Below, in pieces: positions 1-64,000 of a stretch of 64,000 nucleotides of DNA. The DNA lies in the NCBI RefSeq assembly GCF_900215505.1, contig NZ_LT907844.1:3488001-3552000 (forward strand), read 5' to 3'. Position 1 is the first letter of the stretch, and every line of letters starts with the position of its first letter. The position numbers and the translations under genes were made by a program. The stretch comes from Cohaesibacter sp. ES.047 (lineage in GTDB: Bacteria; Pseudomonadota; Alphaproteobacteria; Rhizobiales; Cohaesibacteraceae). Under the pieces are notes generated by a model, which searched no databases, had not been told where the DNA came from, and saw only the letters and a list, made by a program, of their open reading frames with translations.

Positions 1-1
1 C

Positions 2-127
2 AGGAACCTCAGAGACGTGCATCGCTTCGGCTTCAAATCGCTTGATCTCATGCAGGACGAGGCGGGCAAAATCATCGACAAGGCCGCCGCCCTTGTCGAG
101 GCCCACCGCGACGTCGCCAAGCTGTAA
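2..127 (+). CDS. NifX-associated nitrogen fixation protein (DUF269), C-terminal fragment
   Basis: Only the last 41 codons are in the window; the frame is open from base 2 to a TAA at 125-127. The residues (start RNLRDVHRFGFKSLD, end HRDVAKL) resemble the C-terminal end of DUF269 proteins, which normally lie between nifX and the small DUF683 gene in alphaproteobacterial nif clusters. The next gene is exactly that DUF683 protein, 27 bases downstream, which supports the call. DUF269 proteins are thought to take part in FeMo-cofactor maturation, but no biochemical role is certain. The start lies upstream of the window, so length and integrity cannot be judged. Confidence 0.75.
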   Translation, partial: RNLRDVHRFGFKSLDLMQDEAGKIIDKAAALVEAHRDVAKL

Positions 128-154
128 CAAAGCCAAACCCAAAGGACCAAAGCT

Positions 155-370
155 ATGGATGAAGCAGATCTGAAGGCGCTCACCAAAGCCGCCAGAAAAG
201 CCAAGCGCATCGCCTCGGAAAAGGCGATGGAGTTGCATGATCTCGTGGAGGATCGCCTCCCGGCCGCCTATGAGGATCTTCCGTCGATCGCAGAAGACAC
301 CTATGCCGCCTGCAAGGCATGGGCCGATGCGGAGAGCGCACTCAAACAGGCAGAAGCGAAGGGAGCATAA
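155..370 (+). CDS. NifX-associated small protein (DUF683 / CCE_0567-type)
   Basis: A 71-residue, highly charged, helical protein with no membrane segment or cysteine. Its size, Lys/Ala/Glu-rich helices and position (between the DUF269 gene and the nif ferredoxin gene) fit the DUF683 family. Family members are small antiparallel helical-bundle proteins, some reported to bind metal, and found almost only in nif clusters. It is followed one base later by fdxB, so the genes are co-transcribed and probably translationally coupled. Its precise role in cofactor assembly is unknown. The ATG follows a purine-rich stretch (AAAGGACCAAAGCT) that can serve as ribosome binding site. Confidence 0.8.
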   Translation: MDEADLKALTKAARKAKRIASEKAMELHDLVEDRLPAAYEDLPSIAEDTYAACKAWADAESALKQAEAKGA

Positions 371-371
371 G

Positions 372-719
372 ATGGCTGAAGTGGTTGGATTGACCCTTGG
401 TGGAGCGGAATGGACGCCCCAGTTCGTGGAGACGCTCGATGCCAAGAAATGCATCGGCTGTGGCCGCTGTTTCCGGGTCTGCTCGCGGGATGTCTTCGAA
501 CTGGTCGAGCGCGAAAGCCTCAATCTCGATGACGACAGTGATGACGAATTCGAAGATGATGATCCATTTGGCGATGACGACGACGATGATGACGGCTTTT
601 CCGATGACACCAGCATGGTGATGTCGCTCAAGAACCGCGATGATTGTATCGGATGCGAAGCCTGCTCCAAGATCTGCCCCAAGGGTTGCTTCTCGCACAT
701 GACCGCAGATGCGGCCTGA
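372..719 (+). CDS. fdxB: nif-specific ferredoxin III, 2[4Fe-4S], with expanded acidic linker
   Basis: A 115-residue protein with two cluster-binding motifs: C27-x2-C30-x2-C33-x3-C37 and C92-x2-C95-x2-C98-x3-C102, plus C106. The two CxxCxxCxxxC motifs and nif location identify the FdxB family, small electron carriers for nitrogenase or cofactor assembly. Between the motifs, residues about 53-79 are dominated by Asp/Glu, including seven consecutive Asp at 68-74. Family members often have a short acidic stretch here, but this one is long. The ATG at 372 was chosen because it lies one base after the preceding stop, next to the GAAGGGAG sequence at the end of the upstream gene, and gives the expected N-terminus; an in-frame start further upstream would run through the preceding gene. 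Confidence 0.9.
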   Translation: MAEVVGLTLGGAEWTPQFVETLDAKKCIGCGRCFRVCSRDVFELVERESLNLDDDSDDEFEDDDPFGDDDDDDDGFSDDTSMVMSLKNRDDCIGCEACSKICPKGCFSHMTADAA

Positions 720-752
720 CAATCATCCCCCATTTCGCATAAGGAGGCCTTC

Positions 753-1088
753 ATGGCTGGCAAACCCGAAAAGCATGTGTTCGTCTGCATCCAGCAACAC
801 CCCGATGGACATCCGTTCGGCAGTTGTTCGGAAGACAAGGCTCAGGACATCTATACCAAGTTCAACACCGAAGTGATCAAGCGCGATCTGGGCGGCAAGG
901 TGCAGGTTACCGGCACCTCCTGTCAGGGTGGACCGTGCAAGGCCGGTCCCAGCGTTCTGGTTTATCCCGAAGGCGTCAAATATCAAAGCATCAAGACCCA
1001 GGAAGCCATTGAAGCAATCTTCAACGAGCATCTGATCGGGGGCGAGCCGGTCGAGCGCCTCAAGGTGCCGGAAGACATCTGGTCTTGA
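753..1088 (+). CDS. Thioredoxin-like [2Fe-2S] ferredoxin (Shethna protein I type)
   Basis: A 111-residue protein with cysteines at 12, 25, 57 and 62 (VC, GSC, TSCQGGPC), the spacing of thioredoxin-fold [2Fe-2S] ferredoxins such as Azotobacter FeS protein I and the Aquifex homologue. Such proteins often sit beside fdxB in nif clusters and are presumed electron carriers for nitrogen fixation. The start has a good ribosome binding site (AAGGAGG, 741-747). It is the last gene of the upstream nif transcript, since a strong intrinsic terminator follows 22 bases after the stop. Confidence 0.85.
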   Translation: MAGKPEKHVFVCIQQHPDGHPFGSCSEDKAQDIYTKFNTEVIKRDLGGKVQVTGTSCQGGPCKAGPSVLVYPEGVKYQSIKTQEAIEAIFNEHLIGGEPVERLKVPEDIWS

Positions 1089-1110
1089 GCAGCCCAATCG
1101 AAGCAAAAGA

Positions 1111-1136
1111 AAGCCGCCTTTTGAGGCGGCTTTTTT
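1111..1136 (+). terminator. Intrinsic terminator after the ferredoxin gene
   Basis: A perfect 9-bp stem (AAGCCGCCT / AGGCGGCTT) with a TTTG loop runs straight into a T-tract (1131-1136). It separates the upstream nif transcript from the iscA-nifU transcript, which has its own promoter. Confidence 0.92.
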
Positions 1137-1191
1137 GTTGGCATTTGTAAGCCTTGCTATCCGATCTCAAGGGGAGGTTTGGGTGTGACAA

Positions 1192-1207
1192 TGTCGGCTT
1201 TACGACA
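1192..1207 (+). promoter_or_regulatory. NifA upstream activator sequence
   Basis: TGT-N10-ACA is present exactly (TGTCGGCTTTACGACA). It lies about 90-105 bases upstream of the -24/-12 promoter, the usual distance for a NifA enhancer site. The stretch between it and the promoter is AT-rich (about 1237-1262), as expected where IHF bends DNA, although I cannot point to a clean IHF consensus. Confidence 0.85.
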
Positions 1208-1284
1208 AAGAAATCAGATCGCCTGAAAGTGGCGAAATGAAAATTAGATTATTTAATTCAATGGAATAGAAGGAACGTTGCGGG

Positions 1285-1301
1285 CTGGCACGGCTCTTGC
1301 A
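1285..1301 (+). promoter_or_regulatory. Sigma-54 (-24/-12) promoter of iscA-nifUSV
   Basis: CTGGCACGGCTCTTGCA matches the RpoN consensus, with the invariant GG at 1287-1288 and GC at 1299-1300, exactly 12 bases apart. Together with the NifA site upstream, this makes the nifUSV operon a NifA/RpoN-controlled unit, silent under nitrogen-replete or oxic conditions by analogy with other diazotrophs. Confidence 0.93.
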
Positions 1302-1345
1302 AATTTCTGATCAACCAACAGTTTGGACAGTTTGCAAGGGTGAGA

Positions 1346-1672
1346 ATGATGCTGACAGTGACACAGAATGCTCAGGAAGTTCTTCAACGGTTGATGGACA
1401 ATTCGGACAAGCCGCTGGCTGGATTGCGCATCGCCGCAGTCAATGGCGGGTGCGCCGGATTGCAATATCGTCTCGATCTGGTGACTGGTCCCGAAGAAGG
1501 GGATCATCTCGTGGAGAGCGGTTCCATCAAGCTCTTTATCGTTCCGGACAACGCAGAAATGCTCATCGGTACGGTGATCGATTTTGCTGAAAGTCTCGAA
1601 GGCTCCGGCTTCACCTTCGCCAATCCGAACGCCGCGTCCAAATGCTCCTGTGGCAAGAGCTTTGCTGCCTGA
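1346..1672 (+). CDS. iscA: HesB/IscA-family iron-sulfur carrier, nif-linked
   Basis: A 108-residue A-type carrier with the three conserved cysteines: C36 (GGCAGLQY), and C100 and C102 (CSCGKSF). A-type carriers accept Fe-S clusters from scaffolds such as NifU and pass them to apo-proteins. It is the first gene after the sigma-54 promoter and precedes nifU, the standard place for nif IscA (also called orf6 or iscAnif). ATG codons at 1346 and 1349 and a GTG at 1340 are all in frame; the AAGGG ribosome binding site at 1336-1340 fits the ATGs best. Confidence 0.92.
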
Positions 1673-1739
1673 TTTCATCCCTGACTGGATCCAAGCCAAG
1701 ACCAAACAAGATAACGCCGAACCGAGGACAAAGAGAGAC

Positions 1740-2717
1740 ATGTGGGACTATTCGGAGACCGTCAAGGAACATTTCTACAATCCGCGCAACGCAGGCGCCG
1801 TGGACGGGGCCAATGCGACCGGCGATGTGGGCTCCCTGTCTTGCGGTGATGCGTTGCGGCTGACACTACGGGTCAACCAAGCCACCGGCGTTATCGAGGA
1901 CGCAGGCTTTCAGACCTTTGGCTGCGGTTCGGCGATTGCCTCGTCATCTGCGCTCACCGAAATTATCAAGGGCATGACGGTTGATCAGGCGCTATCGGTA
2001 TCCAATCAGGACATCGCCGACTATCTCGATGGTCTGCCGCCGGAGAAGATGCATTGCTCGGTCATGGGCCGCGAAGCGCTTCAGGCCGCTGTCGCCAACT
2101 ACCATGGCGAGGAATGGAAAGACGATCATGAGGAAGGGGCGTTGATCTGTAAATGCTTCGCCGTTGATGAAGTGCTGATCGAGGAAACCGTCCGTGCCAA
2201 TGGCCTCAGCACAGTCGAGGAAGTTGCCCATTACACCAAGGCCGGCGGGGGCTGCGCCTCCTGCCATGAGGGCATTGAGGACATCCTGACCCGCGTGATG
2301 GCCGAACAGGGCGAAAGCTTCAATCCCGAGAATGCAGCCAAACCCATTGTCGCCGCAACTCCAGAGGCGCTGGTATCCGGCATGACCGGAGTTCAGCGCA
2401 TCAAGAAGATCGATGAGGTGATCGACAGCATGCGCCCAATGCTGCAGGCCGACAATGGCGACGTGGAGCTGGTCGAGGTCATGGACGAAAAGATCTTCGT
2501 CAACATGAAGGGTGCCTGTGTCGGTTGTCAGCTCGCCTCGGTGACGCTCAACGGCATTCAGGAAAAACTGGTTGAGGAACTGGGCGAGTTCGTTCGTGTC
2601 CTCCCGGCCAGCCAGATGAAGAAGGTCGCTGCAAGGAAAGCTGCCGCGGAGTCCGCTGCATCTATGCCTGCGGCATCGGGCAAAATCATGCCCGTTAGCG
2701 AACTGTTGAAAGCGTAA
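1740..2717 (+). CDS. nifU: Nitrogenase Fe-S cluster scaffold NifU
   Basis: A 325-residue protein with full three-domain NifU architecture. The N-terminal IscU-like domain has C35, C62 and a third cysteine near 106 (MHCSVMG). The central permanent [2Fe-2S] domain has CKC near 138-140 and CASC near 173-176. The C-terminal Nfu-like domain has C260 and C263 (CVGC). It assembles clusters using sulfur from NifS and supplies nitrogenase. An Ala-rich C-terminal tail of about 35 residues follows the Nfu domain. The ATG at 1740 follows AAAGAGAGAC, and the protein then starts with [11 protein letters not shown], a typical NifU beginning; longer in-frame starts would overlap iscA. nifS starts 13 bases downstream. 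Confidence 0.97.
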
Positions 2718-2730
2718 GGGAGGGATCACC

Positions 2731-3939
2731 ATGCAAGGCATCTATCTTGATAACAACGCCACCACTCAGGTCGATCCGGCCGTCGTTGACGCCATGCTGC
2801 CCTATTTCACCGAGCAGTTCGGTAACCCTTCCAGCATGCACCAGTTTGGCAACAAGGTTGGCCGCGCGCTGAAAACCGCCCGCTCGCAGGTGCAAAGCCT
2901 GATCGGCGCGGCCCACGACAGTGAAATCATCTTCACCTCCTGCGGCACCGAGTCCGACAGCACCGCAATTCTCTCGGCGTTGAAGGCGCAACCGGCCCGC
3001 CGCGAAATCATCACGACCAATGTGGAGCACCCGGCCGTGCTGGCGCTCTGCGAAAGCCTCGAGAAAGACGGCTACATCGTTCACTATCTCAAGGTGGACA
3101 TGAAGGGTCGTCTCAATCTTGGCGAATTCAAAAAATTGTTGTCTGACAAGGTGGCGATTGTCTCCATCATGTGGGCCAACAACGAAACCGGCACGCTCTT
3201 CCCAATCGAGAAGATGGCCCAGATGGCCTATGATGCCGGTGTCATGTTTCACACCGATGCCGTGCAGGCAGTGGGCAAAATCCCTATTGACCTGAAGAAA
3301 ACGCCCATCGACATGCTATCCTTGTCTGGCCACAAGCTGCATGCGCCCAAAGGCATCGGTGTGTTGTATTTGCGCCGCGGAACCCGCTTTCGTCCGCTCC
3401 TCAGGGGAGGCCATCAGGAGCGGGGGCGTCGCGCGGGGACTGAAGCCGCCCCGAGTATTGTTGCTCTTGGCAAGGCTGCCGAACTCTCCCAGCTCTATAT
3501 GGACGAGGAACAGACACGCGTCCGCGCCATGCGCGACCGTCTTGAAGAGGGCATTCTTGAGGCCGTCTCCCATTGCTTCGTGACGGGGGATGCCGACAAT
3601 CGCCTTCCCAACACCTGCAACATCGCCTTTGAATTCATTGAAGGGGAAGCAATCCTGATGCTGCTCAACAAGCTGGGGATTGCAGCGTCTTCCGGCTCGG
3701 CGTGCACATCGGGATCGCTCGAACCTTCCCATGTTATGCGCGCGATGGATATTCCCTACACCGCCGCGCACGGCTCCATCCGCTTCTCGCTATCGCGCTA
3801 CAACACCATGAGTGAAATCGAGACCGTCATCGAAGCCGTGCCGCCGATCATCGCCCAGTTGCGCAAGCTTTCTCCCTATTGGAGTGAAAACGGCCCTGTC
3901 ACCAATCCCGAACAGGCTTTTAATCCTGCCTACGCTTGA
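2731..3939 (+). CDS. nifS: Cysteine desulfurase NifS
   Basis: A 402-residue PLP-dependent class V enzyme that removes sulfur from cysteine as a persulfide and hands it to NifU. The PLP-binding lysine is K202 (SGHKLHAPKG) and the catalytic cysteine C325 (SSGSACTSGS), the same positions as in Azotobacter NifS. The start has an AGGGAGG ribosome binding site. The last five codons and the stop lie inside a three-copy 18-bp tandem repeat that continues into the spacer before nifV, so the exact C-terminus may vary between strains. Confidence 0.97.
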   Translation: MQGIYLDNNATTQVDPAVVDAMLPYFTEQFGNPSSMHQFGNKVGRALKTARSQVQSLIGAAHDSEIIFTSCGTESDSTAILSALKAQPARREIITTNVEHPAVLALCESLEKDGYIVHYLKVDMKGRLNLGEFKKLLSDKVAIVSIMWANNETGTLFPIEKMAQMAYDAGVMFHTDAVQAVGKIPIDLKKTPIDMLSLSGHKLHAPKGIGVLYLRRGTRFRPLLRGGHQERGRRAGTEAAPSIVALGKAAELSQLYMDEEQTRVRAMRDRLEEGILEAVSHCFVTGDADNRLPNTCNIAFEFIEGEAILMLLNKLGIAASSGSACTSGSLEPSHVMRAMDIPYTAAHGSIRFSLSRYNTMSEIETVIEAVPPIIAQLRKLSPYWSENGPVTNPEQAFNPAYA

Positions 3940-3978
3940 TGGCCTGCCTACGCCTGATGGCCAGTCTACGTCTGATGG
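3925..3978. repeat. Three tandem 18-bp repeats across the nifS stop and nifS-nifV spacer
   Basis: Copy 1 is CCTGCCTACGCTTGATGG (3925-3942), copy 2 CCTGCCTACGCCTGATGG (3943-3960) and copy 3 CCAGTCTACGTCTGATGG (3961-3978). Copies 1 and 2 differ at one base; copy 3 has diverged more. Copy 1 contains the nifS stop codon (TGA, 3937-3939). Unit length is a multiple of three. This looks like a slippage-type duplication that lengthened the spacer before nifV. Confidence 0.93.
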
Positions 3979-4010
3979 CTAGAAAACCGATTGCTCGAAA
4001 GGAGCGTGCC

Positions 4011-5189
4011 ATGCTTGTTAATCGCCCCATCATTATTGACGACACGACCTTGCGTGATGGTGAACAGACGGCTGGCGTGGCGTTCAAGCGGCGCGAGAAA
4101 TGCGAAATTGCTCGTGAACTTGTTGCCTCCGGTGTACCCGAGCTTGAAATCGGCATTCCGGCAATGGGCGAGGATGAGCGAGATACGATCCGCGCGATCA
4201 CATCGATGAACCTGAAGGCCCGGACAATCGTCTGGTGCCGCATGAGCGAAGGGGATCTTGCCGCCGCCTGTAATCTGGGCGTCGACATGATCGATCTGTC
4301 GATGCCCATGTCAGACCAGCAGATCAGCTCAAAGCTGGGGCGCGATCGGGCCTATGTCCTCAAACAGATCGCCTATATGGTTCCCAAAGCGCTCGACGAA
4401 GGCTTTGAAGTGCTGGTAGGCGGGGAGGATTCCTCCCGGGCCGATCTCGATTTCGTGCTTGAGGTTCTCGAGGCTGCTGAACGGGCAGGGGCCAAGCGCT
4501 TCCGTTTCGCTGATACAGTCGGCATCCTTGAGCCTTTCGCAACAATTGAGATATTCCGCACCCTTGGTGCCAATTCCGGCCTTGAGCTTGAGATGCATGC
4601 CCACGATGACTACGGCCTCGCGACAGCCAACAGTCTCGCCGCAGCGCTCGGTGGCGCGACCCATGTGAACACCACGGTCAATGGGCTTGGCGAGCGGGCG
4701 GGCAATGCCTCCCTAGAGGAGTTCGTTACTGCCGGGCGCAATCTCTATGGGTTTGAAACCGGTGTTGATCAGCGTAGCCTCAACGCCCTTTCCGGAATGG
4801 TTGCCAAAGCATCTGGTCGTCCCGTGCCCTTGCAGAAAAGCCTTGTCGGTTCGAGTGTCTTCACGCACGAAAGCGGAATTCACATTGATGGCCTGATAAA
4901 AGACAAACTGAACTATCAAGGTGTCGATCCGGAGTGGTTCGGCCGCAAGCATGAACTCGTTCTAGGCAAGCATTCCGGGACCAAGGCAGTTCAGCATGTC
5001 TATGGCCAACTCGGCATCGCGCTCACGCTGGCCGAGGCCATGGACCTGATCCCTCACGTGCGGCGCTTTGCCGAAGCCTACAAGAGGGCTCCGGACCTCG
5101 ACGATCTCATCGCCCTTCATCGCAATCTTGACGAATGCCTTACAGAGGAGGGCAGCGCCGAGCTGGCCCTAGAGGAGGGGGGGGCGTGA
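4011..5189 (+). CDS. nifV: Homocitrate synthase NifV
   Basis: A 392-residue HMGL-like (TIM-barrel) acyltransferase that condenses acetyl-CoA and 2-oxoglutarate to homocitrate, the organic ligand of FeMo-co. The DTTLRDGEQ motif is at the N-terminus. [12 protein letters not shown] and [13 protein letters not shown] near residues 195-235 are the conserved metal and substrate-binding stretches of this superfamily. The ATG at 4011 was chosen because AAGGAG lies 8 bases upstream and the protein then begins like other NifV proteins; an upstream in-frame ATG would only translate the 18-bp repeats. Its stop overlaps the next gene's GTG start. Confidence 0.95.
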
Positions 5190-5917
5190 GTCTGATCATC
5201 GCCATTCGTCAGGACATCCAATGCGTGTTCGAGCGGGATCCGGCCGCGCGATCCTTCTTCGAGATTGCCACGATCTATCCCGGTGTCCATGCCTTGATCT
5301 GGTATCGTATCGCCAACCGGCTCTGGCACGCCAATTGGCGTTACGGCGCGCGGTTCTTGTCATGGTTCGCGCGCTTTCTCACCAACGTTGACATTCATCC
5401 TGGCGCGACCATCGGCAAACGCCTTTTCATCGATCATGGGGCCGGTGTCGTGATCGGCGAAACAGCCGAAGTCGGTGACGGGGTGACCCTCTATCACGGG
5501 GTCACTCTGGGGGGGACGACCTGGAACAAGGGAAAACGGCATCCGACGCTGGACGACAATGTGATTGTCGGCGCCGGTGCTAAGATACTCGGCGCGGTGC
5601 GCATCGGCTGCAATGCGAAGGTCGGTGCAAATTCGGTTGTCGTCGGTAATGTTCCTTCGGGTGCCACCGTCGTCGGTGTGCCGGGCAGCATCGTGCGCCG
5701 CAAGGACAAGGTGTCTTATCTCGATCCCCACGGCATCGATCTCAACCATCACCTTATCCCCGACCCGGTTTCTGACGCCATCGCTTGCCTGATCAAGCGG
5801 GTTGAAACCCTCGAAGCTGCGCTCAACGAAGAGAAAGATGACGATTGCGACGTTTGCGATGCAGCCGATGTCTGCGAGCCGGACGCAGACCTCTTGCGGG
5901 AGGCCGCCAATGCTTGA
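5186..5917 (+). CDS. nifP: Serine O-acetyltransferase, nif-linked (NifP-type CysE)
   Basis: A 243-residue acetyltransferase with left-handed beta-helix hexapeptide repeats (for example [16 protein letters not shown]) and the [10 protein letters not shown] motif around the active site. It makes O-acetylserine for cysteine synthesis; the nif-linked copy presumably boosts cysteine supply for NifS. The start is a GTG at 5186 preceded by GAGGAGGGGGGG and overlapping the nifV stop (GTGA). Translation from a more upstream ATG would add 17 low-complexity residues, which I judge unlikely. The C-terminal 30 residues form an acidic tail with three cysteines (CDVC...C), not typical of housekeeping CysE. 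Confidence 0.9.
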
Positions 5918-6458
5918 GACAGCCCCATCCGCACAAACTGCGCGGGATCTGCTCGATTTCGAAAGCGGTGCGCTCTATTTCGATGAGGCTCCCGAACCGA
6001 TTGTCGCCGCCCTGCTGGACAAGGCGAGCAACGCTGCAACTGCATCGGATCGCGTCGCGGCGCTGGGAGATGCCCAAAGATTGGCACCCCAAGACCTCAA
6101 TGTCATCGTGGCGCTCTACCGCCATCACTATTTTCTGCAAGCCTTCGAAGAGGCTCTGGTTATCGCAGATCTTGCCATGAGGGAAGCAGGCAAGCGGCTC
6201 AACGTCGCCGCCGACTGGCGTCTGTTGACCGTGGATGATGTGAACCGGACAAGCGGTGAGGCAATGCCAATGCTGCGCTTCTATCTCTGGGCGCTCAAGG
6301 GCCGGGCCTATCTGCTGATGCGCCTTGGTCGCTTTGAAGAGGCGCTCGGCCCCCTTGAGAAACTGATCGAACTCGACCATGCCAACCGGCTGAATTGCAA
6401 ACCATTGCTCGCCCTGACCCGCGAGAGGTTGTTGGATCTTGAAGGAGACATACGATGA
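5910..6458 (+). CDS. Tetratricopeptide-like nif-cluster protein of unknown function
   Basis: A 182-residue soluble, helix-rich protein. The stretch from about residue 95 on has TPR-like spacing (large/small residue pattern, [18 protein letters not shown]). It overlaps the cysE stop by 8 bases and nifW's start by 4 (ATGA), so it is firmly in the operon. TPR-type proteins at this site, between nifP and nifW, occur in other alphaproteobacterial nif clusters; they may act as assembly or interaction factors, but no function is established. The ATG at 5910 is preceded by GGGAGG (5898-5903) at good spacing. Confidence 0.75.
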
Positions 6459-6769
6459 GAAATGAAGAGCTGGAATCCGAAATCGACGATCTGAGCAGCG
6501 CAGAGGAATTTCTGGACTATTTCGACATCGACTTTGATCCTCATGTCGTCATGGTCAATCGCCTGCACATCCTGCAGCGGTTTCATGACTATCTCACTAT
6601 CGATCACGAAGGGCCGGTCAACGCCGAGTCCTGGTGGGATTACTACACCCGCAATCTCAAACAGGCCTATCAGGATTTTGTCGAATCCGATGCCCTCACG
6701 GAGAAGGTGTTTAAAGTCTTCCAGCCCGCCAAACCCGCCTTTGTACCCCTTGAAGATTTGTTGAAATAG
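6455..6769 (+). CDS. nifW: Nitrogenase stabilizing/protective protein NifW
   Basis: A 104-residue protein with the NifW pattern: an acidic N-terminus, an LSSAEEFLDYF-like start, then a helix-rich body with WWDYYTRNLKQAY and the C-terminal KVFVPL-like element. NifW binds the MoFe protein during P-cluster/apo-dinitrogenase maturation and helps protect it from oxygen. The ATGA overlap with the upstream TPR gene shows tight coupling; nifZ follows 8 bases after the stop. Confidence 0.93.
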   Translation: MRNEELESEIDDLSSAEEFLDYFDIDFDPHVVMVNRLHILQRFHDYLTIDHEGPVNAESWWDYYTRNLKQAYQDFVESDALTEKVFKVFQPAKPAFVPLEDLLK

Positions 6770-6777
6770 TTGAACCG

Positions 6778-7287
6778 ATGATCGAAAGCCAGCCCCCAGA
6801 ACGATTTGAATATGGTGACGTGGTCCGTGTGACGCGCAATGTGCGCAATGATGGCACCTATCCCGGAGCCAAAACCGGAACGCTCCTGATCCGGCGCGGC
6901 TCGACGGGCGTTGTGCGCGACATCGGAACCTTTTTGCAGGATCAGGTGATCTACACGATCCACTTTACCGATGAGGATCGGATCGTCGGGTGTCGCGACA
7001 AGGAACTGATCCCCGTGGATGCACCTTGGACGCCAAGCCGTTTTGAATTCAGCGAAAAGGTTGTCGCGCGCATTCCTCTGGGCATTCAGGGTGAAGTCGT
7101 TGCGCGTGTCGGGGATCAGGGCGAAATCATCAAGGTTATTCGGGACGATGATGTCGTTGAAGCGCTTGGCAGTGTCGCCTATCACGTGCGCTTTCCGGGC
7201 CGCACATTGATGGTGCCCGAGAGCGCCCTGTCGCCTGACGATAGCGATGCACAAGGCACCGGCGGCGAGGGGGTACTGGAAGCATGA
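6778..7287 (+). CDS. nifZ: Nitrogen fixation protein NifZ
   Basis: A 169-residue protein with two SH3-like NifZ modules: a first around residues 10-80 (YGDVVRVTRNVRNDGTYPG) and a second around 88-150 (FEFSEKVVARI...GEVVARVGDQGEI). NifZ acts as a chaperone in formation of the second P-cluster of the MoFe protein. The C-terminal 20 residues are a Gly/Asp-rich tail without recognised function. The stop overlaps the nifM start by 4 bases (ATGA). Confidence 0.93.
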   Translation: MIESQPPERFEYGDVVRVTRNVRNDGTYPGAKTGTLLIRRGSTGVVRDIGTFLQDQVIYTIHFTDEDRIVGCRDKELIPVDAPWTPSRFEFSEKVVARIPLGIQGEVVARVGDQGEIIKVIRDDDVVEALGSVAYHVRFPGRTLMVPESALSPDDSDAQGTGGEGVLEA

Positions 7288-8171
7288 ATGATGCCGGACT
7301 GTTGGCGCATCATCTTATGCGCGCCGCCCTCTCTCATTTCGAGTGTCGCTATGACGAACTGGCCGGAACCGAAAAGGCGATTGCCGAGGAAAATGCCAGA
7401 CGCTCTTTGACCATCGAGGCGATGGTCCTGAAAAGCCCGGAAGCCCGAGACATCCATATTCCCGACCCGATGCTGGATCGGGCCGTGGAGAATGTGCGCG
7501 CTCGTTACGGTGACAAGGACGAGTTCAGCGAGGATCTTCGGCGCAACGCCCTAACCGAGGAGATCCTGCGCGATGCCTTGCGTCGTGAATTACAGGTCGA
7601 TGCCGTGTTGGAGAAAGTCGCAGCCGAAGCAGCTCCAGCGACGATCGAGGAAGCCCGTGACTGGTATGATCGCTATCCCGAGAAATTCAGCCTTGATGAG
7701 ACACGTGCCGCGCGTCAGATTCTCATTACCATCAACGACGACTATCCTGAAAACATACGCGCCGAGGCGGCCCGCCGCATCAGCGGCATCTACGCGGATC
7801 TTGATGGATCGGTTGCGCAGTTCGGGCAACTGGCCCTGCGCCATTCTGAATGTCCCAGTGCACTCGAAGAAGGCGCTTTGGGGCGGATAGGGCGCGGGCA
7901 ATTGTTCCCGGAACTCGATGACATCCTGTTCGGTCTGGCGGAAGGGACGATCAGTGAGGTGATCGAAACATCAATCGGTTATCATATCCTTCTGTGCGAG
8001 GCGGTTTATCCGGCCCAGTCCGCGAGTTTTGAAGAAGCGGCCCCGAAAATCATCGATGCCATGAACAAGAAGCGCAAAGCCCTGATCCAGAAACGATGGA
8101 TGTCTGGCCTCATGCGACTTGCTCAGCAGGGTCGGTCAAGCCACGCCAAGGCTGGTTTTGGCACCGACTAG
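7284..8171 (+). CDS. nifM: Nitrogenase maturation peptidyl-prolyl isomerase NifM
   Basis: A 295-residue protein with an N-terminal helical region and a C-terminal parvulin (PpiC) domain at about residues 135-250 (ARQILITIND, FGQLALRHSECPSA, GALGRIGRGQLFPELDDILF). This is the NifM architecture; NifM isomerises prolines in the Fe protein NifH for proper folding. It ends the nifUSV-cysE-WZM run. No clear intrinsic terminator follows, so transcription may end by Rho or continue some way. Confidence 0.88.
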   Translation: MNDAGLLAHHLMRAALSHFECRYDELAGTEKAIAEENARRSLTIEAMVLKSPEARDIHIPDPMLDRAVENVRARYGDKDEFSEDLRRNALTEEILRDALRRELQVDAVLEKVAAEAAPATIEEARDWYDRYPEKFSLDETRAARQILITINDDYPENIRAEAARRISGIYADLDGSVAQFGQLALRHSECPSALEEGALGRIGRGQLFPELDDILFGLAEGTISEVIETSIGYHILLCEAVYPAQSASFEEAAPKIIDAMNKKRKALIQKRWMSGLMRLAQQGRSSHAKAGFGTD

Positions 8172-8560
8172 ACAGGAAAACTAAGAGTCGCGGCTGATAC
8201 TTTAGTTTATCGCTTTGTCTGGGCGCATAGAGCATATGACATGCGCTGGGCAATATTGATTTAATAATCACCAATTAGGCTTTTCGATTGTTGCGCGACT
8301 GATGCGTGCACGGCGCAAACAGGGCGTCGTTTCAATCCGTACAGCGTCCGCAGACCCTCTGGCTCACACGATTGCCGTGTCGGGAGTGATACTCTCTTCA
8401 CCGGTTTGGTAAAATGCCTACTAGTAAGTCACTGGGCTGATTTACACGGGCTGGCATTCGTCCATATCCTCCTTGCTTGAGATGGGAGTACGCCTCGACG
8501 AGGCGGATGGTCTCTCAAAAGTCAAATCACGACGCGAGAATTCGCGATGTTAGGAGGAAA
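8172..8560. other. Gene-free spacer between nifM and the polyol dehydrogenase gene
   Basis: About 390 bases without a supportable gene. I see one short perfect hairpin with the arms CGCCTC and GAGGCG and a GAC loop (about 8491-8505), but no T-tract behind it. No sigma-54 motif with correct spacing was found. The AGGAGG ribosome binding site of the next gene is at 8552-8557. The promoter for that gene must be here but I cannot place it. Confidence 0.6.
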
Positions 8561-9607
8561 ATGATGGTACAGGCACTCGTCTTGGAAGAAAAAGGAAAAC
8601 TCTCTTTGCGGGATTTCCCTTTGCCGCTCGATCTTGGCCCGGATGACGTGCGGATTGACATTCGCACCGTCGGTGTCTGCGGATCTGACGTTCACTATTA
8701 CACCCACGGCAAGATCGGCCAGTTTGTTGTCAATGCGCCGATGGTTCTGGGGCATGAGGCTGCCGGTGTGGTCACCGAAGTTGGCGCCAATGTCAAACAT
8801 CTCAGCGTCGGGGATCGCGTTTGTATGGAGCCGGGTGTTCCTGATCCGACCTCTCGCGCATCGAAACTCGGCATCTACAATGTTGATCCGGCCGTCACCT
8901 TCTGGGCAACGCCGCCGATCCACGGCTGCCTGACCCCCGAAGTCGTTCATCCGGGCGCTTTCACCTACAAGCTGCCGGAAACGGTCTCCTATGCCCAAGG
9001 CGCCATGGTCGAGCCGTTCGCCATTGGCATGCAGGCAGCATTACGCGCCAAGATTCAGCCCGGCGATATCGGTCTGGTGATTGGTGCCGGCCCCATCGGC
9101 ATGATGACCGCACTGGCTGCTCTGGCCGGTGGCTGCGCAAAAGTCTATGTCGCAGACCTCGCTCAGCCAAAACTCGACATCATCGCCAAGTATGAAGGCA
9201 TCGAGACCATCAACATCACCAAACAGCCAGCTGCACAGGCCATTGCGGAAGCAACCGACAATTGGGGTGCGGATGTGGTGTTTGAATGCTCCGGTGCTGC
9301 TCCTGCCATTCTTGATGTGCCCGCATGCGCCCGTCCGGGCGGCGCCATTGTACTGGTCGGCATGCCCGTTGAACCGGTTCCGATGGATATTGTTGGTCTT
9401 CAGGCCAAGGAACTGCGCCTCGAAACGGTTTTCCGTTATGCCAACATCTATGACCGTGCCATTGCGCTGATCGGGGCTGGCAAAGTCGACCTCAATCCGC
9501 TCATCTCGGCCACCCTGCCATTTGCCGACAGCATTGCTGCCTTTGACCGTGCCGTTGAAGCCCGCGATACGGATGTCAAAATTCAGATCGAAGTGTCGTC
9601 TGACTAG
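8561..9607 (+). CDS. Xylitol/sorbitol-type polyol dehydrogenase (zinc-type MDR)
   Basis: A 348-residue medium-chain dehydrogenase. Catalytic zinc ligands are visible: C40 (GVCGSD), H65-E66 (GHEAAG) and a later Glu in VEPFAIG. The Rossmann motif is [12 protein letters not shown] at about 175-187. The family oxidises polyols at C2 with NAD+; xylitol to D-xylulose is the best guess because a xylulokinase-like sequence follows directly. The loop that normally carries four structural-zinc cysteines (after GDRVCMEPG) has none of that set, so the structural zinc is probably absent, as in some sorbitol dehydrogenases. The start at 8561 (or the adjacent ATG at 8564) follows AGGAGG. The substrate is inferred from context. 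Confidence 0.82.
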
Positions 9608-9629
9608 GCGACAGGGTCAGGAGCGACAA

Positions 9630-10794
9630 GCGTATCCGGGACTGGATATTGGCACATCTGGTGTCAAGGCGATGCTGGTCGACGAGAGTTTCAATGCGGT
9701 GGCGATCACCACCGCATCTCTCACCGTCGAGCGGCCGCATCCGGGCTGGTCGGAGCAAGACCCCGACCAGCTGGATCAAGGCCTGCGAAAGCGCAATTGC
9801 CGAGCTTGCACGCACCAACAAGGATGCGCTGTCCAAGAATTATGTCCGATTGTGGCTGACTGGTGAGCATGTTGCCGAAATGTCGGATGCGGCTGGGACG
9901 CTCTGGCTCGATGTGGCTGAACGGCGTTGGTCACCTGAATTGCTCGAAGCAACCGGGCTTAACAGCAGTCACATGCCGGGCCTTGTTGAAGGGTCTGAGG
10001 GCTCCGGCATGTTGCGTGCCGAGTTGGGCGAAGCCAGGGGCGGAGACAATGCTGCAACCGCGTGTGGCATGGGGGTCATAACGCCCGGAACAGGGTTCCT
10101 CTCCCTTGGTCCATCGGGCCTTCTGTTCGCCGCAGCAGATCGCTTCGCGCCCAACACCGAGGACGCTGTTCATGCCTTCTGCCACGCAGTGCCGGAAACT
10201 GGGCACCAGATGGGAGTGATACTTTCTGCTACTGACAGCTTCACTTGGCTCAGCGAAATAACGGGTCAGGAGCCTGCCAAACTGGCCGGTTTGCTGCCGG
10301 AAAAAATCATCGATCCGACGAACCTGTCATTTCTGCCCTATCTCTCAGGTGAAAGAACACCTCATAACAAGCCGAATGCAACCGGAGCGTTTGTTGGATT
10401 GCAGCGCGTGACGCGCGTGCCAGACTTCGTTCAGGCGACCATGGAAGGGGTGGCAATGGCATTTGCCGATTGTGTTCGTGTGCTCAAGGCTGCCGGAACA
10501 GAAATCGAAGCGGCGTATGCCGTGGGTGGTGGTTCGCGTTCGGATCTGTGGCAGCAAATCATGGCTGCTGTCACCAGCTTGACACTGTTGAAACCGGAAG
10601 GCGGCGACTGCGGAGCGGCATTCGGAGCGGCAAGATTGGGGACTGCCTGTGCAACTGGTGACACTTCGGCAGCGATCTTTGCTTCACCGAAAGTCGATCT
10701 GGAATTCAAGCCCGACGCTGATTTGGCCGAAAAATACATGCCGAAATATCAAGCTTACAGAGACAGTTATCTGAATTTGCAAAAAGAACGGTGA
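9630..10794 (+). pseudogene. xylB: Xylulokinase pseudogene (lost start, frameshift, internal deletions)
   Basis: Sequence related to FGGY xylulokinase is spread over two frames. Residues GLDIGTSGVKAMLVDE through PGWSEQDPD read in one frame to about 9767. One extra base near 9768 then shifts the rest (SWIKACESAIAELA onward) to the next frame, open to 10794. Where a start codon is expected before Y-x-G-L-D-I-G there is GCG (9630), although a GGAG ribosome binding site is still present. Compared with my recollection of full-length XylB (about 480 residues), two in-frame segments are missing: roughly 70-80 residues before NYVRLWLTGEHV and about 15 before GGDNAATACG. A sequencing error could explain the frameshift but not all the lesions. 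Confidence 0.88.
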
Positions 10795-11567
10795 GCGAAC
10801 CGCCGTCGGGCTCTCAAATAGAGGAGCCAGCCAAATAGGCGTTCATCAGCCCGGCGAGAGCGAGAATTGCCGAGCGGAGTCGCAGCAGGATTGGGATCAG
10901 TATCCTTCAATCTTGGTTGATCCTATAGCGGGTGTCGCGACGCCCGGCAACATTGCGAACACATGCTCCGGTTACGGAAAAGAAGGGCAGGGACTGCCCT
11001 TCTTTTTTTTGCACAGATTTTTCCAGAAAAAAGCGCTTTCGTTCGAAATTTGTTTGAGCCAATTGTTCCCGGCCCAATACTTGTTGAGGACCGGATAAAT
11101 GACCGCAAACGCGATCAGCATCGCAGCGGCATGCAACTAGAAATACGCTTTTTTGCCGGTCGTTCATTTTGATTGATTTTCCGTGTCAATTTGTCGAAAC
11201 GGTCAAAAAAGTATCAAATGAAACTCCCTATAGATCAACTTTGCCCTTGGATTTTGATCGAGTTGTGCCGTGTCGCATTAAACCTAATCGTGCGATCTCG
11301 TAAGACTAAAGGCGCAGATGTGCCCAATCTCTGCGCTGCTGCATAAATTGGTTGCATGAAAACACGTGAAGTTAGAAATCGTTGCAGGGTCTTTTATAGA
11401 CTAGATTGTGCGAAATTTCACAAGTCGAGGTTAAAAACGTATTATATATTTCTCCGTAGTGATGTGGAGCGCTAAAAAGTTTTCCTAATATACTCCAATA
11501 CAACACAGCGGTAGGCTCAACCGAGATCTTGGGAGGGATCGAGCTTCGTGCTGATAGGAGGAGTGAA
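10795..11567. other. Long spacer before the AraC regulator; no gene supported
   Basis: About 770 bases. The first 180 look like eroded sequence: the minus strand has a 28-residue hydrophobic open stretch near 10830-10910 that ends in a stop, but it has no believable start or length. A strong terminator lies at 10978-11010. From about 11010 to 11520 the DNA is clearly AT-richer than its surroundings and holds no convincing gene on either strand; it presumably contains promoters for the AraC gene. Confidence 0.6.
10978..11010 (+). terminator. Strong intrinsic terminator
   Basis: A perfect 13-bp stem (arms 10978-10990 and 10994-11006, core AGAAGGGCAG / CTGCCCTTCT) with a 3-base GGA loop ends in an 8-base T-tract. 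The A-rich left flank mirrors the T-tract, so it could work in both directions. It lies about 185 bases after the xylulokinase remnant and probably marks the old end of that transcript. Confidence 0.9.
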
Positions 11568-12452
11568 GTGCAGCCTGATCTTGAATTGGTGCATATTCGT
11601 AAAGATGAGTCGTTCGCTGCATGGCAGCATGGCTATCCTTTCCGCACCGTGCGGTGGCATTACCATCCGGAGTATGAAATTCACCTCGTCGTTTCCACGA
11701 CCGGCAAATTTTACATCGGCGATCACATCGGGCATTTCGCACCTGGCCAGCTGGTCATGACTGGTCCCTATCTGCCTCAGAACTGGATCAGCAACATCCC
11801 GAAAGATAAGTTTGAGCGACGTCGCAGTCAGGTCATTCAGTTTCCTGAAAGCTTCATTGAAGCCACGCTGGAAGTCGTTCCGGAGATGGACGCTTTCCGT
11901 ACCCTTTTAAGCCGATCCCGCCGCGGTCTGCTGTTTGACAATGAGACCGGCAAGGCGCTCGAGCCGATTATGAGCGAGTTGATGGATGCCCGCGGCATCA
12001 AGCGCATTGCATTGTTTTGCGAGGTTGTTGATCGCCTTGTTCATGCGCCGGAGCCGCAAATTCTTGCGAGCCTGAATTTCCAGATCGAAATGGGCAGCGC
12101 AGAAGACACTGGCGTCAATCGCGCCATCCACTACTTGAGGGAGAACCTCACCAGTCCGATCACAGAGGCCGAGTTGGCCGAGCTGACGGGACAAAGCGCG
12201 AGCTCCTTTTCGCGCTCATTCAAGCGCCACACGGGTATGACCCTTGTGCGCTACAAGAACCAACTGCGGATTGACTTGGCCTGCCACATGCTGCTGACCG
12301 ACCCCGATACCCGCGTTGCTGATATTTGTTTTGAAGTTGGCTTTGCAAATCTGTCCAACTTCAATCGCCACTTCCTCAAGTTGAAGGGCATGTCGCCATC
12401 TGAATTTCGATCCACATTCGCAGCAAACAACGTGGCTTGCATGACCGGTTAG
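11568..12452 (+). CDS. AraC-family transcriptional regulator of the pentitol operon
   Basis: A 294-residue regulator. The N-terminal 120 residues form a cupin-like sensing domain (WHYHPEYEIHLVVSTTGKFYIGDHIGHFAPGQL). The C-terminal 100 residues hold two HTH motifs (ITEAELAELTGQSASSFSRSFKRHTG and VADICFEVGFANLSNFNRHFLKLKGMSPSEFR). The second contains the AraC signature. The GTG at 11568 was chosen because AGGAGG (11557-11562) sits 5 bases upstream; a TTG 13 codons earlier is less likely. It lies 100 bases before, and in the same orientation as, a pentose-type ABC importer and pentitol dehydrogenases, so it most likely activates that operon in response to a pentitol. Confidence 0.88.
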   Translation: MQPDLELVHIRKDESFAAWQHGYPFRTVRWHYHPEYEIHLVVSTTGKFYIGDHIGHFAPGQLVMTGPYLPQNWISNIPKDKFERRRSQVIQFPESFIEATLEVVPEMDAFRTLLSRSRRGLLFDNETGKALEPIMSELMDARGIKRIALFCEVVDRLVHAPEPQILASLNFQIEMGSAEDTGVNRAIHYLRENLTSPITEAELAELTGQSASSFSRSFKRHTGMTLVRYKNQLRIDLACHMLLTDPDTRVADICFEVGFANLSNFNRHFLKLKGMSPSEFRSTFAANNVACMTG

Positions 12453-12552
12453 TGTCCTGAAATCAAGTTATTAGAATTGCTCGTGTTGCAGATATGGAGG
12501 TCTGCGCAAACGGGTAGTATTGTCCAAAACCACCTTTAGGGAGGATCCTAAA

Positions 12553-13470
12553 ATGAAGTCTATTCTCAAATCCATCTCCATTGCCGCTCTTGGCGTAGCG
12601 CTCTCGGCCAGCGTATCTATGGCTGCCGATGGCAAGCTGAAAATCGGCATGACTTTCCAGGAAATGAACAACCCATACTTCGTTTCCATGCATGAAGCTC
12701 TTAAAGACGCAGCGAAAATGCTCGGCGCTGATCTGGTCATCACCGATGCTGGCCATGACGTTGCCAAACAGATCTCTGACGTGGAAGACATGCTGCAGCA
12801 GGACATCGACATTCTGCTCCTGAACCCGACCGATAGTGCTGGTATCGAGTCCGCGGTCACCATGGCCAAAGAAGCTGGCGTGATTGTTGTGGCAGTGGAT
12901 GCCAACGCGAACGGTCCGGTTGATACCTTCGTTGGTTCCAAAAACCGTGATGCAGGCTACATGTCTTGCAAATACATGGGGGAAGCCATCGGCGGTGACG
13001 GTGAAGTCGCAATCCTTGACGGTATCCCCGTGATCCCCATCCTGCAGCGCGTTGAAGGCTGTAAGGCTGCTCTCGAGGAATTCCCAGATATCAAACTCGT
13101 TGACACCCAGAATGGTCGTCAGGACCGCTCTGTTGCTCTGGGCGTTGTCGAAAACATGATCCAGTCTCATCCGAAACTCGAAGCCATCTTCTCCGTCAAC
13201 GACGGTGGCGCAATGGGCGCACTCGCTGCGATCCAGGGGTCAGGCAAAGACATCAAACTGACCTCGGTTGATGGTGCTCCTGAAGCAGTTGATGCAATTG
13301 CTAAAGGCACACCGTTCATCGAAACCACGGCTCAGTTCCCACGCGACCAGATCCGCGTTGGCCTCGGCATGGCACTGGCTCAGTACTGGGGTGCTCGTGT
13401 TGTTCCTTCTGAAGTTCCGATCGATGTACGTGTCATCGATGCGAAAAACGCCGAAGGCTTCAGCTGGTAA
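12553..13470 (+). CDS. Sugar/polyol ABC importer periplasmic binding protein (RbsB-like)
   Basis: A 305-residue protein with a signal peptide (MKSILKSISIAALGVALSAS, predicted cleavage after VSMAA, residue about 25) and a type I periplasmic binding fold (Peripla_BP_4). Typical strands are KIGMTFQEMNNPYF at the start, DILLLNPTDSAGIESAV and the hinge-proximal SVDGAPEAVDAIAKG. It delivers the substrate to the permease and ATPase just downstream. A ribosome binding site (GGGAGG) precedes the ATG. Neighbouring ribitol- and xylulose-type dehydrogenases suggest a pentitol ligand such as ribitol or xylitol; this is inference. Confidence 0.92.
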   Translation: MKSILKSISIAALGVALSASVSMAADGKLKIGMTFQEMNNPYFVSMHEALKDAAKMLGADLVITDAGHDVAKQISDVEDMLQQDIDILLLNPTDSAGIESAVTMAKEAGVIVVAVDANANGPVDTFVGSKNRDAGYMSCKYMGEAIGGDGEVAILDGIPVIPILQRVEGCKAALEEFPDIKLVDTQNGRQDRSVALGVVENMIQSHPKLEAIFSVNDGGAMGALAAIQGSGKDIKLTSVDGAPEAVDAIAKGTPFIETTAQFPRDQIRVGLGMALAQYWGARVVPSEVPIDVRVIDAKNAEGFSW

Positions 13471-13483
13471 GCTCTTCTCCCAA

Positions 13484-13514
13484 GGTCACTCCCGCTAAGT
13501 TCGCGGGGGTGGCC
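13484..13514 (+). other. Stem-loop between binding-protein and ATPase genes
   Basis: A 12-bp stem including two G:U pairs (arms 13484-13495, GGTCACTCCCGC, and 13503-13514, GCGGGGGTGGCC) with a 7-base loop and no T-tract longer than three. Such intercistronic hairpins commonly stabilise the upstream message, so that binding protein is made in excess over the membrane components. Confidence 0.7.
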
Positions 13515-13540
13515 ATTTCTCAAACTATGCGGATTGTCCC

Positions 13541-15043
13541 ATGCTGGAAATGAACGGGATCAAGAAACGCTTCGGCAACATCGAAGTCTTGCATGGAGTT
13601 GATCTAGAAGTGCGAGCCGGGGAAGTGCATGCGCTTCTCGGCGAAAATGGCGCCGGTAAATCGACGCTGATGAAAGTGCTCTGCGGCATCATCAAGGCAA
13701 GCGAAGGCACAATCAAGATCAACAATGAAGTGTGTGATTTCGCCGATTATGACGAAGCAATCGAGGCCGGTGTCGGCATCGTGTTTCAAGAATTCAGCCT
13801 TATTCCCTATCTCACGGCTGTCGAAAACATGTTTCTCGCAAGAGAAATCACCAATTCACTCGGACTTCTCAATCTTCGCGCAATGCGCAAGCGTGCCGAA
13901 GAAATCATGAAGCGGCTGGATGTGGATGTCCCGCTGAACGTGCCTGTCACACATCTTTCCGTCGCCGAACAGCAGTTTGTCGAGATCGCCAAGGCGCTCT
14001 CTCTTGATGCGCGTATCCTCGTCCTTGACGAACCGACAGCAACGCTGACGCCTTCCGAGGTGGAGCATTTGTACAAGGTGATCAGGGAACTGCGGCGCAA
14101 TGGCGTTGCCATCGTTTTCATCTCTCATCACCTTGAAGAGATTTTTGAGATTTGCGATCGCATCACCGTGTTGCGCGACGGCGAGTACATCAACACCTGC
14201 AACGTGTCCGATGTCGACAATGACCGTCTCGTCGAAATGATGGTGGGGCGTCGCATCGATCAGAATTTCCCGCCCAAACCGGACATCAATGCCGCAGCTC
14301 AACCTGTTCTGGAAATCTCGGAAATCCAGCTCGAAAAGAACGGCCCGGTCTCGTCGTTTGATTTGCGCAAGGGTGAGGTGCTCGGCTTTGCCGGTCTTGT
14401 TGGATCGGGACGCACGGAAACCGCGCTCGCTCTTTTGGGGGCGCATCCCTCGCAGGTCTGCAAGATCAAGCTCAACGGCAATGACATCCGCTTCAAGGAA
14501 CCGGCTGACGCACTCGCCAATGGCATTGGCCTCTTGCCTGAGAGTCGCAAGGAACAGGGGCTGATCACCAGTTTCTCGATCCTCCAGAATATCTCGATCA
14601 ACAACTACGGCAAATATCGCACATACCAGTTCTTTATCGATCTGAAAAAGGAACTTCTTTGCACCAAGGAAGCGATTGCGCAAGTCAAGGTCAAGTCTAA
14701 CAGTCCCTATGATCGTCTGGACACCTTGTCCGGTGGCAACCAGCAGAAGGTTGTTGTTGCCCGCTGGCTCAATCACACCATGAAAGTTCTCATTTTCGAC
14801 GAACCCACCCGCGGCATTGATGTTGGCGCCAAGGCTGAAATCTATCAGCTGATGCGCGATCTCACGGAACAAGGGTGTTCAATCATCATGATCTCCTCCG
14901 AATTGCCTGAGGTTTTGGGCATGTCAGACCGTGTTTGTGTCTTCCGCGATGGCGGCATTGTCGACACGGTTGAAGGTGAGGACATCAATTCAGAACACAT
15001 TATGACTCTCGCAACGACGGGGAGACAGAAAAATGTCGCATGA
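13541..15043 (+). CDS. Sugar ABC importer ATPase with two nucleotide-binding domains (RbsA-like)
   Basis: A 500-residue protein with two ABC cassettes. The first has a canonical Walker A (GENGAGKST, residues about 33-41), LSVAEQQ in place of the usual signature and a Walker B (ILVLDEPTA). The second has the degenerate P-loop usual for this family (GLVGSGRTE), an LSGGNQQKV signature and LIFDEPTRGID. This is the standard design of ribose/xylose/galactose-type ATPases. It powers import through the permease, whose start overlaps its end by 11 bases. Confidence 0.94.
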   Translation: MLEMNGIKKRFGNIEVLHGVDLEVRAGEVHALLGENGAGKSTLMKVLCGIIKASEGTIKINNEVCDFADYDEAIEAGVGIVFQEFSLIPYLTAVENMFLAREITNSLGLLNLRAMRKRAEEIMKRLDVDVPLNVPVTHLSVAEQQFVEIAKALSLDARILVLDEPTATLTPSEVEHLYKVIRELRRNGVAIVFISHHLEEIFEICDRITVLRDGEYINTCNVSDVDNDRLVEMMVGRRIDQNFPPKPDINAAAQPVLEISEIQLEKNGPVSSFDLRKGEVLGFAGLVGSGRTETALALLGAHPSQVCKIKLNGNDIRFKEPADALANGIGLLPESRKEQGLITSFSILQNISINNYGKYRTYQFFIDLKKELLCTKEAIAQVKVKSNSPYDRLDTLSGGNQQKVVVARWLNHTMKVLIFDEPTRGIDVGAKAEIYQLMRDLTEQGCSIIMISSELPEVLGMSDRVCVFRDGGIVDTVEGEDINSEHIMTLATTGRQKNVA

Positions 15044-16013
15044 CACAACGATCAATGAAACAACCAATAAAAAGAGCCGTTTTGAGTTTGCCGACTTTCT
15101 GCATTCGCCTCTCGTGCTGCCTCTCGCCGGCCTGATTGTCGTTTCGATCCTGATGAGTTTCGCAAGCGAAAACTTCTTCTCGGTCTCGAACATTTTCAAT
15201 GTGCTCAGGCAGGTATCAATCAACGGTATCCTCGCGGTTGGCATGACCTTCGTCATCCTGACCGGCGGCATTGACCTCTCTGTCGGGGCGGTCATGGCGC
15301 TTGCGGGCACCATTTGCGCCGGACTTGTCGTCAACATGGGCATGCCGGGCATTGTCGGTCTTGCTGGCGGTACGCTCGTCGGGGTCTGCTTTGGCCTCTT
15401 CAACGGTGCTCTCGTCGCCTGGGGCCGGATGCCCGCGATCATCGTGACACTTGCCACAATGGGTGTCGCACGCGGCCTTGGCCTGATCTACTCGGGTGGC
15501 TATCCCATCTCCGGGCTGCCATCCTGGATTTCCTGGTTCGGCATCGGACGGATTGCCAATGTTCCTGTGCCGGTCATCATCATGTTCATCATCTATGGCT
15601 TTGCATGGGTTCTGTTGCAGCGCACGCCGTTCGGTCGTCATGTCTACTCGATTGGGGGCAACGAAACCGCAGCGCGTCTGTCTGGTGTCAAAACCCAGTG
15701 GATCAAGCTGAGCATCTACACGATCTCCGGTTTGACCTCTTCGCTGGCAGCCATCGTTCTGACCGGCCGCCTTATGAGTGGGCAGCCGAACGCCGGTGTC
15801 GGCTTCGAGCTTGACGCCATCGCGGCGGTTGTTCTGGGCGGTACGGCCATCTCCGGCGGGCGTGGTCTCATTCTGGGAACGCTGATCGGTGCGGTCCTCT
15901 TGGGTATCCTGAACAATGGTCTCAACCTGATGGGCATCAACCCCTATCTGCAGGACGTGATCAAGGGCTTCATCATCCTTCTGGCCATCTACATTGGTCG
16001 CGAGTGGCGATAG
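15033..16013 (+). CDS. Sugar ABC importer permease (RbsC-like)
   Basis: A 326-residue hydrophobic protein of the BPD_transp_2 family with about 8-10 membrane segments. The conserved VGMTFVILTGGIDLSVGAVMAL and the cytoplasmic loop GGNETAARLSGV, which contacts the ATPase, are both present. The ATG at 15033 follows GGGGAGACAGAAA and overlaps the ATPase gene by 11 bases, so the two are coupled. It forms the importer with the preceding two genes. Confidence 0.94.
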   Translation: MSHDTTINETTNKKSRFEFADFLHSPLVLPLAGLIVVSILMSFASENFFSVSNIFNVLRQVSINGILAVGMTFVILTGGIDLSVGAVMALAGTICAGLVVNMGMPGIVGLAGGTLVGVCFGLFNGALVAWGRMPAIIVTLATMGVARGLGLIYSGGYPISGLPSWISWFGIGRIANVPVPVIIMFIIYGFAWVLLQRTPFGRHVYSIGGNETAARLSGVKTQWIKLSIYTISGLTSSLAAIVLTGRLMSGQPNAGVGFELDAIAAVVLGGTAISGGRGLILGTLIGAVLLGILNNGLNLMGINPYLQDVIKGFIILLAIYIGREWR

Positions 16014-16350
16014 CCGATACGAAAGGGTCTATCTGATGCAGCTTCACATGATCTTGTGCTTTCCCAGTGGCGCTTTTCCCTGACCCTTAGCTTTTAGTGC
16101 GCACTCAATAGGGCAGGGGGGCCAATCCCCTGCATGAGGCGGTCGCCTCGCTCTGAACTCTCAGTAAGTTGAAAGACGACCCCAAGAACAAAGCTTTGCC
16201 TTCGACGAACTCCATCGCCGAGGGACGGGGGGCTCTTATGCTCAATTCCGGCTTCCCACGGGCCGGACAGGGCGAGCAAACAGAGCCGCCGGGCCCCACA
16301 GAACCACTACAACTGCGCCGCATGCGGCCAGAGATAAAGTGAGGAATTCA
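16014..16350. other. Spacer between permease and SDR genes with two hairpins
   Basis: About 337 bases without a supportable gene. Two small perfect hairpins lie in tandem: GCAGGGG / CCCCTGC at 16113-16133, and GAGGCG / CGCCTC at 16136-16149. Neither has a T-tract. They may be processing or partial termination elements dividing the transporter genes from the dehydrogenase genes; a separate promoter here is possible but was not recognised. Confidence 0.55.
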
Positions 16351-17076
16351 ATGGATTTCAATGGAAAAACAGTTCTGATCACCGGTGCAGGCAAAGGCAT
16401 CGGTCGCGCGACGGCTCGGACGCTCGCGTCACGTGGCGCCAAGATCGTCGGCTTTAGCCGCTCGCTCGAGTCACTTGAGGGTCTGACCGAGGAAACAGGT
16501 GCCAAATGCATCACTGCAGACTTCTCCGACGCCGCTGAGGTGCGCCGCGCCATGAAAGAGGCAGGCACCGCTGACTATCTCGTCAACTGTGCCGGGACCA
16601 ATGTTCTTGAAACGGTGCTCGATCTGAGTGATCGCGGCCTCGATGCCGTGCTTCACATCAACCTGCGGGCCGCCATCATCTGCGCACAGGAATTCGCAAA
16701 AGCCCGTGTTGCCGCCGGTGGTGGAGGCGTGATCCTCAATATTACCAGCATCGCAGGTCATCGCGGTTTCGATGAGCATGTTGCCTATGCCGCCTCCAAA
16801 GCTGGTCTTGAAGGGGCAACCCGTGTTCTGGCCAAGGAATTGGGCCCGCATGGCATTCGTGCCGTGTGCCTCGCACCCACGATCACCATGACCGAACTGG
16901 CTGCTGTGGCCTGGAGTGACCCGGTGAAAAGCGAGCCCATGATGGTGCGCCACCCATCTGGCCGCTTTGCTGAGCCTGAAGACGTAGCCAAGGCCGTTGC
17001 CATGTTGCTCAGCGATGACGCGTGCATGGTGAACGGTTCGGTCCTCGCAGTGGACGGCGGCTTCCTTGCCGTCTGA
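16351..17076 (+). CDS. L-xylulose reductase-like short-chain dehydrogenase (DCXR type)
   Basis: A 241-residue classical SDR with cofactor motif TGAGKGIG (residues about 11-18), NCAG, catalytic Ser in NITSIAG and YAASK. The C-terminal half (APTITMTELAAVAWSDP...GRFAEPEDVAKAV) closely follows vertebrate dicarbonyl/L-xylulose reductase as I recall it, including the WSDP motif. The family interconverts L-xylulose and xylitol, usually with NADP(H). Its position next to a ribitol-dehydrogenase-like SDR and a pentulose kinase supports pentitol metabolism. The ATG at 16351 gives the expected N-terminus; GAGG lies about 6 bases upstream. Confidence 0.85.
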   Translation: MDFNGKTVLITGAGKGIGRATARTLASRGAKIVGFSRSLESLEGLTEETGAKCITADFSDAAEVRRAMKEAGTADYLVNCAGTNVLETVLDLSDRGLDAVLHINLRAAIICAQEFAKARVAAGGGGVILNITSIAGHRGFDEHVAYAASKAGLEGATRVLAKELGPHGIRAVCLAPTITMTELAAVAWSDPVKSEPMMVRHPSGRFAEPEDVAKAVAMLLSDDACMVNGSVLAVDGGFLAV

Positions 17077-17116
17077 CCCACGCACTGAAAGAAATTGATA
17101 TCAAAGGAGCAAGAAA

Positions 17117-17848
17117 ATGGCAGAATCTCTAGAAGGCAAAGTTGCCGTTATCACCGGAGCTGCATCCGGCATCGGCCTGGCAACCACCGAAGCCCTGATT
17201 GAGGCTGGCGCGACCGTTGTCATGGTCGATTATGACGAAAAAGCCGTCACAGAATGCGTCGCTCGTCTGGGCGACAAGGCTATCGCGCAGGTCACCAACC
17301 TGATCGATCCTGACAGCTGTGCAGCAATGGTCCCTGAGATCCTCAAGAAGGTGGATCACATCGACATTCTTTATTGCAACGCTGGCACTTACATCGGTGG
17401 TGACCTCACCGAGACCGATACTCAGACCATCGATCGCATGTTGAACCTCAACGTCAATGCCGTGCTGAAAAACGTCCGCGATGTTGTACCGCATATGACA
17501 GAACGCAAAACCGGTGATATCGTTGTTACCTGTTCGATCGCAGGTCACTTCCCGACCTATTGGGAGCCTGTCTATTCCGCTTCCAAGTGGGCCATTACCA
17601 GCTTTGTTCAGGGCATGCGTCGTCAGATGATCCCGCACGGCATTCGCGTCGCACAGGTTTCTCCGGGGCCGGTCATCTCTGCCCTTCTGGCCGATTGGCC
17701 TGAAGAAAACCTGCGCAAGGCAAAAGAATCCGGTAGCCTCATAGAGGCATCGGAAGTGGCCGATGCGGTTATGTACATATTGACCCGAAAACGCCAGGTC
17801 ACTATCCGTGACATGCTGGTCCTGCCGACCAATTTTGATCGGGTTTGA
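17117..17848 (+). CDS. rbtD: Ribitol 2-dehydrogenase-like short-chain dehydrogenase
   Basis: A 243-residue SDR with TGAASGIG near residue 14, NAGTYIGG, catalytic Ser in SIAGHFP and YSASKW. Many stretches match Klebsiella ribitol dehydrogenase as I recall it: AGTYIGG, the WEPVYSASKWAI block, SPGPVISALLADWP and the C-terminal TIRDMLVLPTN. The enzyme oxidises ribitol to D-ribulose with NAD+. A D-ribulokinase-like gene follows, completing entry into the pentose phosphate pathway as D-ribulose 5-phosphate. AAAGGAGCAAGAAA precedes the ATG. Ribitol is the likeliest substrate; another pentitol cannot be excluded. Confidence 0.88.
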   Translation: MAESLEGKVAVITGAASGIGLATTEALIEAGATVVMVDYDEKAVTECVARLGDKAIAQVTNLIDPDSCAAMVPEILKKVDHIDILYCNAGTYIGGDLTETDTQTIDRMLNLNVNAVLKNVRDVVPHMTERKTGDIVVTCSIAGHFPTYWEPVYSASKWAITSFVQGMRRQMIPHGIRVAQVSPGPVISALLADWPEENLRKAKESGSLIEASEVADAVMYILTRKRQVTIRDMLVLPTNFDRV

Positions 17849-17858
17849 TGAATTGACG

Positions 17859-17888
17859 CGGAGCGGCTCACCAAGGGCCGCTCCGTTT
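17859..17888 (+). terminator. Hairpin with short T-run between rbtD and the kinase gene
   Basis: A perfect 9-bp GC-rich stem (CGGAGCGGC / GCCGCTCCG, arms 17859-17867 and 17877-17885) with a 9-base loop and only three T after it. This is probably a partial terminator or mRNA-stabilising element that lowers expression of the downstream kinase relative to the dehydrogenases. Confidence 0.6.
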
Positions 17889-17969
17889 CAGGCATTGTCG
17901 CTTCGGTCGGATCAACTGGTCTGACACCGCCATCTCGGGTTGACGACGCAGAAGCATGGGAAGAGAAAA

Positions 17970-19583
17970 ATGGCACGCTATTATATGGGGATTGATGTCG
18001 GCACTGGCAGCGCGCGTGTCGGCATTTTTGACGTTCAAGGCAATATGCTGGGCGCCGAGAAGCAGGACATAACGCTATTTCAGGAAGCGGGCTCCATTGT
18101 TGAGCAATCATCAGACGAAGTCTGGAACGCGGTCTGCACGGCCAGCAAGGCAACGCTGCAAGCAACCGGTGTGGACCCGTCTGATGTGGTGGGCATCGGC
18201 TTTGATGCCACCTGTTCGCTTGTCGTGCTTGGTGAGGGCGGCACTCCGATGGCGATCGGCTCAAGTGAGGATCCGGCGCGCAATATCATCGTCTGGATGG
18301 ACCATCGCGCGACTGACCAAGCGGACCGGATCAACGCGACCAAGCACCGTGTGCTGGACTATGTGGGCGGTATCATTTCCCCTGAAATGGAAACCCCCAA
18401 GCTGCTCTGGCTCAAGGAAAACCGCCCGCAAACCTTTGCAGGTGCCTGGCGCTTCTTTGATCTGTCCGACTATCTGACATGGCGCTCGACCGGCAGCGAA
18501 GCCCGCTCGATCTGCACCGTCACCTGCAAATGGACCTACATGGGCCATGAAGACAGCTGGGATGAAAGCTACTTCCGTCAGATCGGGCTGGATGCACTGG
18601 CTGATGAGAAGTTCGAGCGCATCGGCACCGACATCGTCAATGCGGGCACGCCGCTTGGCTCGGGCTTGACCGAAGCCGCCGCCGCTGATCTCGGCCTTGT
18701 TGCAGGCACTCAGGTCGCAGCAGGCCTCATCGACGCCCATGCAGGCGGCATCGGCACCGTCGGAGCAAAAGACAGCGGCAAACCACAGGACAATCTGGGC
18801 TACGTCTTTGGCACCAGCTCCTGCACCATGACCACGACCAGCGAGCCTGTTTTCGTGCCCGGCGTCTGGGGGCCCTACTATTCTGCGATGGTTCCCGGTG
18901 CATGGCTCAACGAGGGTGGCCAGTCCGCCGCCGGTGCGGCTATCGCCCAACTGCTTAAATTCCACCCAGCCACGGCCGAGGCAACCGCGAACGCAAAGGC
19001 GGCTGGCAAATCCCTGCCTGACTGGCTGGCTGTCCGCGCCGTTGAACTCGCCGGATCGGTTAAAAATGCCGCTCGATTGGCTGAAGGGCTTCATGTCGTT
19101 CCCGAATTTATCGGCAACAGAGCCCCTTATGGCGACCCCTACACCCGGGCCGTGATTGCGGGCCTCGGCATGGACAGCGATGTCGATCATCTTGTCGCCC
19201 TCTACATCGCCGGTGTCAGCAGCCTTGGGTATGGCCTTCGTCAGATCATTGATACGCAGGCCGAAGCCGGTGCGATGATTAAGACCATCGTCATCAGTGG
19301 CGGTGCAGGGCGCAGCGATCTCGTCCGACAGCTTCTGGCAGATACGACGGGCGTTGCCATTGCCGCTCCCAAGACCGATGAACCGGTCCTTCTGGGCTCT
19401 GCCATACTTGGAGCGGTTGCCGCCGGTGACTTCGATCAGGTTGAGGATGCCATGACGGCAATGAGCGAAATCGCCCAGCGTTATGAGCCGGATAGCGGTG
19501 AGATCCGAGCCTTCCACGAGACCCGCTATGACCTTTTCAAGCGGTTTCAGGCACTTGCTCGCGAAGCGGCCATCAGACACTGA
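17970..19583 (+). CDS. FGGY-family pentulose kinase, probably D-ribulokinase
   Basis: A 537-residue kinase with the FGGY N-terminal ATPase fold (YYMGIDVGTGSARVGIFD) and the C-terminal domain motif ISGGAGRSDLVRQLLAD. The length and the ATCSLVVLG, VWMDHRA and PEMETPKLLWLKE stretches fit the ribulokinase branch of FGGY kinases rather than xylulokinase (about 480 residues) or glycerol kinase. It would phosphorylate D-ribulose produced by the upstream ribitol dehydrogenase. GGGAAGAG precedes the ATG at 17970; an earlier in-frame ATG lacks such a site. Confidence 0.87.
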   Translation: MARYYMGIDVGTGSARVGIFDVQGNMLGAEKQDITLFQEAGSIVEQSSDEVWNAVCTASKATLQATGVDPSDVVGIGFDATCSLVVLGEGGTPMAIGSSEDPARNIIVWMDHRATDQADRINATKHRVLDYVGGIISPEMETPKLLWLKENRPQTFAGAWRFFDLSDYLTWRSTGSEARSICTVTCKWTYMGHEDSWDESYFRQIGLDALADEKFERIGTDIVNAGTPLGSGLTEAAAADLGLVAGTQVAAGLIDAHAGGIGTVGAKDSGKPQDNLGYVFGTSSCTMTTTSEPVFVPGVWGPYYSAMVPGAWLNEGGQSAAGAAIAQLLKFHPATAEATANAKAAGKSLPDWLAVRAVELAGSVKNAARLAEGLHVVPEFIGNRAPYGDPYTRAVIAGLGMDSDVDHLVALYIAGVSSLGYGLRQIIDTQAEAGAMIKTIVISGGAGRSDLVRQLLADTTGVAIAAPKTDEPVLLGSAILGAVAAGDFDQVEDAMTAMSEIAQRYEPDSGEIRAFHETRYDLFKRFQALAREAAIRH

Positions 19584-19640
19584 AACCTCAACGACACGCT
19601 ATTGATCCGACGGCTGGGTTCAGCCCGGAGTGGAGACATT

Positions 19641-20366
19641 ATGACCAAACCAAACGCCGTTCTCTTTGACCTTGATGGATGCCTTGTTGACAGCGAGCCA
19701 CTCTCGCTGCAATCACTGGCATCGGAGATGCAGGAGGTCGGTGTTCCTGGCGCAAGTTATGAAATGACGCGCGACCACTATCTGGGTTGGTCTCTGACGG
19801 ATGTCAGCAAGGATGTCACCAAACGACTTGGCAAACCCTGTCCGCCGGATCTCTCAGAGAAATACCACCAGCGCCTCTTTGCCCTATATGAACGAGATGG
19901 CTTGCCGTTGGTGGATACCATGGTCGCCCTGCATGATCGTTTGTTTGAAGCAGGGCTGGTCACGGCCATTGCCTCAGGCGGATCTCCTGATCGAATTGTC
20001 CGCTCCCTGAACGCTTCGGGGCTCATGGGACGCTTTGAAGGACGCACTTACAGCGGCGAGGAAGTGGAGCGCGGCAAGCCGGCTCCCGATCTGTTTCTTT
20101 ATGCAGCCCGCAAGCTGGGGCTCGAACCCTCAACCTGTGTTGTCGTGGAAGATTCCCCTCATGGCATTGAAGGTGCCGTGGCCGCGGGCATGCGGGCCTT
20201 CGGCTTCACCGGTGGCTCCCATCTTGATGGCATCCGGGACCAGCACCGCGAATTGCTCCTCTCCAAGGGGGCTGAGGCTGTATGCGAGAACGCCATGGAC
20301 CTGTTCGACCACATCATGGGCGTGGCCGAGGACGGCTCGGCGAAAGCTCGTGAGGCTATGTCATGA
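19641..20366 (+). CDS. HAD-superfamily sugar-phosphate phosphatase/mutase-like protein
   Basis: A 241-residue subfamily I HAD hydrolase. Motif I is DLDGCLVDSE (nucleophile Asp at residue 10 and acid/base Asp at 12), motif II Ser is in ASGGSPDRI, motif III Lys is in RGKPAPDLF, and motif IV is VVEDSPHGIEGAVAAGM. The helical cap between motifs I and II marks the beta-phosphoglucomutase-like branch, which includes pentitol and hexose phosphatases. In a pentitol operon it may remove stalled sugar or polyol phosphates. The start follows GGAG, and its end overlaps the next gene by 4 bases. Confidence 0.83.
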   Translation: MTKPNAVLFDLDGCLVDSEPLSLQSLASEMQEVGVPGASYEMTRDHYLGWSLTDVSKDVTKRLGKPCPPDLSEKYHQRLFALYERDGLPLVDTMVALHDRLFEAGLVTAIASGGSPDRIVRSLNASGLMGRFEGRTYSGEEVERGKPAPDLFLYAARKLGLEPSTCVVVEDSPHGIEGAVAAGMRAFGFTGGSHLDGIRDQHRELLLSKGAEAVCENAMDLFDHIMGVAEDGSAKAREAMS

Positions 20367-21286
20367 GCCGCTGGACCGCGACCACCGAAATGAATCACTC
20401 GGTCGCGATCGAAGAGCTTCTGTTCTTTATCGAGCGGGTCGCCAACGGGGCATCGACTATGCGGTTTCTGTGTGGGGAAGCCGCGTTCGGCATGAGCCTT
20501 CTTGTGCGCATCGCGCGACAACGGTCCTTGACCAAGAATCTCGTAACCCTGTCGCTGCCGGTTGAAGAGGGCTGGGATGAGACGGTGTCTTCGTCGTCCC
20601 GCGCCGGGCGTGTCGAGTGTCTCCTTGCATCACTCAGCACGCAACAACAGCCGAACTGCAATGCGTTTGAGGCGGTGTTTCGCCGCTTTGCAGACCGTTG
20701 CATCGCAGAAGCGCGCCTTGAGAATGGCACTCTGATCTGTGCCATCGAGAGGGCATGTAGAGACATTGTCGGGTTGCAAGGTGGAGCAGAACTGGCGTCC
20801 TGTCTTTCGAGCTACTGCATCGCCTATCAGGCCGGGGACCATAGCCGCATGAAAGCGGTTCTGAATGCTCTGGTGACCGGCTCTTCTGATGACCTGAATG
20901 ACGTGCACATGCCCTTGGCGGATCTCAGTCTGTCCGAGCTTCTTTGCCTGCTTTCCACCCTGATCCGGACGAGCGGCTATAACGGGCTTATCCTGTTCGG
21001 AGAAGATAGCAACCGAACGCCGAACGCCACCACATCGCCTGATGGATTTGGCATGTTGGTCGAGAGCATTGCCAAGGCCATTCAAGACGGGGCTGACGAG
21101 TTCGGGGCCGTGCTGCCGATGCGGCCCCAGTCAATGGCTGTCGTTGTTGAAGGGGTTAGCAACCAAAACAAACCTTGGAACCTGAACGTCTGTCGGGGCC
21201 CTGATAACGACTTGCAGGCGCAATTGGCCCCGATGGTGATTACCGTTCCGAGCCTCACCATTGAGGATTTCGCCCGCGTTGGCTGA
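20363..21286 (+). CDS. Protein resembling BREX-type BrxC/BrxD ATPases, with degenerate P-loop
   Basis: A 307-residue protein that I recognise only by pattern. Its N-terminus (AIEELLFFIERVANGASTMRF) and the following strands align by eye with DUF2791/BrxC-BrxD-type P-loop ATPases: LCGEAAFGMS (37-45) sits where GDYGSGKS is expected, QAGDHSRMKAVLNALVTG fits the middle helices, and SGYNGLILFGED (204-215) fits the Walker B strand. The Walker A lysine is replaced by M44, and Walker B reads GED rather than DE. It is therefore unlikely to hydrolyse ATP normally. It overlaps the HAD gene by 4 bases (ATGA) and is the last gene of the pentitol operon. Its role there is unknown. Confidence 0.55.
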   Translation: MSRWTATTEMNHSVAIEELLFFIERVANGASTMRFLCGEAAFGMSLLVRIARQRSLTKNLVTLSLPVEEGWDETVSSSSRAGRVECLLASLSTQQQPNCNAFEAVFRRFADRCIAEARLENGTLICAIERACRDIVGLQGGAELASCLSSYCIAYQAGDHSRMKAVLNALVTGSSDDLNDVHMPLADLSLSELLCLLSTLIRTSGYNGLILFGEDSNRTPNATTSPDGFGMLVESIAKAIQDGADEFGAVLPMRPQSMAVVVEGVSNQNKPWNLNVCRGPDNDLQAQLAPMVITVPSLTIEDFARVG

Positions 21287-21291
21287 TTGTC

Positions 21292-23187
21292 TCAATGCTG
21301 GTTCTGCTGCCTGTCCTTGTCACTTTTCATCAGCCAGCGTTTGACGGTGTTCCGATCAATCGCCAGACGTTGTGCGGTCCTGGTGATGTTGCCGTCCTCC
21401 AGCTGATACACCTTATGCACCTTCGATGCGATGATCTCATCAAGGGACTTGTCATCAAGATCCGCATCGCGATCCGGTCCGTTGATCAGTGCTGCCGCTG
21501 AAAGAGCGGGCATTTCAAAGTCCGACAGGCTCTGCAGGGTTGCATATTTTTCGGCAAAATTCTCCAATTCGCGCACATTGCCCGGCCAGGAATAGTGTTT
21601 CAATTGCTTGAGAACGCGCGTTGGAACATGGGGTGTAGGAGCCTTTCTTTTCTGACAGGACTTCTCAAGGAAACGCTTGAAAAGCAGCTCCGCATCTCCG
21701 TCCCGCTCGCGTAAGGCAGGGATGCTGAGATCAAGCACGTTGAGCCGATAAAACAGGTCCGCTCGTAATTTGTGAAGCTTGATTTCCTCCTGCGGGACTT
21801 TGTTTGTCGTGGCAATGATGCGCACATTGATCGGTACGACCTTGTTATCGCCAATGCGCATGATTTCGCCCGTCTGCAGGGCTCTGAGCAACTTTGCCTG
21901 CAAGAAGACATTCATCTCGGTCAATTCGTCCAGAAACAGCGTTCCTTCATGGGCCAGTTCAAATAGGCCGATCTTTCCCGATTTGGAGGCACCGGTGAAG
22001 GCTCCCGGTGCATAGCCGAACAGCTCGCTTTCCAGAAGATCGCCGGGCAGAGCGGCGCAGTTCACCGCCACGAAGGGGCCATCGGCCAACTGTCCTGCAT
22101 TGTGGATGGATTGCGCGAACAGCTCCTTGCCAGTGCCTGTCTCCCCGACAATCATGATATTGCAGGTCGTCTGGCTATAATGTTGCGCCATCTCAACGAG
22201 CCGCTTCATCTTCTGACAGCGGTAATGGATACTCGAGAAGGAGTATTTGGCGTAGAAGCCGCTCTGGGTCAGTTTTTTGCGGATCACATTGCCGGTGTCC
22301 TGAATCTTCTGCACCGGCTGGAACAGCACCACGCTGGCTTGATCCGAGAAATCGCCCGACGCGATCGTGATGTGATCGAGCGCCAGCGGGTCTCCTCGAT
22401 AGGAGACGATCATGTTGCGGGTGTCCATGCTCTTTTGAAAGGCGCGCTCCAGCTCGGGTGAAACAAAGAAATCCGTAATCGCCGCGCCCAGAATTTTCCG
22501 CTTGGGATGGGCCAGGATCTCGCATCCCTGTCGGTTGACCTCCTCGATACGGCCCAGCTTGTTCACCAGCACAGCACCATCGCGGGTACAGTCCAGAACG
22601 GTTGAAAGCTTGCGTTCCGCTAGGATGTAGCGGTTGAGGTTCTTGTAGACCAGCATCGCCCGCTCGAACGCATCGACGATGGTTTCCATGCTGGACTCGA
22701 TCAAATAGGCATTGAGGCCTTTTGATTTGACCCATTGGCAGGCCACAGCATCCCCGATCACGACATCCGGCTTCCATTTGACCAGACTGTCGAGGCGCTC
22801 CTGAAACTCTGTTTTCTCTCGCAACTCGAAACAGCGATACGTGCGCGTCAGGATCGTGCAGATCGGCTCGACCAGATTGATCAGGGGCGCAAAGCCGGCA
22901 ACCGCGATGCGGGTGTTCTCGTCCGTCTCCTTATGAATGTAGGCGAGTGTTCGTTGAACCGAAGCCTCCACTTCGATCACTTCGACATCAAGTTCCCTCC
23001 GTATCATCCGCGCTGTTCCACCGCGACTGATGATGATCTTCGCACCATTTTCCATAGCCTGTCGCGCCGCCTTCACCCCCTGCTGGAGGTCTCCTTCAAA
23101 GGCTTTGGCAGGATAATCGGATGTATCAATGATGCTTTGGGCCTTGACGCGTATTTGCTCGTACGGAGCAATAAACGCGATAACCAT
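21292..23187 (-). CDS. PrpR-type sigma-54-dependent transcriptional activator
   Basis: A 631-residue enhancer-binding protein. Residues about 1-175 form a PrpR_N ligand-sensing domain, 195-295 a PAS-like domain and 320-555 the AAA+ domain, with Walker A GETGTGKE (348-355), the sigma-54-contacting GAFTGA loop (395-400) and Walker B FLDE (418-421). Residues 590-620 are a Fis-type HTH (NITRTAQRLAIDRNTVKRWL). The ATG at 23187 is preceded by GGGAGGACAGGTC. It converges with the BrxC/D-like gene, with only 5 bases between stops. It diverges from an ABC/acid-sugar operon that has a perfect -24/-12 promoter, so it is almost certainly that operon's activator. Ligand unknown. Confidence 0.92.
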   Translation of the reverse strand: MVIAFIAPYEQIRVKAQSIIDTSDYPAKAFEGDLQQGVKAARQAMENGAKIIISRGGTARMIRRELDVEVIEVEASVQRTLAYIHKETDENTRIAVAGFAPLINLVEPICTILTRTYRCFELREKTEFQERLDSLVKWKPDVVIGDAVACQWVKSKGLNAYLIESSMETIVDAFERAMLVYKNLNRYILAERKLSTVLDCTRDGAVLVNKLGRIEEVNRQGCEILAHPKRKILGAAITDFFVSPELERAFQKSMDTRNMIVSYRGDPLALDHITIASGDFSDQASVVLFQPVQKIQDTGNVIRKKLTQSGFYAKYSFSSIHYRCQKMKRLVEMAQHYSQTTCNIMIVGETGTGKELFAQSIHNAGQLADGPFVAVNCAALPGDLLESELFGYAPGAFTGASKSGKIGLFELAHEGTLFLDELTEMNVFLQAKLLRALQTGEIMRIGDNKVVPINVRIIATTNKVPQEEIKLHKLRADLFYRLNVLDLSIPALRERDGDAELLFKRFLEKSCQKRKAPTPHVPTRVLKQLKHYSWPGNVRELENFAEKYATLQSLSDFEMPALSAAALINGPDRDADLDDKSLDEIIASKVHKVYQLEDGNITRTAQRLAIDRNTVKRWLMKSDKDRQQNQH

Positions 23188-23252
23188 GACCTGTCCTCCC
23201 AGCTCGGAAGTATGCGCTGGGACAATTTCGATTGCAACGAATTGATGATGCG

Positions 23253-23262
23253 CGATGCATCG
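23253..23262. promoter_or_regulatory. Candidate upstream activator palindrome for the PrpR-type regulator
   Basis: CGATGCATCG is a perfect 10-bp palindrome about 90-100 bases upstream of the -24 element. This distance suits an enhancer site for a sigma-54 activator. It is only a positional and symmetry argument. Confidence 0.4.
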
Positions 23263-23303
23263 TCTTCCGCAGCACATTGCAGCAAGTCGTAGCCCGGGAA
23301 ATG

Positions 23304-23330
23304 TGTAATTTCCAATAGTATATAATTACA
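23304..23330. promoter_or_regulatory. Candidate regulator-binding inverted repeat
   Basis: TGTAATT-N13-AATTACA, a perfect 7-bp inverted repeat in AT-rich DNA, ends about 20 bases before the -24 element. It may be a second site for the activator or a site for another factor; it is close to the promoter for a classic enhancer. Confidence 0.4.
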
Positions 23331-23347
23331 TCAATGGCTTGATTGTG

Positions 23348-23364
23348 TTGGCACGGCCATTGCT
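23348..23364 (+). promoter_or_regulatory. Sigma-54 (-24/-12) promoter of the ABC/acid-sugar operon
   Basis: TTGGCACGGCCATTGCT has the invariant GG at 23350-23351 and GC at 23362-23363, 12 bases apart. It lies 74 bases before the binding-protein gene and opposite a sigma-54 activator gene, a mutually supporting arrangement. Confidence 0.92.
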
Positions 23365-23437
23365 AACAATGGGGTAAGGCGCGAGAAGAACCGCCATCCG
23401 TCTAAATGACTAGATAATGAGAGAGGAGACACTTTCA

Positions 23438-25051
23438 ATGAAAAGGGATCTTTTAAAAGTCCTTTTGCTCGGGCTTGCAGTGCTCGGGATATCCCCGATC
23501 CAAGGGCAGGCCGCGTCAGAAGGCCAGGTTCTGAACATCGCCCATCCTGTGCTGCAACAAAACTGGTCACCCCTTCAGGGAGGAGGGCACGGCGCGCGTT
23601 GGCAGTCACTCAGCTGGGCCGCTCCGATGTATTTCGACAAGGACGGCAAATTGACGCCCTATGTCCTTTCGAGCGTTGACTCTGACGACAGCTATACCAA
23701 CTGGACCCTTCATGTGAACCCGAAAGCTGTCTTCTCCGATGGCTCGAAAATCACAGCTCAAGATGTCGTCGGCACCTGGAATCTCTCCGCACGACCAGCA
23801 ACCAAACATGCCCGCGTCAACCTGTTCCTTGGCGGTGTGAAAGGCTTCAACGATGTTGCCGTTGGCAAAGCGAAAGACATGGAAGGTCTGGCAATCAAGG
23901 ACGATGCAACCGTGAGCGTCACTTTGGCCAGCCCCGATCCGATCTTTGACCAGAAGATTGCCACCGCGCTGATCGCTCCGGTGAAAATCTCTCAGGCCGA
24001 AGATGAAAACGGCATGGAAAAGCAGGATTGGTGGATGCCGGAAAATGGCGTCGTCGTATCCGGTCCTTTCATGCCCGAAAGCATCGACCTCGATCAGGGC
24101 GTCGTGACGCTCATCCCGAACCCGAACTTCTTCGGGCCGGCTCCAAAACTTGAAAAGATCGTCTTGACCACTGTTTCCGATGCCAGCACCGCCACCCTGA
24201 TGCTGAAACGCGGAACGATGGATGCGCACACAGAGCTCATCACTCCAACGATCATTCAGGATCTTGGTGCCGACTTCCTTGGTGGTCCGGCGCTTGCCAA
24301 AGGACAGCAGTTCTGGATCAACTCCAACAAGCCACCGATGGATGACATCAATGTTCGCAAGGCGCTGATCATGTCCGTCAATCCTGAAGAGCTCGCTCTG
24401 GCCGCCTTCCCGGATGGCCCGTTCACTGCAGCAACCCAGATCCTGAACAAGGTGCCTGGCGTGGATCCGGACTTCAAGAAATATCCATTTGATCCCGAAG
24501 CTGCCAAGGCTGCCCTTGCTGCATCAAAATATAAGGATGCCAGCCGCCTGCCGAAAATCATGTTTGTCGGTATTTCCACCCCGACCCATGAAGCCGCTGC
24601 ACAATATATTGCAGAACAATGGCGCAAGATCCTCGGCATTCAGGGCATCGAAATGAAACCAGCCATCGAGACCTATTCCGGCCCGGATCAGAAGAGCGTT
24701 CAGATCTTCCGTGACGATGTTGGCACCCGTGTTCCCGATGCCGTTTCCTACCTGATGGGGTCGATCTATTCGAAATCCGGTAACGCCCGCAACAAGCTGG
24801 GTGGCTACAAGAACGAAGAAATCGATGCTCTTCTGGAAGACGCATCCGTCAAAGGCGTCAAGGATCCCAAACGGATCGAGCTGGCGCAACAAGCCCAGAG
24901 GCTGTTCCGCGATGACTGGGTCTACATTCCCTACTACTACGACGTGATGTCGAAATGGGCCATGCCATGGGTTCAGAATTTCGACAAGAACGATGACTGG
25001 CAGGTTATCGAGCCGTGGAATGTAACCATCGACGAAAGCAAGCGTCCGTAA
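23438..25051 (+). CDS. Dipeptide/oligopeptide-type ABC importer periplasmic binding protein
   Basis: A 537-residue solute-binding protein family 5 member with a signal peptide (hydrophobic residues about 7-25, cleavage probably after GQAAS). The body has typical family stretches such as NWTLHVNPKAVFSDGSKITAQDV and the C-terminal QRLFRDDWVYIPYYYDV. Family 5 proteins bind peptides but also glycosides, opines and acidic sugars. The catabolic genes later in this operon (acid-sugar-type kinase, lyase, sialidase-fold protein) point to a carbohydrate acid rather than peptides. The ATG at 23438 follows GAGAGGAG; it is the first gene after the sigma-54 promoter. Confidence 0.9.
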   Translation: MKRDLLKVLLLGLAVLGISPIQGQAASEGQVLNIAHPVLQQNWSPLQGGGHGARWQSLSWAAPMYFDKDGKLTPYVLSSVDSDDSYTNWTLHVNPKAVFSDGSKITAQDVVGTWNLSARPATKHARVNLFLGGVKGFNDVAVGKAKDMEGLAIKDDATVSVTLASPDPIFDQKIATALIAPVKISQAEDENGMEKQDWWMPENGVVVSGPFMPESIDLDQGVVTLIPNPNFFGPAPKLEKIVLTTVSDASTATLMLKRGTMDAHTELITPTIIQDLGADFLGGPALAKGQQFWINSNKPPMDDINVRKALIMSVNPEELALAAFPDGPFTAATQILNKVPGVDPDFKKYPFDPEAAKAALAASKYKDASRLPKIMFVGISTPTHEAAAQYIAEQWRKILGIQGIEMKPAIETYSGPDQKSVQIFRDDVGTRVPDAVSYLMGSIYSKSGNARNKLGGYKNEEIDALLEDASVKGVKDPKRIELAQQAQRLFRDDWVYIPYYYDVMSKWAMPWVQNFDKNDDWQVIEPWNVTIDESKRP

Positions 25052-25064
25052 GGACAACGATCCT

Positions 25065-25101
25065 GGACGGGTCGTGAACCTCTCACTTCCCGTCCTTTTT
25101 T
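25065..25101 (+). terminator. Stem-loop with T-tract after the binding-protein gene
   Basis: GGACGGG (25065-25071) pairs with CCCGTCC (25089-25095) across a 17-base loop and is followed by six T. It lies inside the operon, between the binding-protein and permease genes, so it is probably a leaky terminator that keeps binding-protein mRNA in excess. Confidence 0.7.
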
Positions 25102-25127
25102 CGTCAAACCAGCGAGGATGACTTGGT

Positions 25128-26084
25128 ATGGGACGCTACATCTTATTCCGACTGCTCAAGTGGGTTCCCTCCGTCTTTATTCTTTTGTTGCTGATCTATG
25201 CGCTGGTCTTCTTCGGGGCTGGCGATCCGATCAAGCTGATCTTCCTGCAGGCGCCGGGCGATGTCGCATACGATCCGGTAAGGGTGGAGGCCATCAGGGA
25301 TGCAGCGGGGCTCAACCGGCCATTTCTGGTGCAGTTTACAGACTATCTGATGAACATCATGCATGGGAATTTCGGCAATTCTCTTGTCTCTGGCCGATCC
25401 GTCAATTCGATGATCATGGCCGCTCTGCCGGTAACGCTCAAACTCGGCCTGTCCGCCATTTTCCTTCTGTCGATCATAGGCATCATTCTAGGTGTCATCG
25501 CAGCGCTCAACCAGAACAAGTTTCTCGATAACCTCATCGTCGGCTTTGCGCTGATCGTCTGGGGCATTCCGGTCTTTGTTGCTGGACCCCTGATTATCGT
25601 TTTTCTCGTGCTCGTGCTCGACCAGGACGTGCCCTATGGCTGGAGCGGCCTGTTAAGTTTCAAAGTGATCGTCCCCCTTCTGGTTCTTGGTTTGAATCCC
25701 ATGGCCCTGATCATTCGTCAGGCCCGCGCCGGTGTGCTCGAAGTGCTCAGTGAAGATTTTGTTCGGACTGCCCGCGCCAAGGGGATCCCCAATTATCAGG
25801 TGGTCGTCAAGCATATCATGCGACCGGTGCTCACGCCGGTGGTCAGCCAGATTGGCCTGTTGGTCATCGCAACACTCAACAACTCGATCCTGATTGAAAA
25901 GGTCTTCGGGCTGCCCGGTCTGGGGCGCCTGACCGAAACCGCGATCAAGTCTTCGGACTATCCAGTCATTCTCGCAATCGTGCTGATCTTCTCGACGGTC
26001 GTGATGGCGTCAAACCTTCTGGTGGACATTTCCTACCCATTGCTTGACCCCCGCGCAGCAGCCAAAAAGACAGGAGACGAATAA
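25128..26084 (+). CDS. Dipeptide-type ABC importer permease (DppB-like)
   Basis: A 318-residue membrane protein with an N-terminal membrane helix (YILFRLLKWVPSVFILLLLIYALVFF), a periplasmic loop and five further helices of the BPD_transp_1 domain. The EAA loop (VRTARAKGIPNYQVVVKHIMRPVLTPV) contacts the ATPases. It pairs with the DppC-like permease, whose ATG overlaps its stop by one base. AGCGAGGATGACTTGGT before the ATG provides a weak ribosome binding site. Confidence 0.92.
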   Translation: MGRYILFRLLKWVPSVFILLLLIYALVFFGAGDPIKLIFLQAPGDVAYDPVRVEAIRDAAGLNRPFLVQFTDYLMNIMHGNFGNSLVSGRSVNSMIMAALPVTLKLGLSAIFLLSIIGIILGVIAALNQNKFLDNLIVGFALIVWGIPVFVAGPLIIVFLVLVLDQDVPYGWSGLLSFKVIVPLLVLGLNPMALIIRQARAGVLEVLSEDFVRTARAKGIPNYQVVVKHIMRPVLTPVVSQIGLLVIATLNNSILIEKVFGLPGLGRLTETAIKSSDYPVILAIVLIFSTVVMASNLLVDISYPLLDPRAAAKKTGDE

Positions 26085-27037
26085 TGACCGACAACACGCT
26101 CGATCTGCAACAGGACGAAAAGCAGTTCAGTCTGGTCAAGGACGCCTTCGATCGACTGATCGCCAATAAACTCGCCGTGGTCGGCATGCTGTTGGTGCTG
26201 TTCCTTTTTTTCATCGCCATCTTTGGCCCGTCGATCACTCCGTATGACTTCCTGTCTCAGGATCTGCTTGCCCGCAATCAGGGGCCATCGCTGGCCCATT
26301 GGATGGGGACAGATGATCTAGGGCGCGATATTTGCAGTCGCGTTATCTATGGTGCTCGGACCGCTGTGGTGGTCGCATTCTCCACCACCTTCCTCAGCTT
26401 GATCATCGGCCTCTTCATGGGGTCTCTGGGTGGCTATTTCGGCGGCAAGATCGACGCCTTCGTCGTTTGGCTGATCGACATCACCATGTCTATTCCCTCA
26501 TTGCTGCTGGTGATCGTGATCAACGTTTCCATGAAACCGCGCCTCGTGAACTGGATGGACGAGCAATTCCTCCTGACCGGAAATTCGTTCTACCGAAACA
26601 CCATTTGGGTGGACTTTGTGCTCGTCTTTGGCTCGCTCGCACTGATCAAGTGGCCCAAGGCCGCCCGCATCATTCGCGGTCAGATCCTGTCGGTGCGCAA
26701 CAAGAACTACGTGGTTGCCGCTGAAGCGATCGGTGTCCCGACGCCCAAGATCGTCTGGAAATATGTCATACCCAACTCCCTCGGCCCGATCATTGTCTAT
26801 ATCAGTGCCGCTCTTGGGGAAGCCATGGTCTTTGAATCGTCCTTTTCCTTCCTCGGTGTTGGCGTCCGTCCGCCCATTCCAAGCTGGGGCAACATGATCA
26901 GTGACGGGCTGAGGGTTTGGCAGCTCTACCCGCATATCCTCGCGGCCCCGGCTGCGGTCCTCGCACTTGTCACCATTGCGTTCAGTTTCCTTGGTGATGG
27001 CCTCAATGACGCGCTCAATCCACGCCAGTGGAAATAG
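26084..27037 (+). CDS. Dipeptide-type ABC importer permease (DppC-like)
   Basis: A 317-residue partner permease with the OppC_N-type start, one membrane helix near residues 28-48, MGTDDLGRDICSRVIYGART and a BPD_transp_1 domain carrying the EAA loop VAAEAIGVPTPKIVWKYVIPNSLGP. The insert around residues 150-185 (MKPRLVNWMDEQFLLTGNSFYRN) is longer than in most DppC proteins. The TAATG junction couples its translation to the preceding permease. Confidence 0.92.
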   Translation: MTDNTLDLQQDEKQFSLVKDAFDRLIANKLAVVGMLLVLFLFFIAIFGPSITPYDFLSQDLLARNQGPSLAHWMGTDDLGRDICSRVIYGARTAVVVAFSTTFLSLIIGLFMGSLGGYFGGKIDAFVVWLIDITMSIPSLLLVIVINVSMKPRLVNWMDEQFLLTGNSFYRNTIWVDFVLVFGSLALIKWPKAARIIRGQILSVRNKNYVVAAEAIGVPTPKIVWKYVIPNSLGPIIVYISAALGEAMVFESSFSFLGVGVRPPIPSWGNMISDGLRVWQLYPHILAAPAAVLALVTIAFSFLGDGLNDALNPRQWK

Positions 27038-27064
27038 AGACCAGCAACGAAAAGGGAGGGCGCT

Positions 27065-28062
<998 letters not shown>

Positions 28063-28066
<4 letters not shown>

Positions 28067-29070
28067 ACATCGGCGTCAAGAAGCCTCTGGTTTCAGTTCG
28101 GAACCTTGTCAAATATTTCCCCATCAAGATCGGAGCCTTCGGCAGCGAAAAAGCCGTGGTTCACGCCATCGACGATGTCAGCTTTGACATCTATCGAGGT
28201 GAGACCCTCGGCCTTGTGGGCGAGTCTGGCTGCGGCAAGTCGACCACCGGCTTCACAATTCTCCAGCTCTACCGCTCCACATCGGGCAGCGTCGAGTTTG
28301 AAGGAACGGATCTGGCGAGCCTGTCCGCAAAGGAGCTCAGGACGATGCGCAAAAAGGCGCAGATCGTCTTTCAGGATCCATATTCGACCCTCAATCCGCG
28401 CATGACCATCGGTGAAGCACTCGCTGAACCCATGAAGGTTCACAAGATTTGCCCCGATAGCGAAATCCAGTCGCGGATATCCCAGCTGATCCGGGATGTC
28501 GGCCTGAACCCCAACGTCGCGAACCGCTATCCGCATGAATTCTCTGGTGGCCAACGCCAGAGGATCTGTATCGCCAGAGCGCTGGCCTGCAATCCCGAGT
28601 TCGTTGTCTGTGATGAGCCGATTTCCGCGCTTGATGTGTCGATCCAGGCCCAGATCATCAACCTGCTGATGGACATTCAGGAGAAATACAATCTCACCTA
28701 TCTGTTCATTGCCCATGATCTGGCGGTTGTTCGGCATATCTCGGACCGGATCGCAGTCATGTATCTGGGCAAGATCATGGAGATTGCGGACAAGGCCGAC
28801 CTCTTTAAGCGCCCCATGCATCCCTATACCAAGGCGCTTCTGTCAGCCGTTCCCGAAGCGGATCCCGACATCGAGAGGGATCGCAAAAGGATCATCCTCA
28901 AGGGGGATGTCTCGAACGCCATTGATCCGCCTTCTGGCTGTCGGTTTCATCCGCGCTGTGCCTATGCGACCGAGCAATGCGCCCTGACCATGCCCGAACT
29001 TGAGGATCATGGTGAAGGCCATCAGGTTGCCTGCATAAGGCTGGCGGAAATCGAACACGAAAGCGTCTGA
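28063..29070 (+). CDS. Dipeptide-type ABC importer ATPase (DppF-like)
   Basis: A 335-residue ATPase with Walker [10 protein letters not shown], signature FSGGQRQRI, Walker B FVVCDEPISALD and the C-terminal extension (GCRFHPRCAYATEQC). It completes the five-component importer with the four preceding genes. The ATGA overlap couples it to the other ATPase gene. The long loop KYFPIKIGAFGSEKAVVHAIDDV near the N-terminus is typical of DppF/OppF. Confidence 0.93.
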
Positions 29071-29170
29071 GGCAAGACACCGCAAGCATTTAAGGCTCCC
29101 AAGGAGCACGGGCAGCCCTGCCGACAGGACACCTGTTGGCAGGGCAGAAAAAAGCGCAAAAGGCAAGGCC

Positions 29171-30244
29171 ATGAAGATCGAAGGTATCAAGACAATCCCA
29201 ACTCCGTGTCCAAGCAACCATGCGTCCAATCTTTTGGCCTTGGGGGATGGCGATTTGCTCTGCACATGGTTCGGCGGAACCATGGAGGGCACGTCTGATA
29301 TCAGCATCTATCTCAGTCGATATGATGCGAATTCCGGACAATGGCTTGAGCCGGACAAGATGAGCAGGGATCCTGATCGCTCTGAACAAAACCCCGCTCT
29401 CTTCCGTCACCCGACAGGAGAAATCTGGCTACTCTATACCGCTCAATTGAAGACGGATCAGAGCACGGCCATCGTGCGTCGGCGTCGATCGCAGGACGGC
29501 GGCACAAGCTGGGCGCCGATCGAGACCCTGTTCGACAGGCAAGGCACCTTCATTCGCCAGCCGCCGGTGGTCAATGCGCAAGGCACGCTGTTGTTGCCGA
29601 TCTGGCATTCCAACATCAAAAACGCCTTTGGCAACGACAATTCCCTTGTCTATGCATCTGGAGACGGAGGAGAGACTTGGGATTTGCGGGAAGTGCCCCA
29701 GAGTGGCGGGTGCGTGCACATGAACATCCTGCCAAGTTGCAAGGTGGCCTTTTTCCGCAGTCGGCGATCAGACTTTATTCACCGCTCGCTGTCAGATGAT
29801 GACGGCCTCAACTGGTCAAAGCCAGAGCCTACGACCTTGCCAAACAACAACGCGTCAATTCAGGCCTGTGAGGCCAGCAATGGCCGCATTTACATCGTCT
29901 ACAACCACATCTCGGCAGCCGGTCGGTCCTCCGAAAGCTCAATCCCGCCATGGGTGCAGGACCGGGACGCTTTCCTTCGGCAATGTGACATCACCGACAG
30001 CAGCGCCATCTGGGGCGTGCCGCGCAATCCGCTGATGATCGCCAGTTCAACCGATCTGGGGGCAAGCTGGACACATGAGCTGACCATCGAGGACGACGCG
30101 ACCTTGCGCTCTGAACATGACGAACATGGCGCGTTTGTTGGCGACTATTCCTATCCATCAATCATCGAGGCACCCGAAGGGGAATTGCACATCAGCTTTT
30201 CCTACCTCAGGGACTATATCAAGCACGTCAAACTGACGCTTTAG
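29171..30244 (+). CDS. Cytoplasmic sialidase-fold (BNR/Asp-box) protein
   Basis: A 357-residue beta-propeller protein with at least four Asp-boxes (SQDGGTSW, SGDGGETW, SDDDGLNW, STDLGASW) and an N-terminal LCTWFGGTMEG, as in BNR_2/exo-sialidase-like families. No signal peptide is present (MKIEGIKTIPTP), so it acts inside the cell on an imported substrate. The typical sialidase arginine triad cannot be confirmed by eye. Given the neighbouring importer, acid-sugar kinase and NanA-like lyase, it may cleave an imported glycoside or disaccharide of an acidic sugar. Exact activity unknown; lyase or glycosidase are both possible for this fold. Confidence 0.75.
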   Translation: MKIEGIKTIPTPCPSNHASNLLALGDGDLLCTWFGGTMEGTSDISIYLSRYDANSGQWLEPDKMSRDPDRSEQNPALFRHPTGEIWLLYTAQLKTDQSTAIVRRRRSQDGGTSWAPIETLFDRQGTFIRQPPVVNAQGTLLLPIWHSNIKNAFGNDNSLVYASGDGGETWDLREVPQSGGCVHMNILPSCKVAFFRSRRSDFIHRSLSDDDGLNWSKPEPTTLPNNNASIQACEASNGRIYIVYNHISAAGRSSESSIPPWVQDRDAFLRQCDITDSSAIWGVPRNPLMIASSTDLGASWTHELTIEDDATLRSEHDEHGAFVGDYSYPSIIEAPEGELHISFSYLRDYIKHVKLTL

Positions 30245-30347
30245 CGCAACAGGAGAGGAGGACCAAAGGGTCGGCGCTGCTGGCTGACAATAAAGTGTTT
30301 GATCTAGAAATCCGCAAAGAGAAGGCATGCCATGAAAGGGGACAGTT

Positions 30348-31616
30348 GTGAAAAAGGCTGAAAAACTGGCCATCATCGCCGATGATTTTACCGGCGCTGG
30401 GGATGCCGGCATCCATTTTGCCCTTGGTGGCTCACGTGCTGATCTGATCCTCAACATTGCAAGCCTTGCAAGCGTTCAGAAGGAACAGGATGCCGTTGCA
30501 ATCACGACAGAAACGCGATTTCTTTCTGCAGAAGATGCAGCCAAAACGGTGTCGCGCACCATCGGCCTGTGCCGCGAGGCGGGGTATGGGTCGATCTACA
30601 AGAAGATTGACTCGACCATGCGCGGCAATCCCGGCAGCGAGATCGAGGCTGCCTTGGCTGCCACCGGACAAACGGCTGCCATCATCTGCCCCGCGATGCC
30701 TGAAACCGGCCGGATTTGCGTGAGAGGAGCAATCTGGATCCATGGCAAGCCGCTACATCTGTCCGATATCGGCAAGGACCCTTTCCATCCTCTTGCCACA
30801 TCGAGCATCGCAGAGCTTCTTCAAAGCCAGACGGCGCTTGGTATGGGGACGCTGGATCTGGAGGATATAGAGGCCGGTGAGAGCCATCTCTCAAAACGTC
30901 TCGATGCGCTTGTTGCCGAGGGACGTCGCCTCGTTATCGCCGACGCAAGTGAGTTTTCCCATATGTCCACGCTCGCCCGGCTCGTCATGTCCAAGGATCT
31001 GTTGCCCGTTGGCGCTGGAGGCTTCGCGCGCGCGCTCGCGGATGAGTGGGCAAGAGGAAAAACGGGGAGGCCGGAGACTGTTTCGCTTGATGGGCCTTTG
31101 CTTGCCATCGTGGGCAGTCTCACCCCTGTTTCTCTTGCGCAAGCCAAGCGGGCCGAACAAAGCGGTCTGTTCACGGTCATCACGCTGAAAGCCGGCGGCT
31201 CCCATGACGAGATGCGCGCCAAATGCGAAAAGATCTTGGCCGAGGCAGGGATGCAAGAGCCCAACGTCCTACTGTGCATCAAGGCTGACGGAGACAATCC
31301 GCCGGTCTCGCCACGGGAGGGCGAACGGGTGTCCGCGCTGCTGGGAGCGACTGCTGCCGAAATCTGCAGCATCACCTCCTGCAGGACCGTTTTCAGCACC
31401 GGAGGCAGTACCGCTATTGCGGTGGCAGAGGCTCTGGGCATCCGGTCCGTTCACCTCATCACCGAACTCTTGCCGGGTATTGTCTTGGGAAAGTGCCAGA
31501 AAAACACGAATGGGATTGACGGCTTCATATCGAAGGCTGGCGGGTTCGGACCGGAAGACCTGCTGATTGACATCACATCAAGGATCAAGACGCCATGCCT
31601 AGCCGAACGCCTTTGA
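30348..31616 (+). CDS. Four-carbon acid sugar kinase family protein (DUF1537)
   Basis: A 422-residue protein of the DUF1537 family: N-terminal KLAIIADDFTGAGDAGIHFA (substrate side) and C-terminal nucleotide-binding stretch VFSTGGSTAIAVAEALG. KKIDSTMRGNPGSEIEAAL is the conserved family motif near residue 85. Characterised members phosphorylate erythronate, threonate or related 3-hydroxy acids. The start is a GTG at 30348 preceded by AAAGGGG; no ATG in this frame fits. It would phosphorylate an acid released from the imported compound; the PdxA-like dehydrogenase and aldolase usual for erythronate pathways are not here. Confidence 0.85.
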   Translation: MKKAEKLAIIADDFTGAGDAGIHFALGGSRADLILNIASLASVQKEQDAVAITTETRFLSAEDAAKTVSRTIGLCREAGYGSIYKKIDSTMRGNPGSEIEAALAATGQTAAIICPAMPETGRICVRGAIWIHGKPLHLSDIGKDPFHPLATSSIAELLQSQTALGMGTLDLEDIEAGESHLSKRLDALVAEGRRLVIADASEFSHMSTLARLVMSKDLLPVGAGGFARALADEWARGKTGRPETVSLDGPLLAIVGSLTPVSLAQAKRAEQSGLFTVITLKAGGSHDEMRAKCEKILAEAGMQEPNVLLCIKADGDNPPVSPREGERVSALLGATAAEICSITSCRTVFSTGGSTAIAVAEALGIRSVHLITELLPGIVLGKCQKNTNGIDGFISKAGGFGPEDLLIDITSRIKTPCLAERL

Positions 31617-31662
31617 CAAAGCGCAGCACTGTCTCAAGCGATGGGCCGGTTGGGAGGTGCGC

Positions 31663-32547
31663 ATGACAAGTCCGGAACCCATCGTTCCTATCATTACCTG
31701 TTTCAATCGCGACGATACTATCAATTACACGGCGGTTCGCGCTCAGGTTCGGCGCCAACTCGATGCTGGCAACAGCATTCTCGTCTGTGACACGATTGGC
31801 GATTTCACCAGCATGACCCAAGCCGAGAAAGTGCGACTGTGTGCCGAAGTGGTGGAGGAGGCGGATAACCGTGTGCAGATCTATGCCAATGTCGGAATGC
31901 CTTCGACCTATCAATCCGTCTTGCTCGGTCGCGAGATTGCCAAGCTCGGCATTTGCGGCGTCACCGTGATCACACCCTTCTTTGAAAAGTGCAGTCAGGC
32001 CGATCTGGTGGCCCACTACAGCAAGGTCGCAGACAGTCTTGAAAGGCCTGTTTATCTTTACAATATCCCATCTCGCTCAACCAACACGATTGACCCGGAA
32101 ACAGCTCTTGAGCTTGCCAGCCATCCCAATATTCTGGGCATCAAGGATTCAGGGGGCGATGAGGCAAAGCTCGATGCCTATCTTGCCATTGCTGCGCGCC
32201 GTGATGACTTTTCGGTCTATGTTGGGGGGGAGGGCTTGATCCATACGGCCCTGCGGCAGGGGGCAGCGGGATGCATGTCCGATCTGGGCAACATTTTGCC
32301 AAAAACACTGAACCGCATTTGCACAAGCTTCAGGGAAGGGCGAGAGCAGGAAGCTGTGAAACGGCTATCGCTTTATTGCGAGTTGGGCAAGGATCTCGAA
32401 GAACTCGGCCCCAAGCCCCATGTTATCAAGCAGCTTTTATACCGGATGAACGAGAACGTCGGGACGGGCCGCCAGCCCGCACCGATATCAACGCCTGACC
32501 TTGATCGCAAGCTGGGTGCCATGATTGAGAAATATGCTCTCGTCTGA
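31663..32547 (+). CDS. DapA/NanA-family Schiff-base lyase with atypical active-site motif
   Basis: A 294-residue class I aldolase-fold protein. The Schiff-base lysine K161 (GIKDSGGD) and tyrosine Y133 (YLYNIPSRST) are at the same positions as in E. coli DapA. The GTTGE motif that binds the pyruvate carboxylate is replaced by D43-T-I-G-D47 (CDTIGDF), so it is not an ordinary dihydrodipicolinate synthase or sialic acid lyase. ATG 31663 follows GGGAGG. It ends the sigma-54 operon, which suggests a lyase, dehydratase or aldolase for an acid sugar. Substrate unknown. Confidence 0.82.
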   Translation: MTSPEPIVPIITCFNRDDTINYTAVRAQVRRQLDAGNSILVCDTIGDFTSMTQAEKVRLCAEVVEEADNRVQIYANVGMPSTYQSVLLGREIAKLGICGVTVITPFFEKCSQADLVAHYSKVADSLERPVYLYNIPSRSTNTIDPETALELASHPNILGIKDSGGDEAKLDAYLAIAARRDDFSVYVGGEGLIHTALRQGAAGCMSDLGNILPKTLNRICTSFREGREQEAVKRLSLYCELGKDLEELGPKPHVIKQLLYRMNENVGTGRQPAPISTPDLDRKLGAMIEKYALV

Positions 32548-32740
32548 GCAAGCGGACTTTCCGATCCCCTTGGCGTTTCGGACCCTGCCCATTCCGCTCA
32601 AGCCTTAAAACTATGGAACAAACCAGAGCCAGCGCAGTTTCTCTTGTTAATGACAAGGAGAACAGACACGTGTCGCAATTTGCCAAACGGCCTAAATCAC
32701 TGCGATCCTGTAGCTGCTGTCTGATCGAGACGGCCCGCGC

Positions 32741-33772
32741 ATGATCGCTGAGCTATCGAATTTTTACATTCTGGCCATTATGACAGCGGCAACGCTGGTT
32801 ATTCTCGTCTGCGGGTTGCGCATGACGACATTGGCGGACCAGATCGCAGACCGTACGGGGCTGGGCGAAGCCCTGATTGGTGGCGTGCTGCTGGGAGCCG
32901 CAACATCGCTCTCGGGCACGATTGTGTCCCTCACGTCCGCGCTGGATGGACGCGCGTCTCTCGCCTTTGCCAACAGCATCGGCGGTATTGCCGCCCAGAC
33001 GGTCTTTCTTGCTGTCGGTGATCTCGTCTATCGCCGGGCCAATCTTGAGCATGCCTCGGCTGAAATCACCAATCTCTTCCAGGGCGGGATGCTGATCCTT
33101 CTGCTGGCCATCCCTTTTCTCGCATCGACCACGCCGGAAATGGCGATTTTTGGCATGCATCCCTTATCGTTGGCGATCCCGGTGCTTTACGTCTTTGGCC
33201 TGATCGCGACGCGTTGGGTGAAGGAAAATCCCATGTGGGAGCCCGTCGATACCGAGCTGACGCGCTTTGATATGCCGGACGATGAAAGCACTCCCGAAAA
33301 AAGCTCTGCCCGACTGTTGCTGGCCTTTGCCATAATGGCCGTTTTTCTTGCGCTCGCCGGGTGGGCCATCGCGCGCTGTGGTGCGGTTCTGTCTGATCGG
33401 ATCGGATTGTCCGAAACCCTCGTCGGGGCCTTGATGACAGCAGTCATTACGTCTCTTCCTGAGCTGGTCACAACCTTGTCGGCGGTTCGTCGCGGTGCGC
33501 TTCAGTTGGCAGTCGGTGGGATCATTGGCGGAAATACCTTTGATACCCTGTTCCTGACGATTTCGGACGCAGGATATAGGGACGGGTCAATCTATCATGC
33601 CATCGGAAATTCAGATCTGTTTTGGAATGCTGTCGCCCTCGTGATGACTGCAATCTTGATGCTTGGATTGCTGCTCCGCCAAAAGCAGGGCACGGCGAGA
33701 ATTGGCTTTGAGAGCGTGGCGCTGTTTGGTGTCTTTGGCGCGGCGGTCGCTCTGCAATCCTACATGGGCTAG
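32741..33772 (+). CDS. CaCA-superfamily cation exchanger (sodium/calcium exchanger fold)
   Basis: A 343-residue integral membrane protein with about 10 helices and the two inverted alpha-repeats of the CaCA superfamily: GGVLLGAATSLSGTIVSLTSA around residues 46-66, and GALMTAVITSLPELVTTLSAV around 228-248. A charged cytoplasmic loop (DTELTRFDMPDDESTPEK) separates the halves. Such proteins exchange Ca2+ or another cation for Na+ or H+. The first repeat has SLSG where many members have an acidic SxPE, so ion specificity may differ. It starts 190 bases after the lyase gene; whether it shares that promoter is unclear. Confidence 0.82.
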   Translation: MIAELSNFYILAIMTAATLVILVCGLRMTTLADQIADRTGLGEALIGGVLLGAATSLSGTIVSLTSALDGRASLAFANSIGGIAAQTVFLAVGDLVYRRANLEHASAEITNLFQGGMLILLLAIPFLASTTPEMAIFGMHPLSLAIPVLYVFGLIATRWVKENPMWEPVDTELTRFDMPDDESTPEKSSARLLLAFAIMAVFLALAGWAIARCGAVLSDRIGLSETLVGALMTAVITSLPELVTTLSAVRRGALQLAVGGIIGGNTFDTLFLTISDAGYRDGSIYHAIGNSDLFWNAVALVMTAILMLGLLLRQKQGTARIGFESVALFGVFGAAVALQSYMG

Positions 33773-33843
33773 GGTATCAAGCTTGGAAAGCTGATGAACC
33801 CACGATTAAAATGGTTTGAGAACAACAAAAAGCGAGAAAGCAA

Positions 33844-34344
33844 ATGAACTCTGAACTGCTTTTCTGGGGAACCGATACCTGGCTTGGAATCGATGTCATT
33901 GCCATCCGGCTTTTCGTCGCGCTTTTCCTGGGAGCGGTTGTTGGGGTTGAACGAGAGTGGCAAAGAAATTCCGCAGGGTTGCGCACCCATATTCTGGTCA
34001 GCCTCGCCTCGGCCACGCTTGCCATTCTCTCGATCGACATAGCCCATCTATCGGTTTTCAATGATGAAGCGGTTCGCACGGATCCCTTCCGCCTGATCGA
34101 GGCGGTCACATCCGGTGTGGCGTTTCTGGCCGCGGGTTTGATTGTGTTCAACCGCGGACGCGTTAGAAACCTGACCACCGGCGCCGGAATGTGGCTCGCT
34201 GCCGCCATTGGCCTTGCGTCCGGATTTGGCCTCTGGCAGGTGGCCATTCTGGCCACGGTTCTCGCCTTCGTCGTACTCGGCCTGTTGGGGCTGTTGGAAG
34301 CACGCCTGCTCAAGCACAAAAAAGAGAAATTGGAAGAAGAGTAG
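33844..34344 (+). CDS. MgtC/SapB-family membrane protein
   Basis: A 166-residue protein with four to five predicted membrane helices and the family signature RLFVALFLGAVVGVEREWQ followed by SAGLRTHILV. MgtC proteins are linked to growth at low Mg2+ and to ATP synthase regulation in some pathogens; many homologues are of unknown role. The C-terminus is short and charged (KHKKEKLEEE), lacking the extra cytoplasmic domain of true MgtC. The ATG at 33844 follows AAAGCGAGAAAGCAA. Gene order suggests co-transcription with the CaCA exchanger, both possibly in cation homeostasis. Confidence 0.85.
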   Translation: MNSELLFWGTDTWLGIDVIAIRLFVALFLGAVVGVEREWQRNSAGLRTHILVSLASATLAILSIDIAHLSVFNDEAVRTDPFRLIEAVTSGVAFLAAGLIVFNRGRVRNLTTGAGMWLAAAIGLASGFGLWQVAILATVLAFVVLGLLGLLEARLLKHKKEKLEEE

Positions 34345-34439
34345 GCGAACGCCCAATCCGTGCGTCAATGGCGCCGATTGGGACTTGGCGTTAAGCTGGC
34401 ACAATCATCAAGGGGTGTGCTGGCATCAAGGACTGCGCC

Positions 34440-35066
34440 CTATGTGCAAACGCCAAACAACAGCAATTCCTTGACCGCCTGTTTTGTTTCCTGCCATTGC
34501 GCATCGGACAGGTCGTTGCCATCATTGAGGGTCGTGATCTGATGTTTGAAGTCGGCGTAGTGCTGGCTCGTTGCCCAGATGGCGAACAAGAGATGTTTGG
34601 GAGAAATGGGGCGGATCTTGCCATTTGCTATCCACTTGTTGATCACTTCAACACGCTCATTGGTCCAGGAGCGCAACTCGGATTCCAGATAATCCTGCAC
34701 GATGGGTGCGCCCTGAATGATCTCATTTGCCCACACCTTCGAGCCGTAGGGGCGTGTGCGCGCGAGTTCCAACTTGGTATCGATATAACTGGATAGAGCG
34801 AACTTCGGGTCGGCATCGACATGGAGCTCGTCGGCCGCTTCTCGCCAGACAGTGAAAATGTCTTCTACAACAGTGCGGTAGAGTAGTTCCTTGGTCGAAA
34901 AGTAATAAACAATATTGGACTTCGGTAAGCCTGCGGCCTCTGCAATCTTGCTGATGGATGCTCCACTATAGCCGAACTCTGCAAATATGATTTCTGCTGC
35001 TGACAGAATCTTTTCTATATTCTTCTCGCGGTTCAGTTGCTGCTTAGTTGCGGGGTGAGCTTCCAT
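34440..35066 (-). CDS. RutR-like TetR-family repressor of pyrimidine catabolism
   Basis: A 208-residue regulator. Residues 15-62 form a TetR HTH (ILSAAEIIFAEFGYSGASISKIAEAAGLPKSNIVYYFSTKE). The C-terminal domain (YGSKVWANEIIQGAPIVQDYL) resembles the RutR/YcdC type, which in E. coli binds uracil and thymine. It is divergent from, and 288 bases away from, the aminotransferase that starts the uracil catabolic genes, and a duplicated dyad-like element lies between them. The likely role is repression of that set, relieved by a pyrimidine. I cannot confirm the ligand from sequence alone. Confidence 0.85.
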   Translation of the reverse strand: MEAHPATKQQLNREKNIEKILSAAEIIFAEFGYSGASISKIAEAAGLPKSNIVYYFSTKELLYRTVVEDIFTVWREAADELHVDADPKFALSSYIDTKLELARTRPYGSKVWANEIIQGAPIVQDYLESELRSWTNERVEVINKWIANGKIRPISPKHLLFAIWATSQHYADFKHQITTLNDGNDLSDAQWQETKQAVKELLLFGVCT

Positions 35067-35243
35067 GAACGATCCTGTGCATACTTATCGTGTTTCCACG
35101 CAATATCAGTGCTTTGCACCAAGTTTTTCTCGGTGGTCTTCGTGAAATGCCTAGTCGTTCCAACAAAAACCGTCTGTTTTTTGTGCCGATCACAGCCTGT
35201 ATTTTGAGCAAATGGCTCATGGCCAAGCAATAAAGTATAATTC

Positions 35244-35282
35244 TGACCGATCGTGCAGATAATATATTGACCGATCGTGCAG
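35244..35282. promoter_or_regulatory. Duplicated candidate operator for the RutR-like repressor
   Basis: TGACCGATCGTGCAG occurs exactly twice (35244-35258 and 35268-35282), 24 bases apart, and TAAT follows both copies one base later. Each copy has CGATCG at its centre and a TGACC left half. This left half resembles half of the E. coli RutR box (TTGACCA-N2-TGGTCAA, from memory), while the right half is imperfect. It lies 72-111 bases before the aminotransferase start, between the divergent repressor and catabolic genes. Confidence 0.72.
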
Positions 35283-35354
35283 CTAATGCAATCGTTCTTA
35301 TCACAAAAGCCGGAATAGGCAATAATTCATCCGTGAAGGATTAGGGGAAGAGCG

Positions 35355-36662
35355 ATGAGAAATGATCTTTCGGCATTCTGGATGCCCTTTACTGCCAATC
35401 GGCAGTTCAAGGCGGCACCAAGGATGTTTGTGTCGGCTGAGGGAATGCATTACCAGACCGCAGACAATCGTCAAGTGCTGGACGGCACGGCGGGGCTTTG
35501 GTGTTGTAATGCGGGACACAGACGTCCCAGGATTGTGGAAGCGATCAAGGCGCAGGCCGAAGAGCTCGATTATGCTCCGGCCTTCCAGATCGGTCATCCA
35601 AAGGCATTCGAGCTGGCAACCAAGCTTCGCGACATGGCCCCTGAAGGCATGGAGCATGTCTTCTTCACCAACTCCGGCTCCGAGAGTGTCGAGACGGCAC
35701 TCAAGATTGCACTGGCCTACCACCGCGCCAATGGGCAAGGGGAGCGCACGCGCCTTATCGGTCGCGAGCGTGGCTACCACGGCGTCAATTTCGGCGGCAT
35801 CTCCGTTGGTGGTATCACCAACAACCGCCGCATGTTCGGCTCGCTCCTGACCGGCGTTGATCATCTGTCCTCGACCCATTTGCCTGACCAGAACAATTTC
35901 GTCAAAGGCATGCCCGAGCATGGCGCGGATCTCGCCGACGAGCTTCTGCGCATGATTGCGCTGCATGGGGCGGAGACGATTGCTGCGGTTATCGTTGAGC
36001 CTGTCGCTGGCTCTACCGGTGTGCTCATCCCGCCCAAGGGGTATCTCGAGCGCCTGCGGGCCATTACCGAGCAGCATGGCATTCTGTTGATCTTTGATGA
36101 GGTCATCACCGGCTTTGGTCGCCTCGGTGCACCGTTCGCAACTGACTATTTCGGCGTGACGCCTGACCTCATTACCTGCGCCAAGGGCCTGACGAACGGC
36201 GTCATTCCCATGGGCGCGGTGCTGAGCACGCCCAAGATCCATGATGCCTTCATGAATGGGCCGGAACATCTCATCGAGCTGTTCCACGGCTATACCTATT
36301 CGGGCAATCCGATTGCGTCGGCAGCAGGCATCGCAACCCTTGAAACCTATGCCGAGGATGGCCTGTTCGAGCGTGCCAATGAGCTGGCTCCCTATTGGGA
36401 AGACGCGTTGCATGGCCTCAAGGGGCTGCCGCATGTGATTGACATCCGCAACATCGGCCTGATTGGTGCGATTGAGCTGGAAGCGATCCCTGGCGAGCCG
36501 ACCAAACGCGCCTTTGAGTGCTTCATCAAGGCCTTTGAGAAAGGTGTGCTCATTCGCACCACTGGCGACATCATCGCCCTGTCACCGCCGCTCATTATCG
36601 AAAAAGAACAGATCGACCAGATCTTCGACACCCTCGCGACAATCCTCAAGGAGCTCGACTAA
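35355..36662 (+). CDS. Omega-amino acid:pyruvate aminotransferase (beta-alanine transaminase)
   Basis: A 435-residue class III aminotransferase with PLP-binding K277 (CAKGLTNG), the IFDEVITGFGR strand carrying the cofactor-contacting Asp, and an N-terminal FWMPFTANRQFKAAPRM typical of beta-alanine:pyruvate transaminases. It converts beta-alanine (from uracil) or 3-aminoisobutyrate (from thymine) to malonate or methylmalonate semialdehyde. It is the first gene after the candidate repressor operator and lies 3 bases before the semialdehyde dehydrogenase gene. The ribosome binding site is GGGGAAGAG. Confidence 0.93.
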   Translation: MRNDLSAFWMPFTANRQFKAAPRMFVSAEGMHYQTADNRQVLDGTAGLWCCNAGHRRPRIVEAIKAQAEELDYAPAFQIGHPKAFELATKLRDMAPEGMEHVFFTNSGSESVETALKIALAYHRANGQGERTRLIGRERGYHGVNFGGISVGGITNNRRMFGSLLTGVDHLSSTHLPDQNNFVKGMPEHGADLADELLRMIALHGAETIAAVIVEPVAGSTGVLIPPKGYLERLRAITEQHGILLIFDEVITGFGRLGAPFATDYFGVTPDLITCAKGLTNGVIPMGAVLSTPKIHDAFMNGPEHLIELFHGYTYSGNPIASAAGIATLETYAEDGLFERANELAPYWEDALHGLKGLPHVIDIRNIGLIGAIELEAIPGEPTKRAFECFIKAFEKGVLIRTTGDIIALSPPLIIEKEQIDQIFDTLATILKELD

Positions 36663-36665
36663 CCC

Positions 36666-38156
36666 ATGTATCAGGTGAAGAATCTCATCAACGGGGACAT
36701 GGTCGCCTCGACCTCCGGCCGGGACAACGCCATTTTCAACCCCGCGACAGGAGAGCAGATCGGCGCAGTGGGACTGTCGAGCGAGGCGGAAATCAATCAA
36801 GCCGTGGCAGCGGCCAAGGCTGCATTGCCCGCATGGGCAGCTCTTCCGCCCGCAAAACGAGCGCGCGTCATGTTCTCCTACGCTGCGTTGGTGCGCGAGA
36901 AGGCCGACGACATCGCGCGGGAAATCAGCCGCGAGCACGGCAAGACCCATGATGATGCTCTGGGTGAAGTCACCCGTGCGCTGGAAGTCATCGAGTATGC
37001 CTGCGCCATTCCCGAGCTGCTCAAGGGTGAATTCTCCCGCAATGTCGGCTCAGGCATCGACACCCATTCCGAACGCCAGCCGCTTGGGGTCGTTGCCGGG
37101 ATAACGCCGTTCAATTTCCCCGCAATGGTGCCGATGTGGATGTTCCCCATGGCTATTGCCTGCGGCAACACCTTTATCCTCAAACCCTCTGAGCGTGACC
37201 CGTCTGCGGCCACATTCGTCTGTGAGCTGTTGGTGCAAGCTGGGTTACCCAAGGGCGTGATCAACGTCGTGCATGGTGACAAGAGCGCCGTTGATACGTT
37301 GCTCGATCATCCGGACATCAAGGCCGTCAGCTTTGTTGGATCGACGCCGATTGCCGAATATGTCTATCGCCGCGGGACCGATAGCGCCAAGCGCGTTCAG
37401 GCGCTGGGTGGGGCCAAGAACCACATGATCATCATGCCCGATGCGGACATGGAGCAGGCAGCCGATGCCTTGATGGGGGCCGGGTTCGGTTCTGCTGGCG
37501 AGCGCTGCATGGCTGTCTCCGTTGCCGTGCCCATCGGCGAGGAAACCGCAACCAAACTTGTCGATACGCTCAAGCCCAAGGTGGAAGCGCTCAAGATCGG
37601 CCCCTCGACGGATGAAGCCGCTGAAATGGGCCCCGTCATCACCGCCGAAGCCAAGGCTCGCATTACCGGCCTTATCGATAGTGGTGTGGAGCAGGGGGCT
37701 GACCTCGTGGTCGATGGCCGCGGCTTCCAGCTTCAGGGTTATGAAGGCGGCTATTTTTTCGGCGGAACCCTGTTCGACAAGGTCAAGCCTGACATGGACA
37801 TCTACAAGACCGAGATTTTCGGCCCGGTCCTGTCGGTTCTGGAGCCGCAGAGTTTTGAGAGCGCAGTCAAGCTGATCAACGATCACGAATATGGCAACGG
37901 CACCGCCATCTTTACCCGGAATGGTGACGCTGCCCGCAAATTTTCCAGCGGCATCGAAGTCGGCATGGTCGGCATCAATGTTCCAATTCCCGTGCCCGTG
38001 GCCTTCCATTCCTTCGGCGGCTGGAAGCGTTCGAGCTTTGGCTCACATGGCATCTACGGCCCTGAAGCCGTTCATTTTTATACACGATTGAAAACGACAA
38101 CAACCCGTTGGCCCGAAGGCCTGTCCGAGGGCGCGGTCTTTACCTTCCCCAGTTAG
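36666..38156 (+). CDS. mmsA: CoA-acylating (methyl)malonate-semialdehyde dehydrogenase
   Basis: A 496-residue aldehyde dehydrogenase with catalytic C281 (GERCMA) and the MMSDH-type features GITPFNFPAMVPMWMFP and VGINVPIPVPVAFHSFGGWK. The enzyme turns malonate semialdehyde or methylmalonate semialdehyde into acetyl-CoA or propionyl-CoA plus CO2, using CoA and NAD+. Immediately following the transaminase, it completes the lower part of uracil/thymine degradation. The start ATG is 3 bases after the upstream stop. Confidence 0.95.
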   Translation: MYQVKNLINGDMVASTSGRDNAIFNPATGEQIGAVGLSSEAEINQAVAAAKAALPAWAALPPAKRARVMFSYAALVREKADDIAREISREHGKTHDDALGEVTRALEVIEYACAIPELLKGEFSRNVGSGIDTHSERQPLGVVAGITPFNFPAMVPMWMFPMAIACGNTFILKPSERDPSAATFVCELLVQAGLPKGVINVVHGDKSAVDTLLDHPDIKAVSFVGSTPIAEYVYRRGTDSAKRVQALGGAKNHMIIMPDADMEQAADALMGAGFGSAGERCMAVSVAVPIGEETATKLVDTLKPKVEALKIGPSTDEAAEMGPVITAEAKARITGLIDSGVEQGADLVVDGRGFQLQGYEGGYFFGGTLFDKVKPDMDIYKTEIFGPVLSVLEPQSFESAVKLINDHEYGNGTAIFTRNGDAARKFSSGIEVGMVGINVPIPVPVAFHSFGGWKRSSFGSHGIYGPEAVHFYTRLKTTTTRWPEGLSEGAVFTFPS

Positions 38157-38163
38157 GGGAAGG
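38143..38163 (+). other. Hairpin over the mmsA stop codon
   Basis: CCTTCCCC / GGGGAAGG (8 bp) with a 5-base loop spans the mmsA stop. A weak T-run (CACCTTT) follows, so termination is uncertain. It may separate the first two catabolic genes from the next pair or protect their mRNA 3' end. Confidence 0.5.
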
Positions 38164-38358
38164 CACCTTTATTGATTAAATGAGCCCCATAAAAGCCGGC
38201 CAAACGGCGGGGCCTTCCAGAGCATAGAATGCACTTCGCGAAACGCTATTGGCGGTTCTCAGGCGAGGTGTATCTAAAATCAGGCGCCTCATCATGGTGA
38301 TCGACCCATGTCGGATATCCATGTCGGATCATGTGGCGCCAAAACAGGGAACAAGACT

Positions 38359-39600
38359 ATGAAATCAAATCTTCGAGTGGATTCCGATCGCCTTTGGCAG
38401 TCCATCATGGACATGGCAAAAATCGGTCCGGGCATTGCAGGCGGCAACAATCGCCAGACACTGACTGATGAAGACGCGGAAGGCCGCGCCCTGTTCAAGA
38501 GTTGGTGTGATGATGCTGGCCTGACCATGGGCGTCGACAAGATGGGCACCATGTTCATGACCCGCGCAGGCACCGATCCCGATGCCCTGCCGGTCTATGT
38601 TGGCTCGCACCTCGATACCCAGCCCACGGGCGGTAAATATGACGGTGTGCTCGGTGTGCTGAGCGCCCTTGAACTTGTCCGTACCCTCAATGACGCCGAT
38701 ATCAAGACCAAACATCCAATCGTCGTGACCAACTGGGCCAACGAGGAAGGCGCGCGTTTCTCGCCGCCCATGCTCTCCTCTGGCGTTTTTGCTGGTGTTA
38801 ACACGCTGGACTATGCCTACGGTCGTCACGATCTGGAAGGCAAGACCTACGGTGAAGAGCTGGAGCGCATCGGCTGGGTTGGCGATGAGGACGTGGGTGC
38901 ACGCAAGATGCACGCCTATTTCGAATATCACATAGAGCAGGGCCCGATCCTTGAAGCCGAGCAAAAGGAAATCGGCGTTGTGACCCACTGTCAGGGTCTG
39001 TGGTGGCTCGAATTCACCCTCACTGGCAAGGAAGCCCACACCGGCTCAACCCCGATGGCGATGCGCGTCAACGCAGGGCTGGCCATGGCGCGGATCTTCG
39101 AGATGGTGCAGGACGTCACGATGGCTGCCCAGCCGAACGCCGTTGGCGGGGTAGGACAGGTGACTTTCTCGCCCAACTCGCGCAACGTGCTGCCCGGTAC
39201 GGTGACCTTCACGGTCGATATCCGCACCGTCGATATCGACAAGCTCAACTCCATGCGCGACCAGATCAAGGAGAAGGCCGCAGTCATCTGTGAGGAGCTG
39301 GGTGTTGGTTGCTCGGTCGAGCAGGTCGGCCAGTTCGATCCCGTCACCTTTGATCCCGCACTCGTTGACAAGGTGCGCAATGCAGCAATCGAGCTTGGCT
39401 ACTCCCACATGGATCTTGTCTCAGGTGCGGGTCATGATGCCTGCTGGGCGGCCAAGGTCGCCCCGGCCACGATGATCATGTGTCCCTGCGTTGATGGCCT
39501 CAGCCACAACGAAGCGGAAGATATCTCGCAAGGCTGGGCCACCGCCGGTGCTGACGTCATGCTCCGCGCCGTGCTGGAAACCGCCGAGATCGTCGAATAA
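38359..39600 (+). CDS. N-carbamoyl-beta-alanine amidohydrolase (M20 metal-dependent type)
   Basis: A 413-residue M20-family amidohydrolase of the carbamoylase/allantoate hydrolase branch. Metal-binding stretches are visible: GSHLDTQPTGGKYDG (His, Asp), TNWANEEGARF (Glu pair) and EYHIEQGPILEAE. GAGHDACWAAKVAPATMIM carries a late active-site His. Placed directly before dihydropyrimidinase in a uracil catabolic set, it most likely hydrolyses N-carbamoyl-beta-alanine to beta-alanine, CO2 and ammonia. The ATG at 38359 follows CAGGGAACAAGACT; an in-frame ATG at 38308 would add 17 residues unlike the family. Confidence 0.9.
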   Translation: MKSNLRVDSDRLWQSIMDMAKIGPGIAGGNNRQTLTDEDAEGRALFKSWCDDAGLTMGVDKMGTMFMTRAGTDPDALPVYVGSHLDTQPTGGKYDGVLGVLSALELVRTLNDADIKTKHPIVVTNWANEEGARFSPPMLSSGVFAGVNTLDYAYGRHDLEGKTYGEELERIGWVGDEDVGARKMHAYFEYHIEQGPILEAEQKEIGVVTHCQGLWWLEFTLTGKEAHTGSTPMAMRVNAGLAMARIFEMVQDVTMAAQPNAVGGVGQVTFSPNSRNVLPGTVTFTVDIRTVDIDKLNSMRDQIKEKAAVICEELGVGCSVEQVGQFDPVTFDPALVDKVRNAAIELGYSHMDLVSGAGHDACWAAKVAPATMIMCPCVDGLSHNEAEDISQGWATAGADVMLRAVLETAEIVE

Positions 39601-39734
39601 CAGCGAGTGAAAAAGTACAAAATTCGGAAGACCGGAATTCGAACAACAAAAAGCAGGCAAAAGCTTGCCCGGTTCGGTCTTCCTCAATCACCAAAGCAAT
39701 TCGTCAAAGAACACAGATTATTGGGAACAGCAAC

Positions 39735-41189
39735 ATGAGCACAGTGATCAAGGGCGGCACCATTGTCACCGCCGATCTGACCTATGATGCCGACGTGAAG
39801 ATCGAAGAGGGTATCATAACCGAAATCGGACCGAACCTGTCCGGCGACGAAGTTCTCGATGCGGCTGGCTGCTATGTCATGCCGGGCGGCATCGATCCCC
39901 ATGTGCATCTCGAAATGCCATTCATGGGAACCTACTCCACCGACAATTTCGAATCCGGCACCCGCGCTGCGGTCTCCGGTGGCACCACCATGGTCGTTGA
40001 CTTCTGCCTGCCTGATCCGGGGCAAAGCATGATGGATGCGCTGAAGCGTTGGGACAACAAGTCAACCCTCGCGACCTGCGACTATTCCTTCCATATGGCC
40101 ATCACCTGGTGGGGCGAGCAGGTCTTCAATGAAATGGAGACGGTCGTCAAGGAAAAGGGCATCAACACGTTCAAGCACTTCCTTGCCTACAAGGGTGCCT
40201 TGATGGTCAACGATGATGAGCTCTTTGCCTCCTTCCAGCGCTGCGCCGAGCTGGGCGCCATGCCGCTTGTCCATGCCGAAAACGGCGATGTTGTCGCCCA
40301 GATGCAGGCCAAGCTGATGGCCGAAGGCACCACCGGCCCCGAAGGCCATGCCTATTCGCGCCCGGCCGAAGTTGAAGGCGAAGCCACCAACCGCGCCATC
40401 ATGATCGCTGATATGGCAGGCGTGCCGCTCTATGTGGTGCATACCTCCTGCGAGCAGAGCCATGAAGCCATCCGCCGCGCCAAACAGGCAGGCATGCGCG
40501 TGTATGGTGAGCCGCTCATCCAGCATCTGACCCTTGATGAAAGCGAATATTTCAACAAGGACTGGGATCATTCCGCCCGCCGCGTCATGAGCCCGCCGTT
40601 CCGCAACAAGAAGCATCAGGATAGTCTCTGGGCCGGACTGCAGTCAGGCACGCTCTCTTGCGTGGCAACCGATCATTGCGCCTTCACCACCGATCAGAAA
40701 CGCTATGGCGTCGGCGATTTCACCAAGATCCCGAATGGCACCGGCGGCCTTGAAGACCGTATGCCAATGCTCTGGACCCATGGGGTGGCAACCGGTCGTT
40801 TGACCCCGAATGAGTTCGTGGCCGTGACCTCGACCAACATTGCCAAGATCCTCAACATGTACCCGAAAAAGGGTGCGATCCTTGTTGGCTCCGATGCCGA
40901 TATCGTCGTGTGGGATCCCAAGCGGTCCAAAACCATCAGCGCCGCCAATCAGGTGTCCGCCATCGATTACAGCGTCTTCGAAGGCAAGGAAGTCACCGGC
41001 CTGCCGCGCTTCACCCTGTCGCGCGGCAAGGTTCTGGTCGAGGAAAGCACGCTCAAGACCGAGGCTGGCCACGGCAAGTTCGTCGGGCGGCAACCGTTCA
41101 CCGCAGTCAACAAGTCGCTTTCCAAGTGGAAAGAACTGGTTGCTCCGCGTCCAGTCGAGCGCACCGGCATTCCGGCCTCCGGCGTGTAA
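39735..41189 (+). CDS. Dihydropyrimidinase / D-hydantoinase
   Basis: A 484-residue cyclic amidohydrolase. Metal ligands H56 and H58 are in DPHVHLEMPF, the carboxylated lysine is K153 (FKHFLAYKGALM), and later His and Asp ligands are in AENGDVV, HTSCEQ and TDHCAFTTDQK. It opens dihydrouracil or dihydrothymine to N-carbamoyl-beta-alanine (or its methyl form). It therefore needs a supply of dihydropyrimidine, and no dihydropyrimidine dehydrogenase is encoded in this window. An ABC importer for a probable related substrate follows. Confidence 0.94.
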   Translation: MSTVIKGGTIVTADLTYDADVKIEEGIITEIGPNLSGDEVLDAAGCYVMPGGIDPHVHLEMPFMGTYSTDNFESGTRAAVSGGTTMVVDFCLPDPGQSMMDALKRWDNKSTLATCDYSFHMAITWWGEQVFNEMETVVKEKGINTFKHFLAYKGALMVNDDELFASFQRCAELGAMPLVHAENGDVVAQMQAKLMAEGTTGPEGHAYSRPAEVEGEATNRAIMIADMAGVPLYVVHTSCEQSHEAIRRAKQAGMRVYGEPLIQHLTLDESEYFNKDWDHSARRVMSPPFRNKKHQDSLWAGLQSGTLSCVATDHCAFTTDQKRYGVGDFTKIPNGTGGLEDRMPMLWTHGVATGRLTPNEFVAVTSTNIAKILNMYPKKGAILVGSDADIVVWDPKRSKTISAANQVSAIDYSVFEGKEVTGLPRFTLSRGKVLVEESTLKTEAGHGKFVGRQPFTAVNKSLSKWKELVAPRPVERTGIPASGV

Positions 41190-41269
41190 GCCAGAACTGA
41201 TCGGGTTCCGGCGGTGTCTGCCGCCCGGAATCCGGCCCCATTGTGATTAGGGCTACGGGAAAACAACAC

Positions 41270-42076
41270 ATGATCGAATCCCACTACCACGTGGTCTCTG
41301 CCAAGGATCTCTGCCTGACATTCGAGACCAATGACGGGCCGGTTCATGCCCTCAAGGATGTCAACATCACCGTCGACAAGGGCGACTTTGTCAGTTTCAT
41401 TGGCCCCTCGGGCTGTGGCAAGACGACCTTCTTGCGCGCAATCGCGGCGCTTGAACATCCCACCTCAGGTTCCTTGCTGGTCAACGGCACAACGCCAGAA
41501 CTTGCCCGTCAGGATCGCGCCTACGGCTATGTGTTTCAGGCTGCGGGCCTTTATCCGTGGCGCACGATTGCCCGCAACATCAAATTGCCGCTCGAAATCA
41601 TGGGGTTCACCCGTGCCGAGCAGAACAAGCGCGTCGAGCGCGTTTTAAAGCTCGTGGATCTCGAAGGCTTTGGCAACAAATTCCCATGGCAGCTTTCGGG
41701 CGGTATGCAGCAGCGTGCCTCTATCGCCCGCGCACTTGCCTTCGATGCCGATATTCTGCTGATGGATGAGCCGTTCGGGGCACTCGATGAAATCGTCCGA
41801 GACCACCTCAACGAACAGCTTCTGCACCTGTGGCGCAGCACCGGCAAGACCATCGGTTTTGTGACCCATTCGATCCCTGAAGCCGTGTATTTGTCGACCA
41901 AGATCGTCGTCATGAGCCCGCGTCCTGGCCGGATCACCGACATCATCGAAAGCACTTTGCCCGATGAACGCCCGCTGTCCATCCGTGACAGTCAGGAGTT
42001 TATCGACATCGCGCACCGCGTCCGTGAGGGCTTGCGCGCAGGTCACGGCGACGAGGGAGACAGCGCCGATGCGTAA
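41270..42076 (+). CDS. NMT1/taurine-type ABC importer ATPase
   Basis: A 268-residue ATPase with Walker A GPSGCGKTT (residues about 47-55), signature LSGGMQQRA, Walker B ILLMDEPFGALDE and the switch His in VTHSIPEA. This is the SsuB/TauB/ThiZ class, serving binding proteins of the NMT1/THI5 fold. Together with two permeases and a binding protein downstream it forms an importer embedded between pyrimidine catabolic and F420 genes, so a pyrimidine or a dihydropyrimidine-like compound is a reasonable substrate guess. ATG 41270 was chosen over an upstream GTG. Confidence 0.9.
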   Translation: MIESHYHVVSAKDLCLTFETNDGPVHALKDVNITVDKGDFVSFIGPSGCGKTTFLRAIAALEHPTSGSLLVNGTTPELARQDRAYGYVFQAAGLYPWRTIARNIKLPLEIMGFTRAEQNKRVERVLKLVDLEGFGNKFPWQLSGGMQQRASIARALAFDADILLMDEPFGALDEIVRDHLNEQLLHLWRSTGKTIGFVTHSIPEAVYLSTKIVVMSPRPGRITDIIESTLPDERPLSIRDSQEFIDIAHRVREGLRAGHGDEGDSADA

Positions 42077-42932
42077 GCTCTTTGCGATCGCCACGGTCGT
42101 CTTCACAATCGTCATCATCTGGTATGCCGCCGCAATCAAGATGAATGCCAAATGGGCCTATGATCAGGCTGCGCGCGCCAAGGTCGAATTGTCGACCAGC
42201 GAAATGATCAAGCAGACCTGGACACAGGAACGCCCCGTTCTGCCTGCGCCTCATCAGGTGGTTGCAGAATTGTGGGACGGGACGGTGGGCAAGAAGATCA
42301 CGTCCAAGCGTTCACTGATCTTTCACGGCTGGATCACCCTGCGGGCCACGTTGCTCGGCTTCATCATCGGCACGATGTTGGGGATCGTCCTCTCGGTTGG
42401 CATCATTCATATCCGGGCCATGGACATGGGCGTCATGCCTTGGGCCATTGCCTCGCAAACCGTGCCCATTCTCGCCATTGCACCGATGATCATCGTGGTG
42501 CTCAATTCCATCGGTGTTCAGGGGCTGATCCCCAAGGCCATCATTTCCGCCTATCTGAGCTTCTTTCCGGTGCTCGTTGGTATGGTCAGTGGCCTTAGGG
42601 CACCAGATCACATGCAGCTTGATCTCTTGAAAACCTATAACGCCTCCAACAGCGACGCATTCTTCAAGCTCCGCCTGCCGTCCTCCATGCCCTATCTCTT
42701 CACTTCGATGAAGGTGGGCATCGCGGCCTCTCTGGTCGGTACCATCGTTGGTGAGCTGCCCACGGGTGCCATTCGCGGCCTCGGAGCCCGATTGCTGACC
42801 GGATCCTATTATGGCCAGACCATTCAGATGTGGGCGGCACTGTTTGCAGCAGCGCTGCTTGCTGCGGGACTGGTTGCCATCGTCGGCGTTGCCGAGAGGG
42901 CGGCACTCAAGCGAATGGGGATGACACGATGA
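42069..42932 (+). CDS. NMT1-type ABC importer permease, first of two
   Basis: A 287-residue membrane protein with an N-terminal membrane helix (LFAIATVVFTIVIIWYAAAI) and a BPD_transp_1 core: PWAIASQTVPILAIAPMIIV and the EAA loop with LKTYNASNSDAFFKLRLPSSMPYL. It overlaps the ATPase gene by 8 bases and the next permease by 4 bases (ATGA). The importer thus uses two distinct permeases rather than a homodimer. Confidence 0.9.
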   Translation: MRKLFAIATVVFTIVIIWYAAAIKMNAKWAYDQAARAKVELSTSEMIKQTWTQERPVLPAPHQVVAELWDGTVGKKITSKRSLIFHGWITLRATLLGFIIGTMLGIVLSVGIIHIRAMDMGVMPWAIASQTVPILAIAPMIIVVLNSIGVQGLIPKAIISAYLSFFPVLVGMVSGLRAPDHMQLDLLKTYNASNSDAFFKLRLPSSMPYLFTSMKVGIAASLVGTIVGELPTGAIRGLGARLLTGSYYGQTIQMWAALFAAALLAAGLVAIVGVAERAALKRMGMTR

Positions 42933-43774
42933 TAGAAGCAATTCTCGCTTTCGCGGTCTGGATCGGTGCGTGCATTCTCAATGTCTACCTGTCCAAATCA
43001 AAGGCCAACAAGACACTGCTTGTGCGCTTTCTGGTGCCTTTCATCTTTGGCGTCACAGTGCTGATCTGCTGGGAACTGCTGGTTCGTGGGCTTGAGGTTC
43101 CGTCCGTGATCCTGCCGCCGCCGTCTGACATCGGCGTCAAGATATCAACGTCAACGGATATCTTGCTGGCTGACTTCTTCCAGACTTTCGTCAAGGGCGC
43201 GCTTAGCGGCTACATTATGGGCTGTGGTGCCGCGTTCCTGACAGCGATCCTGATTGATCGTGTCCCGTTCCTGCAAATGGGGCTGCTGCCTGTCGGCAAT
43301 TTTGTCGCGGCCCTGCCGATCGTCGGTATCGCGCCGATCCTTGTCATGTGGTTCGGGTTTGACTGGCACTCCAAGGCCGCTGTCGTGGTGGTGATGGTCT
43401 TCTTTCCCATGCTGGTCAATACCGTGCAGGGGCTGAGTTCCAGTGATCACATGCAGCGCGATCTGATGAAGACCTATGCGGCCAGCTACAGCGACACGCT
43501 TTTGAAGCTGCGCCTGCCTGCAGCCATGCCATTTGTTTTCAATGGTCTCAAAATCTCAACCACTTCGGCGCTGATCGGTGCCATCGTGGCCGAATTTTTC
43601 GGCTCGCCCATCGTCGGCATGGGTTTTCGCATCTCGACAGAGGTGGGAAGGCTTGGTCTCGACATGGTCTGGGCTGAAATCACAGTCGCGGCAGTCGCCG
43701 GCTCCCTGTTTTATGGAACCGTCGCTGTCATCGAACGAGGGGTGACCTTCTGGCATCCTTCTCAAAGGGGCTAA
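42929..43774 (+). CDS. NMT1-type ABC importer permease, second of two
   Basis: A 281-residue partner permease with two N-terminal helices and the same core as its neighbour (GNFVAALPIVGIAPILVMWFG; MKTYAASYSDTLLKLRLPAAMPF). Sequence similarity between the two permeases around the EAA loop suggests an old gene duplication. The ATGA junction shows coupling. The binding-protein gene follows after 71 bases. Confidence 0.9.
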   Translation: MIEAILAFAVWIGACILNVYLSKSKANKTLLVRFLVPFIFGVTVLICWELLVRGLEVPSVILPPPSDIGVKISTSTDILLADFFQTFVKGALSGYIMGCGAAFLTAILIDRVPFLQMGLLPVGNFVAALPIVGIAPILVMWFGFDWHSKAAVVVVMVFFPMLVNTVQGLSSSDHMQRDLMKTYAASYSDTLLKLRLPAAMPFVFNGLKISTTSALIGAIVAEFFGSPIVGMGFRISTEVGRLGLDMVWAEITVAAVAGSLFYGTVAVIERGVTFWHPSQRG

Positions 43775-43845
43775 AAAGCCCTGATAACAACCAAAATAAT
43801 AGCAACACCTAAAGCAAAACAAAGCAAACCCATAGGGAACTGACT

Positions 43846-44841
43846 ATGAAGAACACTTTGAAACATTTCGCTGCTGGTGCGGTCTTTGCCGCTTCGCTTA
43901 CTGGTGCCGCGTCTGCCGCTGATGATTTGACCCTTCAGCTCAAATGGGTCACGCAGGCTCAGTTTGGAGGCTACTATGTCGCGCTGGAAAAGGGCTTCTA
44001 TGATGAAGAAGACCTCAACGTGACGATCAAACCGGGCGGGCCGGATATTGCGCCGACCCAGATCCTTGCCGGTGGCGGTGCTGATGTGGTTGTCGACTGG
44101 ATGCCATCCGCTCTGGCTGCTCGCGAAAAGGGCCTGCCGCTCGTCAACATCGCACAGCCTTACAAATCCTCCGGCATGATGCTGACGTGCCTCAATGAAA
44201 GCGGCATCAAGTCTCCTGAAGATTTCCCCGGCAACACCCTTGGCGTGTGGTTCTTCGGCAACGAATATCCCTTCCTGAGCTGGATGAGCATCCTGGGCAT
44301 CCCGACCGAAGGTGGCGACGATGGCGTGACTGTCCTGAAACAGGGCTTCAACGTCGATCCGCTGCTGCAGAAACAGGCGGCCTGTATCTCCACCATGACC
44401 TACAACGAATATTGGCAGGTTATCGACGCAGGCATTTCTCCGGACGAGCTGATCACCTTCAAATATGAAGATCAGGGCGTGGCCACGCTCGAGGATGGTC
44501 TTTATGTGCTTGAAGAAAAACTGGATGATGAAGCCGAAGTCGACAAGCTGGTCCGCTTCGTTCGTGCATCCATGAAAGGCTGGAAATACGCCGAAGAAAA
44601 CTCAGATGAAGCCGCTGAAATCGTTCTGGAATATGACGAAACCGGCGCCCAGACCGAAAAACATCAGAAGCGCATGATGGGTGAAGTGGCCAAACTGACC
44701 GCTGGTTCCAACGGCGCGCTTGATCCGGCCGACTATGAGCGCACCGTCAAGACACTGATGAGCGGTGGGTCCGCGCCGGTCATCACCAAGGAACCGGAAG
44801 GGGCCTATACCCTGAAGATCACCGACGCAGCCCTCAAATAG
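43846..44841 (+). CDS. NMT1/THI5-like periplasmic binding protein
   Basis: A 331-residue protein with a signal peptide (MKNTLKHFAAGAVFAASLTG, cleavage probably after ASA at residue 24). The fold of NMT1/THI5-like binding proteins is recognised from LQLKWVTQAQFGGYYVALEKGFYDEEDLNV at the mature N-terminus. Family members carry thiamine-precursor pyrimidines, riboflavin precursors or other planar compounds. The context suggests a pyrimidine base or a cyclic amide. The start has AGGGAAC 7-13 bases upstream. It is the last gene before a 220-base gap and the F420 operon. Confidence 0.9.
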   Translation: MKNTLKHFAAGAVFAASLTGAASAADDLTLQLKWVTQAQFGGYYVALEKGFYDEEDLNVTIKPGGPDIAPTQILAGGGADVVVDWMPSALAAREKGLPLVNIAQPYKSSGMMLTCLNESGIKSPEDFPGNTLGVWFFGNEYPFLSWMSILGIPTEGGDDGVTVLKQGFNVDPLLQKQAACISTMTYNEYWQVIDAGISPDELITFKYEDQGVATLEDGLYVLEEKLDDEAEVDKLVRFVRASMKGWKYAEENSDEAAEIVLEYDETGAQTEKHQKRMMGEVAKLTAGSNGALDPADYERTVKTLMSGGSAPVITKEPEGAYTLKITDAALK

Positions 44842-44916
44842 GGTTACTCGGATGTCTGTGCTCCGGTGCTGATCCAAAGATCGAGCCGCAGCGCAGACCT
44901 TGAGCGCAATTTAGCT

Positions 44917-44946
44917 CCGGCGGATGGCAATGCACTCATCCGCCGG
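44917..44946. other. Perfect 10-bp hairpin between the importer and F420 operons
   Basis: CCGGCGGATG pairs perfectly with CATCCGCCGG across a 10-base loop. No T-tract follows, so it is not a classical intrinsic terminator. It may still end or stabilise the importer message, or be a dyad-symmetric protein-binding site in front of the F420 genes. Confidence 0.6.
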
Positions 44947-45011
44947 GCGCGGTGAACTAAATTCCAAGACATAACGGCATTGGCGCACCCATAAGGCTGC
45001 GCAACGGGGAA

Positions 45012-45047
45012 GCTGTCTTCTAAATCGGTATCAAACCGACAGACAGC
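45012..45047. other. Imperfect hairpin just upstream of cofG
   Basis: GCTGTC (45012-45017) pairs with GACAGC (45042-45047), and inside it TCGGT pairs with ACCGA around an ATCAA loop; the interior loop is asymmetric. It sits immediately before the start codon region and could be an operator or affect translation initiation. The functional call is speculative. Confidence 0.4.
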
Positions 45048-45061
45048 CATGAGTGAGCAGA

Positions 45062-46285
45062 ATGCAGAGTTACGCCAGTTTACAGAGTGACACCGGACAA
45101 AGGCTTGATCGACACCGCGCCGCACGCATTGGCCTGATCGATGGTGCGCCGCCCGAGCACAACGCCATCGATCTGACGCGCGCCCCGCTTAAGGAACTGA
45201 TGGCAACGGCGCGTAACATTCGCGATCAGCATTGGGGCCGCGATGTCACCTATTCGCGCAAGGTTTTCGTTCCGCTGACCAATATGTGCCGCGACACCTG
45301 TAGCTATTGCACCTTTGTCAAGCATCCCGATGATCCCGAAGCCAAGCTGATGACGCCGGATGAAGTGCTCGCCATCGCGCGGGAAGGCGAGGATCAGGGC
45401 TGCAAAGAGCTGCTCTTCAGCCTCGGTGAAAAACCAGAACTGAGATATGAGAAGGCCCGTGCCGCCTTGGCCATGCTCGGCTATGAGCGTATGACCGACT
45501 ATCTGGCCGACATGTGCGCATTGGTGCTCAAAGAAACGAGCCTTCTGCCCCATGTGAATGCGGGCACTTTGGAGGAAGACGAACTCAAAAAACTGCGTCC
45601 CGTCGCTGCTTCCATGGGCATGATGCTGGAGACGACCTCCCGCCGCCTGATGAAGGAGGGCGGTCCTCATTACGCCTGCCCGGACAAGGTGCCGCTGCAA
45701 CGGCTCAGGACCTTGGAGCGCGCCGGTCGCCAGCAGGTGCCGTTTACGACCGGTCTTCTCATCGGTATTGGCGAGACCTTCGAAGAACGCATCGAAGCGC
45801 TACATGCCATCAACGAGACCCATCAGAAATATGGGCAGATTCAGGAAGTCATCATCCAGAATTTCCAGCGCAAGCCGGACATCGCCATGGCCAACTCGCC
45901 AGAGCCTGCGCTCGATGAAATGCTGCGCACCATCGCCGCCGCCCGGATCATCCTGTCCCCTGATATCAGCCTGCAGGCCCCGCCTAATCTGAGTGCGCGC
46001 CACATGGCCTATCTGGATGCAGGGATCAATGACTGGGGCGGCATTTCGCCGGTGACCATCGATTTTATAAACCCCCAGCACGCCTGGCCGCAGATCGACC
46101 AACTGGCCCAATCCTGCGAGGAAGCAGGCTATCGCCTGCGCGAGCGGCTGACCATCTATCCCAAATATCTGCAAGGATCGGGCGATTTCCTCAGTGCCGA
46201 CCTGCAGCCGCGCGTGTCCGCCATGGCCGATTCAGACGGCCTTGCACACGCCTTCAACCCAAAGGCAGAAGGAGCCGGGCAATGA
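45062..46285 (+). CDS. cofG: F420 biosynthesis: FO synthase subunit 1 (CofG)
   Basis: A 407-residue radical SAM protein with the cluster motif C-x3-C-x2-C in NMCRDTCSYCTF, preceded by YSRKVFVPLT, which is typical of CofG. With CofH it makes FO (7,8-didemethyl-8-hydroxy-5-deazariboflavin) from tyrosine and 5-amino-6-ribitylamino-uracil. In actinobacteria the two are fused as FbiC; here they are separate genes, overlapping by 4 bases (ATGA). ATG 45062 and a GTG at 45053 are both possible starts; neither has a strong ribosome binding site. It begins the F420 operon. Confidence 0.95.
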   Translation: MQSYASLQSDTGQRLDRHRAARIGLIDGAPPEHNAIDLTRAPLKELMATARNIRDQHWGRDVTYSRKVFVPLTNMCRDTCSYCTFVKHPDDPEAKLMTPDEVLAIAREGEDQGCKELLFSLGEKPELRYEKARAALAMLGYERMTDYLADMCALVLKETSLLPHVNAGTLEEDELKKLRPVAASMGMMLETTSRRLMKEGGPHYACPDKVPLQRLRTLERAGRQQVPFTTGLLIGIGETFEERIEALHAINETHQKYGQIQEVIIQNFQRKPDIAMANSPEPALDEMLRTIAAARIILSPDISLQAPPNLSARHMAYLDAGINDWGGISPVTIDFINPQHAWPQIDQLAQSCEEAGYRLRERLTIYPKYLQGSGDFLSADLQPRVSAMADSDGLAHAFNPKAEGAGQ

Positions 46286-47547
46286 TGAGTGGATCCGAAA
46301 ACAGTTTCGCAAAAGGTGTGACCAAGGTGTCCAGCCCTGTCCGTGACATTCTTGATCGCGTGCTTGAGGGAAGGGAAATCTCTAAGGCCGAGGGAGTGGT
46401 GCTCTTCCGCGCGGCGAGCCAAAGCGACAAACAGGCAATCTTTGAGACCGCCGACAGTCTCAAACAGCGGGTTCATGGCGACCGGGTGACCTTCACCGTC
46501 AACCGGAACATCAACTTCACCAACATCTGCTACATGGGCTGCAAGTTTTGTAACTTCGCCAAACGGTCTGATGAAGACGGGGCCGAGTGGCAATCGGTCG
46601 AACAGGTCTTGCAGCGCTGTCACGAGGCATGGGACCGCGGCGCGACCGAGGTCTGCATTCAGGGCGGACTGCATCCCAAGCTTCCCGGCTCCTACTATGC
46701 GGATCTGTGCCGCGCCATCAAGGCCGAACTGCCCGACATGCATCTGCATGCCTTCTCACCGTTCGAAATCTGGTATGGCGCATCGAAAAGCAAAAAGCCC
46801 TACCGGGAATTTCTCGAAGAATTGAAGGATGCAGGTCTCGGAACCATGCCCGGCACCGCAGCCGAGATCCTCGACACTGACATCCGCAAACAACTCACCA
46901 AGGACAAGTTGAGCACCGAAAAATGGGTCGAAATCGTCCGCACGGCCCATGAGGTCGGCATCAAGACGACCTCGACCATCATGTATGGCCATATCGACGG
47001 GCCCGAGCATTGGGCCGCACACATCGATCTGTTGCGTTCCATCCAGAAGGACACGGGCGGCTTCACTGAATTTGTGCCGCTGTCGTTCCAGCATGTGGGC
47101 ACTGCGCTCTATATGGAAAATCCCGACAAGGTGCGTCTGGGCCCCAGCACGGACGAGATCGACCTGATGCATGCGGTTGCGCGCATCATGTTGCATGGGT
47201 TCATTGACAACATCCAGGTCTCGTGGACCAAGTTGGGAGCAGAGCACGCCATGGCCATGCTCTCCCGCGGGGCCAACGATCTGGGTGGCACCCTGATGGA
47301 GGAAAGCATTTCCCGCTCGGCCGGTGCCGATCATGGACAGGAAATCACCGCCCATGAGTTGGTGCAAATCGTCCGCGCCTCGGGCCGCACGCCTGCGCGT
47401 CGGTCCAGTGACTATCGCATTCTGGAAGTCTTTGATGATCATGATCCGGTGCGTCTGGACCCACTCATCGATCGTAATGGCTCCGACCCGCTCGACTTTC
47501 TGGCCAGGTTCCCCGACCAATCGGGCAAGCTGGAGGCTGCTGAATGA
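46282..47547 (+). CDS. cofH: F420 biosynthesis: FO synthase subunit 2 (CofH)
   Basis: A 421-residue radical SAM protein with C-x3-C-x2-C in NICYMGCKFCNF and the CofH-type stretches EVCIQGGLHPKLPGSYY, PFEIWYGASKSKKPYREFLEELKDAGLGTMPGTAAEIL and YGHIDGPEHWAAHIDLLRSIQ. It generates the tyrosine-derived radical that couples to the ribityl-aminouracil substrate. It overlaps cofG upstream and cofD downstream by 4 bases each. Length is slightly above many stand-alone CofH proteins, mainly by N- and C-terminal extensions. Confidence 0.95.
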   Translation: MMSGSENSFAKGVTKVSSPVRDILDRVLEGREISKAEGVVLFRAASQSDKQAIFETADSLKQRVHGDRVTFTVNRNINFTNICYMGCKFCNFAKRSDEDGAEWQSVEQVLQRCHEAWDRGATEVCIQGGLHPKLPGSYYADLCRAIKAELPDMHLHAFSPFEIWYGASKSKKPYREFLEELKDAGLGTMPGTAAEILDTDIRKQLTKDKLSTEKWVEIVRTAHEVGIKTTSTIMYGHIDGPEHWAAHIDLLRSIQKDTGGFTEFVPLSFQHVGTALYMENPDKVRLGPSTDEIDLMHAVARIMLHGFIDNIQVSWTKLGAEHAMAMLSRGANDLGGTLMEESISRSAGADHGQEITAHELVQIVRASGRTPARRSSDYRILEVFDDHDPVRLDPLIDRNGSDPLDFLARFPDQSGKLEAAE

Positions 47548-48524
47548 AGCGTGAGGCGGCTCTCAAGGTCACGCTTCTGGCTGGAGGCGTTGGCGGCGCG
47601 AAAATGGCCGAAGGTCTCGCGGCTCTCGGCGATATCGAACTGTCGATCATCGGCAATGTCGCGGACGATGATGCTTTCCATGGTCTTTGGGTCTCCCCTG
47701 ACATTGATACGCTGACTTATTCGCTTGGCGGAATGATCAACCGCCAGCAGGGTTGGGGGCTGGCGGACGAGGGAACACGTGCGCTCGACACTCTGACCAT
47801 GCTTGGCGAAGATACATGGATGATGCTGGGCGACAAGGATTTCGGTCTTCACATATACCGCACCATGCGCCGGGCGAAGGGCGACAGACCCTCCGAGATT
47901 GCCCGGGATGTTGCCAAGGCCTTTGGCGTCAAGCCGCAAATCTTGCTGCCGACCGATGACAAGGTGCAAACCCGCGTGCGTACAGACGATGGCTGGATTA
48001 GCTTTCAGGACTATTTCGTCAGACGCAAATGCGCACCCGAAGTGCGCGAATTGCAGTTTGACGGCATAGAAGAGGCCGAGCCAACCAAGGAAGCCCTGAC
48101 GGCGCTCGGTGAGGCCGACCTGATCGTCATTGCTCCCTCGAACCCGCTGGTCAGCATCGCGCCGATCCTTGAGACAAAAGGCCTCCGTGGTGCTGTCGCT
48201 CGTGCCAAGGCTCCGAAAATCGCCGTCAGCCCCTTCATTGCTGGCAAAGTGGTCAAGGGCCCCGCCGATCGCATGATGGCTGCCCTTGGCTTGCGCGCGG
48301 ATGCCGCCGGTGTTGCGGAGCGTTATGCCGGTTGGCTCGACTGCCTCATCATCGACCATCAGGATGAAGCCCTCAGCGCGGACATCAATGCACACGGTAT
48401 TTCGGCCCATTGCTCCGATATCCTGATGAAGGATCAGGCCGACAAGGCACGCCTTGGACGCGAGATTGTCGGTCTTGGTCGTCAATGGCTCAAGAAGCAG
48501 CTTAAGGAGGGCAGGGCAGGATGA
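47544..48524 (+). CDS. cofD: F420 biosynthesis: phospho-lactyl-type transferase (CofD)
   Basis: A 326-residue CofD/FbiA-family protein beginning KVTLLAGGVGGAKMAEGLA, the family's nucleotide-binding start, followed by NVADDDAFHGLWVSPDIDTL and IVIAPSNPLVSIAPIL. It transfers the lactyl-phosphate-type moiety from the guanylylated CofC product to FO, giving F420-0 or a variant. It overlaps cofH and cofC by 4 bases each, so the pathway genes are translationally coupled. Confidence 0.95.
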   Translation: MKREAALKVTLLAGGVGGAKMAEGLAALGDIELSIIGNVADDDAFHGLWVSPDIDTLTYSLGGMINRQQGWGLADEGTRALDTLTMLGEDTWMMLGDKDFGLHIYRTMRRAKGDRPSEIARDVAKAFGVKPQILLPTDDKVQTRVRTDDGWISFQDYFVRRKCAPEVRELQFDGIEEAEPTKEALTALGEADLIVIAPSNPLVSIAPILETKGLRGAVARAKAPKIAVSPFIAGKVVKGPADRMMAALGLRADAAGVAERYAGWLDCLIIDHQDEALSADINAHGISAHCSDILMKDQADKARLGREIVGLGRQWLKKQLKEGRAG

Positions 48525-49174
48525 ATGCACATACCAAAAAATGCCTTCTCGCGATCCCGATGAAGGATCCACTTGACGCCAAGACCCGCCTGTCGATCTC
48601 CCTCACTCAGCAGGAAAGAGCGCGTCTTGCGACCGCGCTGTTCATTCACGTCGTGGAATGCGTCAAGCGCGCGCTGACACTGCTTCCAGACAGTCACATC
48701 GACATCGGCGTCATCACGAGCAGCGAAACGATCCGGGATCTGGTCGCCGGTCTCGATGTCAAATGGATCGATGACGGAGGCGCTTCAACCCTGTCGTGCG
48801 CTGTTGATCAAGCTGCCAAGATTGCACATGAACAGGGCTATGACATCCTTTGTGTCTTGCCCGGAGATCTGGCCGATCCGTCGCACAAGGACATTGCCCG
48901 ATTGCTCGACTATCCCAAGAGTGGGCGGGACGTCGTGATCTGTCCATCCGGCGATCTGGGCACCAACGCGCTCCTGTTGCCGCTGCCGTGTCCCATCGAT
49001 TTTGCCTACGGGGATCGGTCTTTCCATCGCCACTATCAAGCGTCTGTCGAAGCCGGGCTGGTGCCGGTCATCCTGCCCCTGAACAGCCTGAAGCGCGACG
49101 TCGATACGGTGCGTGATTGGCACGATCTGCAGCACAGACGCCCTGATGTGGCCTTCTGGAGTGATGGCCGATGA
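48521..49174 (+). CDS. cofC: F420 biosynthesis: phospho-acid guanylyltransferase (CofC)
   Basis: A 217-residue nucleotidyltransferase with CofC features: AIPMKDPLDAKTRLS at the N-terminus, DDGGASTLSCAVDQA, VLPGDLADPSHKDIARLL and the FAYGDRSFHRHYQAS region. It activates 2-phospholactate, phosphoenolpyruvate or 3-phosphoglycerate with GTP; which one cannot be read safely by eye. It is a stand-alone protein, not fused to other domains. ATGA overlaps link it to cofD and cofE. Confidence 0.92.
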   Translation: MNAHTKKCLLAIPMKDPLDAKTRLSISLTQQERARLATALFIHVVECVKRALTLLPDSHIDIGVITSSETIRDLVAGLDVKWIDDGGASTLSCAVDQAAKIAHEQGYDILCVLPGDLADPSHKDIARLLDYPKSGRDVVICPSGDLGTNALLLPLPCPIDFAYGDRSFHRHYQASVEAGLVPVILPLNSLKRDVDTVRDWHDLQHRRPDVAFWSDGR

Positions 49175-49941
49175 TGCAGGTTTCCCTTAGCGCCATCCCC
49201 GGTGTCCCCGACATCAGGGCCGGTGATGACCTTGCCAGCATCATTGGCGATTGTCTTGTGGCTAGCGATCTCGCCCCCCAAGACGGGGACATTCTCTGCG
49301 TGGCGCAAAAAGTCTTCTCAAAAGCCGAGGACTGCATCATTCCGCTGGCGAGCATCACGCCTTCCCCGGAAGCAGAACGCTATGCCAGCGAGCTGAACAA
49401 GGACGCCCGCAAGGTCGAGATCGTGCTGCGCGAAAGCTCCGAGGTGGTCCGCTCCTTCCGTCATCCCGGTCAGGAGCACGGCACCATTATCTGCCGCCAT
49501 CGCCTTGGTTTCATTTCCGCCAACGCAGCGGTGGACGAAAGCAACTTTGAAGAAACCGATGCCGTCATGACCTTGCCACCCGACCCTGACGCCAGTGTGG
49601 CCCGTCTTCAGGATGCTTTGAAGACGCGGTTTGGCTGTGAGGTTGGTGTCGTGATGACCGATACCTTTGGCCGTCCATGGCGGATCGGTCAGGTCAATGT
49701 CGCCATCGGCCTGTCTGGTGTTCCGTCCACCTTGCGCGAGCAGGGCAATGCGGATGCGTGGGGGCGTGTGATGACCGTCACCGAAGCGGCCTTCGCCGAC
49801 GAGCTGGCAGCCGCATCCGGCCTTGTCGTGCGCAAGGCGGCCAAAACTCCCATTGTGCTGTTTCGCGGGCTCGACTGGATCCCGACGACAAGCAGTGCTC
49901 AAGACCTTCTGAGAGTTAAAAAAGAGGATATGTTCAAATGA
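49171..49941 (+). CDS. cofE: F420-0:gamma-glutamyl ligase (CofE), stand-alone
   Basis: A 256-residue protein with the CofE/FbiB ligase domain: [53 protein letters not shown] and [21 protein letters not shown]. It adds glutamates to F420-0. It ends after the ligase domain and lacks the C-terminal nitroreductase-type FMN domain of mycobacterial FbiB, which reduces dehydro-F420. That absence argues against phosphoenolpyruvate as donor here. Two Met codons start the frame; the first overlaps cofC's stop. Confidence 0.94.
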
Positions 49942-50606
49942 CAATCGCAATCATAGGGGGAACGGGTCCACAAGGGCAGGGGCTTGCCCTGCGCTTTGCC
50001 CGTGCTGGAGTGCCCGTCGCGCTGGGGTCTCGCGATGCGGGCCGTGCCGCCGAAATTGGTTCAGAACTCATGGCCCAGTTGGAAGACGCACCCGCCAAGA
50101 TCACAGGCCTTGCCAATGAGGACGCGGTCAAGGCCGCTGATGAGCTGGTCATTCTGGCCGTGCCTTTCGCGGGCCATAACGCCACGCTGGAGGCCTTGAA
50201 ACCTCATCTGGCCGGCAAGATCCTGGTCGATATCGTGGTGCCACTGTCGGAGAAGGATCCCAAGAAGGTTTCAATGCCCCCGGAAGGGTCTGCAACGGAA
50301 GCCGCACAGGCGTTGCTCGGCCCGGATATTCCGGTCATCGGGGCCCTCCACAATGTCTCTGCCACAACGCTGAAAAATCTCGGCTGGGACATCAATTGCG
50401 ACATTCTTGTCTGTGGCAACAGCCTTGATGCCCGCAAGAAGGTTATGGCTCTGATCGGGAAGCTGGGCGTGACAGCCTACAATGCCGGTGACGCCGAAGC
50501 GGCCCGTTGTATAGAGGCGATCACCCCCATTCTCATTCGCATCAATATTTCAAAACAGGTGCCCTTCACCCATGCGGGGATCAAGATCTGGGCACCGGAT
50601 CACTAA
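49938..50606 (+). CDS. npdG: NADPH:F420 oxidoreductase
   Basis: A 222-residue Rossmann protein starting [24 protein letters not shown], the NADP-binding start of NpdG/Fno, followed by [15 protein letters not shown], where Ser-Arg binds the 2'-phosphate. [31 protein letters not shown] and a C-terminal [22 protein letters not shown] fit the family. It exchanges hydride between NADPH and F420; in a bacterium without F420-reducing hydrogenase it most likely makes F420H2. The 4-base overlap with cofE puts cofactor recycling in the same unit as cofactor synthesis. Confidence 0.94.
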
Positions 50607-50651
50607 ACATAAAAACAACAAACAACAATCACCGAAACTTTGGAGAGAGAG

Positions 50652-51656
50652 ATGGAATTCGCGATTTGTTTCAAAGGCTTTGTCGAACCAAAGCGGGCGC
50701 GCGCCCTTGTTCGTCAGGCCGAGAATGCTGGCTTCACCTATTGCTGGTTTTATGACAGCCACATCCTGTGGCGCGAGAGTTATATGGCCATGGCCATGTG
50801 CATGGAGCACACCACCAAGATGCGCTTTGGCCCTTGTGTGACCAACCCCAACACCCGCGACTGGTCGCTGGCCGCCTCCATGTTTGGCTCGCTCGCCAAA
50901 CAGTCCGAAGGCCGCTTTGACATCGGTCTTGGCCGTGGTGACAGCGCCGTTCGTGTGATGGGCAAGAAGCCCGCGCCGCTCAAGCGCCTTGAAGAATTCA
51001 CCCATGTGGTCAAGGCTCTGGTGCGCGGCGATGAAGCCCAATATGGCGAATGTCCCGAACCGGTCAAATTCCCGTGGGCGGAAGGCTATGAGTTGCCGAT
51101 CTGGGTCGCGGCCTACGGCCCGAAGGCGCTGAGTTCTGCCGGACGTGTGGGTGACGGTCTCATCCTGCAAATCGCGGAGCCAAGCATCGTCAAATGGCTG
51201 GCCAGTACGGCAATCGAGGAAGGCGAGAAAGCAGGCCGCGACATGAGCAACTATCGTGTCATGGCGGCTGCCCCTGCCTACTTCGGCTCCAAGGAAGAAT
51301 GCATCGAGGCAACCCGTTGGTTCCCGGCCATGGTGGGGAACCATGTTGCAGATATCGTTGAAAAATACGGCACCGAGCGCGATGATATCCCGGACTCGCT
51401 AACGGCTTACGTCAAGGATCGCAAGGGCTATGACTATTCCAAGCACGGCCAGAGCGACAACCCCTATCTTGATTTCATTACTGATGAAATTATCGAGGGC
51501 TTCTCGGTTCTCGGCGCTCCCGACGACCATATTTCCAAACTGAGAGAGCTGGAAGCCGCAGGCGTCACCCAGTTCAACATCTATCTCGATAACGGCAAGG
51601 AAGAGCAGATCATCGCCGAATATGGCGAGACCATCATCCCCGCATTCTCGAAATAG
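50652..51656 (+). CDS. LLM-class F420-dependent oxidoreductase, candidate uracil/thymine reductase
   Basis: A 334-residue luciferase-like TIM-barrel protein closest in pattern to Mer-type F420 enzymes: the CVTNPNTRDWSLAASMFGSLAKQSEGRFDIGLGRGDSAV block resembles methylenetetrahydromethanopterin reductase. I recall a TIGRFAM-type family named for Colwellia CPS_4043 with this length and proteobacterial F420 context and no assigned function. ATG 50652 follows GGAGAGAGAG. It ends the cof operon, and a terminator follows. The role as F420H2:uracil reductase is my inference from the neighbouring uracil pathway, which lacks its first enzyme; it does not look like RutA. Confidence 0.88.
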   Translation: MEFAICFKGFVEPKRARALVRQAENAGFTYCWFYDSHILWRESYMAMAMCMEHTTKMRFGPCVTNPNTRDWSLAASMFGSLAKQSEGRFDIGLGRGDSAVRVMGKKPAPLKRLEEFTHVVKALVRGDEAQYGECPEPVKFPWAEGYELPIWVAAYGPKALSSAGRVGDGLILQIAEPSIVKWLASTAIEEGEKAGRDMSNYRVMAAAPAYFGSKEECIEATRWFPAMVGNHVADIVEKYGTERDDIPDSLTAYVKDRKGYDYSKHGQSDNPYLDFITDEIIEGFSVLGAPDDHISKLRELEAAGVTQFNIYLDNGKEEQIIAEYGETIIPAFSK

Positions 51657-51682
51657 GGATTTGTTGAGTGCTTAAAAGCAAT

Positions 51683-51712
51683 GGACTGGCTGTCTCGCAG
51701 CCGGTCCTTTTT
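51683..51712 (+). terminator. Intrinsic terminator at the end of the F420 operon
   Basis: A 10-bp stem with one G:U pair (GGACTGGCTG / CAGCCGGTCC) and a TCTCG loop is followed by five T. Outer AAGCAA (51676-51681) and TTGCTT (51711-51716) can extend the pairing, so it could also work on the opposite strand for the convergent acetamidase gene. Confidence 0.88.
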
Positions 51713-51730
51713 GCTTGAAAATTGGGCTGG

Positions 51731-52675
51731 TCAGTCAAACACGCAGCGCGGGAAATAGAAAGACACCACCCAGTTGGGCGCGTCGACCACTTCCGATATG
51801 CGCAGATCACCACAGACCGAAGACAGCATATAGGCGTCAATCGCGGACATGCCATGCTGGGCGCATAGAAGATCGATCATGCCTGCGACCGCAACTCTGG
51901 CGCCTGACATCATGTCCGGTCCAATGCCCGTGGTCACCTCATAACCCTTTTGGTCAAGATGATTGGTGACCGGCCCCGGCGTTGTAAAGCGCGGCATCGC
52001 AAGCGGCGTCTGTTTGATGAGATCAAGGGTCAACACCACATCCATCGGGCTTTCAATCGCCGTGCCGCAGACCTCGCCATCCCCTTGGGCTGCGTGAGTG
52101 TCGCCAATGGAGAAGAGCGCACCGGCAACCTCGACCGGCAAATAGACCTCGGTTCCTGCCGACAAATCCCTGATGTCCATATTGCCGCCAACCCGGCGCG
52201 GCGGAATGATGGAATGGGTGCCCGCTTCAGCGGGGGCATTGCCCAGCGTTCCTGCAAAGGGTTTGAGCGGCACCCGTGCCGATTTGCCAAAAAGGGCAGG
52301 GGTCATGCCCGCTGCATCATAGGACCAGATGTGCAACGCCGGATCCTTGAACTGGTCAGCCAGAAGTCCAAAGCCGGGGATATTGGCAGTCCAGCCAAAG
52401 CCCGAAGGGGTGAACTGCTCCAATGTGACCTTGAGGACGTCGCCAGGCTCTGCCCCATCGACAAACACCGGCCCCGTGACCGGGTTCGCTTTGCCCGGAT
52501 CCATGGCAACGAGGTCGGCTACTTTGCTCTTTGGCCCCAATTGACCGGCAGAGGCATCCTTGCACTGGAAAGAAATGGTTGACCCCGGAGCGACACGCTC
52601 GACGGGGGCGGTGCTGTTGTCCCAGCCGAAATGATGCTGGGCGGCATGAATGGTATAATCGCACTGTCTGCACAT
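51731..52675 (-). CDS. Acetamidase/formamidase family protein
   Basis: A 314-residue FmdA/AmdA-family hydrolase. Family stretches seen are VEPGDVL-like AEPGDVLKVTLEQFTP, GGNMDIRDLSAGTEVYLPVEVAGALFSIGDTHAAQGDGEVCGTAIE, and the late LSSVCGDLRISEVVD. The family hydrolyses formamide, acetamide or related small amides to ammonia and acid. The start at 52675 lies 7 bases after the upstream hydrolase stop, so the two are an operon. Alternative in-frame start 13 codons earlier would overlap the upstream gene. The partner suggests that a carbamoyl or amide compound is processed; substrate unknown. Confidence 0.87.
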   Translation of the reverse strand: MCRQCDYTIHAAQHHFGWDNSTAPVERVAPGSTISFQCKDASAGQLGPKSKVADLVAMDPGKANPVTGPVFVDGAEPGDVLKVTLEQFTPSGFGWTANIPGFGLLADQFKDPALHIWSYDAAGMTPALFGKSARVPLKPFAGTLGNAPAEAGTHSIIPPRRVGGNMDIRDLSAGTEVYLPVEVAGALFSIGDTHAAQGDGEVCGTAIESPMDVVLTLDLIKQTPLAMPRFTTPGPVTNHLDQKGYEVTTGIGPDMMSGARVAVAGMIDLLCAQHGMSAIDAYMLSSVCGDLRISEVVDAPNWVVSFYFPRCVFD

Positions 52676-52682
52676 GGGCGGG

Positions 52683-53930
52683 TTAGTCTCCTTTGCTGAG
52701 GCGCAGGACCGCATTGAGCATCACTTGCGCCCCTTTTTCAATGTCGGTCCAGTCTGTCCACTCCTCGGGGGCATGGCTGATGCCGTTTCGGCTGGGAACA
52801 AAGACCAGTCCGGATGGACAAAAGGCCTGCATCGTCTGGGCGTCATGCCCGGCACCTGATGGCATCACTGTGTGGGAGTAGCCAAGCCGCTTGGTTTCCT
52901 CCAAAAGCACTTGCCGGACTGAGCCATCAAGGCTTTCTGGTGGCAGATAGCTGCGCTCTTCAATGCTCGCCTTGAGGGAGTTGCGGGCGGCAGCATCCGT
53001 GATTGACGCCTCGATGTGGCTGCGTAACGTGGCCATGACCTCAGCCGAAGTATCGCGGATGATGATGGTGAAATCGGCTCTGCCGGGTATTGTGTGCGGG
53101 AAATTGGGGCTGAGATCGACCTTGCCGATGGTCACGCGGGACTGGTCCGTGCCGATATCCTTGATGATGGTCGGGATGGCAACCCCGACTTCAGCCAACC
53201 CTGCGAAGGCATCGGCCCGAAGCGGCATCGGCGTTGTGCCCGAGTGGTTTGCCGTGCCCTCAAGGCTAACACCGAGCACGAGCACCCCGGAAATGCTCTC
53301 GACAATGCCGATGGAAAGCTGTTCGCTTTCCAGCACCGGCCCTTGTTCGATATGGAGTTCGAGAAAGGCGCGAATGGAGCCGTTTGGCCACGCTGCCTCG
53401 CGCAGGGTGTCCGCTGAATAGCCTTGCGCCGCCATGGCTTCCACAAGACTGACGCCATCCGCGTCGCTGGCCATCTCGACCCAACCGGGCGCCAACTGAC
53501 CGCTGATGGTTTGGGAGCCGAGCATGCCGCCAAAGCGTCCTTCTTCCTCGGAGGTGGCAACAGCAACAACGGGAAAATCGGGCTCGATGCCATGATCCTT
53601 GAGACTGCGCACACATTCAAGGCCGATGGCCGCGCCCAAAGCCCCGTCAAAAGCACCGCCTTCTGGCACGGTATCAAGATGGGAGCCGATCATCACGCAG
53701 GGTTTGCCACTCGTGCCCAACCGTCCGAACAGGTTGCCCGCAGCATCCACGCTGACATCAAGTCCGCTTTCCTTCATTTGCTCACGGAACCATGAACGCA
53801 CAGCTATGTCCATATCGGAAAAACCGACGCGATTGTATCCGCCGGTTTGCCGGTTGAAGCCGAACTTGTTGATGCCGTCGAGCAGGGTCTTCAGGCGGTC
53901 CGGTCTGATTTGTACCTCGCTGCTGGTCAT
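52683..53930 (-). CDS. M20-family N-carbamoyl-amino-acid/allantoate-type amidohydrolase
   Basis: A 415-residue zinc hydrolase of the same branch as the enzyme at 38359 but clearly diverged. Metal-ligand stretches are GSHLDTVPEGGAFDGALG, VATSEEEGRFGGMLGSQ and LELHIEQGPVLESEQ, and PSGAGHDAQTMQAF lies near the C-terminus. Family members cleave N-carbamoyl amino acids, allantoate or ureidoglycolate. The start at 53930 has GGAGGGG 9-15 bases upstream. It is divergent from a peptide-type ABC importer, which probably brings in the substrate. Confidence 0.88.
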   Translation of the reverse strand: MTSSEVQIRPDRLKTLLDGINKFGFNRQTGGYNRVGFSDMDIAVRSWFREQMKESGLDVSVDAAGNLFGRLGTSGKPCVMIGSHLDTVPEGGAFDGALGAAIGLECVRSLKDHGIEPDFPVVAVATSEEEGRFGGMLGSQTISGQLAPGWVEMASDADGVSLVEAMAAQGYSADTLREAAWPNGSIRAFLELHIEQGPVLESEQLSIGIVESISGVLVLGVSLEGTANHSGTTPMPLRADAFAGLAEVGVAIPTIIKDIGTDQSRVTIGKVDLSPNFPHTIPGRADFTIIIRDTSAEVMATLRSHIEASITDAAARNSLKASIEERSYLPPESLDGSVRQVLLEETKRLGYSHTVMPSGAGHDAQTMQAFCPSGLVFVPSRNGISHAPEEWTDWTDIEKGAQVMLNAVLRLSKGD

Positions 53931-53971
53931 TTGGTATTCCCCTCCTGTTCGCGGCATAAGCAGATGCTAAT

Positions 53972-53983
53972 TTTATGCATAAA
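53972..53983. promoter_or_regulatory. Candidate operator palindrome in the divergent promoter
   Basis: TTTATGCATAAA is a perfect 12-bp palindrome in the AT-rich 158-base gap between the amidohydrolase and the importer genes. A GntR/FCD regulator is encoded at the end of the importer gene run. FCD-type GntR proteins bind short palindromes in such places, so this is a reasonable but unproven target. Confidence 0.5.
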
Positions 53984-54088
53984 TTATGGGCATTTGTGCG
54001 GCGGATCTTAATTTATCATAATCAATGCTTGAAAAATAAACAATTCTGCGCACTAATCAAGGGAGCGATAAAAATGAGGGAGAACGCT

Positions 54089-55645
54089 ATGAAACGGTTG
54101 CTAACCGCTGCACTTGCGGCGGCCTCGTTGCTGTTTGCATCACCAGGTTACGCGCAAACACCACCCAATGTCCTGATTGTCGGTCAGATCGCAGAACCGA
54201 AATCGCTGGATCCGGCAGCGGATACGGCGGTGAACGACTTCCGCATTCTGGTCAATCTCTATGACGGTCTTGTCCGCTACAAGGATGGCACGCTCGAAGT
54301 CGAGCCGTCTCTCGCCACAGATTGGACCATCTCTGACGATGGCAAGACCTATACCTTCAAGCTGCGTGAAGGGGTCAAGTTCCACGATGGAACCGACTTC
54401 AACGCCGAAGCGGTCAAGTTCAACTTCGACCGCATGCTGAAGGAAGATCATCCTTATCATGACACCGGCCCGTTCCCGCTGGCCTTCTTCTTCTCGTCCG
54501 TTAGTGAAGTGACGGTTGTTGATGACCTCACCGTCAAGTTCGATCTGACGGACCCCTATGCCCCCTTCCTGTCCAACCTTGCTTATCCGACCGGGTTGAT
54601 CATCTCGCCTAAAGCCGTGATGGACAATGGCAAGGACGTTGGTCGACATCCTGCTGGTACCGGCGCTTACAAGTTCGCCGAATGGGAATCCAACGCCAAG
54701 GTCGTGCTGGAGAAAAACCCCGACTACTGGGATGGTGCACCGGCGCTTGAAGCGGTCATTTATCGTCCGATCACCGACGCCAACACGCGTGTTGCCGAGA
54801 TGCTTTCCGGTGGTCTTGATGTGATGGTTGAAGTGCCACCCGATAACCTTGCCCAGTTTCGCGACAATGCAAGCTTCAAGGTACACGAGCAGGCCGGTCC
54901 GCATCTGTGGTTCTTGATCCTCAATGCCAAGGAAGGCCCTTTCGCCAAGAAGAAAATCCGTCAGGCCGCCAACTACGCCATCAACAAGAAGGCTTTGGTC
55001 GAGAACATCCTGCAAGGCACTGCCGAAGTGGCCGCAGGGCCGACCCCGCCGGCCTTTGCATGGGCTTATGATGAAAGCCTGTCGCCCTATCCATACGATC
55101 CGGAAAAAGCCAAGGCCTTGCTTGAAGAGGCTGGCTATGACGGCGCAGAGCTGACCTTCTACGTCACCGAAGGTGGCTCCGGTATGCTCGATCCGACCGC
55201 CATGGGGACGGCCATTCAGGCCGACCTTGAAGCCGTTGGCATGAGTGTGAAGATCGAGACCTACGAATGGAACACTTTCCTTGGTAAGGTGAACCCGGGT
55301 CTTGAAGGCAAGGCCGATATGGCTGAAATGGCATGGATGACCAACGATCCGGACACCCTGCCGTTCCTTGCTCTTCGTACCGAGGCATTCCCCGACCAGG
55401 GCGGCTTCAATTCGGGTTACTATTCCAACGAAAGAGTGGATGAATTGCTCGAAAAAGCCCGCACCTCGACGGATCAGGCAGAGCGCGCCACGCTCTACAA
55501 GGAAATGCAGCAGATTGTCTATGAAGATGCCCCATGGGTCTTCGTGGCCAACTGGAAACAGAATGCTGTGACTCGCGCCGAGGTGGAAGGCTTCAAGCTT
55601 CAACCTTCCTTCTTCCTGATGCTTCAGAAAGTCGCAAAACCCTGA
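54089..55645 (+). CDS. Peptide-type ABC importer periplasmic binding protein
   Basis: A 518-residue solute-binding protein family 5 member. It has a signal peptide (MKRLLTAALAAASLLFASPG, cleavage after YAQ, near residue 23) and the family signature RYKDGTLEVEPSLATDWTISDDGKTYTFKLREGVKFHDG. The DPDTLPFLALRTEAFPDQ region near the C-terminus is typical of the glutathione/dipeptide class. ATG 54089 follows GGGAG; ATG 54074 is also possible. Its divergent partners hydrolyse carbamoyl or amide bonds, so the ligand may be a carbamoylated amino acid rather than a peptide. Confidence 0.91.
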   Translation: MKRLLTAALAAASLLFASPGYAQTPPNVLIVGQIAEPKSLDPAADTAVNDFRILVNLYDGLVRYKDGTLEVEPSLATDWTISDDGKTYTFKLREGVKFHDGTDFNAEAVKFNFDRMLKEDHPYHDTGPFPLAFFFSSVSEVTVVDDLTVKFDLTDPYAPFLSNLAYPTGLIISPKAVMDNGKDVGRHPAGTGAYKFAEWESNAKVVLEKNPDYWDGAPALEAVIYRPITDANTRVAEMLSGGLDVMVEVPPDNLAQFRDNASFKVHEQAGPHLWFLILNAKEGPFAKKKIRQAANYAINKKALVENILQGTAEVAAGPTPPAFAWAYDESLSPYPYDPEKAKALLEEAGYDGAELTFYVTEGGSGMLDPTAMGTAIQADLEAVGMSVKIETYEWNTFLGKVNPGLEGKADMAEMAWMTNDPDTLPFLALRTEAFPDQGGFNSGYYSNERVDELLEKARTSTDQAERATLYKEMQQIVYEDAPWVFVANWKQNAVTRAEVEGFKLQPSFFLMLQKVAKP

Positions 55646-55654
55646 TGGAGGCCG

Positions 55655-55687
55655 CTTCCCCGCTCGCATGAGACGCGAGCGGGGAAG
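55655..55687 (+). other. Strong stem-loop between binding-protein and permease genes
   Basis: A perfect 13-bp GC-rich stem (CTTCCCCGCTCGC / GCGAGCGGGGAAG) with a 7-base loop and no T-tract starts 10 bases after the binding-protein stop. This is most likely a 3'-protecting element that keeps the binding-protein message abundant relative to the membrane genes. Confidence 0.8.
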
Positions 55688-55821
55688 TCCACTCAATATG
55701 TGATCGACCTGAGCTGCGGTGTCCTCTTGATGTCGCGCAGGATAAAGGACCAGTCTATCCTGCCAGTCTAGTCTGATAGGGCCGATCAACCCGACCACCC
55801 GAGTGAGATGGAGGTCGCCGC

Positions 55822-56766
55822 ATGGGCGCTTATGTCCTGAAACGGCTTTTAGCTGCCATTCCGGTCCTGTTTGGACTGTCGATTATCGTATTCGTCATCA
55901 TGGCGATGATCCCCGGCGATCCGGCGCTTGCCATTCTGGGGTCCTTTGCCACGCCCGAAAATGTGGCCAAGCTCAATCAGGACCTTGGTCTCGACAAGCC
56001 GCTTGTACAGCAATATTTCATCTGGCTTGGCAACATGCTGCAAGGCGATTTCGGTCGTTCCTATACGCTCAACCGCCCCGTGCTCGATGAAGTGCTCGAG
56101 CGCTTTTCCGCTACGCTCATTCTTGCTGGTCCCGCGCTGTTGCTCTGTTCTGTCTTCGGCCTGCTGGCCGGGATAGTCTCTGCCGTCCGCCAATATGGCT
56201 GGGCAGACAAGATCGTTACCTTTGTCGTTCTGATCGGCATCTCCATGCCGTCATTCTGGCTCGGCCTGCTGCTTATCTTTACCTTCGCCGTCAAGTGGCG
56301 TCTCTTTCCAGCCAGCGGCATGTATGCGATCTATGGTGGTGGTGATCTGCCCGACTTATTGCATCACCTGACCATGCCCGCTCTGACGCTCGCCGTGGTC
56401 GCCACTGGCGTGATCGCCCGCCTGACGCGGACCTCAATGCTTGAGATCCTGCGGCAGGACTATATCCGAACCGCCCGCGCCAAGGGCATCAGCGAGCGCC
56501 GCGTGATCTATCTTCATGCGTTCAAGGCCGCTTTGGTCAGTGTCATTCCCGTCATCGGCATTCAGGCCGGGTTTGTGCTGGGTGGCGCAGTTTATATCGA
56601 AACCGTCTTCCAGTGGCCGGGCATCGGTTCGATGTTGGTCAAGGCCATCTCGACACGCGACCTTTTGCTGGTGCAAGGGGGCGTTCTCGTTGTTGCCAGT
56701 GCCTATGTGCTGTTCAATCTGGTTGTCGATGTCATCCAGTCCATGCTTGATCCGAGGTTGCGCTGA
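55822..56766 (+). CDS. Peptide-type ABC importer permease (DppB-like)
   Basis: A 314-residue membrane protein with an N-terminal helix (KRLLAAIPVLFGLSIIVFVIM) and the BPD_transp_1 core with the EAA loop IRTARAKGISERRVIYLHAFKAAL. Six membrane helices are expected. GATGGAGG upstream of the ATG gives a ribosome binding site. Its stop overlaps the start of the fused permease-ATPase gene by one base (TGATG). Confidence 0.92.
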   Translation: MGAYVLKRLLAAIPVLFGLSIIVFVIMAMIPGDPALAILGSFATPENVAKLNQDLGLDKPLVQQYFIWLGNMLQGDFGRSYTLNRPVLDEVLERFSATLILAGPALLLCSVFGLLAGIVSAVRQYGWADKIVTFVVLIGISMPSFWLGLLLIFTFAVKWRLFPASGMYAIYGGGDLPDLLHHLTMPALTLAVVATGVIARLTRTSMLEILRQDYIRTARAKGISERRVIYLHAFKAALVSVIPVIGIQAGFVLGGAVYIETVFQWPGIGSMLVKAISTRDLLLVQGGVLVVASAYVLFNLVVDVIQSMLDPRLR

Positions 56767-58703
56767 TGGCTGATACGACCGCTGAAACCCCCGTCAAGAG
56801 CAAAAAGCGGGGAGGGCGCCCCAGCACCTTGCGCCTGCTCTTCAACAACAGCCTCGCAACCGCTGGCCTTATTGTCCTTGGCTTCGTCATTGTGATTGCC
56901 TTGCTTGCGCCGCTGCTGCCTCTGGTCAATCCCGATATTACCGAACCGGCCAACCGGCTGCAGCCGATCTTCGCCGACGGGCACCTGTTGGGCACCGATG
57001 CCCTTGGGCGCGATATCCTCTCCCGTCTCATCTGGGGCACGCGGGTCAGCCTCGCTGTGGGCATATCCGCGACCCTCATCGCCGCCTTCATCGGCTCGCT
57101 CATCGGCCTTGTGGCTGGCTATGCGGGCGGACGGGTGGACAACTGGCTGATGCGCGGCATCGACATGATCATGGCCTTTCCCTATATCCTTCTGGCGCTG
57201 GCCATCGTCGCCGCGCTCGGGCCGGGCTTGCTCAATGCGCTTTACGCCATCGCTGTGGTCAACATTCCCTTCTTTGCCCGCAACATTCGCGGCATCACGG
57301 TTGGTCTGTCTCGCCGCGAGTTCGTGCAAGCGGCCCGCCTGTCTGGCAAGTCCAACGCCAGCATCCTGTTTGGCGAGGTTCTGCCCAACGTGTTGCCGGT
57401 GATCATCATCACCATGTCGACCACCATCGGCTGGATGATCCTTGAGACCGCCGGTCTGTCCTTCCTCGGTCTCGGGGCTCAGCCACCACAGGCCGATCTT
57501 GGCTCGATGCTGGGGGATGGCCGCAAGATCCTCTTCACCGCGCCCCATGTCTCGATCATTCCTGGCGTCATGATCTTTGCACTGGTCATGAGCATCAATC
57601 TTCTGGGCGATGGCGTGCGTGATGTGCTCGACCCGCGCCTCAAGTCTGGCGCTCTGGCCCGTCCGGGCATGCGCACCGCCGTTGAACGCGACGCAGTGCC
57701 TGATATCACGCCGATTGATGATGTGACGCTTGATATGGAAGGCCTGCGCACCGAATTTCGTATCGGCGACGATGTCTACAAGGCTGTCGGCGGTGTCGAT
57801 CTGACGGTCAAGCAGGGTGAGTGCCTTGGTCTCGTCGGCGAGTCCGGGTCGGGCAAATCTGTGACGGCCATGTCGATCATGGGCTTGGTGCCAACTCCTC
57901 CGGGGCGCATCGTTGGCGGCGCGGCTCTGCTTGAAGGCGAGGATCTGTTTGCCAAGAGCGATGAAGAAATCCGCGCCTTACGCGGTCTCGCTGTCAGCCA
58001 TGTCTTTCAGGATCCGCTCTCAACGCTCCATCCTCTCTTCACCGTCGGGGATCAGCTGATCGAAGCCATTCAGGCGCACCAGCCCCTCAGCAAGGCGGAC
58101 GCCTACAAGAAAGCCGAGGATCTTCTCTCCATTGTCCGCATTCCCAACCCGTCCGAGCGCTTGAAGGCCTTCCCGCACGAACTGTCCGGCGGCATGCGCC
58201 AAAGGGTGTGCATCGCCATGGCGCTCGCCAATGACGTCAAGTTGATCATCGCTGATGAACCGACCACCGCGCTCGATGTGACTGTGCAGGCGCAGGTGCT
58301 GGCTTTGCTCAACAAGCTTCGCGAGGAGCGTGATGTAGGCATCCTGTTCATTACGCACGACTTCGGCGTGGTCTCCAACATGTGCGACCGGGTGGCTGTG
58401 ATGTATGGTGGCAAGATCGTTGAAACCGGCAGAACCGAAGAAATTCTCGCCAATCCTGCCCATCCCTATACCGCCAAGCTGATCGCCTGTGTCCCTGTGC
58501 TGGGCGAGCCAAACCGGCGGCTTGATGCCATCAGCGGGCGCCCGCCGGTCGTCAACAATCTGCCAGACGGCTGCGCCTTTGCAGATCGTTGCCCATCCGT
58601 ACGAGATGATTGCCGCAAGGGCGACATTGAACTGACCAGCCATGGCGAGGGCCGCGCCGTGCGCTGTCTTCATCCTGTTTCCAAAGGAGGGGCGGATGTC
58701 TGA
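56766..58703 (+). CDS. Fused DppC-type permease and DppD-type ATPase
   Basis: A 645-residue fusion. Residues about 30-290 are a DppC-type permease ([25 protein letters not shown] loop [26 protein letters not shown]). A linker of about 35 residues follows ([18 protein letters not shown]). Residues about 320-640 are an ATPase with Walker A GESGSGKS near 358-365, signature LSGGMRQRV, Walker [10 protein letters not shown] and a C-terminal cysteine cluster ([15 protein letters not shown]). No stop interrupts the frame, so the join is real in this sequence. Fused DppC-DppD proteins occur in some alphaproteobacteria. It pairs with the single ATPase downstream. Confidence 0.93.
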
Positions 58704-59676
58704 CGTGCTTCTCGATATCGCGGGCGCAAGTCGCCTGTTTGGTGGCGGCAAGACCCTGTTGGGCAAGCCGCTGCCTGCCGTCCACGCGGTGCAATCCGTC
58801 TCCGTTGATGTCAAAAAGGGTGAAACGCTGGGGGTGGTCGGTGAATCCGGCTGTGGCAAGTCGACCCTCGCGCGCCTTGTCGTTGGCCTCGATATTCCGA
58901 CTGAAGGCACCATCACTCTTGATGGCAAGGATCTGGTGGCAGAGGCCAAGAGCGACCACAGGGCATTGGCGCGCAAGGTGCAATATGTGTTTCAGGATCC
59001 TGTCGCCTCTCTCAACCCGCGCAAGCGGATTCGCGCCATCCTTGAAGCGCCGCTGATCAAGCTTCTTGGCCTGAATGGTGAGGCAAGAGAAAAGCGCCTT
59101 CTGGAACTGATGGAAGCGGTCAACCTTGCGCCTGAGTTTCTTGATCGCTATCCCCACGAATTCTCGGGCGGGCAAGCCCAGAGGATTGGCATTGCGCGCG
59201 CGCTGGCTGCCGATCCGGATCTGATCGTGCTTGATGAACCGGTCTCTGCACTTGATGTCTCGGTGCAGGCTCAGGTGCTCAACATCCTTGATGACCTCAA
59301 GGATCGGTTCGAGTTGACCTACATCTTCATCAGCCATGATCTTTCCGTGGTCGAGAGTATCAGCGATCGCGTGGCAGTGATGTATTTCGGCCGGTTGGTC
59401 GAACTCGGCACTGCCGCAGAGGTCTTTGCCAATCCTCGTCATCCCTACACGCAGCTCCTGCTGCAATCCGCTCCGGTGCCGGGGCGCAAATCGCAAGCGT
59501 CCGAAGACGCCGACACCGAACTGCCGGACCCTTACAATCCGCCAAAGGGGTGCGCCTTTTATGCCCGTTGTGACAGACGTCAGGAGCTGTGCAAAACGAG
59601 CCCGCCGATCCTTGACGATGATGGTGCAAAAGCGGATCACCTCAGTGCTTGTTATAACCCCCTTCCGCGCACATGA
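58696..59676 (+). CDS. Peptide-type ABC importer ATPase (DppF-like)
   Basis: A 326-residue ATPase with Walker [10 protein letters not shown], signature FSGGQAQRI, Walker [13 protein letters not shown] and the C-terminal cysteine-containing extension [18 protein letters not shown] 58696 follows AAAGGAGG and overlaps the fused gene by 8 bases; earlier in-frame codons belong to the upstream gene's sequence. It supplies the second nucleotide-binding domain for the importer. Confidence 0.92.
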
Positions 59677-59677
59677 C

Positions 59678-60457
59678 ATGACCCCAGACAACAATCCTGA
59701 GGAGCGTTCAGCCCCTCTGTACAAAACGGCCTACTCGAAACGCCGCAAGCGACCTGACATCATTGCGGATCATGTCCGTGATCGGATCGTGACAGCCGGT
59801 CTGACGGTTGGTGAGCGCATCCCTTCGGAATGGGTGTCGCCGGAAGAACTCCATGTTTCACGCGGTACAATCCGTGAAGCCTTGAAAATCCTAGAGTTTC
59901 AGGGACTCATCACGAGCAAGACCGGTCCGGGGGGAGGGTTGTTTGTCTCGACGATCGAACAGGATGATGCCATTCGTCTGCTCGACAACCTGTTTCTGTC
60001 AAATCCACCCTCCATCCCTGACATCTATGCCTTGCGCAAAGTGCTTGAGCCTGAGTTGGCGGCCGGACTTGCGGGCAGTTTATCGAAAGACCAGATCAGC
60101 GAGCTGCAATCCTGTATCCATCTCTATGAGGATGAGCCGACATCTGCGGATGAGGAATATCGGCAACGCCTGGCAGAGTTGGACTTTCATACCTGCTTGG
60201 CCCGGTCCAGTCCCAATCAGCTTTTGGGGTTCGTTTGCAACTTTCTGCTCAGTCTCTTGCGTGACAAGACCGAATGCCGGGCGATCTATTCCGAACCGAC
60301 ACCATGGGCGATGCGGGATACCGGCCTCAACTATCAGGTTCGTCTGCTCAGAGCCTTGAAAGCTGGGGAAGTTCAGATCGCGCGCACCCTGATGCGTGAT
60401 CACATGATCGAGGCAGAGAGTTTCATGATCAAGCGCGCGGTTATGTTGCGGCGGTAA
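59678..60457 (+). CDS. GntR-family (FCD/FadR subfamily) transcriptional regulator
   Basis: A 259-residue regulator. The winged HTH at about residues 20-90 contains IADHVRDRIVTAGLTVGERIPSEWVSPEELHVSRGTIREALKILEFQGLI, and the FCD ligand-binding helical domain follows (IYALRKVLEPELAAGLAG, with metal-binding-type His in LDFHTCLARSS). The ATG at 59678 begins one base after the ATPase stop; no strong ribosome binding site is visible, so translation may depend on coupling. It likely controls the importer genes ahead of it and the divergent amidohydrolases. Confidence 0.87.
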   Translation: MTPDNNPEERSAPLYKTAYSKRRKRPDIIADHVRDRIVTAGLTVGERIPSEWVSPEELHVSRGTIREALKILEFQGLITSKTGPGGGLFVSTIEQDDAIRLLDNLFLSNPPSIPDIYALRKVLEPELAAGLAGSLSKDQISELQSCIHLYEDEPTSADEEYRQRLAELDFHTCLARSSPNQLLGFVCNFLLSLLRDKTECRAIYSEPTPWAMRDTGLNYQVRLLRALKAGEVQIARTLMRDHMIEAESFMIKRAVMLRR

Positions 60458-60547
60458 TCACTGTCTGGGATTGTAAAGGCTGGACCCGAGCTGCGATCGC
60501 ACCCTCTATTAGGTCAAGCAAGAGGGCAAATTGCTTGAAAGGTGTAA

Positions 60548-60577
60548 ATTGTCCTGATAAGCAATAATCATGACAAT
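60548..60577. promoter_or_regulatory. Candidate MocR autoregulatory operator (inverted pair)
   Basis: ATTGTCCTGAT (60548-60558) faces ATCATGACAAT (60567-60577), an inverted repeat with one mismatch and an 8-base spacer. The right arm covers the ATG at 60570 of the MocR-type gene. The same 11-base element, ATTGTCATGAT, recurs upstream of the TRAP genes at 62145-62155. Confidence 0.65.
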
Positions 60578-61979
60578 GTGGTTTCCTGATCCAGACAAAT
60601 TGAAGCGCCCCGTCTACAAGACGCTGCAGGGACTCATCATCGACGCGATTGATGCGGGTGAATTGCGTCCCGGCGAAAGGATGCCAACGCACCGGGATTT
60701 CGCCTTTCAGATGAAAATCTCGGTTCAGACTGTTTCACGCACCTATGATGCGCTTTGCAGGCTTGGCTATCTGGTTGGCGAAGTGGGGCGCGGAACGTTC
60801 GTTCGGATCAGGGATACCTCATCGGAGGCGGCGATGCCGTTCTTGCCGACACGGCACGAAGAACTGATCGATCTCTCCATGCTCAAGCCCGTCACGGATC
60901 GCTTGCATTATGACGCGATGCAAAAGGGTTTGGTAAAATTGTCCGATGATTTGACCCGGGATCTGGTGCAGTCCTTCAGGCCGGAGGAAGCCTTTCGGGA
61001 TCATGCGAAGGTCGCCAGCCGCTGGCTGCAGGGGCATCGCATGGATGTTGACTGGAAGAGTCTCATTTTCACAAATGGCGCTGTTCCTGCGCTTTTGTCC
61101 GCCGTGATGAGCGCAGCACCGGCCGGATCTGCAATCTGTGTCGAGGAGCTGAGCTTTCATATTCTGCGGCCCCTTTGCGAATATCTGGGTGTGCGCATTC
61201 ATGCCACCAGAATGGATCGCATGGGACTGTTGCCCGAGGCCTTTGAGGAAATATGCAGCCAACAATCCATTCGCGCACTGGTGATTTCGCCCACCGTTTG
61301 TAATCCCCGCGCCCATGTGATGAGCTTAGAGAGACGGCAGGAAATCCTTGAAATTGCCCGCCGCAACAAGGTCCACATCATTGAGAATGATGTGCTCGGC
61401 ACCATGGTCAAAGGCGCGCCGCCAACGCTGTGGCAGCTTGATCCGGATCGCGTATTCTATCTGACATCCTTCTCAAAGACCATCATGCCCGGTCTGAGGG
61501 CCGGCATCCTCGTGCTCCCGCCCTCCATGCGTGTCGTGGGCAAGAATCGCCACCTTGTTACCAATTGGATGGCCAATCCGCTCGCCGTGGATTTGCTCAC
61601 CTTGTGGATGCAGGACGGCACCGTGGATAAGCTGATCAACTGGCAGGGCAATGCTTTGCAAAAGCGCCAGAAACTGATCGCGAAGCTGCTGCCGGGTGTT
61701 GACTATGACAGCCATAAATATGCACCCCATATCTGGCTCCCATTGCCGCCCAACTGGCAGGAGGGAGACTTCGTCGCGCAAGCCAGACGTCATCAGGTCG
61801 CCATCGCCGGAAGCCTGCCGTTCATGATGTCTGACCAGTCCAACGAGGGCGATGCGATCCGTATGAACGCGGTTCGGATTGCTCTTGGCCCTTGCCGAGA
61901 GGAGCAGTTGAGCACGGCTCTGCGTGTGATCGCCTCTCTGATCGGAGCCGGTTCCGAGGCCCCACTCCCGCTTTTCTAG
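60570..61979 (+). CDS. MocR-type (GntR-aminotransferase) transcriptional regulator
   Basis: A 469-residue chimeric regulator. Residues 1-80 are a GntR winged HTH (VYKTLQGLIIDAIDAGELRPGERMPTHRDFAFQMKISVQTVSRTYDAL). Residues about 110-465 are a class I aminotransferase fold, with the PLP-lysine in LTSFSKTIMPGLRAG and the IENDVLG cofactor strand. MocR regulators sense PLP-reactive amines or amino acids. A second ATG at 60576 is an alternative start; the first lies inside the candidate operator. It precedes a TRAP transporter operon with a matching operator half-site. Confidence 0.9.
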   Translation: MTMWFPDPDKLKRPVYKTLQGLIIDAIDAGELRPGERMPTHRDFAFQMKISVQTVSRTYDALCRLGYLVGEVGRGTFVRIRDTSSEAAMPFLPTRHEELIDLSMLKPVTDRLHYDAMQKGLVKLSDDLTRDLVQSFRPEEAFRDHAKVASRWLQGHRMDVDWKSLIFTNGAVPALLSAVMSAAPAGSAICVEELSFHILRPLCEYLGVRIHATRMDRMGLLPEAFEEICSQQSIRALVISPTVCNPRAHVMSLERRQEILEIARRNKVHIIENDVLGTMVKGAPPTLWQLDPDRVFYLTSFSKTIMPGLRAGILVLPPSMRVVGKNRHLVTNWMANPLAVDLLTLWMQDGTVDKLINWQGNALQKRQKLIAKLLPGVDYDSHKYAPHIWLPLPPNWQEGDFVAQARRHQVAIAGSLPFMMSDQSNEGDAIRMNAVRIALGPCREEQLSTALRVIASLIGAGSEAPLPLF

Positions 61980-62141
61980 TCATTATGTCCCGAGAGGCTT
62001 CTCATGTCCTTGCCTGTCTCTGCTCTGAAATAAGGCGCGGATAGAAGGCAACGGGTTCATATGCTTATCAAATGATCCGCAGTTGCGTCTTTTCTGTTCA
62101 ATTGCATACAGTTGAAGCAGATATTTTCATGTGATTGGATT

Positions 62142-62155
62142 TAAATTGTCATGAT
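62142..62155 (+). promoter_or_regulatory. Candidate MocR-binding element upstream of TRAP genes
   Basis: TAAATTGTCATGAT differs at one base from TAAATTGTCCTGAT at 60545-60558 upstream of the MocR gene. It lies about 90 bases before the TRAP binding-protein gene. The surrounding gap 61980-62246 is AT-rich in its second half and contains no gene. Confidence 0.6.
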
Positions 62156-62246
62156 TTAATGTTTTGTTTGACGTTGAATTGTCTCTGTTTGATTGTGTTG
62201 CCAAAATAATAATACCTAAAATGATCATTCTATAATGAGGGAAGAC

Positions 62247-63278
62247 ATGACAACCAAACTTGTTCGCAAAGTCCTGATGGCCACTTCGGCAGCTGGTGTC
62301 CTTGCCAGCATGTCTCTGTTGCCAACAGCGGCGCAGGCCGATACCTGGAAATATGCCATTGAAGAGGCAATCAACGAAGTTCAGGGTGTCTATGCCACCA
62401 AATTCAAGGAAGAGATCGAGAAGAACTCGGACCATGAAGTCCAGATCTTCCCATATGGGACGCTCGGTGAATCCGCCGACACCATGGAGCAGACCCAGGC
62501 CGGGATCCTTCAGTTTGTTGACCAGTCCCCCGGATTTACCGGTGCGTTGATTCCTGAAGCACAGGTTTTCTTTGTGCCTTACCTGCTGCCGACTGACACC
62601 GAGCAGCTGAACGAATTCTTCCGCACGTCCAAAGCCATCAACGAGGACTTCAAATCGCTCTATGCCGATCAGGGTCTTGAGCTGCTCAAGATGTTCCCGG
62701 AAGGCGAAGTGGCAATGACCACCAAAAAGCCGGTCATGGGTCCGGATGACCTCAATGAGGTCAAGTTCCGTGTCATGACCAACCCGCTTCTGGTCGAAAG
62801 CTACAAGGCTTTCGGAGCGACCCCGACGCCGCTGCCATGGGGTGAGGTTTATGGTGGGCTGCAGACCAACATCATTCAGGGTCAGGAAAACCCGACATCC
62901 TTCATCGAATCCACCAAGCTCTACGAAGTGACCGATGCCATCACCTATGCTGGCCACAGCAACTTCACGACCGCAGTGATGGCCAACAAGGACTTCTATG
63001 ATGGCCTGAGCGATGAAGACAAGAAACTGGTTCAGGATGCTGCAGACGCCGCGTTTGAATATATCCTCGATTACCAGAAGGGTCTCGAGAAAGAAGCCCT
63101 CGACAAGATCAAGAAAGCCAAACCCGACATGGTTGTGACGGTTCTGAGCGAAGAGCAGCGTGCTCCGTTCAAAAAAGCCGCAGCCGTTGTTGAAGACAAG
63201 TTCATCGAAATGACCGGCGAAAGCGGCAAGGCAATCCTTGACCAGCTGAAAGCCGATCTTGAAGCTGTCAGCAAGTAA
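62247..63278 (+). CDS. dctP: TRAP transporter periplasmic binding protein (DctP family)
   Basis: A 343-residue DctP-type protein with a signal peptide (hydrophobic LMATSAAGVLASMSLLPTAA, cleavage after AQA near residue 31). Mature features are the TWKYAIEEAINEVQGVYATKFKEEIEKNSDHEVQIFPYGTLG start and KFRVMTNPLLVESYKAFGATPTPLPWGEVYGGLQTNIIQGQENP, which contains the arginine that binds the ligand carboxylate. The ATG at 62247 follows GAGGGAAG; an ATG 4 codons earlier is also in frame. It imports an organic acid, possibly an amino-acid-like or keto acid, given the MocR regulator next door. Confidence 0.92.
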   Translation: MTTKLVRKVLMATSAAGVLASMSLLPTAAQADTWKYAIEEAINEVQGVYATKFKEEIEKNSDHEVQIFPYGTLGESADTMEQTQAGILQFVDQSPGFTGALIPEAQVFFVPYLLPTDTEQLNEFFRTSKAINEDFKSLYADQGLELLKMFPEGEVAMTTKKPVMGPDDLNEVKFRVMTNPLLVESYKAFGATPTPLPWGEVYGGLQTNIIQGQENPTSFIESTKLYEVTDAITYAGHSNFTTAVMANKDFYDGLSDEDKKLVQDAADAAFEYILDYQKGLEKEALDKIKKAKPDMVVTVLSEEQRAPFKKAAAVVEDKFIEMTGESGKAILDQLKADLEAVSK

Positions 63279-63367
63279 GCGCGGTTTCATCTTGATGTTT
63301 CAGGTGGCGGGGTCAGTCTTGGATCGGCTCCGCCACCATTGGTTTTCGCATCTGTCGGGAGCGTGAT

Positions 63368-63937
63368 ATGTCGCAGGACAATCAACCGGAAACCGCCCTG
63401 CCGGGCGTGCTGGGGGTCGTTGATGTCGCCATCGCGCGACTTGAAGCAGCATTGCTGGCCCTGGGCGTCATTTTGATGGCCACAAATACCGTGGCCAACG
63501 TTATCGGCCGCTTTGTTTTTCAAAACAGCCTGTTTTTCTCAGAAGAGCTCAATCGTCTGCTCATCGTCATGATCACCTTCTCGGGCATCTCCTATGCCGC
63601 ACGGCATGGGCGTCATATCCGAATGTCGGCGATCTTTGACAAGATGATGCCGCCAGCGCGCAAGGTGATGATGATCGTGATTGCGCTGGTCACGGCGGCG
63701 GTCATGTTCTCTCTGGCCTATTTTTCCATTTCCTACATTCTGACGGTCGCCAAATCCGGACGCGTGTTGCCCGCTTTGCAAATCCCTGTCTACTGGATCT
63801 ATCTGTGGGCGCCGATCGGGTTGTCGCTGACCGGACTGCAATATGTTTTGACTGCCATCAAGAATGTCGTCTCAAAGGATATCTACCTCTCAAGTCAGGT
63901 GCTTGAGGGCTATTCTGAAGACGAGTACGAGATTTAG
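63368..63937 (+). CDS. dctQ: TRAP transporter small permease (DctQ family)
   Basis: A 189-residue membrane protein with four predicted helices, at about residues 30-50, 60-75, 100-120 and 140-160. Family motifs are [31 protein letters not shown] and the C-terminal [23 protein letters not shown]. It forms the membrane complex with DctM, which starts 9 bases downstream. A purine-rich GGGAGCGTGAT precedes the ATG. Confidence 0.92.
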
Positions 63938-63946
63938 GAGCGTCCC

Positions 63947-64000
63947 ATGGCACTGGTAATGTTTCTCGTCATGCTGGCGCTTCTGCTCGTCGGCTTCCCG
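63947..64000 (+). CDS. dctM: TRAP transporter large permease (DctM family), N-terminal fragment
   Basis: Only the first 18 codons are present (MALVMFLVMLALLLVGFP), running off the window. The hydrophobic start, the TAGGAG ribosome binding site and the position directly after dctQ identify it as the 12-helix transport subunit. Integrity cannot be judged. Confidence 0.85.
   Translation, partial: MALVMFLVMLALLLVGFP

Follow-up and report, generated by a model that had tools for sequence, protein, structure and literature searches.

An LLM-family protein encoded with F420 synthesis appears to replace the usual flavin first enzyme of uracil breakdown

The reductive breakdown of uracil and thymine is opened by the dihydropyrimidine dehydrogenase (DPD) known as PreTA or PydA, an enzyme that works with FAD, FMN, iron-sulfur clusters and NAD(P)H. 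In the Rut pathway (RutA-G), the pyrimidine oxygenase is RutA, a luciferase-like protein, and the sensor is of RutR type. Variants of the reductive route are described in the accessible text of PMC7332683, which includes PydAc, a ferredoxin-dependent dihydropyrimidine dehydrogenase of the Pyd cluster, and PydE, a malonic-semialdehyde reductase of a variant of the pathway. The system considered here would resemble that of PydAc in having a variant electron donor for the reduction of uracil, but PydAc is still a PydA homologue, whereas the LLM-family protein of this locus (hereafter the LLM) is not. A parallel in type, as described in the accessible text of PMC12507026, is the putative F420-dependent luciferase-family yanthine reductase proposed in 2025 for the uricolytic clusters of the Chloroflexota, in which an LLM-type F420 protein would replace a flavoenzyme in the reductive dearomatisation of a nucleobase-type ring; the likeness is one of description, and that case, in another phylum and with a purine-derived ring, is likewise a proposal. 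Among the literature matches listed, which cover open-access papers and leave preprints and most subscription papers outside, none states an F420-dependent uracil reductase.

The window analysed here is a stretch of 64,000 nucleotides from Cohaesibacter sp. ES.047 (contig NZ_LT907844.1, positions 3,488,001 to 3,552,000 of the forward strand). Its positions 34440-51656 hold a RutR-like sensor, pyrimidine breakdown from the dihydropyrimidinase on, an ABC importer, F420 synthesis, the F420 reductase NpdG and one LLM, and all of the genes of this set that had been named in a preliminary description were found in their places. Cut-offs given below are the curated ones of NCBIfam.

34440..35066, minus strand: RutR-like TetR repressor, probable uracil sensor (TIGR03613, 184 bits, below the cut-off of 368)
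35242..35259, no strand: RutR-operator-like site 1, in the divergent region between the repressor and AptA genes (17.2 bits, palindrome model)
35266..35283, no strand: RutR-operator-like site 2, repeating the same core (12.7 bits)
35355..36662, plus strand: omega-aminotransferase AptA, with a putative role on beta-alanine / beta-aminoisobutyrate (NF052567, 760 bits, cut-off 500)
36666..38156, plus strand: (methyl)malonate-semialdehyde dehydrogenase, MMSDH (TIGR01722, 701 bits, cut-off 448.5)
38308..39600, plus strand: N-carbamoyl-beta-alanine amidohydrolase (beta-ureidopropionase), UPase (PRK09290.1-3 and TIGR01879, above cut-off; 8c46, 723 bits)
39735..41189, plus strand: dihydropyrimidinase, DHPase (TIGR02033, 601 bits, cut-off 393; 3dc8, 940 bits)
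41243..42076, plus strand: ABC importer ATPase (taurine/nitrate-type models, all below cut-off; stays with the cassette in relatives)
41964..42932, plus strand: ABC importer permease 1 (weak ssuC/tauC/ntrB-type matches below cut-off; stays with the cassette in relatives)
42830..43774, plus strand: ABC importer permease 2 (weak ssuC/tauC/ntrB-type matches below cut-off; stays with the cassette in relatives)
43846..44841, plus strand: NMT1/THI5-type substrate-binding protein (PF09084, 119.9 bits; 3ix1, 69.6 bits)
45053..46285, plus strand: cofG (TIGR03550, 468 bits, above cut-off)
46282..47547, plus strand: cofH (TIGR03551, 484 bits, above cut-off)
47544..48524, plus strand: cofD (TIGR01819, 278 bits, above cut-off)
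48521..49174, plus strand: cofC (TIGR03552, 114.6 bits, above cut-off)
49171..49941, plus strand: cofE (TIGR01916, 228 bits, above cut-off)
49938..50606, plus strand: npdG/fno, NADPH:F420 reductase (TIGR01915, 190 bits, above cut-off)
50640..51656, plus strand: LLM-family protein TIGR03842, proposed F420H2:uracil (pyrimidine) reductase (503 bits, cut-off 295)

The DHPase and the UPase thus lie in one cluster, as in the Pyd pathway. The best solved relative of the DHPase by sequence is the dihydropyrimidinase 3dc8, and the TIGR02033 model that it matches, named D-hydantoinase, covers hydantoinase-type enzymes too. The UPase matches M20 hydantoinase/carbamoylase-type amidase models (678 bits against a cut-off of 452, and 379 against 204); its closest solved relatives are the N-carbamoyl-L-amino-acid hydrolases 8apz and 8aq0 (759 and 751 bits), ahead of the N-carbamoyl-beta-alanine amidohydrolase 8c46. 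The best solved relative of the binding protein of the importer is the pyrimidine-binding protein 3ix1, at a modest score.

The preliminary description had found no PreA or DPD in the window, and the search for such an enzyme, widened to the whole 5.11-Mb single-contig genome, extends this to the genome as a whole. A profile search recovered no PreA above the cut-off, the best match being partial (30.7 of 335 bits), and the DHO_dh family PF01180, at E 1e-10, is represented by one protein, a frame of 386 amino acids that is presumably PyrD. A DPD-type first enzyme elsewhere in the genome is discarded on these grounds, and so is a RutA-like oxygenase, given that a RutA profile, which detected the E. 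coli RutA used as a control, had no match in the genome at E 0.001. The system has a RutR-type sensor and operator-like sites in common with the Rut pathway, but the genome carries a DHPase and a UPase instead of RutA. The LLM is the only PF00296 protein of the genome, which has no PF04075 protein. It is likely, on the comparison of sequences and gene neighbourhoods, that the LLM is an F420H2-dependent pyrimidine reductase, which initiates the reductive catabolism of pyrimidines in place of PreTA.

Much of the support for this reading comes from relatives, in which the LLM stands before a cassette of UPase, DHPase and ABC importer genes, a place held elsewhere by PreT-PreA. In a tree of 72 DHPase sequences, the LLM and PreTA types are mixed, and at least four changes between them are needed. 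The occurrence of the LLM at the place of PreTA before orthologous cassettes, in some relatives, favours the suggestion of the preliminary description that it is the first enzyme. In a class-level survey, the LLM was above the cut-off in five of 289 genomes, this one included, which is too few for an analysis of co-occurrence, and a sample of 295 genomes of one family, 259 of them with a DHPase, was therefore used. The LLM was found in nine of the 28 DHPase-bearing genomes of this family without PreA, versus three of the 231 with PreA (p about 1e-7 by Fisher's test, computed ignoring shared ancestry). A DHPase was above the cut-off in 49 of 50 LLM genomes. In the remaining one (G336, locus L118), a search at E 1e-60 gave no DHPase, and since this genome is probably 98% complete, the exception may be genuine. 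The co-occurrence predicted in the preliminary description was thus largely borne out, by the DHPase in nearly all of the LLM genomes and by the concentration of the LLM in DHPase genomes that lack PreA.

At the level of the loci, the LLM gene is followed by a UPase gene of like orientation in 25 of 80 cases, and 34 of the 80 have no pyrimidine gene in the DNA examined, many of these, albeit not all, ending at contig ends. Ten of the 80 loci include PntA and/or PntB, within the locus or at its margin, and these would be a fitting source of NADPH. An importer was not seen beside the DHPase in several LLM genomes (loci L180, L189, L190 and L191, for example). In favour of the reading, RutA was above the cut-off in no more than two of 28 genomes with the LLM and without PreA. 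Paracoccus denitrificans, which has an orthologue of the LLM (L082), has neither PreA nor RutA above the cut-off.

PreA is also above the cut-off in 18 of the 50 LLM genomes, and Leisingera is an example of a bacterium with both PreTA and the LLM. Since these 18 carry a full PreA, and 17 of them have at least two DHPases above the cut-off (versus nine of the 32 LLM genomes without PreA), the LLM is there, to judge by gene content, either redundant or acting on a related compound. This raises the alternative that the LLM reduces a related ring throughout, such as thymine only, a 5-substituted uracil or another N-heterocycle feeding the DHPase and UPase, with PreTA handling uracil where both occur. 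It would agree with the presence of a DHPase in or beside the LLM/cof cluster of five genomes with PreA (L159, L163, L170, L172 and L173), and AptA and MMSDH could take methylated intermediates. On the other side, 31 of the 32 LLM genomes with no PreA above the cut-off have a DHPase, and the LLM and PreTA swap before related cassettes, and this alternative is considered unlikely, albeit with a real share of the probability.

The repressor of the locus is RutR-like by the NCBIfam model, at a score well below that required for the RutR equivalog, and is probably a sensor of uracil. Its best solved relative is the E. coli RutR (144 bits, 36% identity), and all five of the uracil-contact residues given for that protein in the accessible text of PMC10891134 (W77, Y97, W167, Q171 and Q179) are conserved. 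The same five are kept in all 72 of the RutR-like rows collected. An operator model, TTTGACCAATTGGTCAAA, palindromic by construction, was learned from 28 regions, 27 of them from relatives, and presumably resembles the E. coli RutR box, of which no site with fewer than three mismatches was found at positions 34301-52000 of the window. The model from relatives scored the region between the repressor and AptA genes best, and site 1 is the top score of the window, although this region belongs to the training set and unrelated places in the window reach 16.0 and 15.9 bits. The predicted sites of the window are imperfect and scarcely above background, and none was found upstream of its own cofG (score -9.0, palindrome model). 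In the relatives, 19 of 45 loci have an operator-like site of at least 13 bits before cofG, versus three of 355 control genes, and 11 of 22 loci have one after collapse at 90% LLM identity, a line of support that the preliminary description did not have. The site is strong in L087 and L051, for example, whereas L043 and L044 have no such site before cofG.

It is also conceivable that the cof genes and the LLM are passengers, unrelated in role to a cluster whose substrates would be dihydropyrimidines or hydantoins, taken up and broken down as such. The breadth of the TIGR02033 model would allow this, as would the lack of the LLM in 19 of the 28 DHPase genomes without PreA and the one LLM genome with no DHPase. 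Set against these points, an operator-like site precedes cofG even in four loci (L051, L054, L058 and L087) in which no pyrimidine gene lies within 10 kb of the cof-LLM operon and the pyrimidine operon is found elsewhere. All five of the tested cassette genomes without either the LLM or PreA have another PreA-like protein, and the Cohaesibacter genome has neither a second PF00296 protein nor one of PF04075, which leaves the passenger explanation very improbable. The PreA-like protein of L210 is a further candidate. As a point against the reading of a pyrimidine reductase, the LLM has company of its own type in some genomes, with seven matches to the TIGR03842 model in one (G243) and a PF04075 protein in another (G337).

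The LLM itself, well above the TIGR03842 cut-off, belongs to a "hypoth_equivalog" model without a named function. Its AlphaFold model (mean pLDDT 87) is nearest in fold to the F420-dependent methylene-H4MPT reductase Mer, which is also its nearest solved relative in sequence, at 25-28% identity. The two have F420-site motifs such as GP-x-VTN in common, and Asp96 of Mer lines up with an Asp of the LLM. The position of Glu6, given as catalytic in the accessible text of PMC11094777, is, by contrast, a Cys, Thr or Ala in the LLM proteins (Cys10 here, if the alignment of Mer profile positions 1-311 with LLM residues 5-320 is ungapped), and the LLM scores are below the Mer cut-offs (129 of 276 and 131 of 349 bits), on which grounds a Mer-type C1 reductase is excluded. 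The family, the Mer-like fold and the linkage to cof and npdG point to a protein that would bind and use F420. It would be a single LLM-type barrel working with F420H2, unrelated to PreTA/PydA.

The fold is also that of the F420-dependent secondary alcohol dehydrogenase 1rhc, which appears among the structure matches and, together with the PydE variant, would suit an LLM acting later in the route, as an F420-dependent malonic-semialdehyde reductase, for example, with dihydrouracil coming from still another enzyme. This is highly improbable, given that MMSDH already takes the semialdehyde step in the window, that the nearest family of the LLM is Mer, and that its concentration in genomes without PreA is not expected of a later step. 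That the LLM opens the uracil ring as a RutA-like oxygenase is scarcely credible, despite the luciferase-like nature that RutA shares with it, in view of its lack of a RutA match at E 0.001, its place in a Mer-like F420 family, and the pointless DHPase that an oxidative opening would leave behind.

In the preferred reading, that of a pyrimidine reductase, the importer would take up a pyrimidine, and uracil would release the RutR-like repressor. The cof genes would provide F420, which NpdG would reduce with NADPH, and the LLM would pass a hydride from F420H2 to the ring, yielding 5,6-dihydrouracil and/or its thymine counterpart, which the DHPase, UPase, AptA and MMSDH would then carry to an acyl-CoA. 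We infer the direction of the reaction, the position of the hydride and the regulation. The proposal of the preliminary description, that the LLM reduces uracil or thymine with F420H2, is upheld on a comparative basis, with uracil, thymine or a close relative as the probable substrate, and F420 may be made here mainly for this one step.

The genome comparison supports a system in which an F420-dependent LLM appears to replace the usual flavin first enzyme for uracil breakdown. It is fairly likely that F420 serves catabolism in a variety of Alpha- and Gammaproteobacteria, where RutR, as the sensor of uracil, would control F420 synthesis and uracil would switch it on. On the same reading, a chain of NpdG and TIGR03842 proteins, joined in some genomes by PntAB, would reduce pyrimidines, as a non-homologous replacement of PreTA that was swapped repeatedly in a single family of operons. 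If this is true, the reductive degradation of uracil and thymine would gain a non-homologous first enzyme.

The usual first enzyme of reductive pyrimidine catabolism, PreT-PreA (PreTA), which converts uracil to dihydrouracil, was reported as missing from the window in the preliminary description, and for PreA this extends to the whole genome of Cohaesibacter sp. ES.047 (5.11 Mb, a single contig), in which the best match to PreA (NF006183) is partial and below the cut-off, at 30.7 of 335 bits, and the pyrimidine oxygenase RutA has no match. The single DHO_dh (PF01180) member of this genome at E 1e-10 is a 386-aa frame, which we read as PyrD. The candidate for the first step is the following protein:

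50640-51656, + strand: TIGR03842 protein (LLM), proposed F420H2:uracil (pyrimidine) reductase

Since the genome has no PF00296 protein other than the LLM and no PF04075 protein, these searches reveal no F420 user besides the LLM and the NADPH:F420 reductase (NpdG). Its status as sole LLM-type protein applies to this genome: in the class survey, the LLM genome G243 gives seven matches to the TIGR03842 model, and another LLM genome, G337, carries a PF04075 protein.

The other genes named in that description are all in place, with strong family support, and the downstream part of the pathway is well supported. The dihydropyrimidinase (DHPase) matches the solved structure 3dc8 at 940 bits, and for the M20 amidase the solved relatives are N-carbamoyl-L-amino-acid hydrolases (8apz, 759 bits; 8aq0, 751 bits) and the N-carbamoyl-beta-alanine amidohydrolase (UPase) 8c46 at 723 bits. 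The binding protein (SBP) of the importer is of the NMT1/THI5 type, and its best solved relative is a pyrimidine-binding protein (70 bits). The importer genes are separated by 211 bases from the downstream run, in which neighboring F420 synthesis (cof) genes share a few bases at their ends and 33 bases lie between the end of npdG and the LLM gene, so that the stretch from cofG to the LLM gene looks like a single tight operon. This run includes:

45053-47547: CofG and CofH, as separate proteins

The unfused state differs from the fused FbiC given for Proteobacteria in an F420 review (PMC8498797). In the adjoining region (51731-58703), the opposite strand encodes a protein of the acetamidase/formamidase family together with another M20 amidase of carbamoylase type; ABC importer genes of the peptide type follow on the + strand, and the region is perhaps another cluster, for amide or hydantoin use.

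A scan of genome contigs recovered 173 LLM relatives, of which the best 80 were kept, the closest of those found being from Cohaesibacter species (90-94% identity). Pyrimidine genes were counted at 44% identity or more within each locus stretch, some of which are limited by contig ends. Of these 80 loci, 46 have UPase, DHPase, SBP and/or omega-aminotransferase (AptA) near the LLM, 40 have DHPase, 69 npdG, and 53 three or more cof genes; the 34 with no pyrimidine gene include many ended by contig edges. After collapsing at 85% LLM identity, DHPase is nearby in 12 of 25 clusters. The LLM is followed by UPase on the same strand, at a spacing of 102-2398 bases, in 25 of the 80 loci, with a RutR-like gene between them in four (L065, L081, L090, L092). 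An LLM-UPase-DHPase-ABC-SBP cassette is found without cof genes in the stretch covered in L076, L088, L093, L097, and L112 (whose contig is probably G243:C108 of the class survey), with 10 kb of coverage upstream of the LLM, and also in L095, where 1.8 kb is covered. The cassette importer is not kept in every LLM genome.

A second TIGR03842 clade, at about 55-57% identity, occurs in genomes with several LLM proteins (L010, L011, L041, L042). The gene adjoins npdG in L041 and L042, no DHPase or UPase lies in the surrounding 11-20 kb of L040-L042, and this clade may have a different function. The record titled Nocardioides marinus (L072) matches the Leisingera loci in arrangement and similarity, and is probably mislabeled or contaminated.

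Co-occurrence with DHPase, proposed earlier as a check, is borne out, with matches over the cut-off, in 49 of 50 LLM genomes, picked from the best 80 loci with isolates first. The one genome without a DHPase match, G336 (L118), contains LLM and cof genes and may be a true exception, since it is apparently the same as G215 of the class survey, which is 98% complete; here, the enzyme may possibly serve something else. PreA is present in 18 of the 50 LLM genomes, 17 of which have two or more DHPases over the cut-off, versus nine of the 32 PreA-less genomes. In a sample of 295 genomes from the family of Thalassovita autumnalis (G303), presumably Rhodobacteraceae in GTDB terms, a few of which are also among the 50, LLM is found in 13, PreA in 239, and DHPase in 259. 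Ignoring shared ancestry, PreA is absent from 10 of the 13 LLM genomes and from 46 of the 282 genomes without LLM (p 5e-6), and LLM is commoner where DHPase occurs without PreA (9/28) than with it (3/231; p 1e-7). RutA is over the cut-off in two (G380, G317) of 28 LLM-bearing, PreA-less genomes tested.

Exchange of the two first enzymes before one kind of cassette is seen in other relatives, with PreT-PreA preceding it in L176, L177, L178, and L196 (in the last, where the contig leaves only 4 kb, the importer is not seen). The same order is found in all seven controls (L211-L217), which were chosen for having PreA and DHPase within a few kb of each other on a single contig, and so show the arrangement rather than its frequency. 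A DHPase tree of 72 sequences (quick search, SH-aLRT support, 19 near-duplicate loci excluded beforehand, some long branches, and several genomes present twice) requires at least four changes between LLM-linked and PreTA-linked labels, and its starred branches alone force at least two for the PreTA label. For example, the Thalassovita PreTA row L177 groups at 99% with the LLM-linked L055, L081, and L173 (the last two from one genome), while the LLM-linked L065, L090, L092, and L109 fall within a 99% set that also has 10 of the 11 PreTA rows, plus 13 in which neither first enzyme is nearby.

The LLM is absent from 19 of the 28 family-sample genomes with DHPase and no PreA, one of which (G608) has RutA. 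Cassettes were examined in seven of the 19 (L204-L210), and DHO_dh was searched in five of these seven genomes. Each of the five encodes a PreA-like protein, whose frame of about 370-410 aa falls short of PreA in length:

L210:6593-7702: PreA-like DHO_dh protein; also L235, L236, L237, L238

This gene directly precedes UPase in G599, to whose protein the other four are 81-85% identical, and it is possibly a third kind of first enzyme. Among 27 LLM-bearing, PreA-less genomes, including that of Cohaesibacter sp. ES.047, three (G289, G290, G292) have an extra DHO_dh frame of 319-330 aa (227-240 bits), the match in G444 is partial and lies where a contig ends, that in G315 is weak (52.5 bits), and none has a protein of the 75-90-bit class found in the five. 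It is thus likely that one cassette has at least three alternative heads.

The window repressor scores 184 bits, under the RutR equivalog cut-off of 368, but among solved structures it is closest to E. coli RutR (36% identity), and it keeps all five uracil contacts described for that protein (PMC10891134). They are retained in 72 of 72 RutR-like rows, which include the window's own and copies of one genome, and were picked by similarity to it across the window plus 140 related loci. The operator model, palindromic by construction, was trained on 28 regions from which a RutR-like gene and a pyrimidine gene diverge, leaving out those upstream of cofG, and its consensus, TTTGACCAATTGGTCAAA, resembles what we take to be the E. 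coli RutR box, a sequence that a literature search met in no paper text. Candidate sites of at least 13 bits lie upstream of cofG in 23 of 52 loci, versus 1% of 400 random windows. In a comparison with the starts of other genes in these loci, limited to loci with a longer upstream stretch, the counts are 19/45 versus 3/355 at 13 bits, 20 versus 4 at 10 bits, 12 versus 1 at 15 bits, and 5 versus 1 at 20 bits; after collapsing at 90%, 11 of 22 have a site of 13 bits or more. In the set of 23, the distance from the predicted site to the cofG match is 72-236 bases. These sites occur in Alpha- and Gammaproteobacteria (L116, L117, L121), as well as in L051, L054, L058, and L087, whose cof-LLM operon has no pyrimidine gene within 10 kb, the pyrimidine operon being elsewhere. 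In the window, two candidate sites precede AptA, at 17.2 and 12.7 bits; as unrelated places reach 16.0 and 15.9, the window is not in itself proof of a RutR site. No operator-like site precedes cofG in the window (score -9.0) or in its closest relatives (L043, L044).

PntA and/or PntB, which would provide the NADPH required by NpdG, are encoded within the cluster or at its border in 10 of the best 80 LLM loci:

L170:13628-16712 (same genome as L070): PntA/PntB, NAD(P) transhydrogenase; also L064, L066, L072, L075, L077, L078, L080, L081, L083

The PntA of L170 exceeds its cut-offs, and the PntB there reaches 663 of 689 bits; no pnt gene is found among the genes examined in the window cluster. 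Several assemblies break off inside the pnt genes of LLM clusters, perhaps due to a second pnt copy in the genome.

The AlphaFold model of the LLM (mean pLDDT 87) has Mer as its nearest fold (TM about 0.78, 26% identity). According to PMC11094777, Glu6 of Mer is catalytic, with Glu6Gln retaining 0.4% of kcat. In the Mer profile alignment, this residue is replaced by Cys10 in the LLM. In a second alignment, Asp96 of Mer is matched, as counted by hand, by Asp101, which is invariant in 36 rows. DPD has an active-site Cys, and by analogy it may be speculated that the LLM Cys acts as proton donor; position 10, read by eye, is Cys in 25 rows, Ala in two, and Thr in nine, which counts against a strict role.

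The NCBIfam entry TIGR03842 gives no function, a literature search on this name found no paper, and none of the open-access literature matches listed joins F420 with uracil reduction. The closest published idea is an F420 LLM reductase proposed for Chloroflexota uric-acid clusters (PMC12507026). The 2021 review (PMC8498797) reports F420 at trace level in Paracoccus denitrificans, where its role is presumed to be minor or niche. This species carries the LLM/cof cluster (L082), with no PreA or RutA over the cut-off, and is therefore a natural test organism.

It is well supported by comparison, and probable, that the LLM catalyzes the F420H2-dependent first step of pyrimidine catabolism, the putative substrate being uracil, thymine or a close relative. 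Confidence in this and in the broader reading is slightly lowered because the DHPase-less LLM genome looks real, the controls were picked for linkage, and some LLM genomes do not retain the importer. It is fairly likely that, in a range of Alpha- and Gammaproteobacteria, F420 is under uracil/RutR control, and that the TIGR03842 enzyme and PreTA have been exchanged several times in one operon family.
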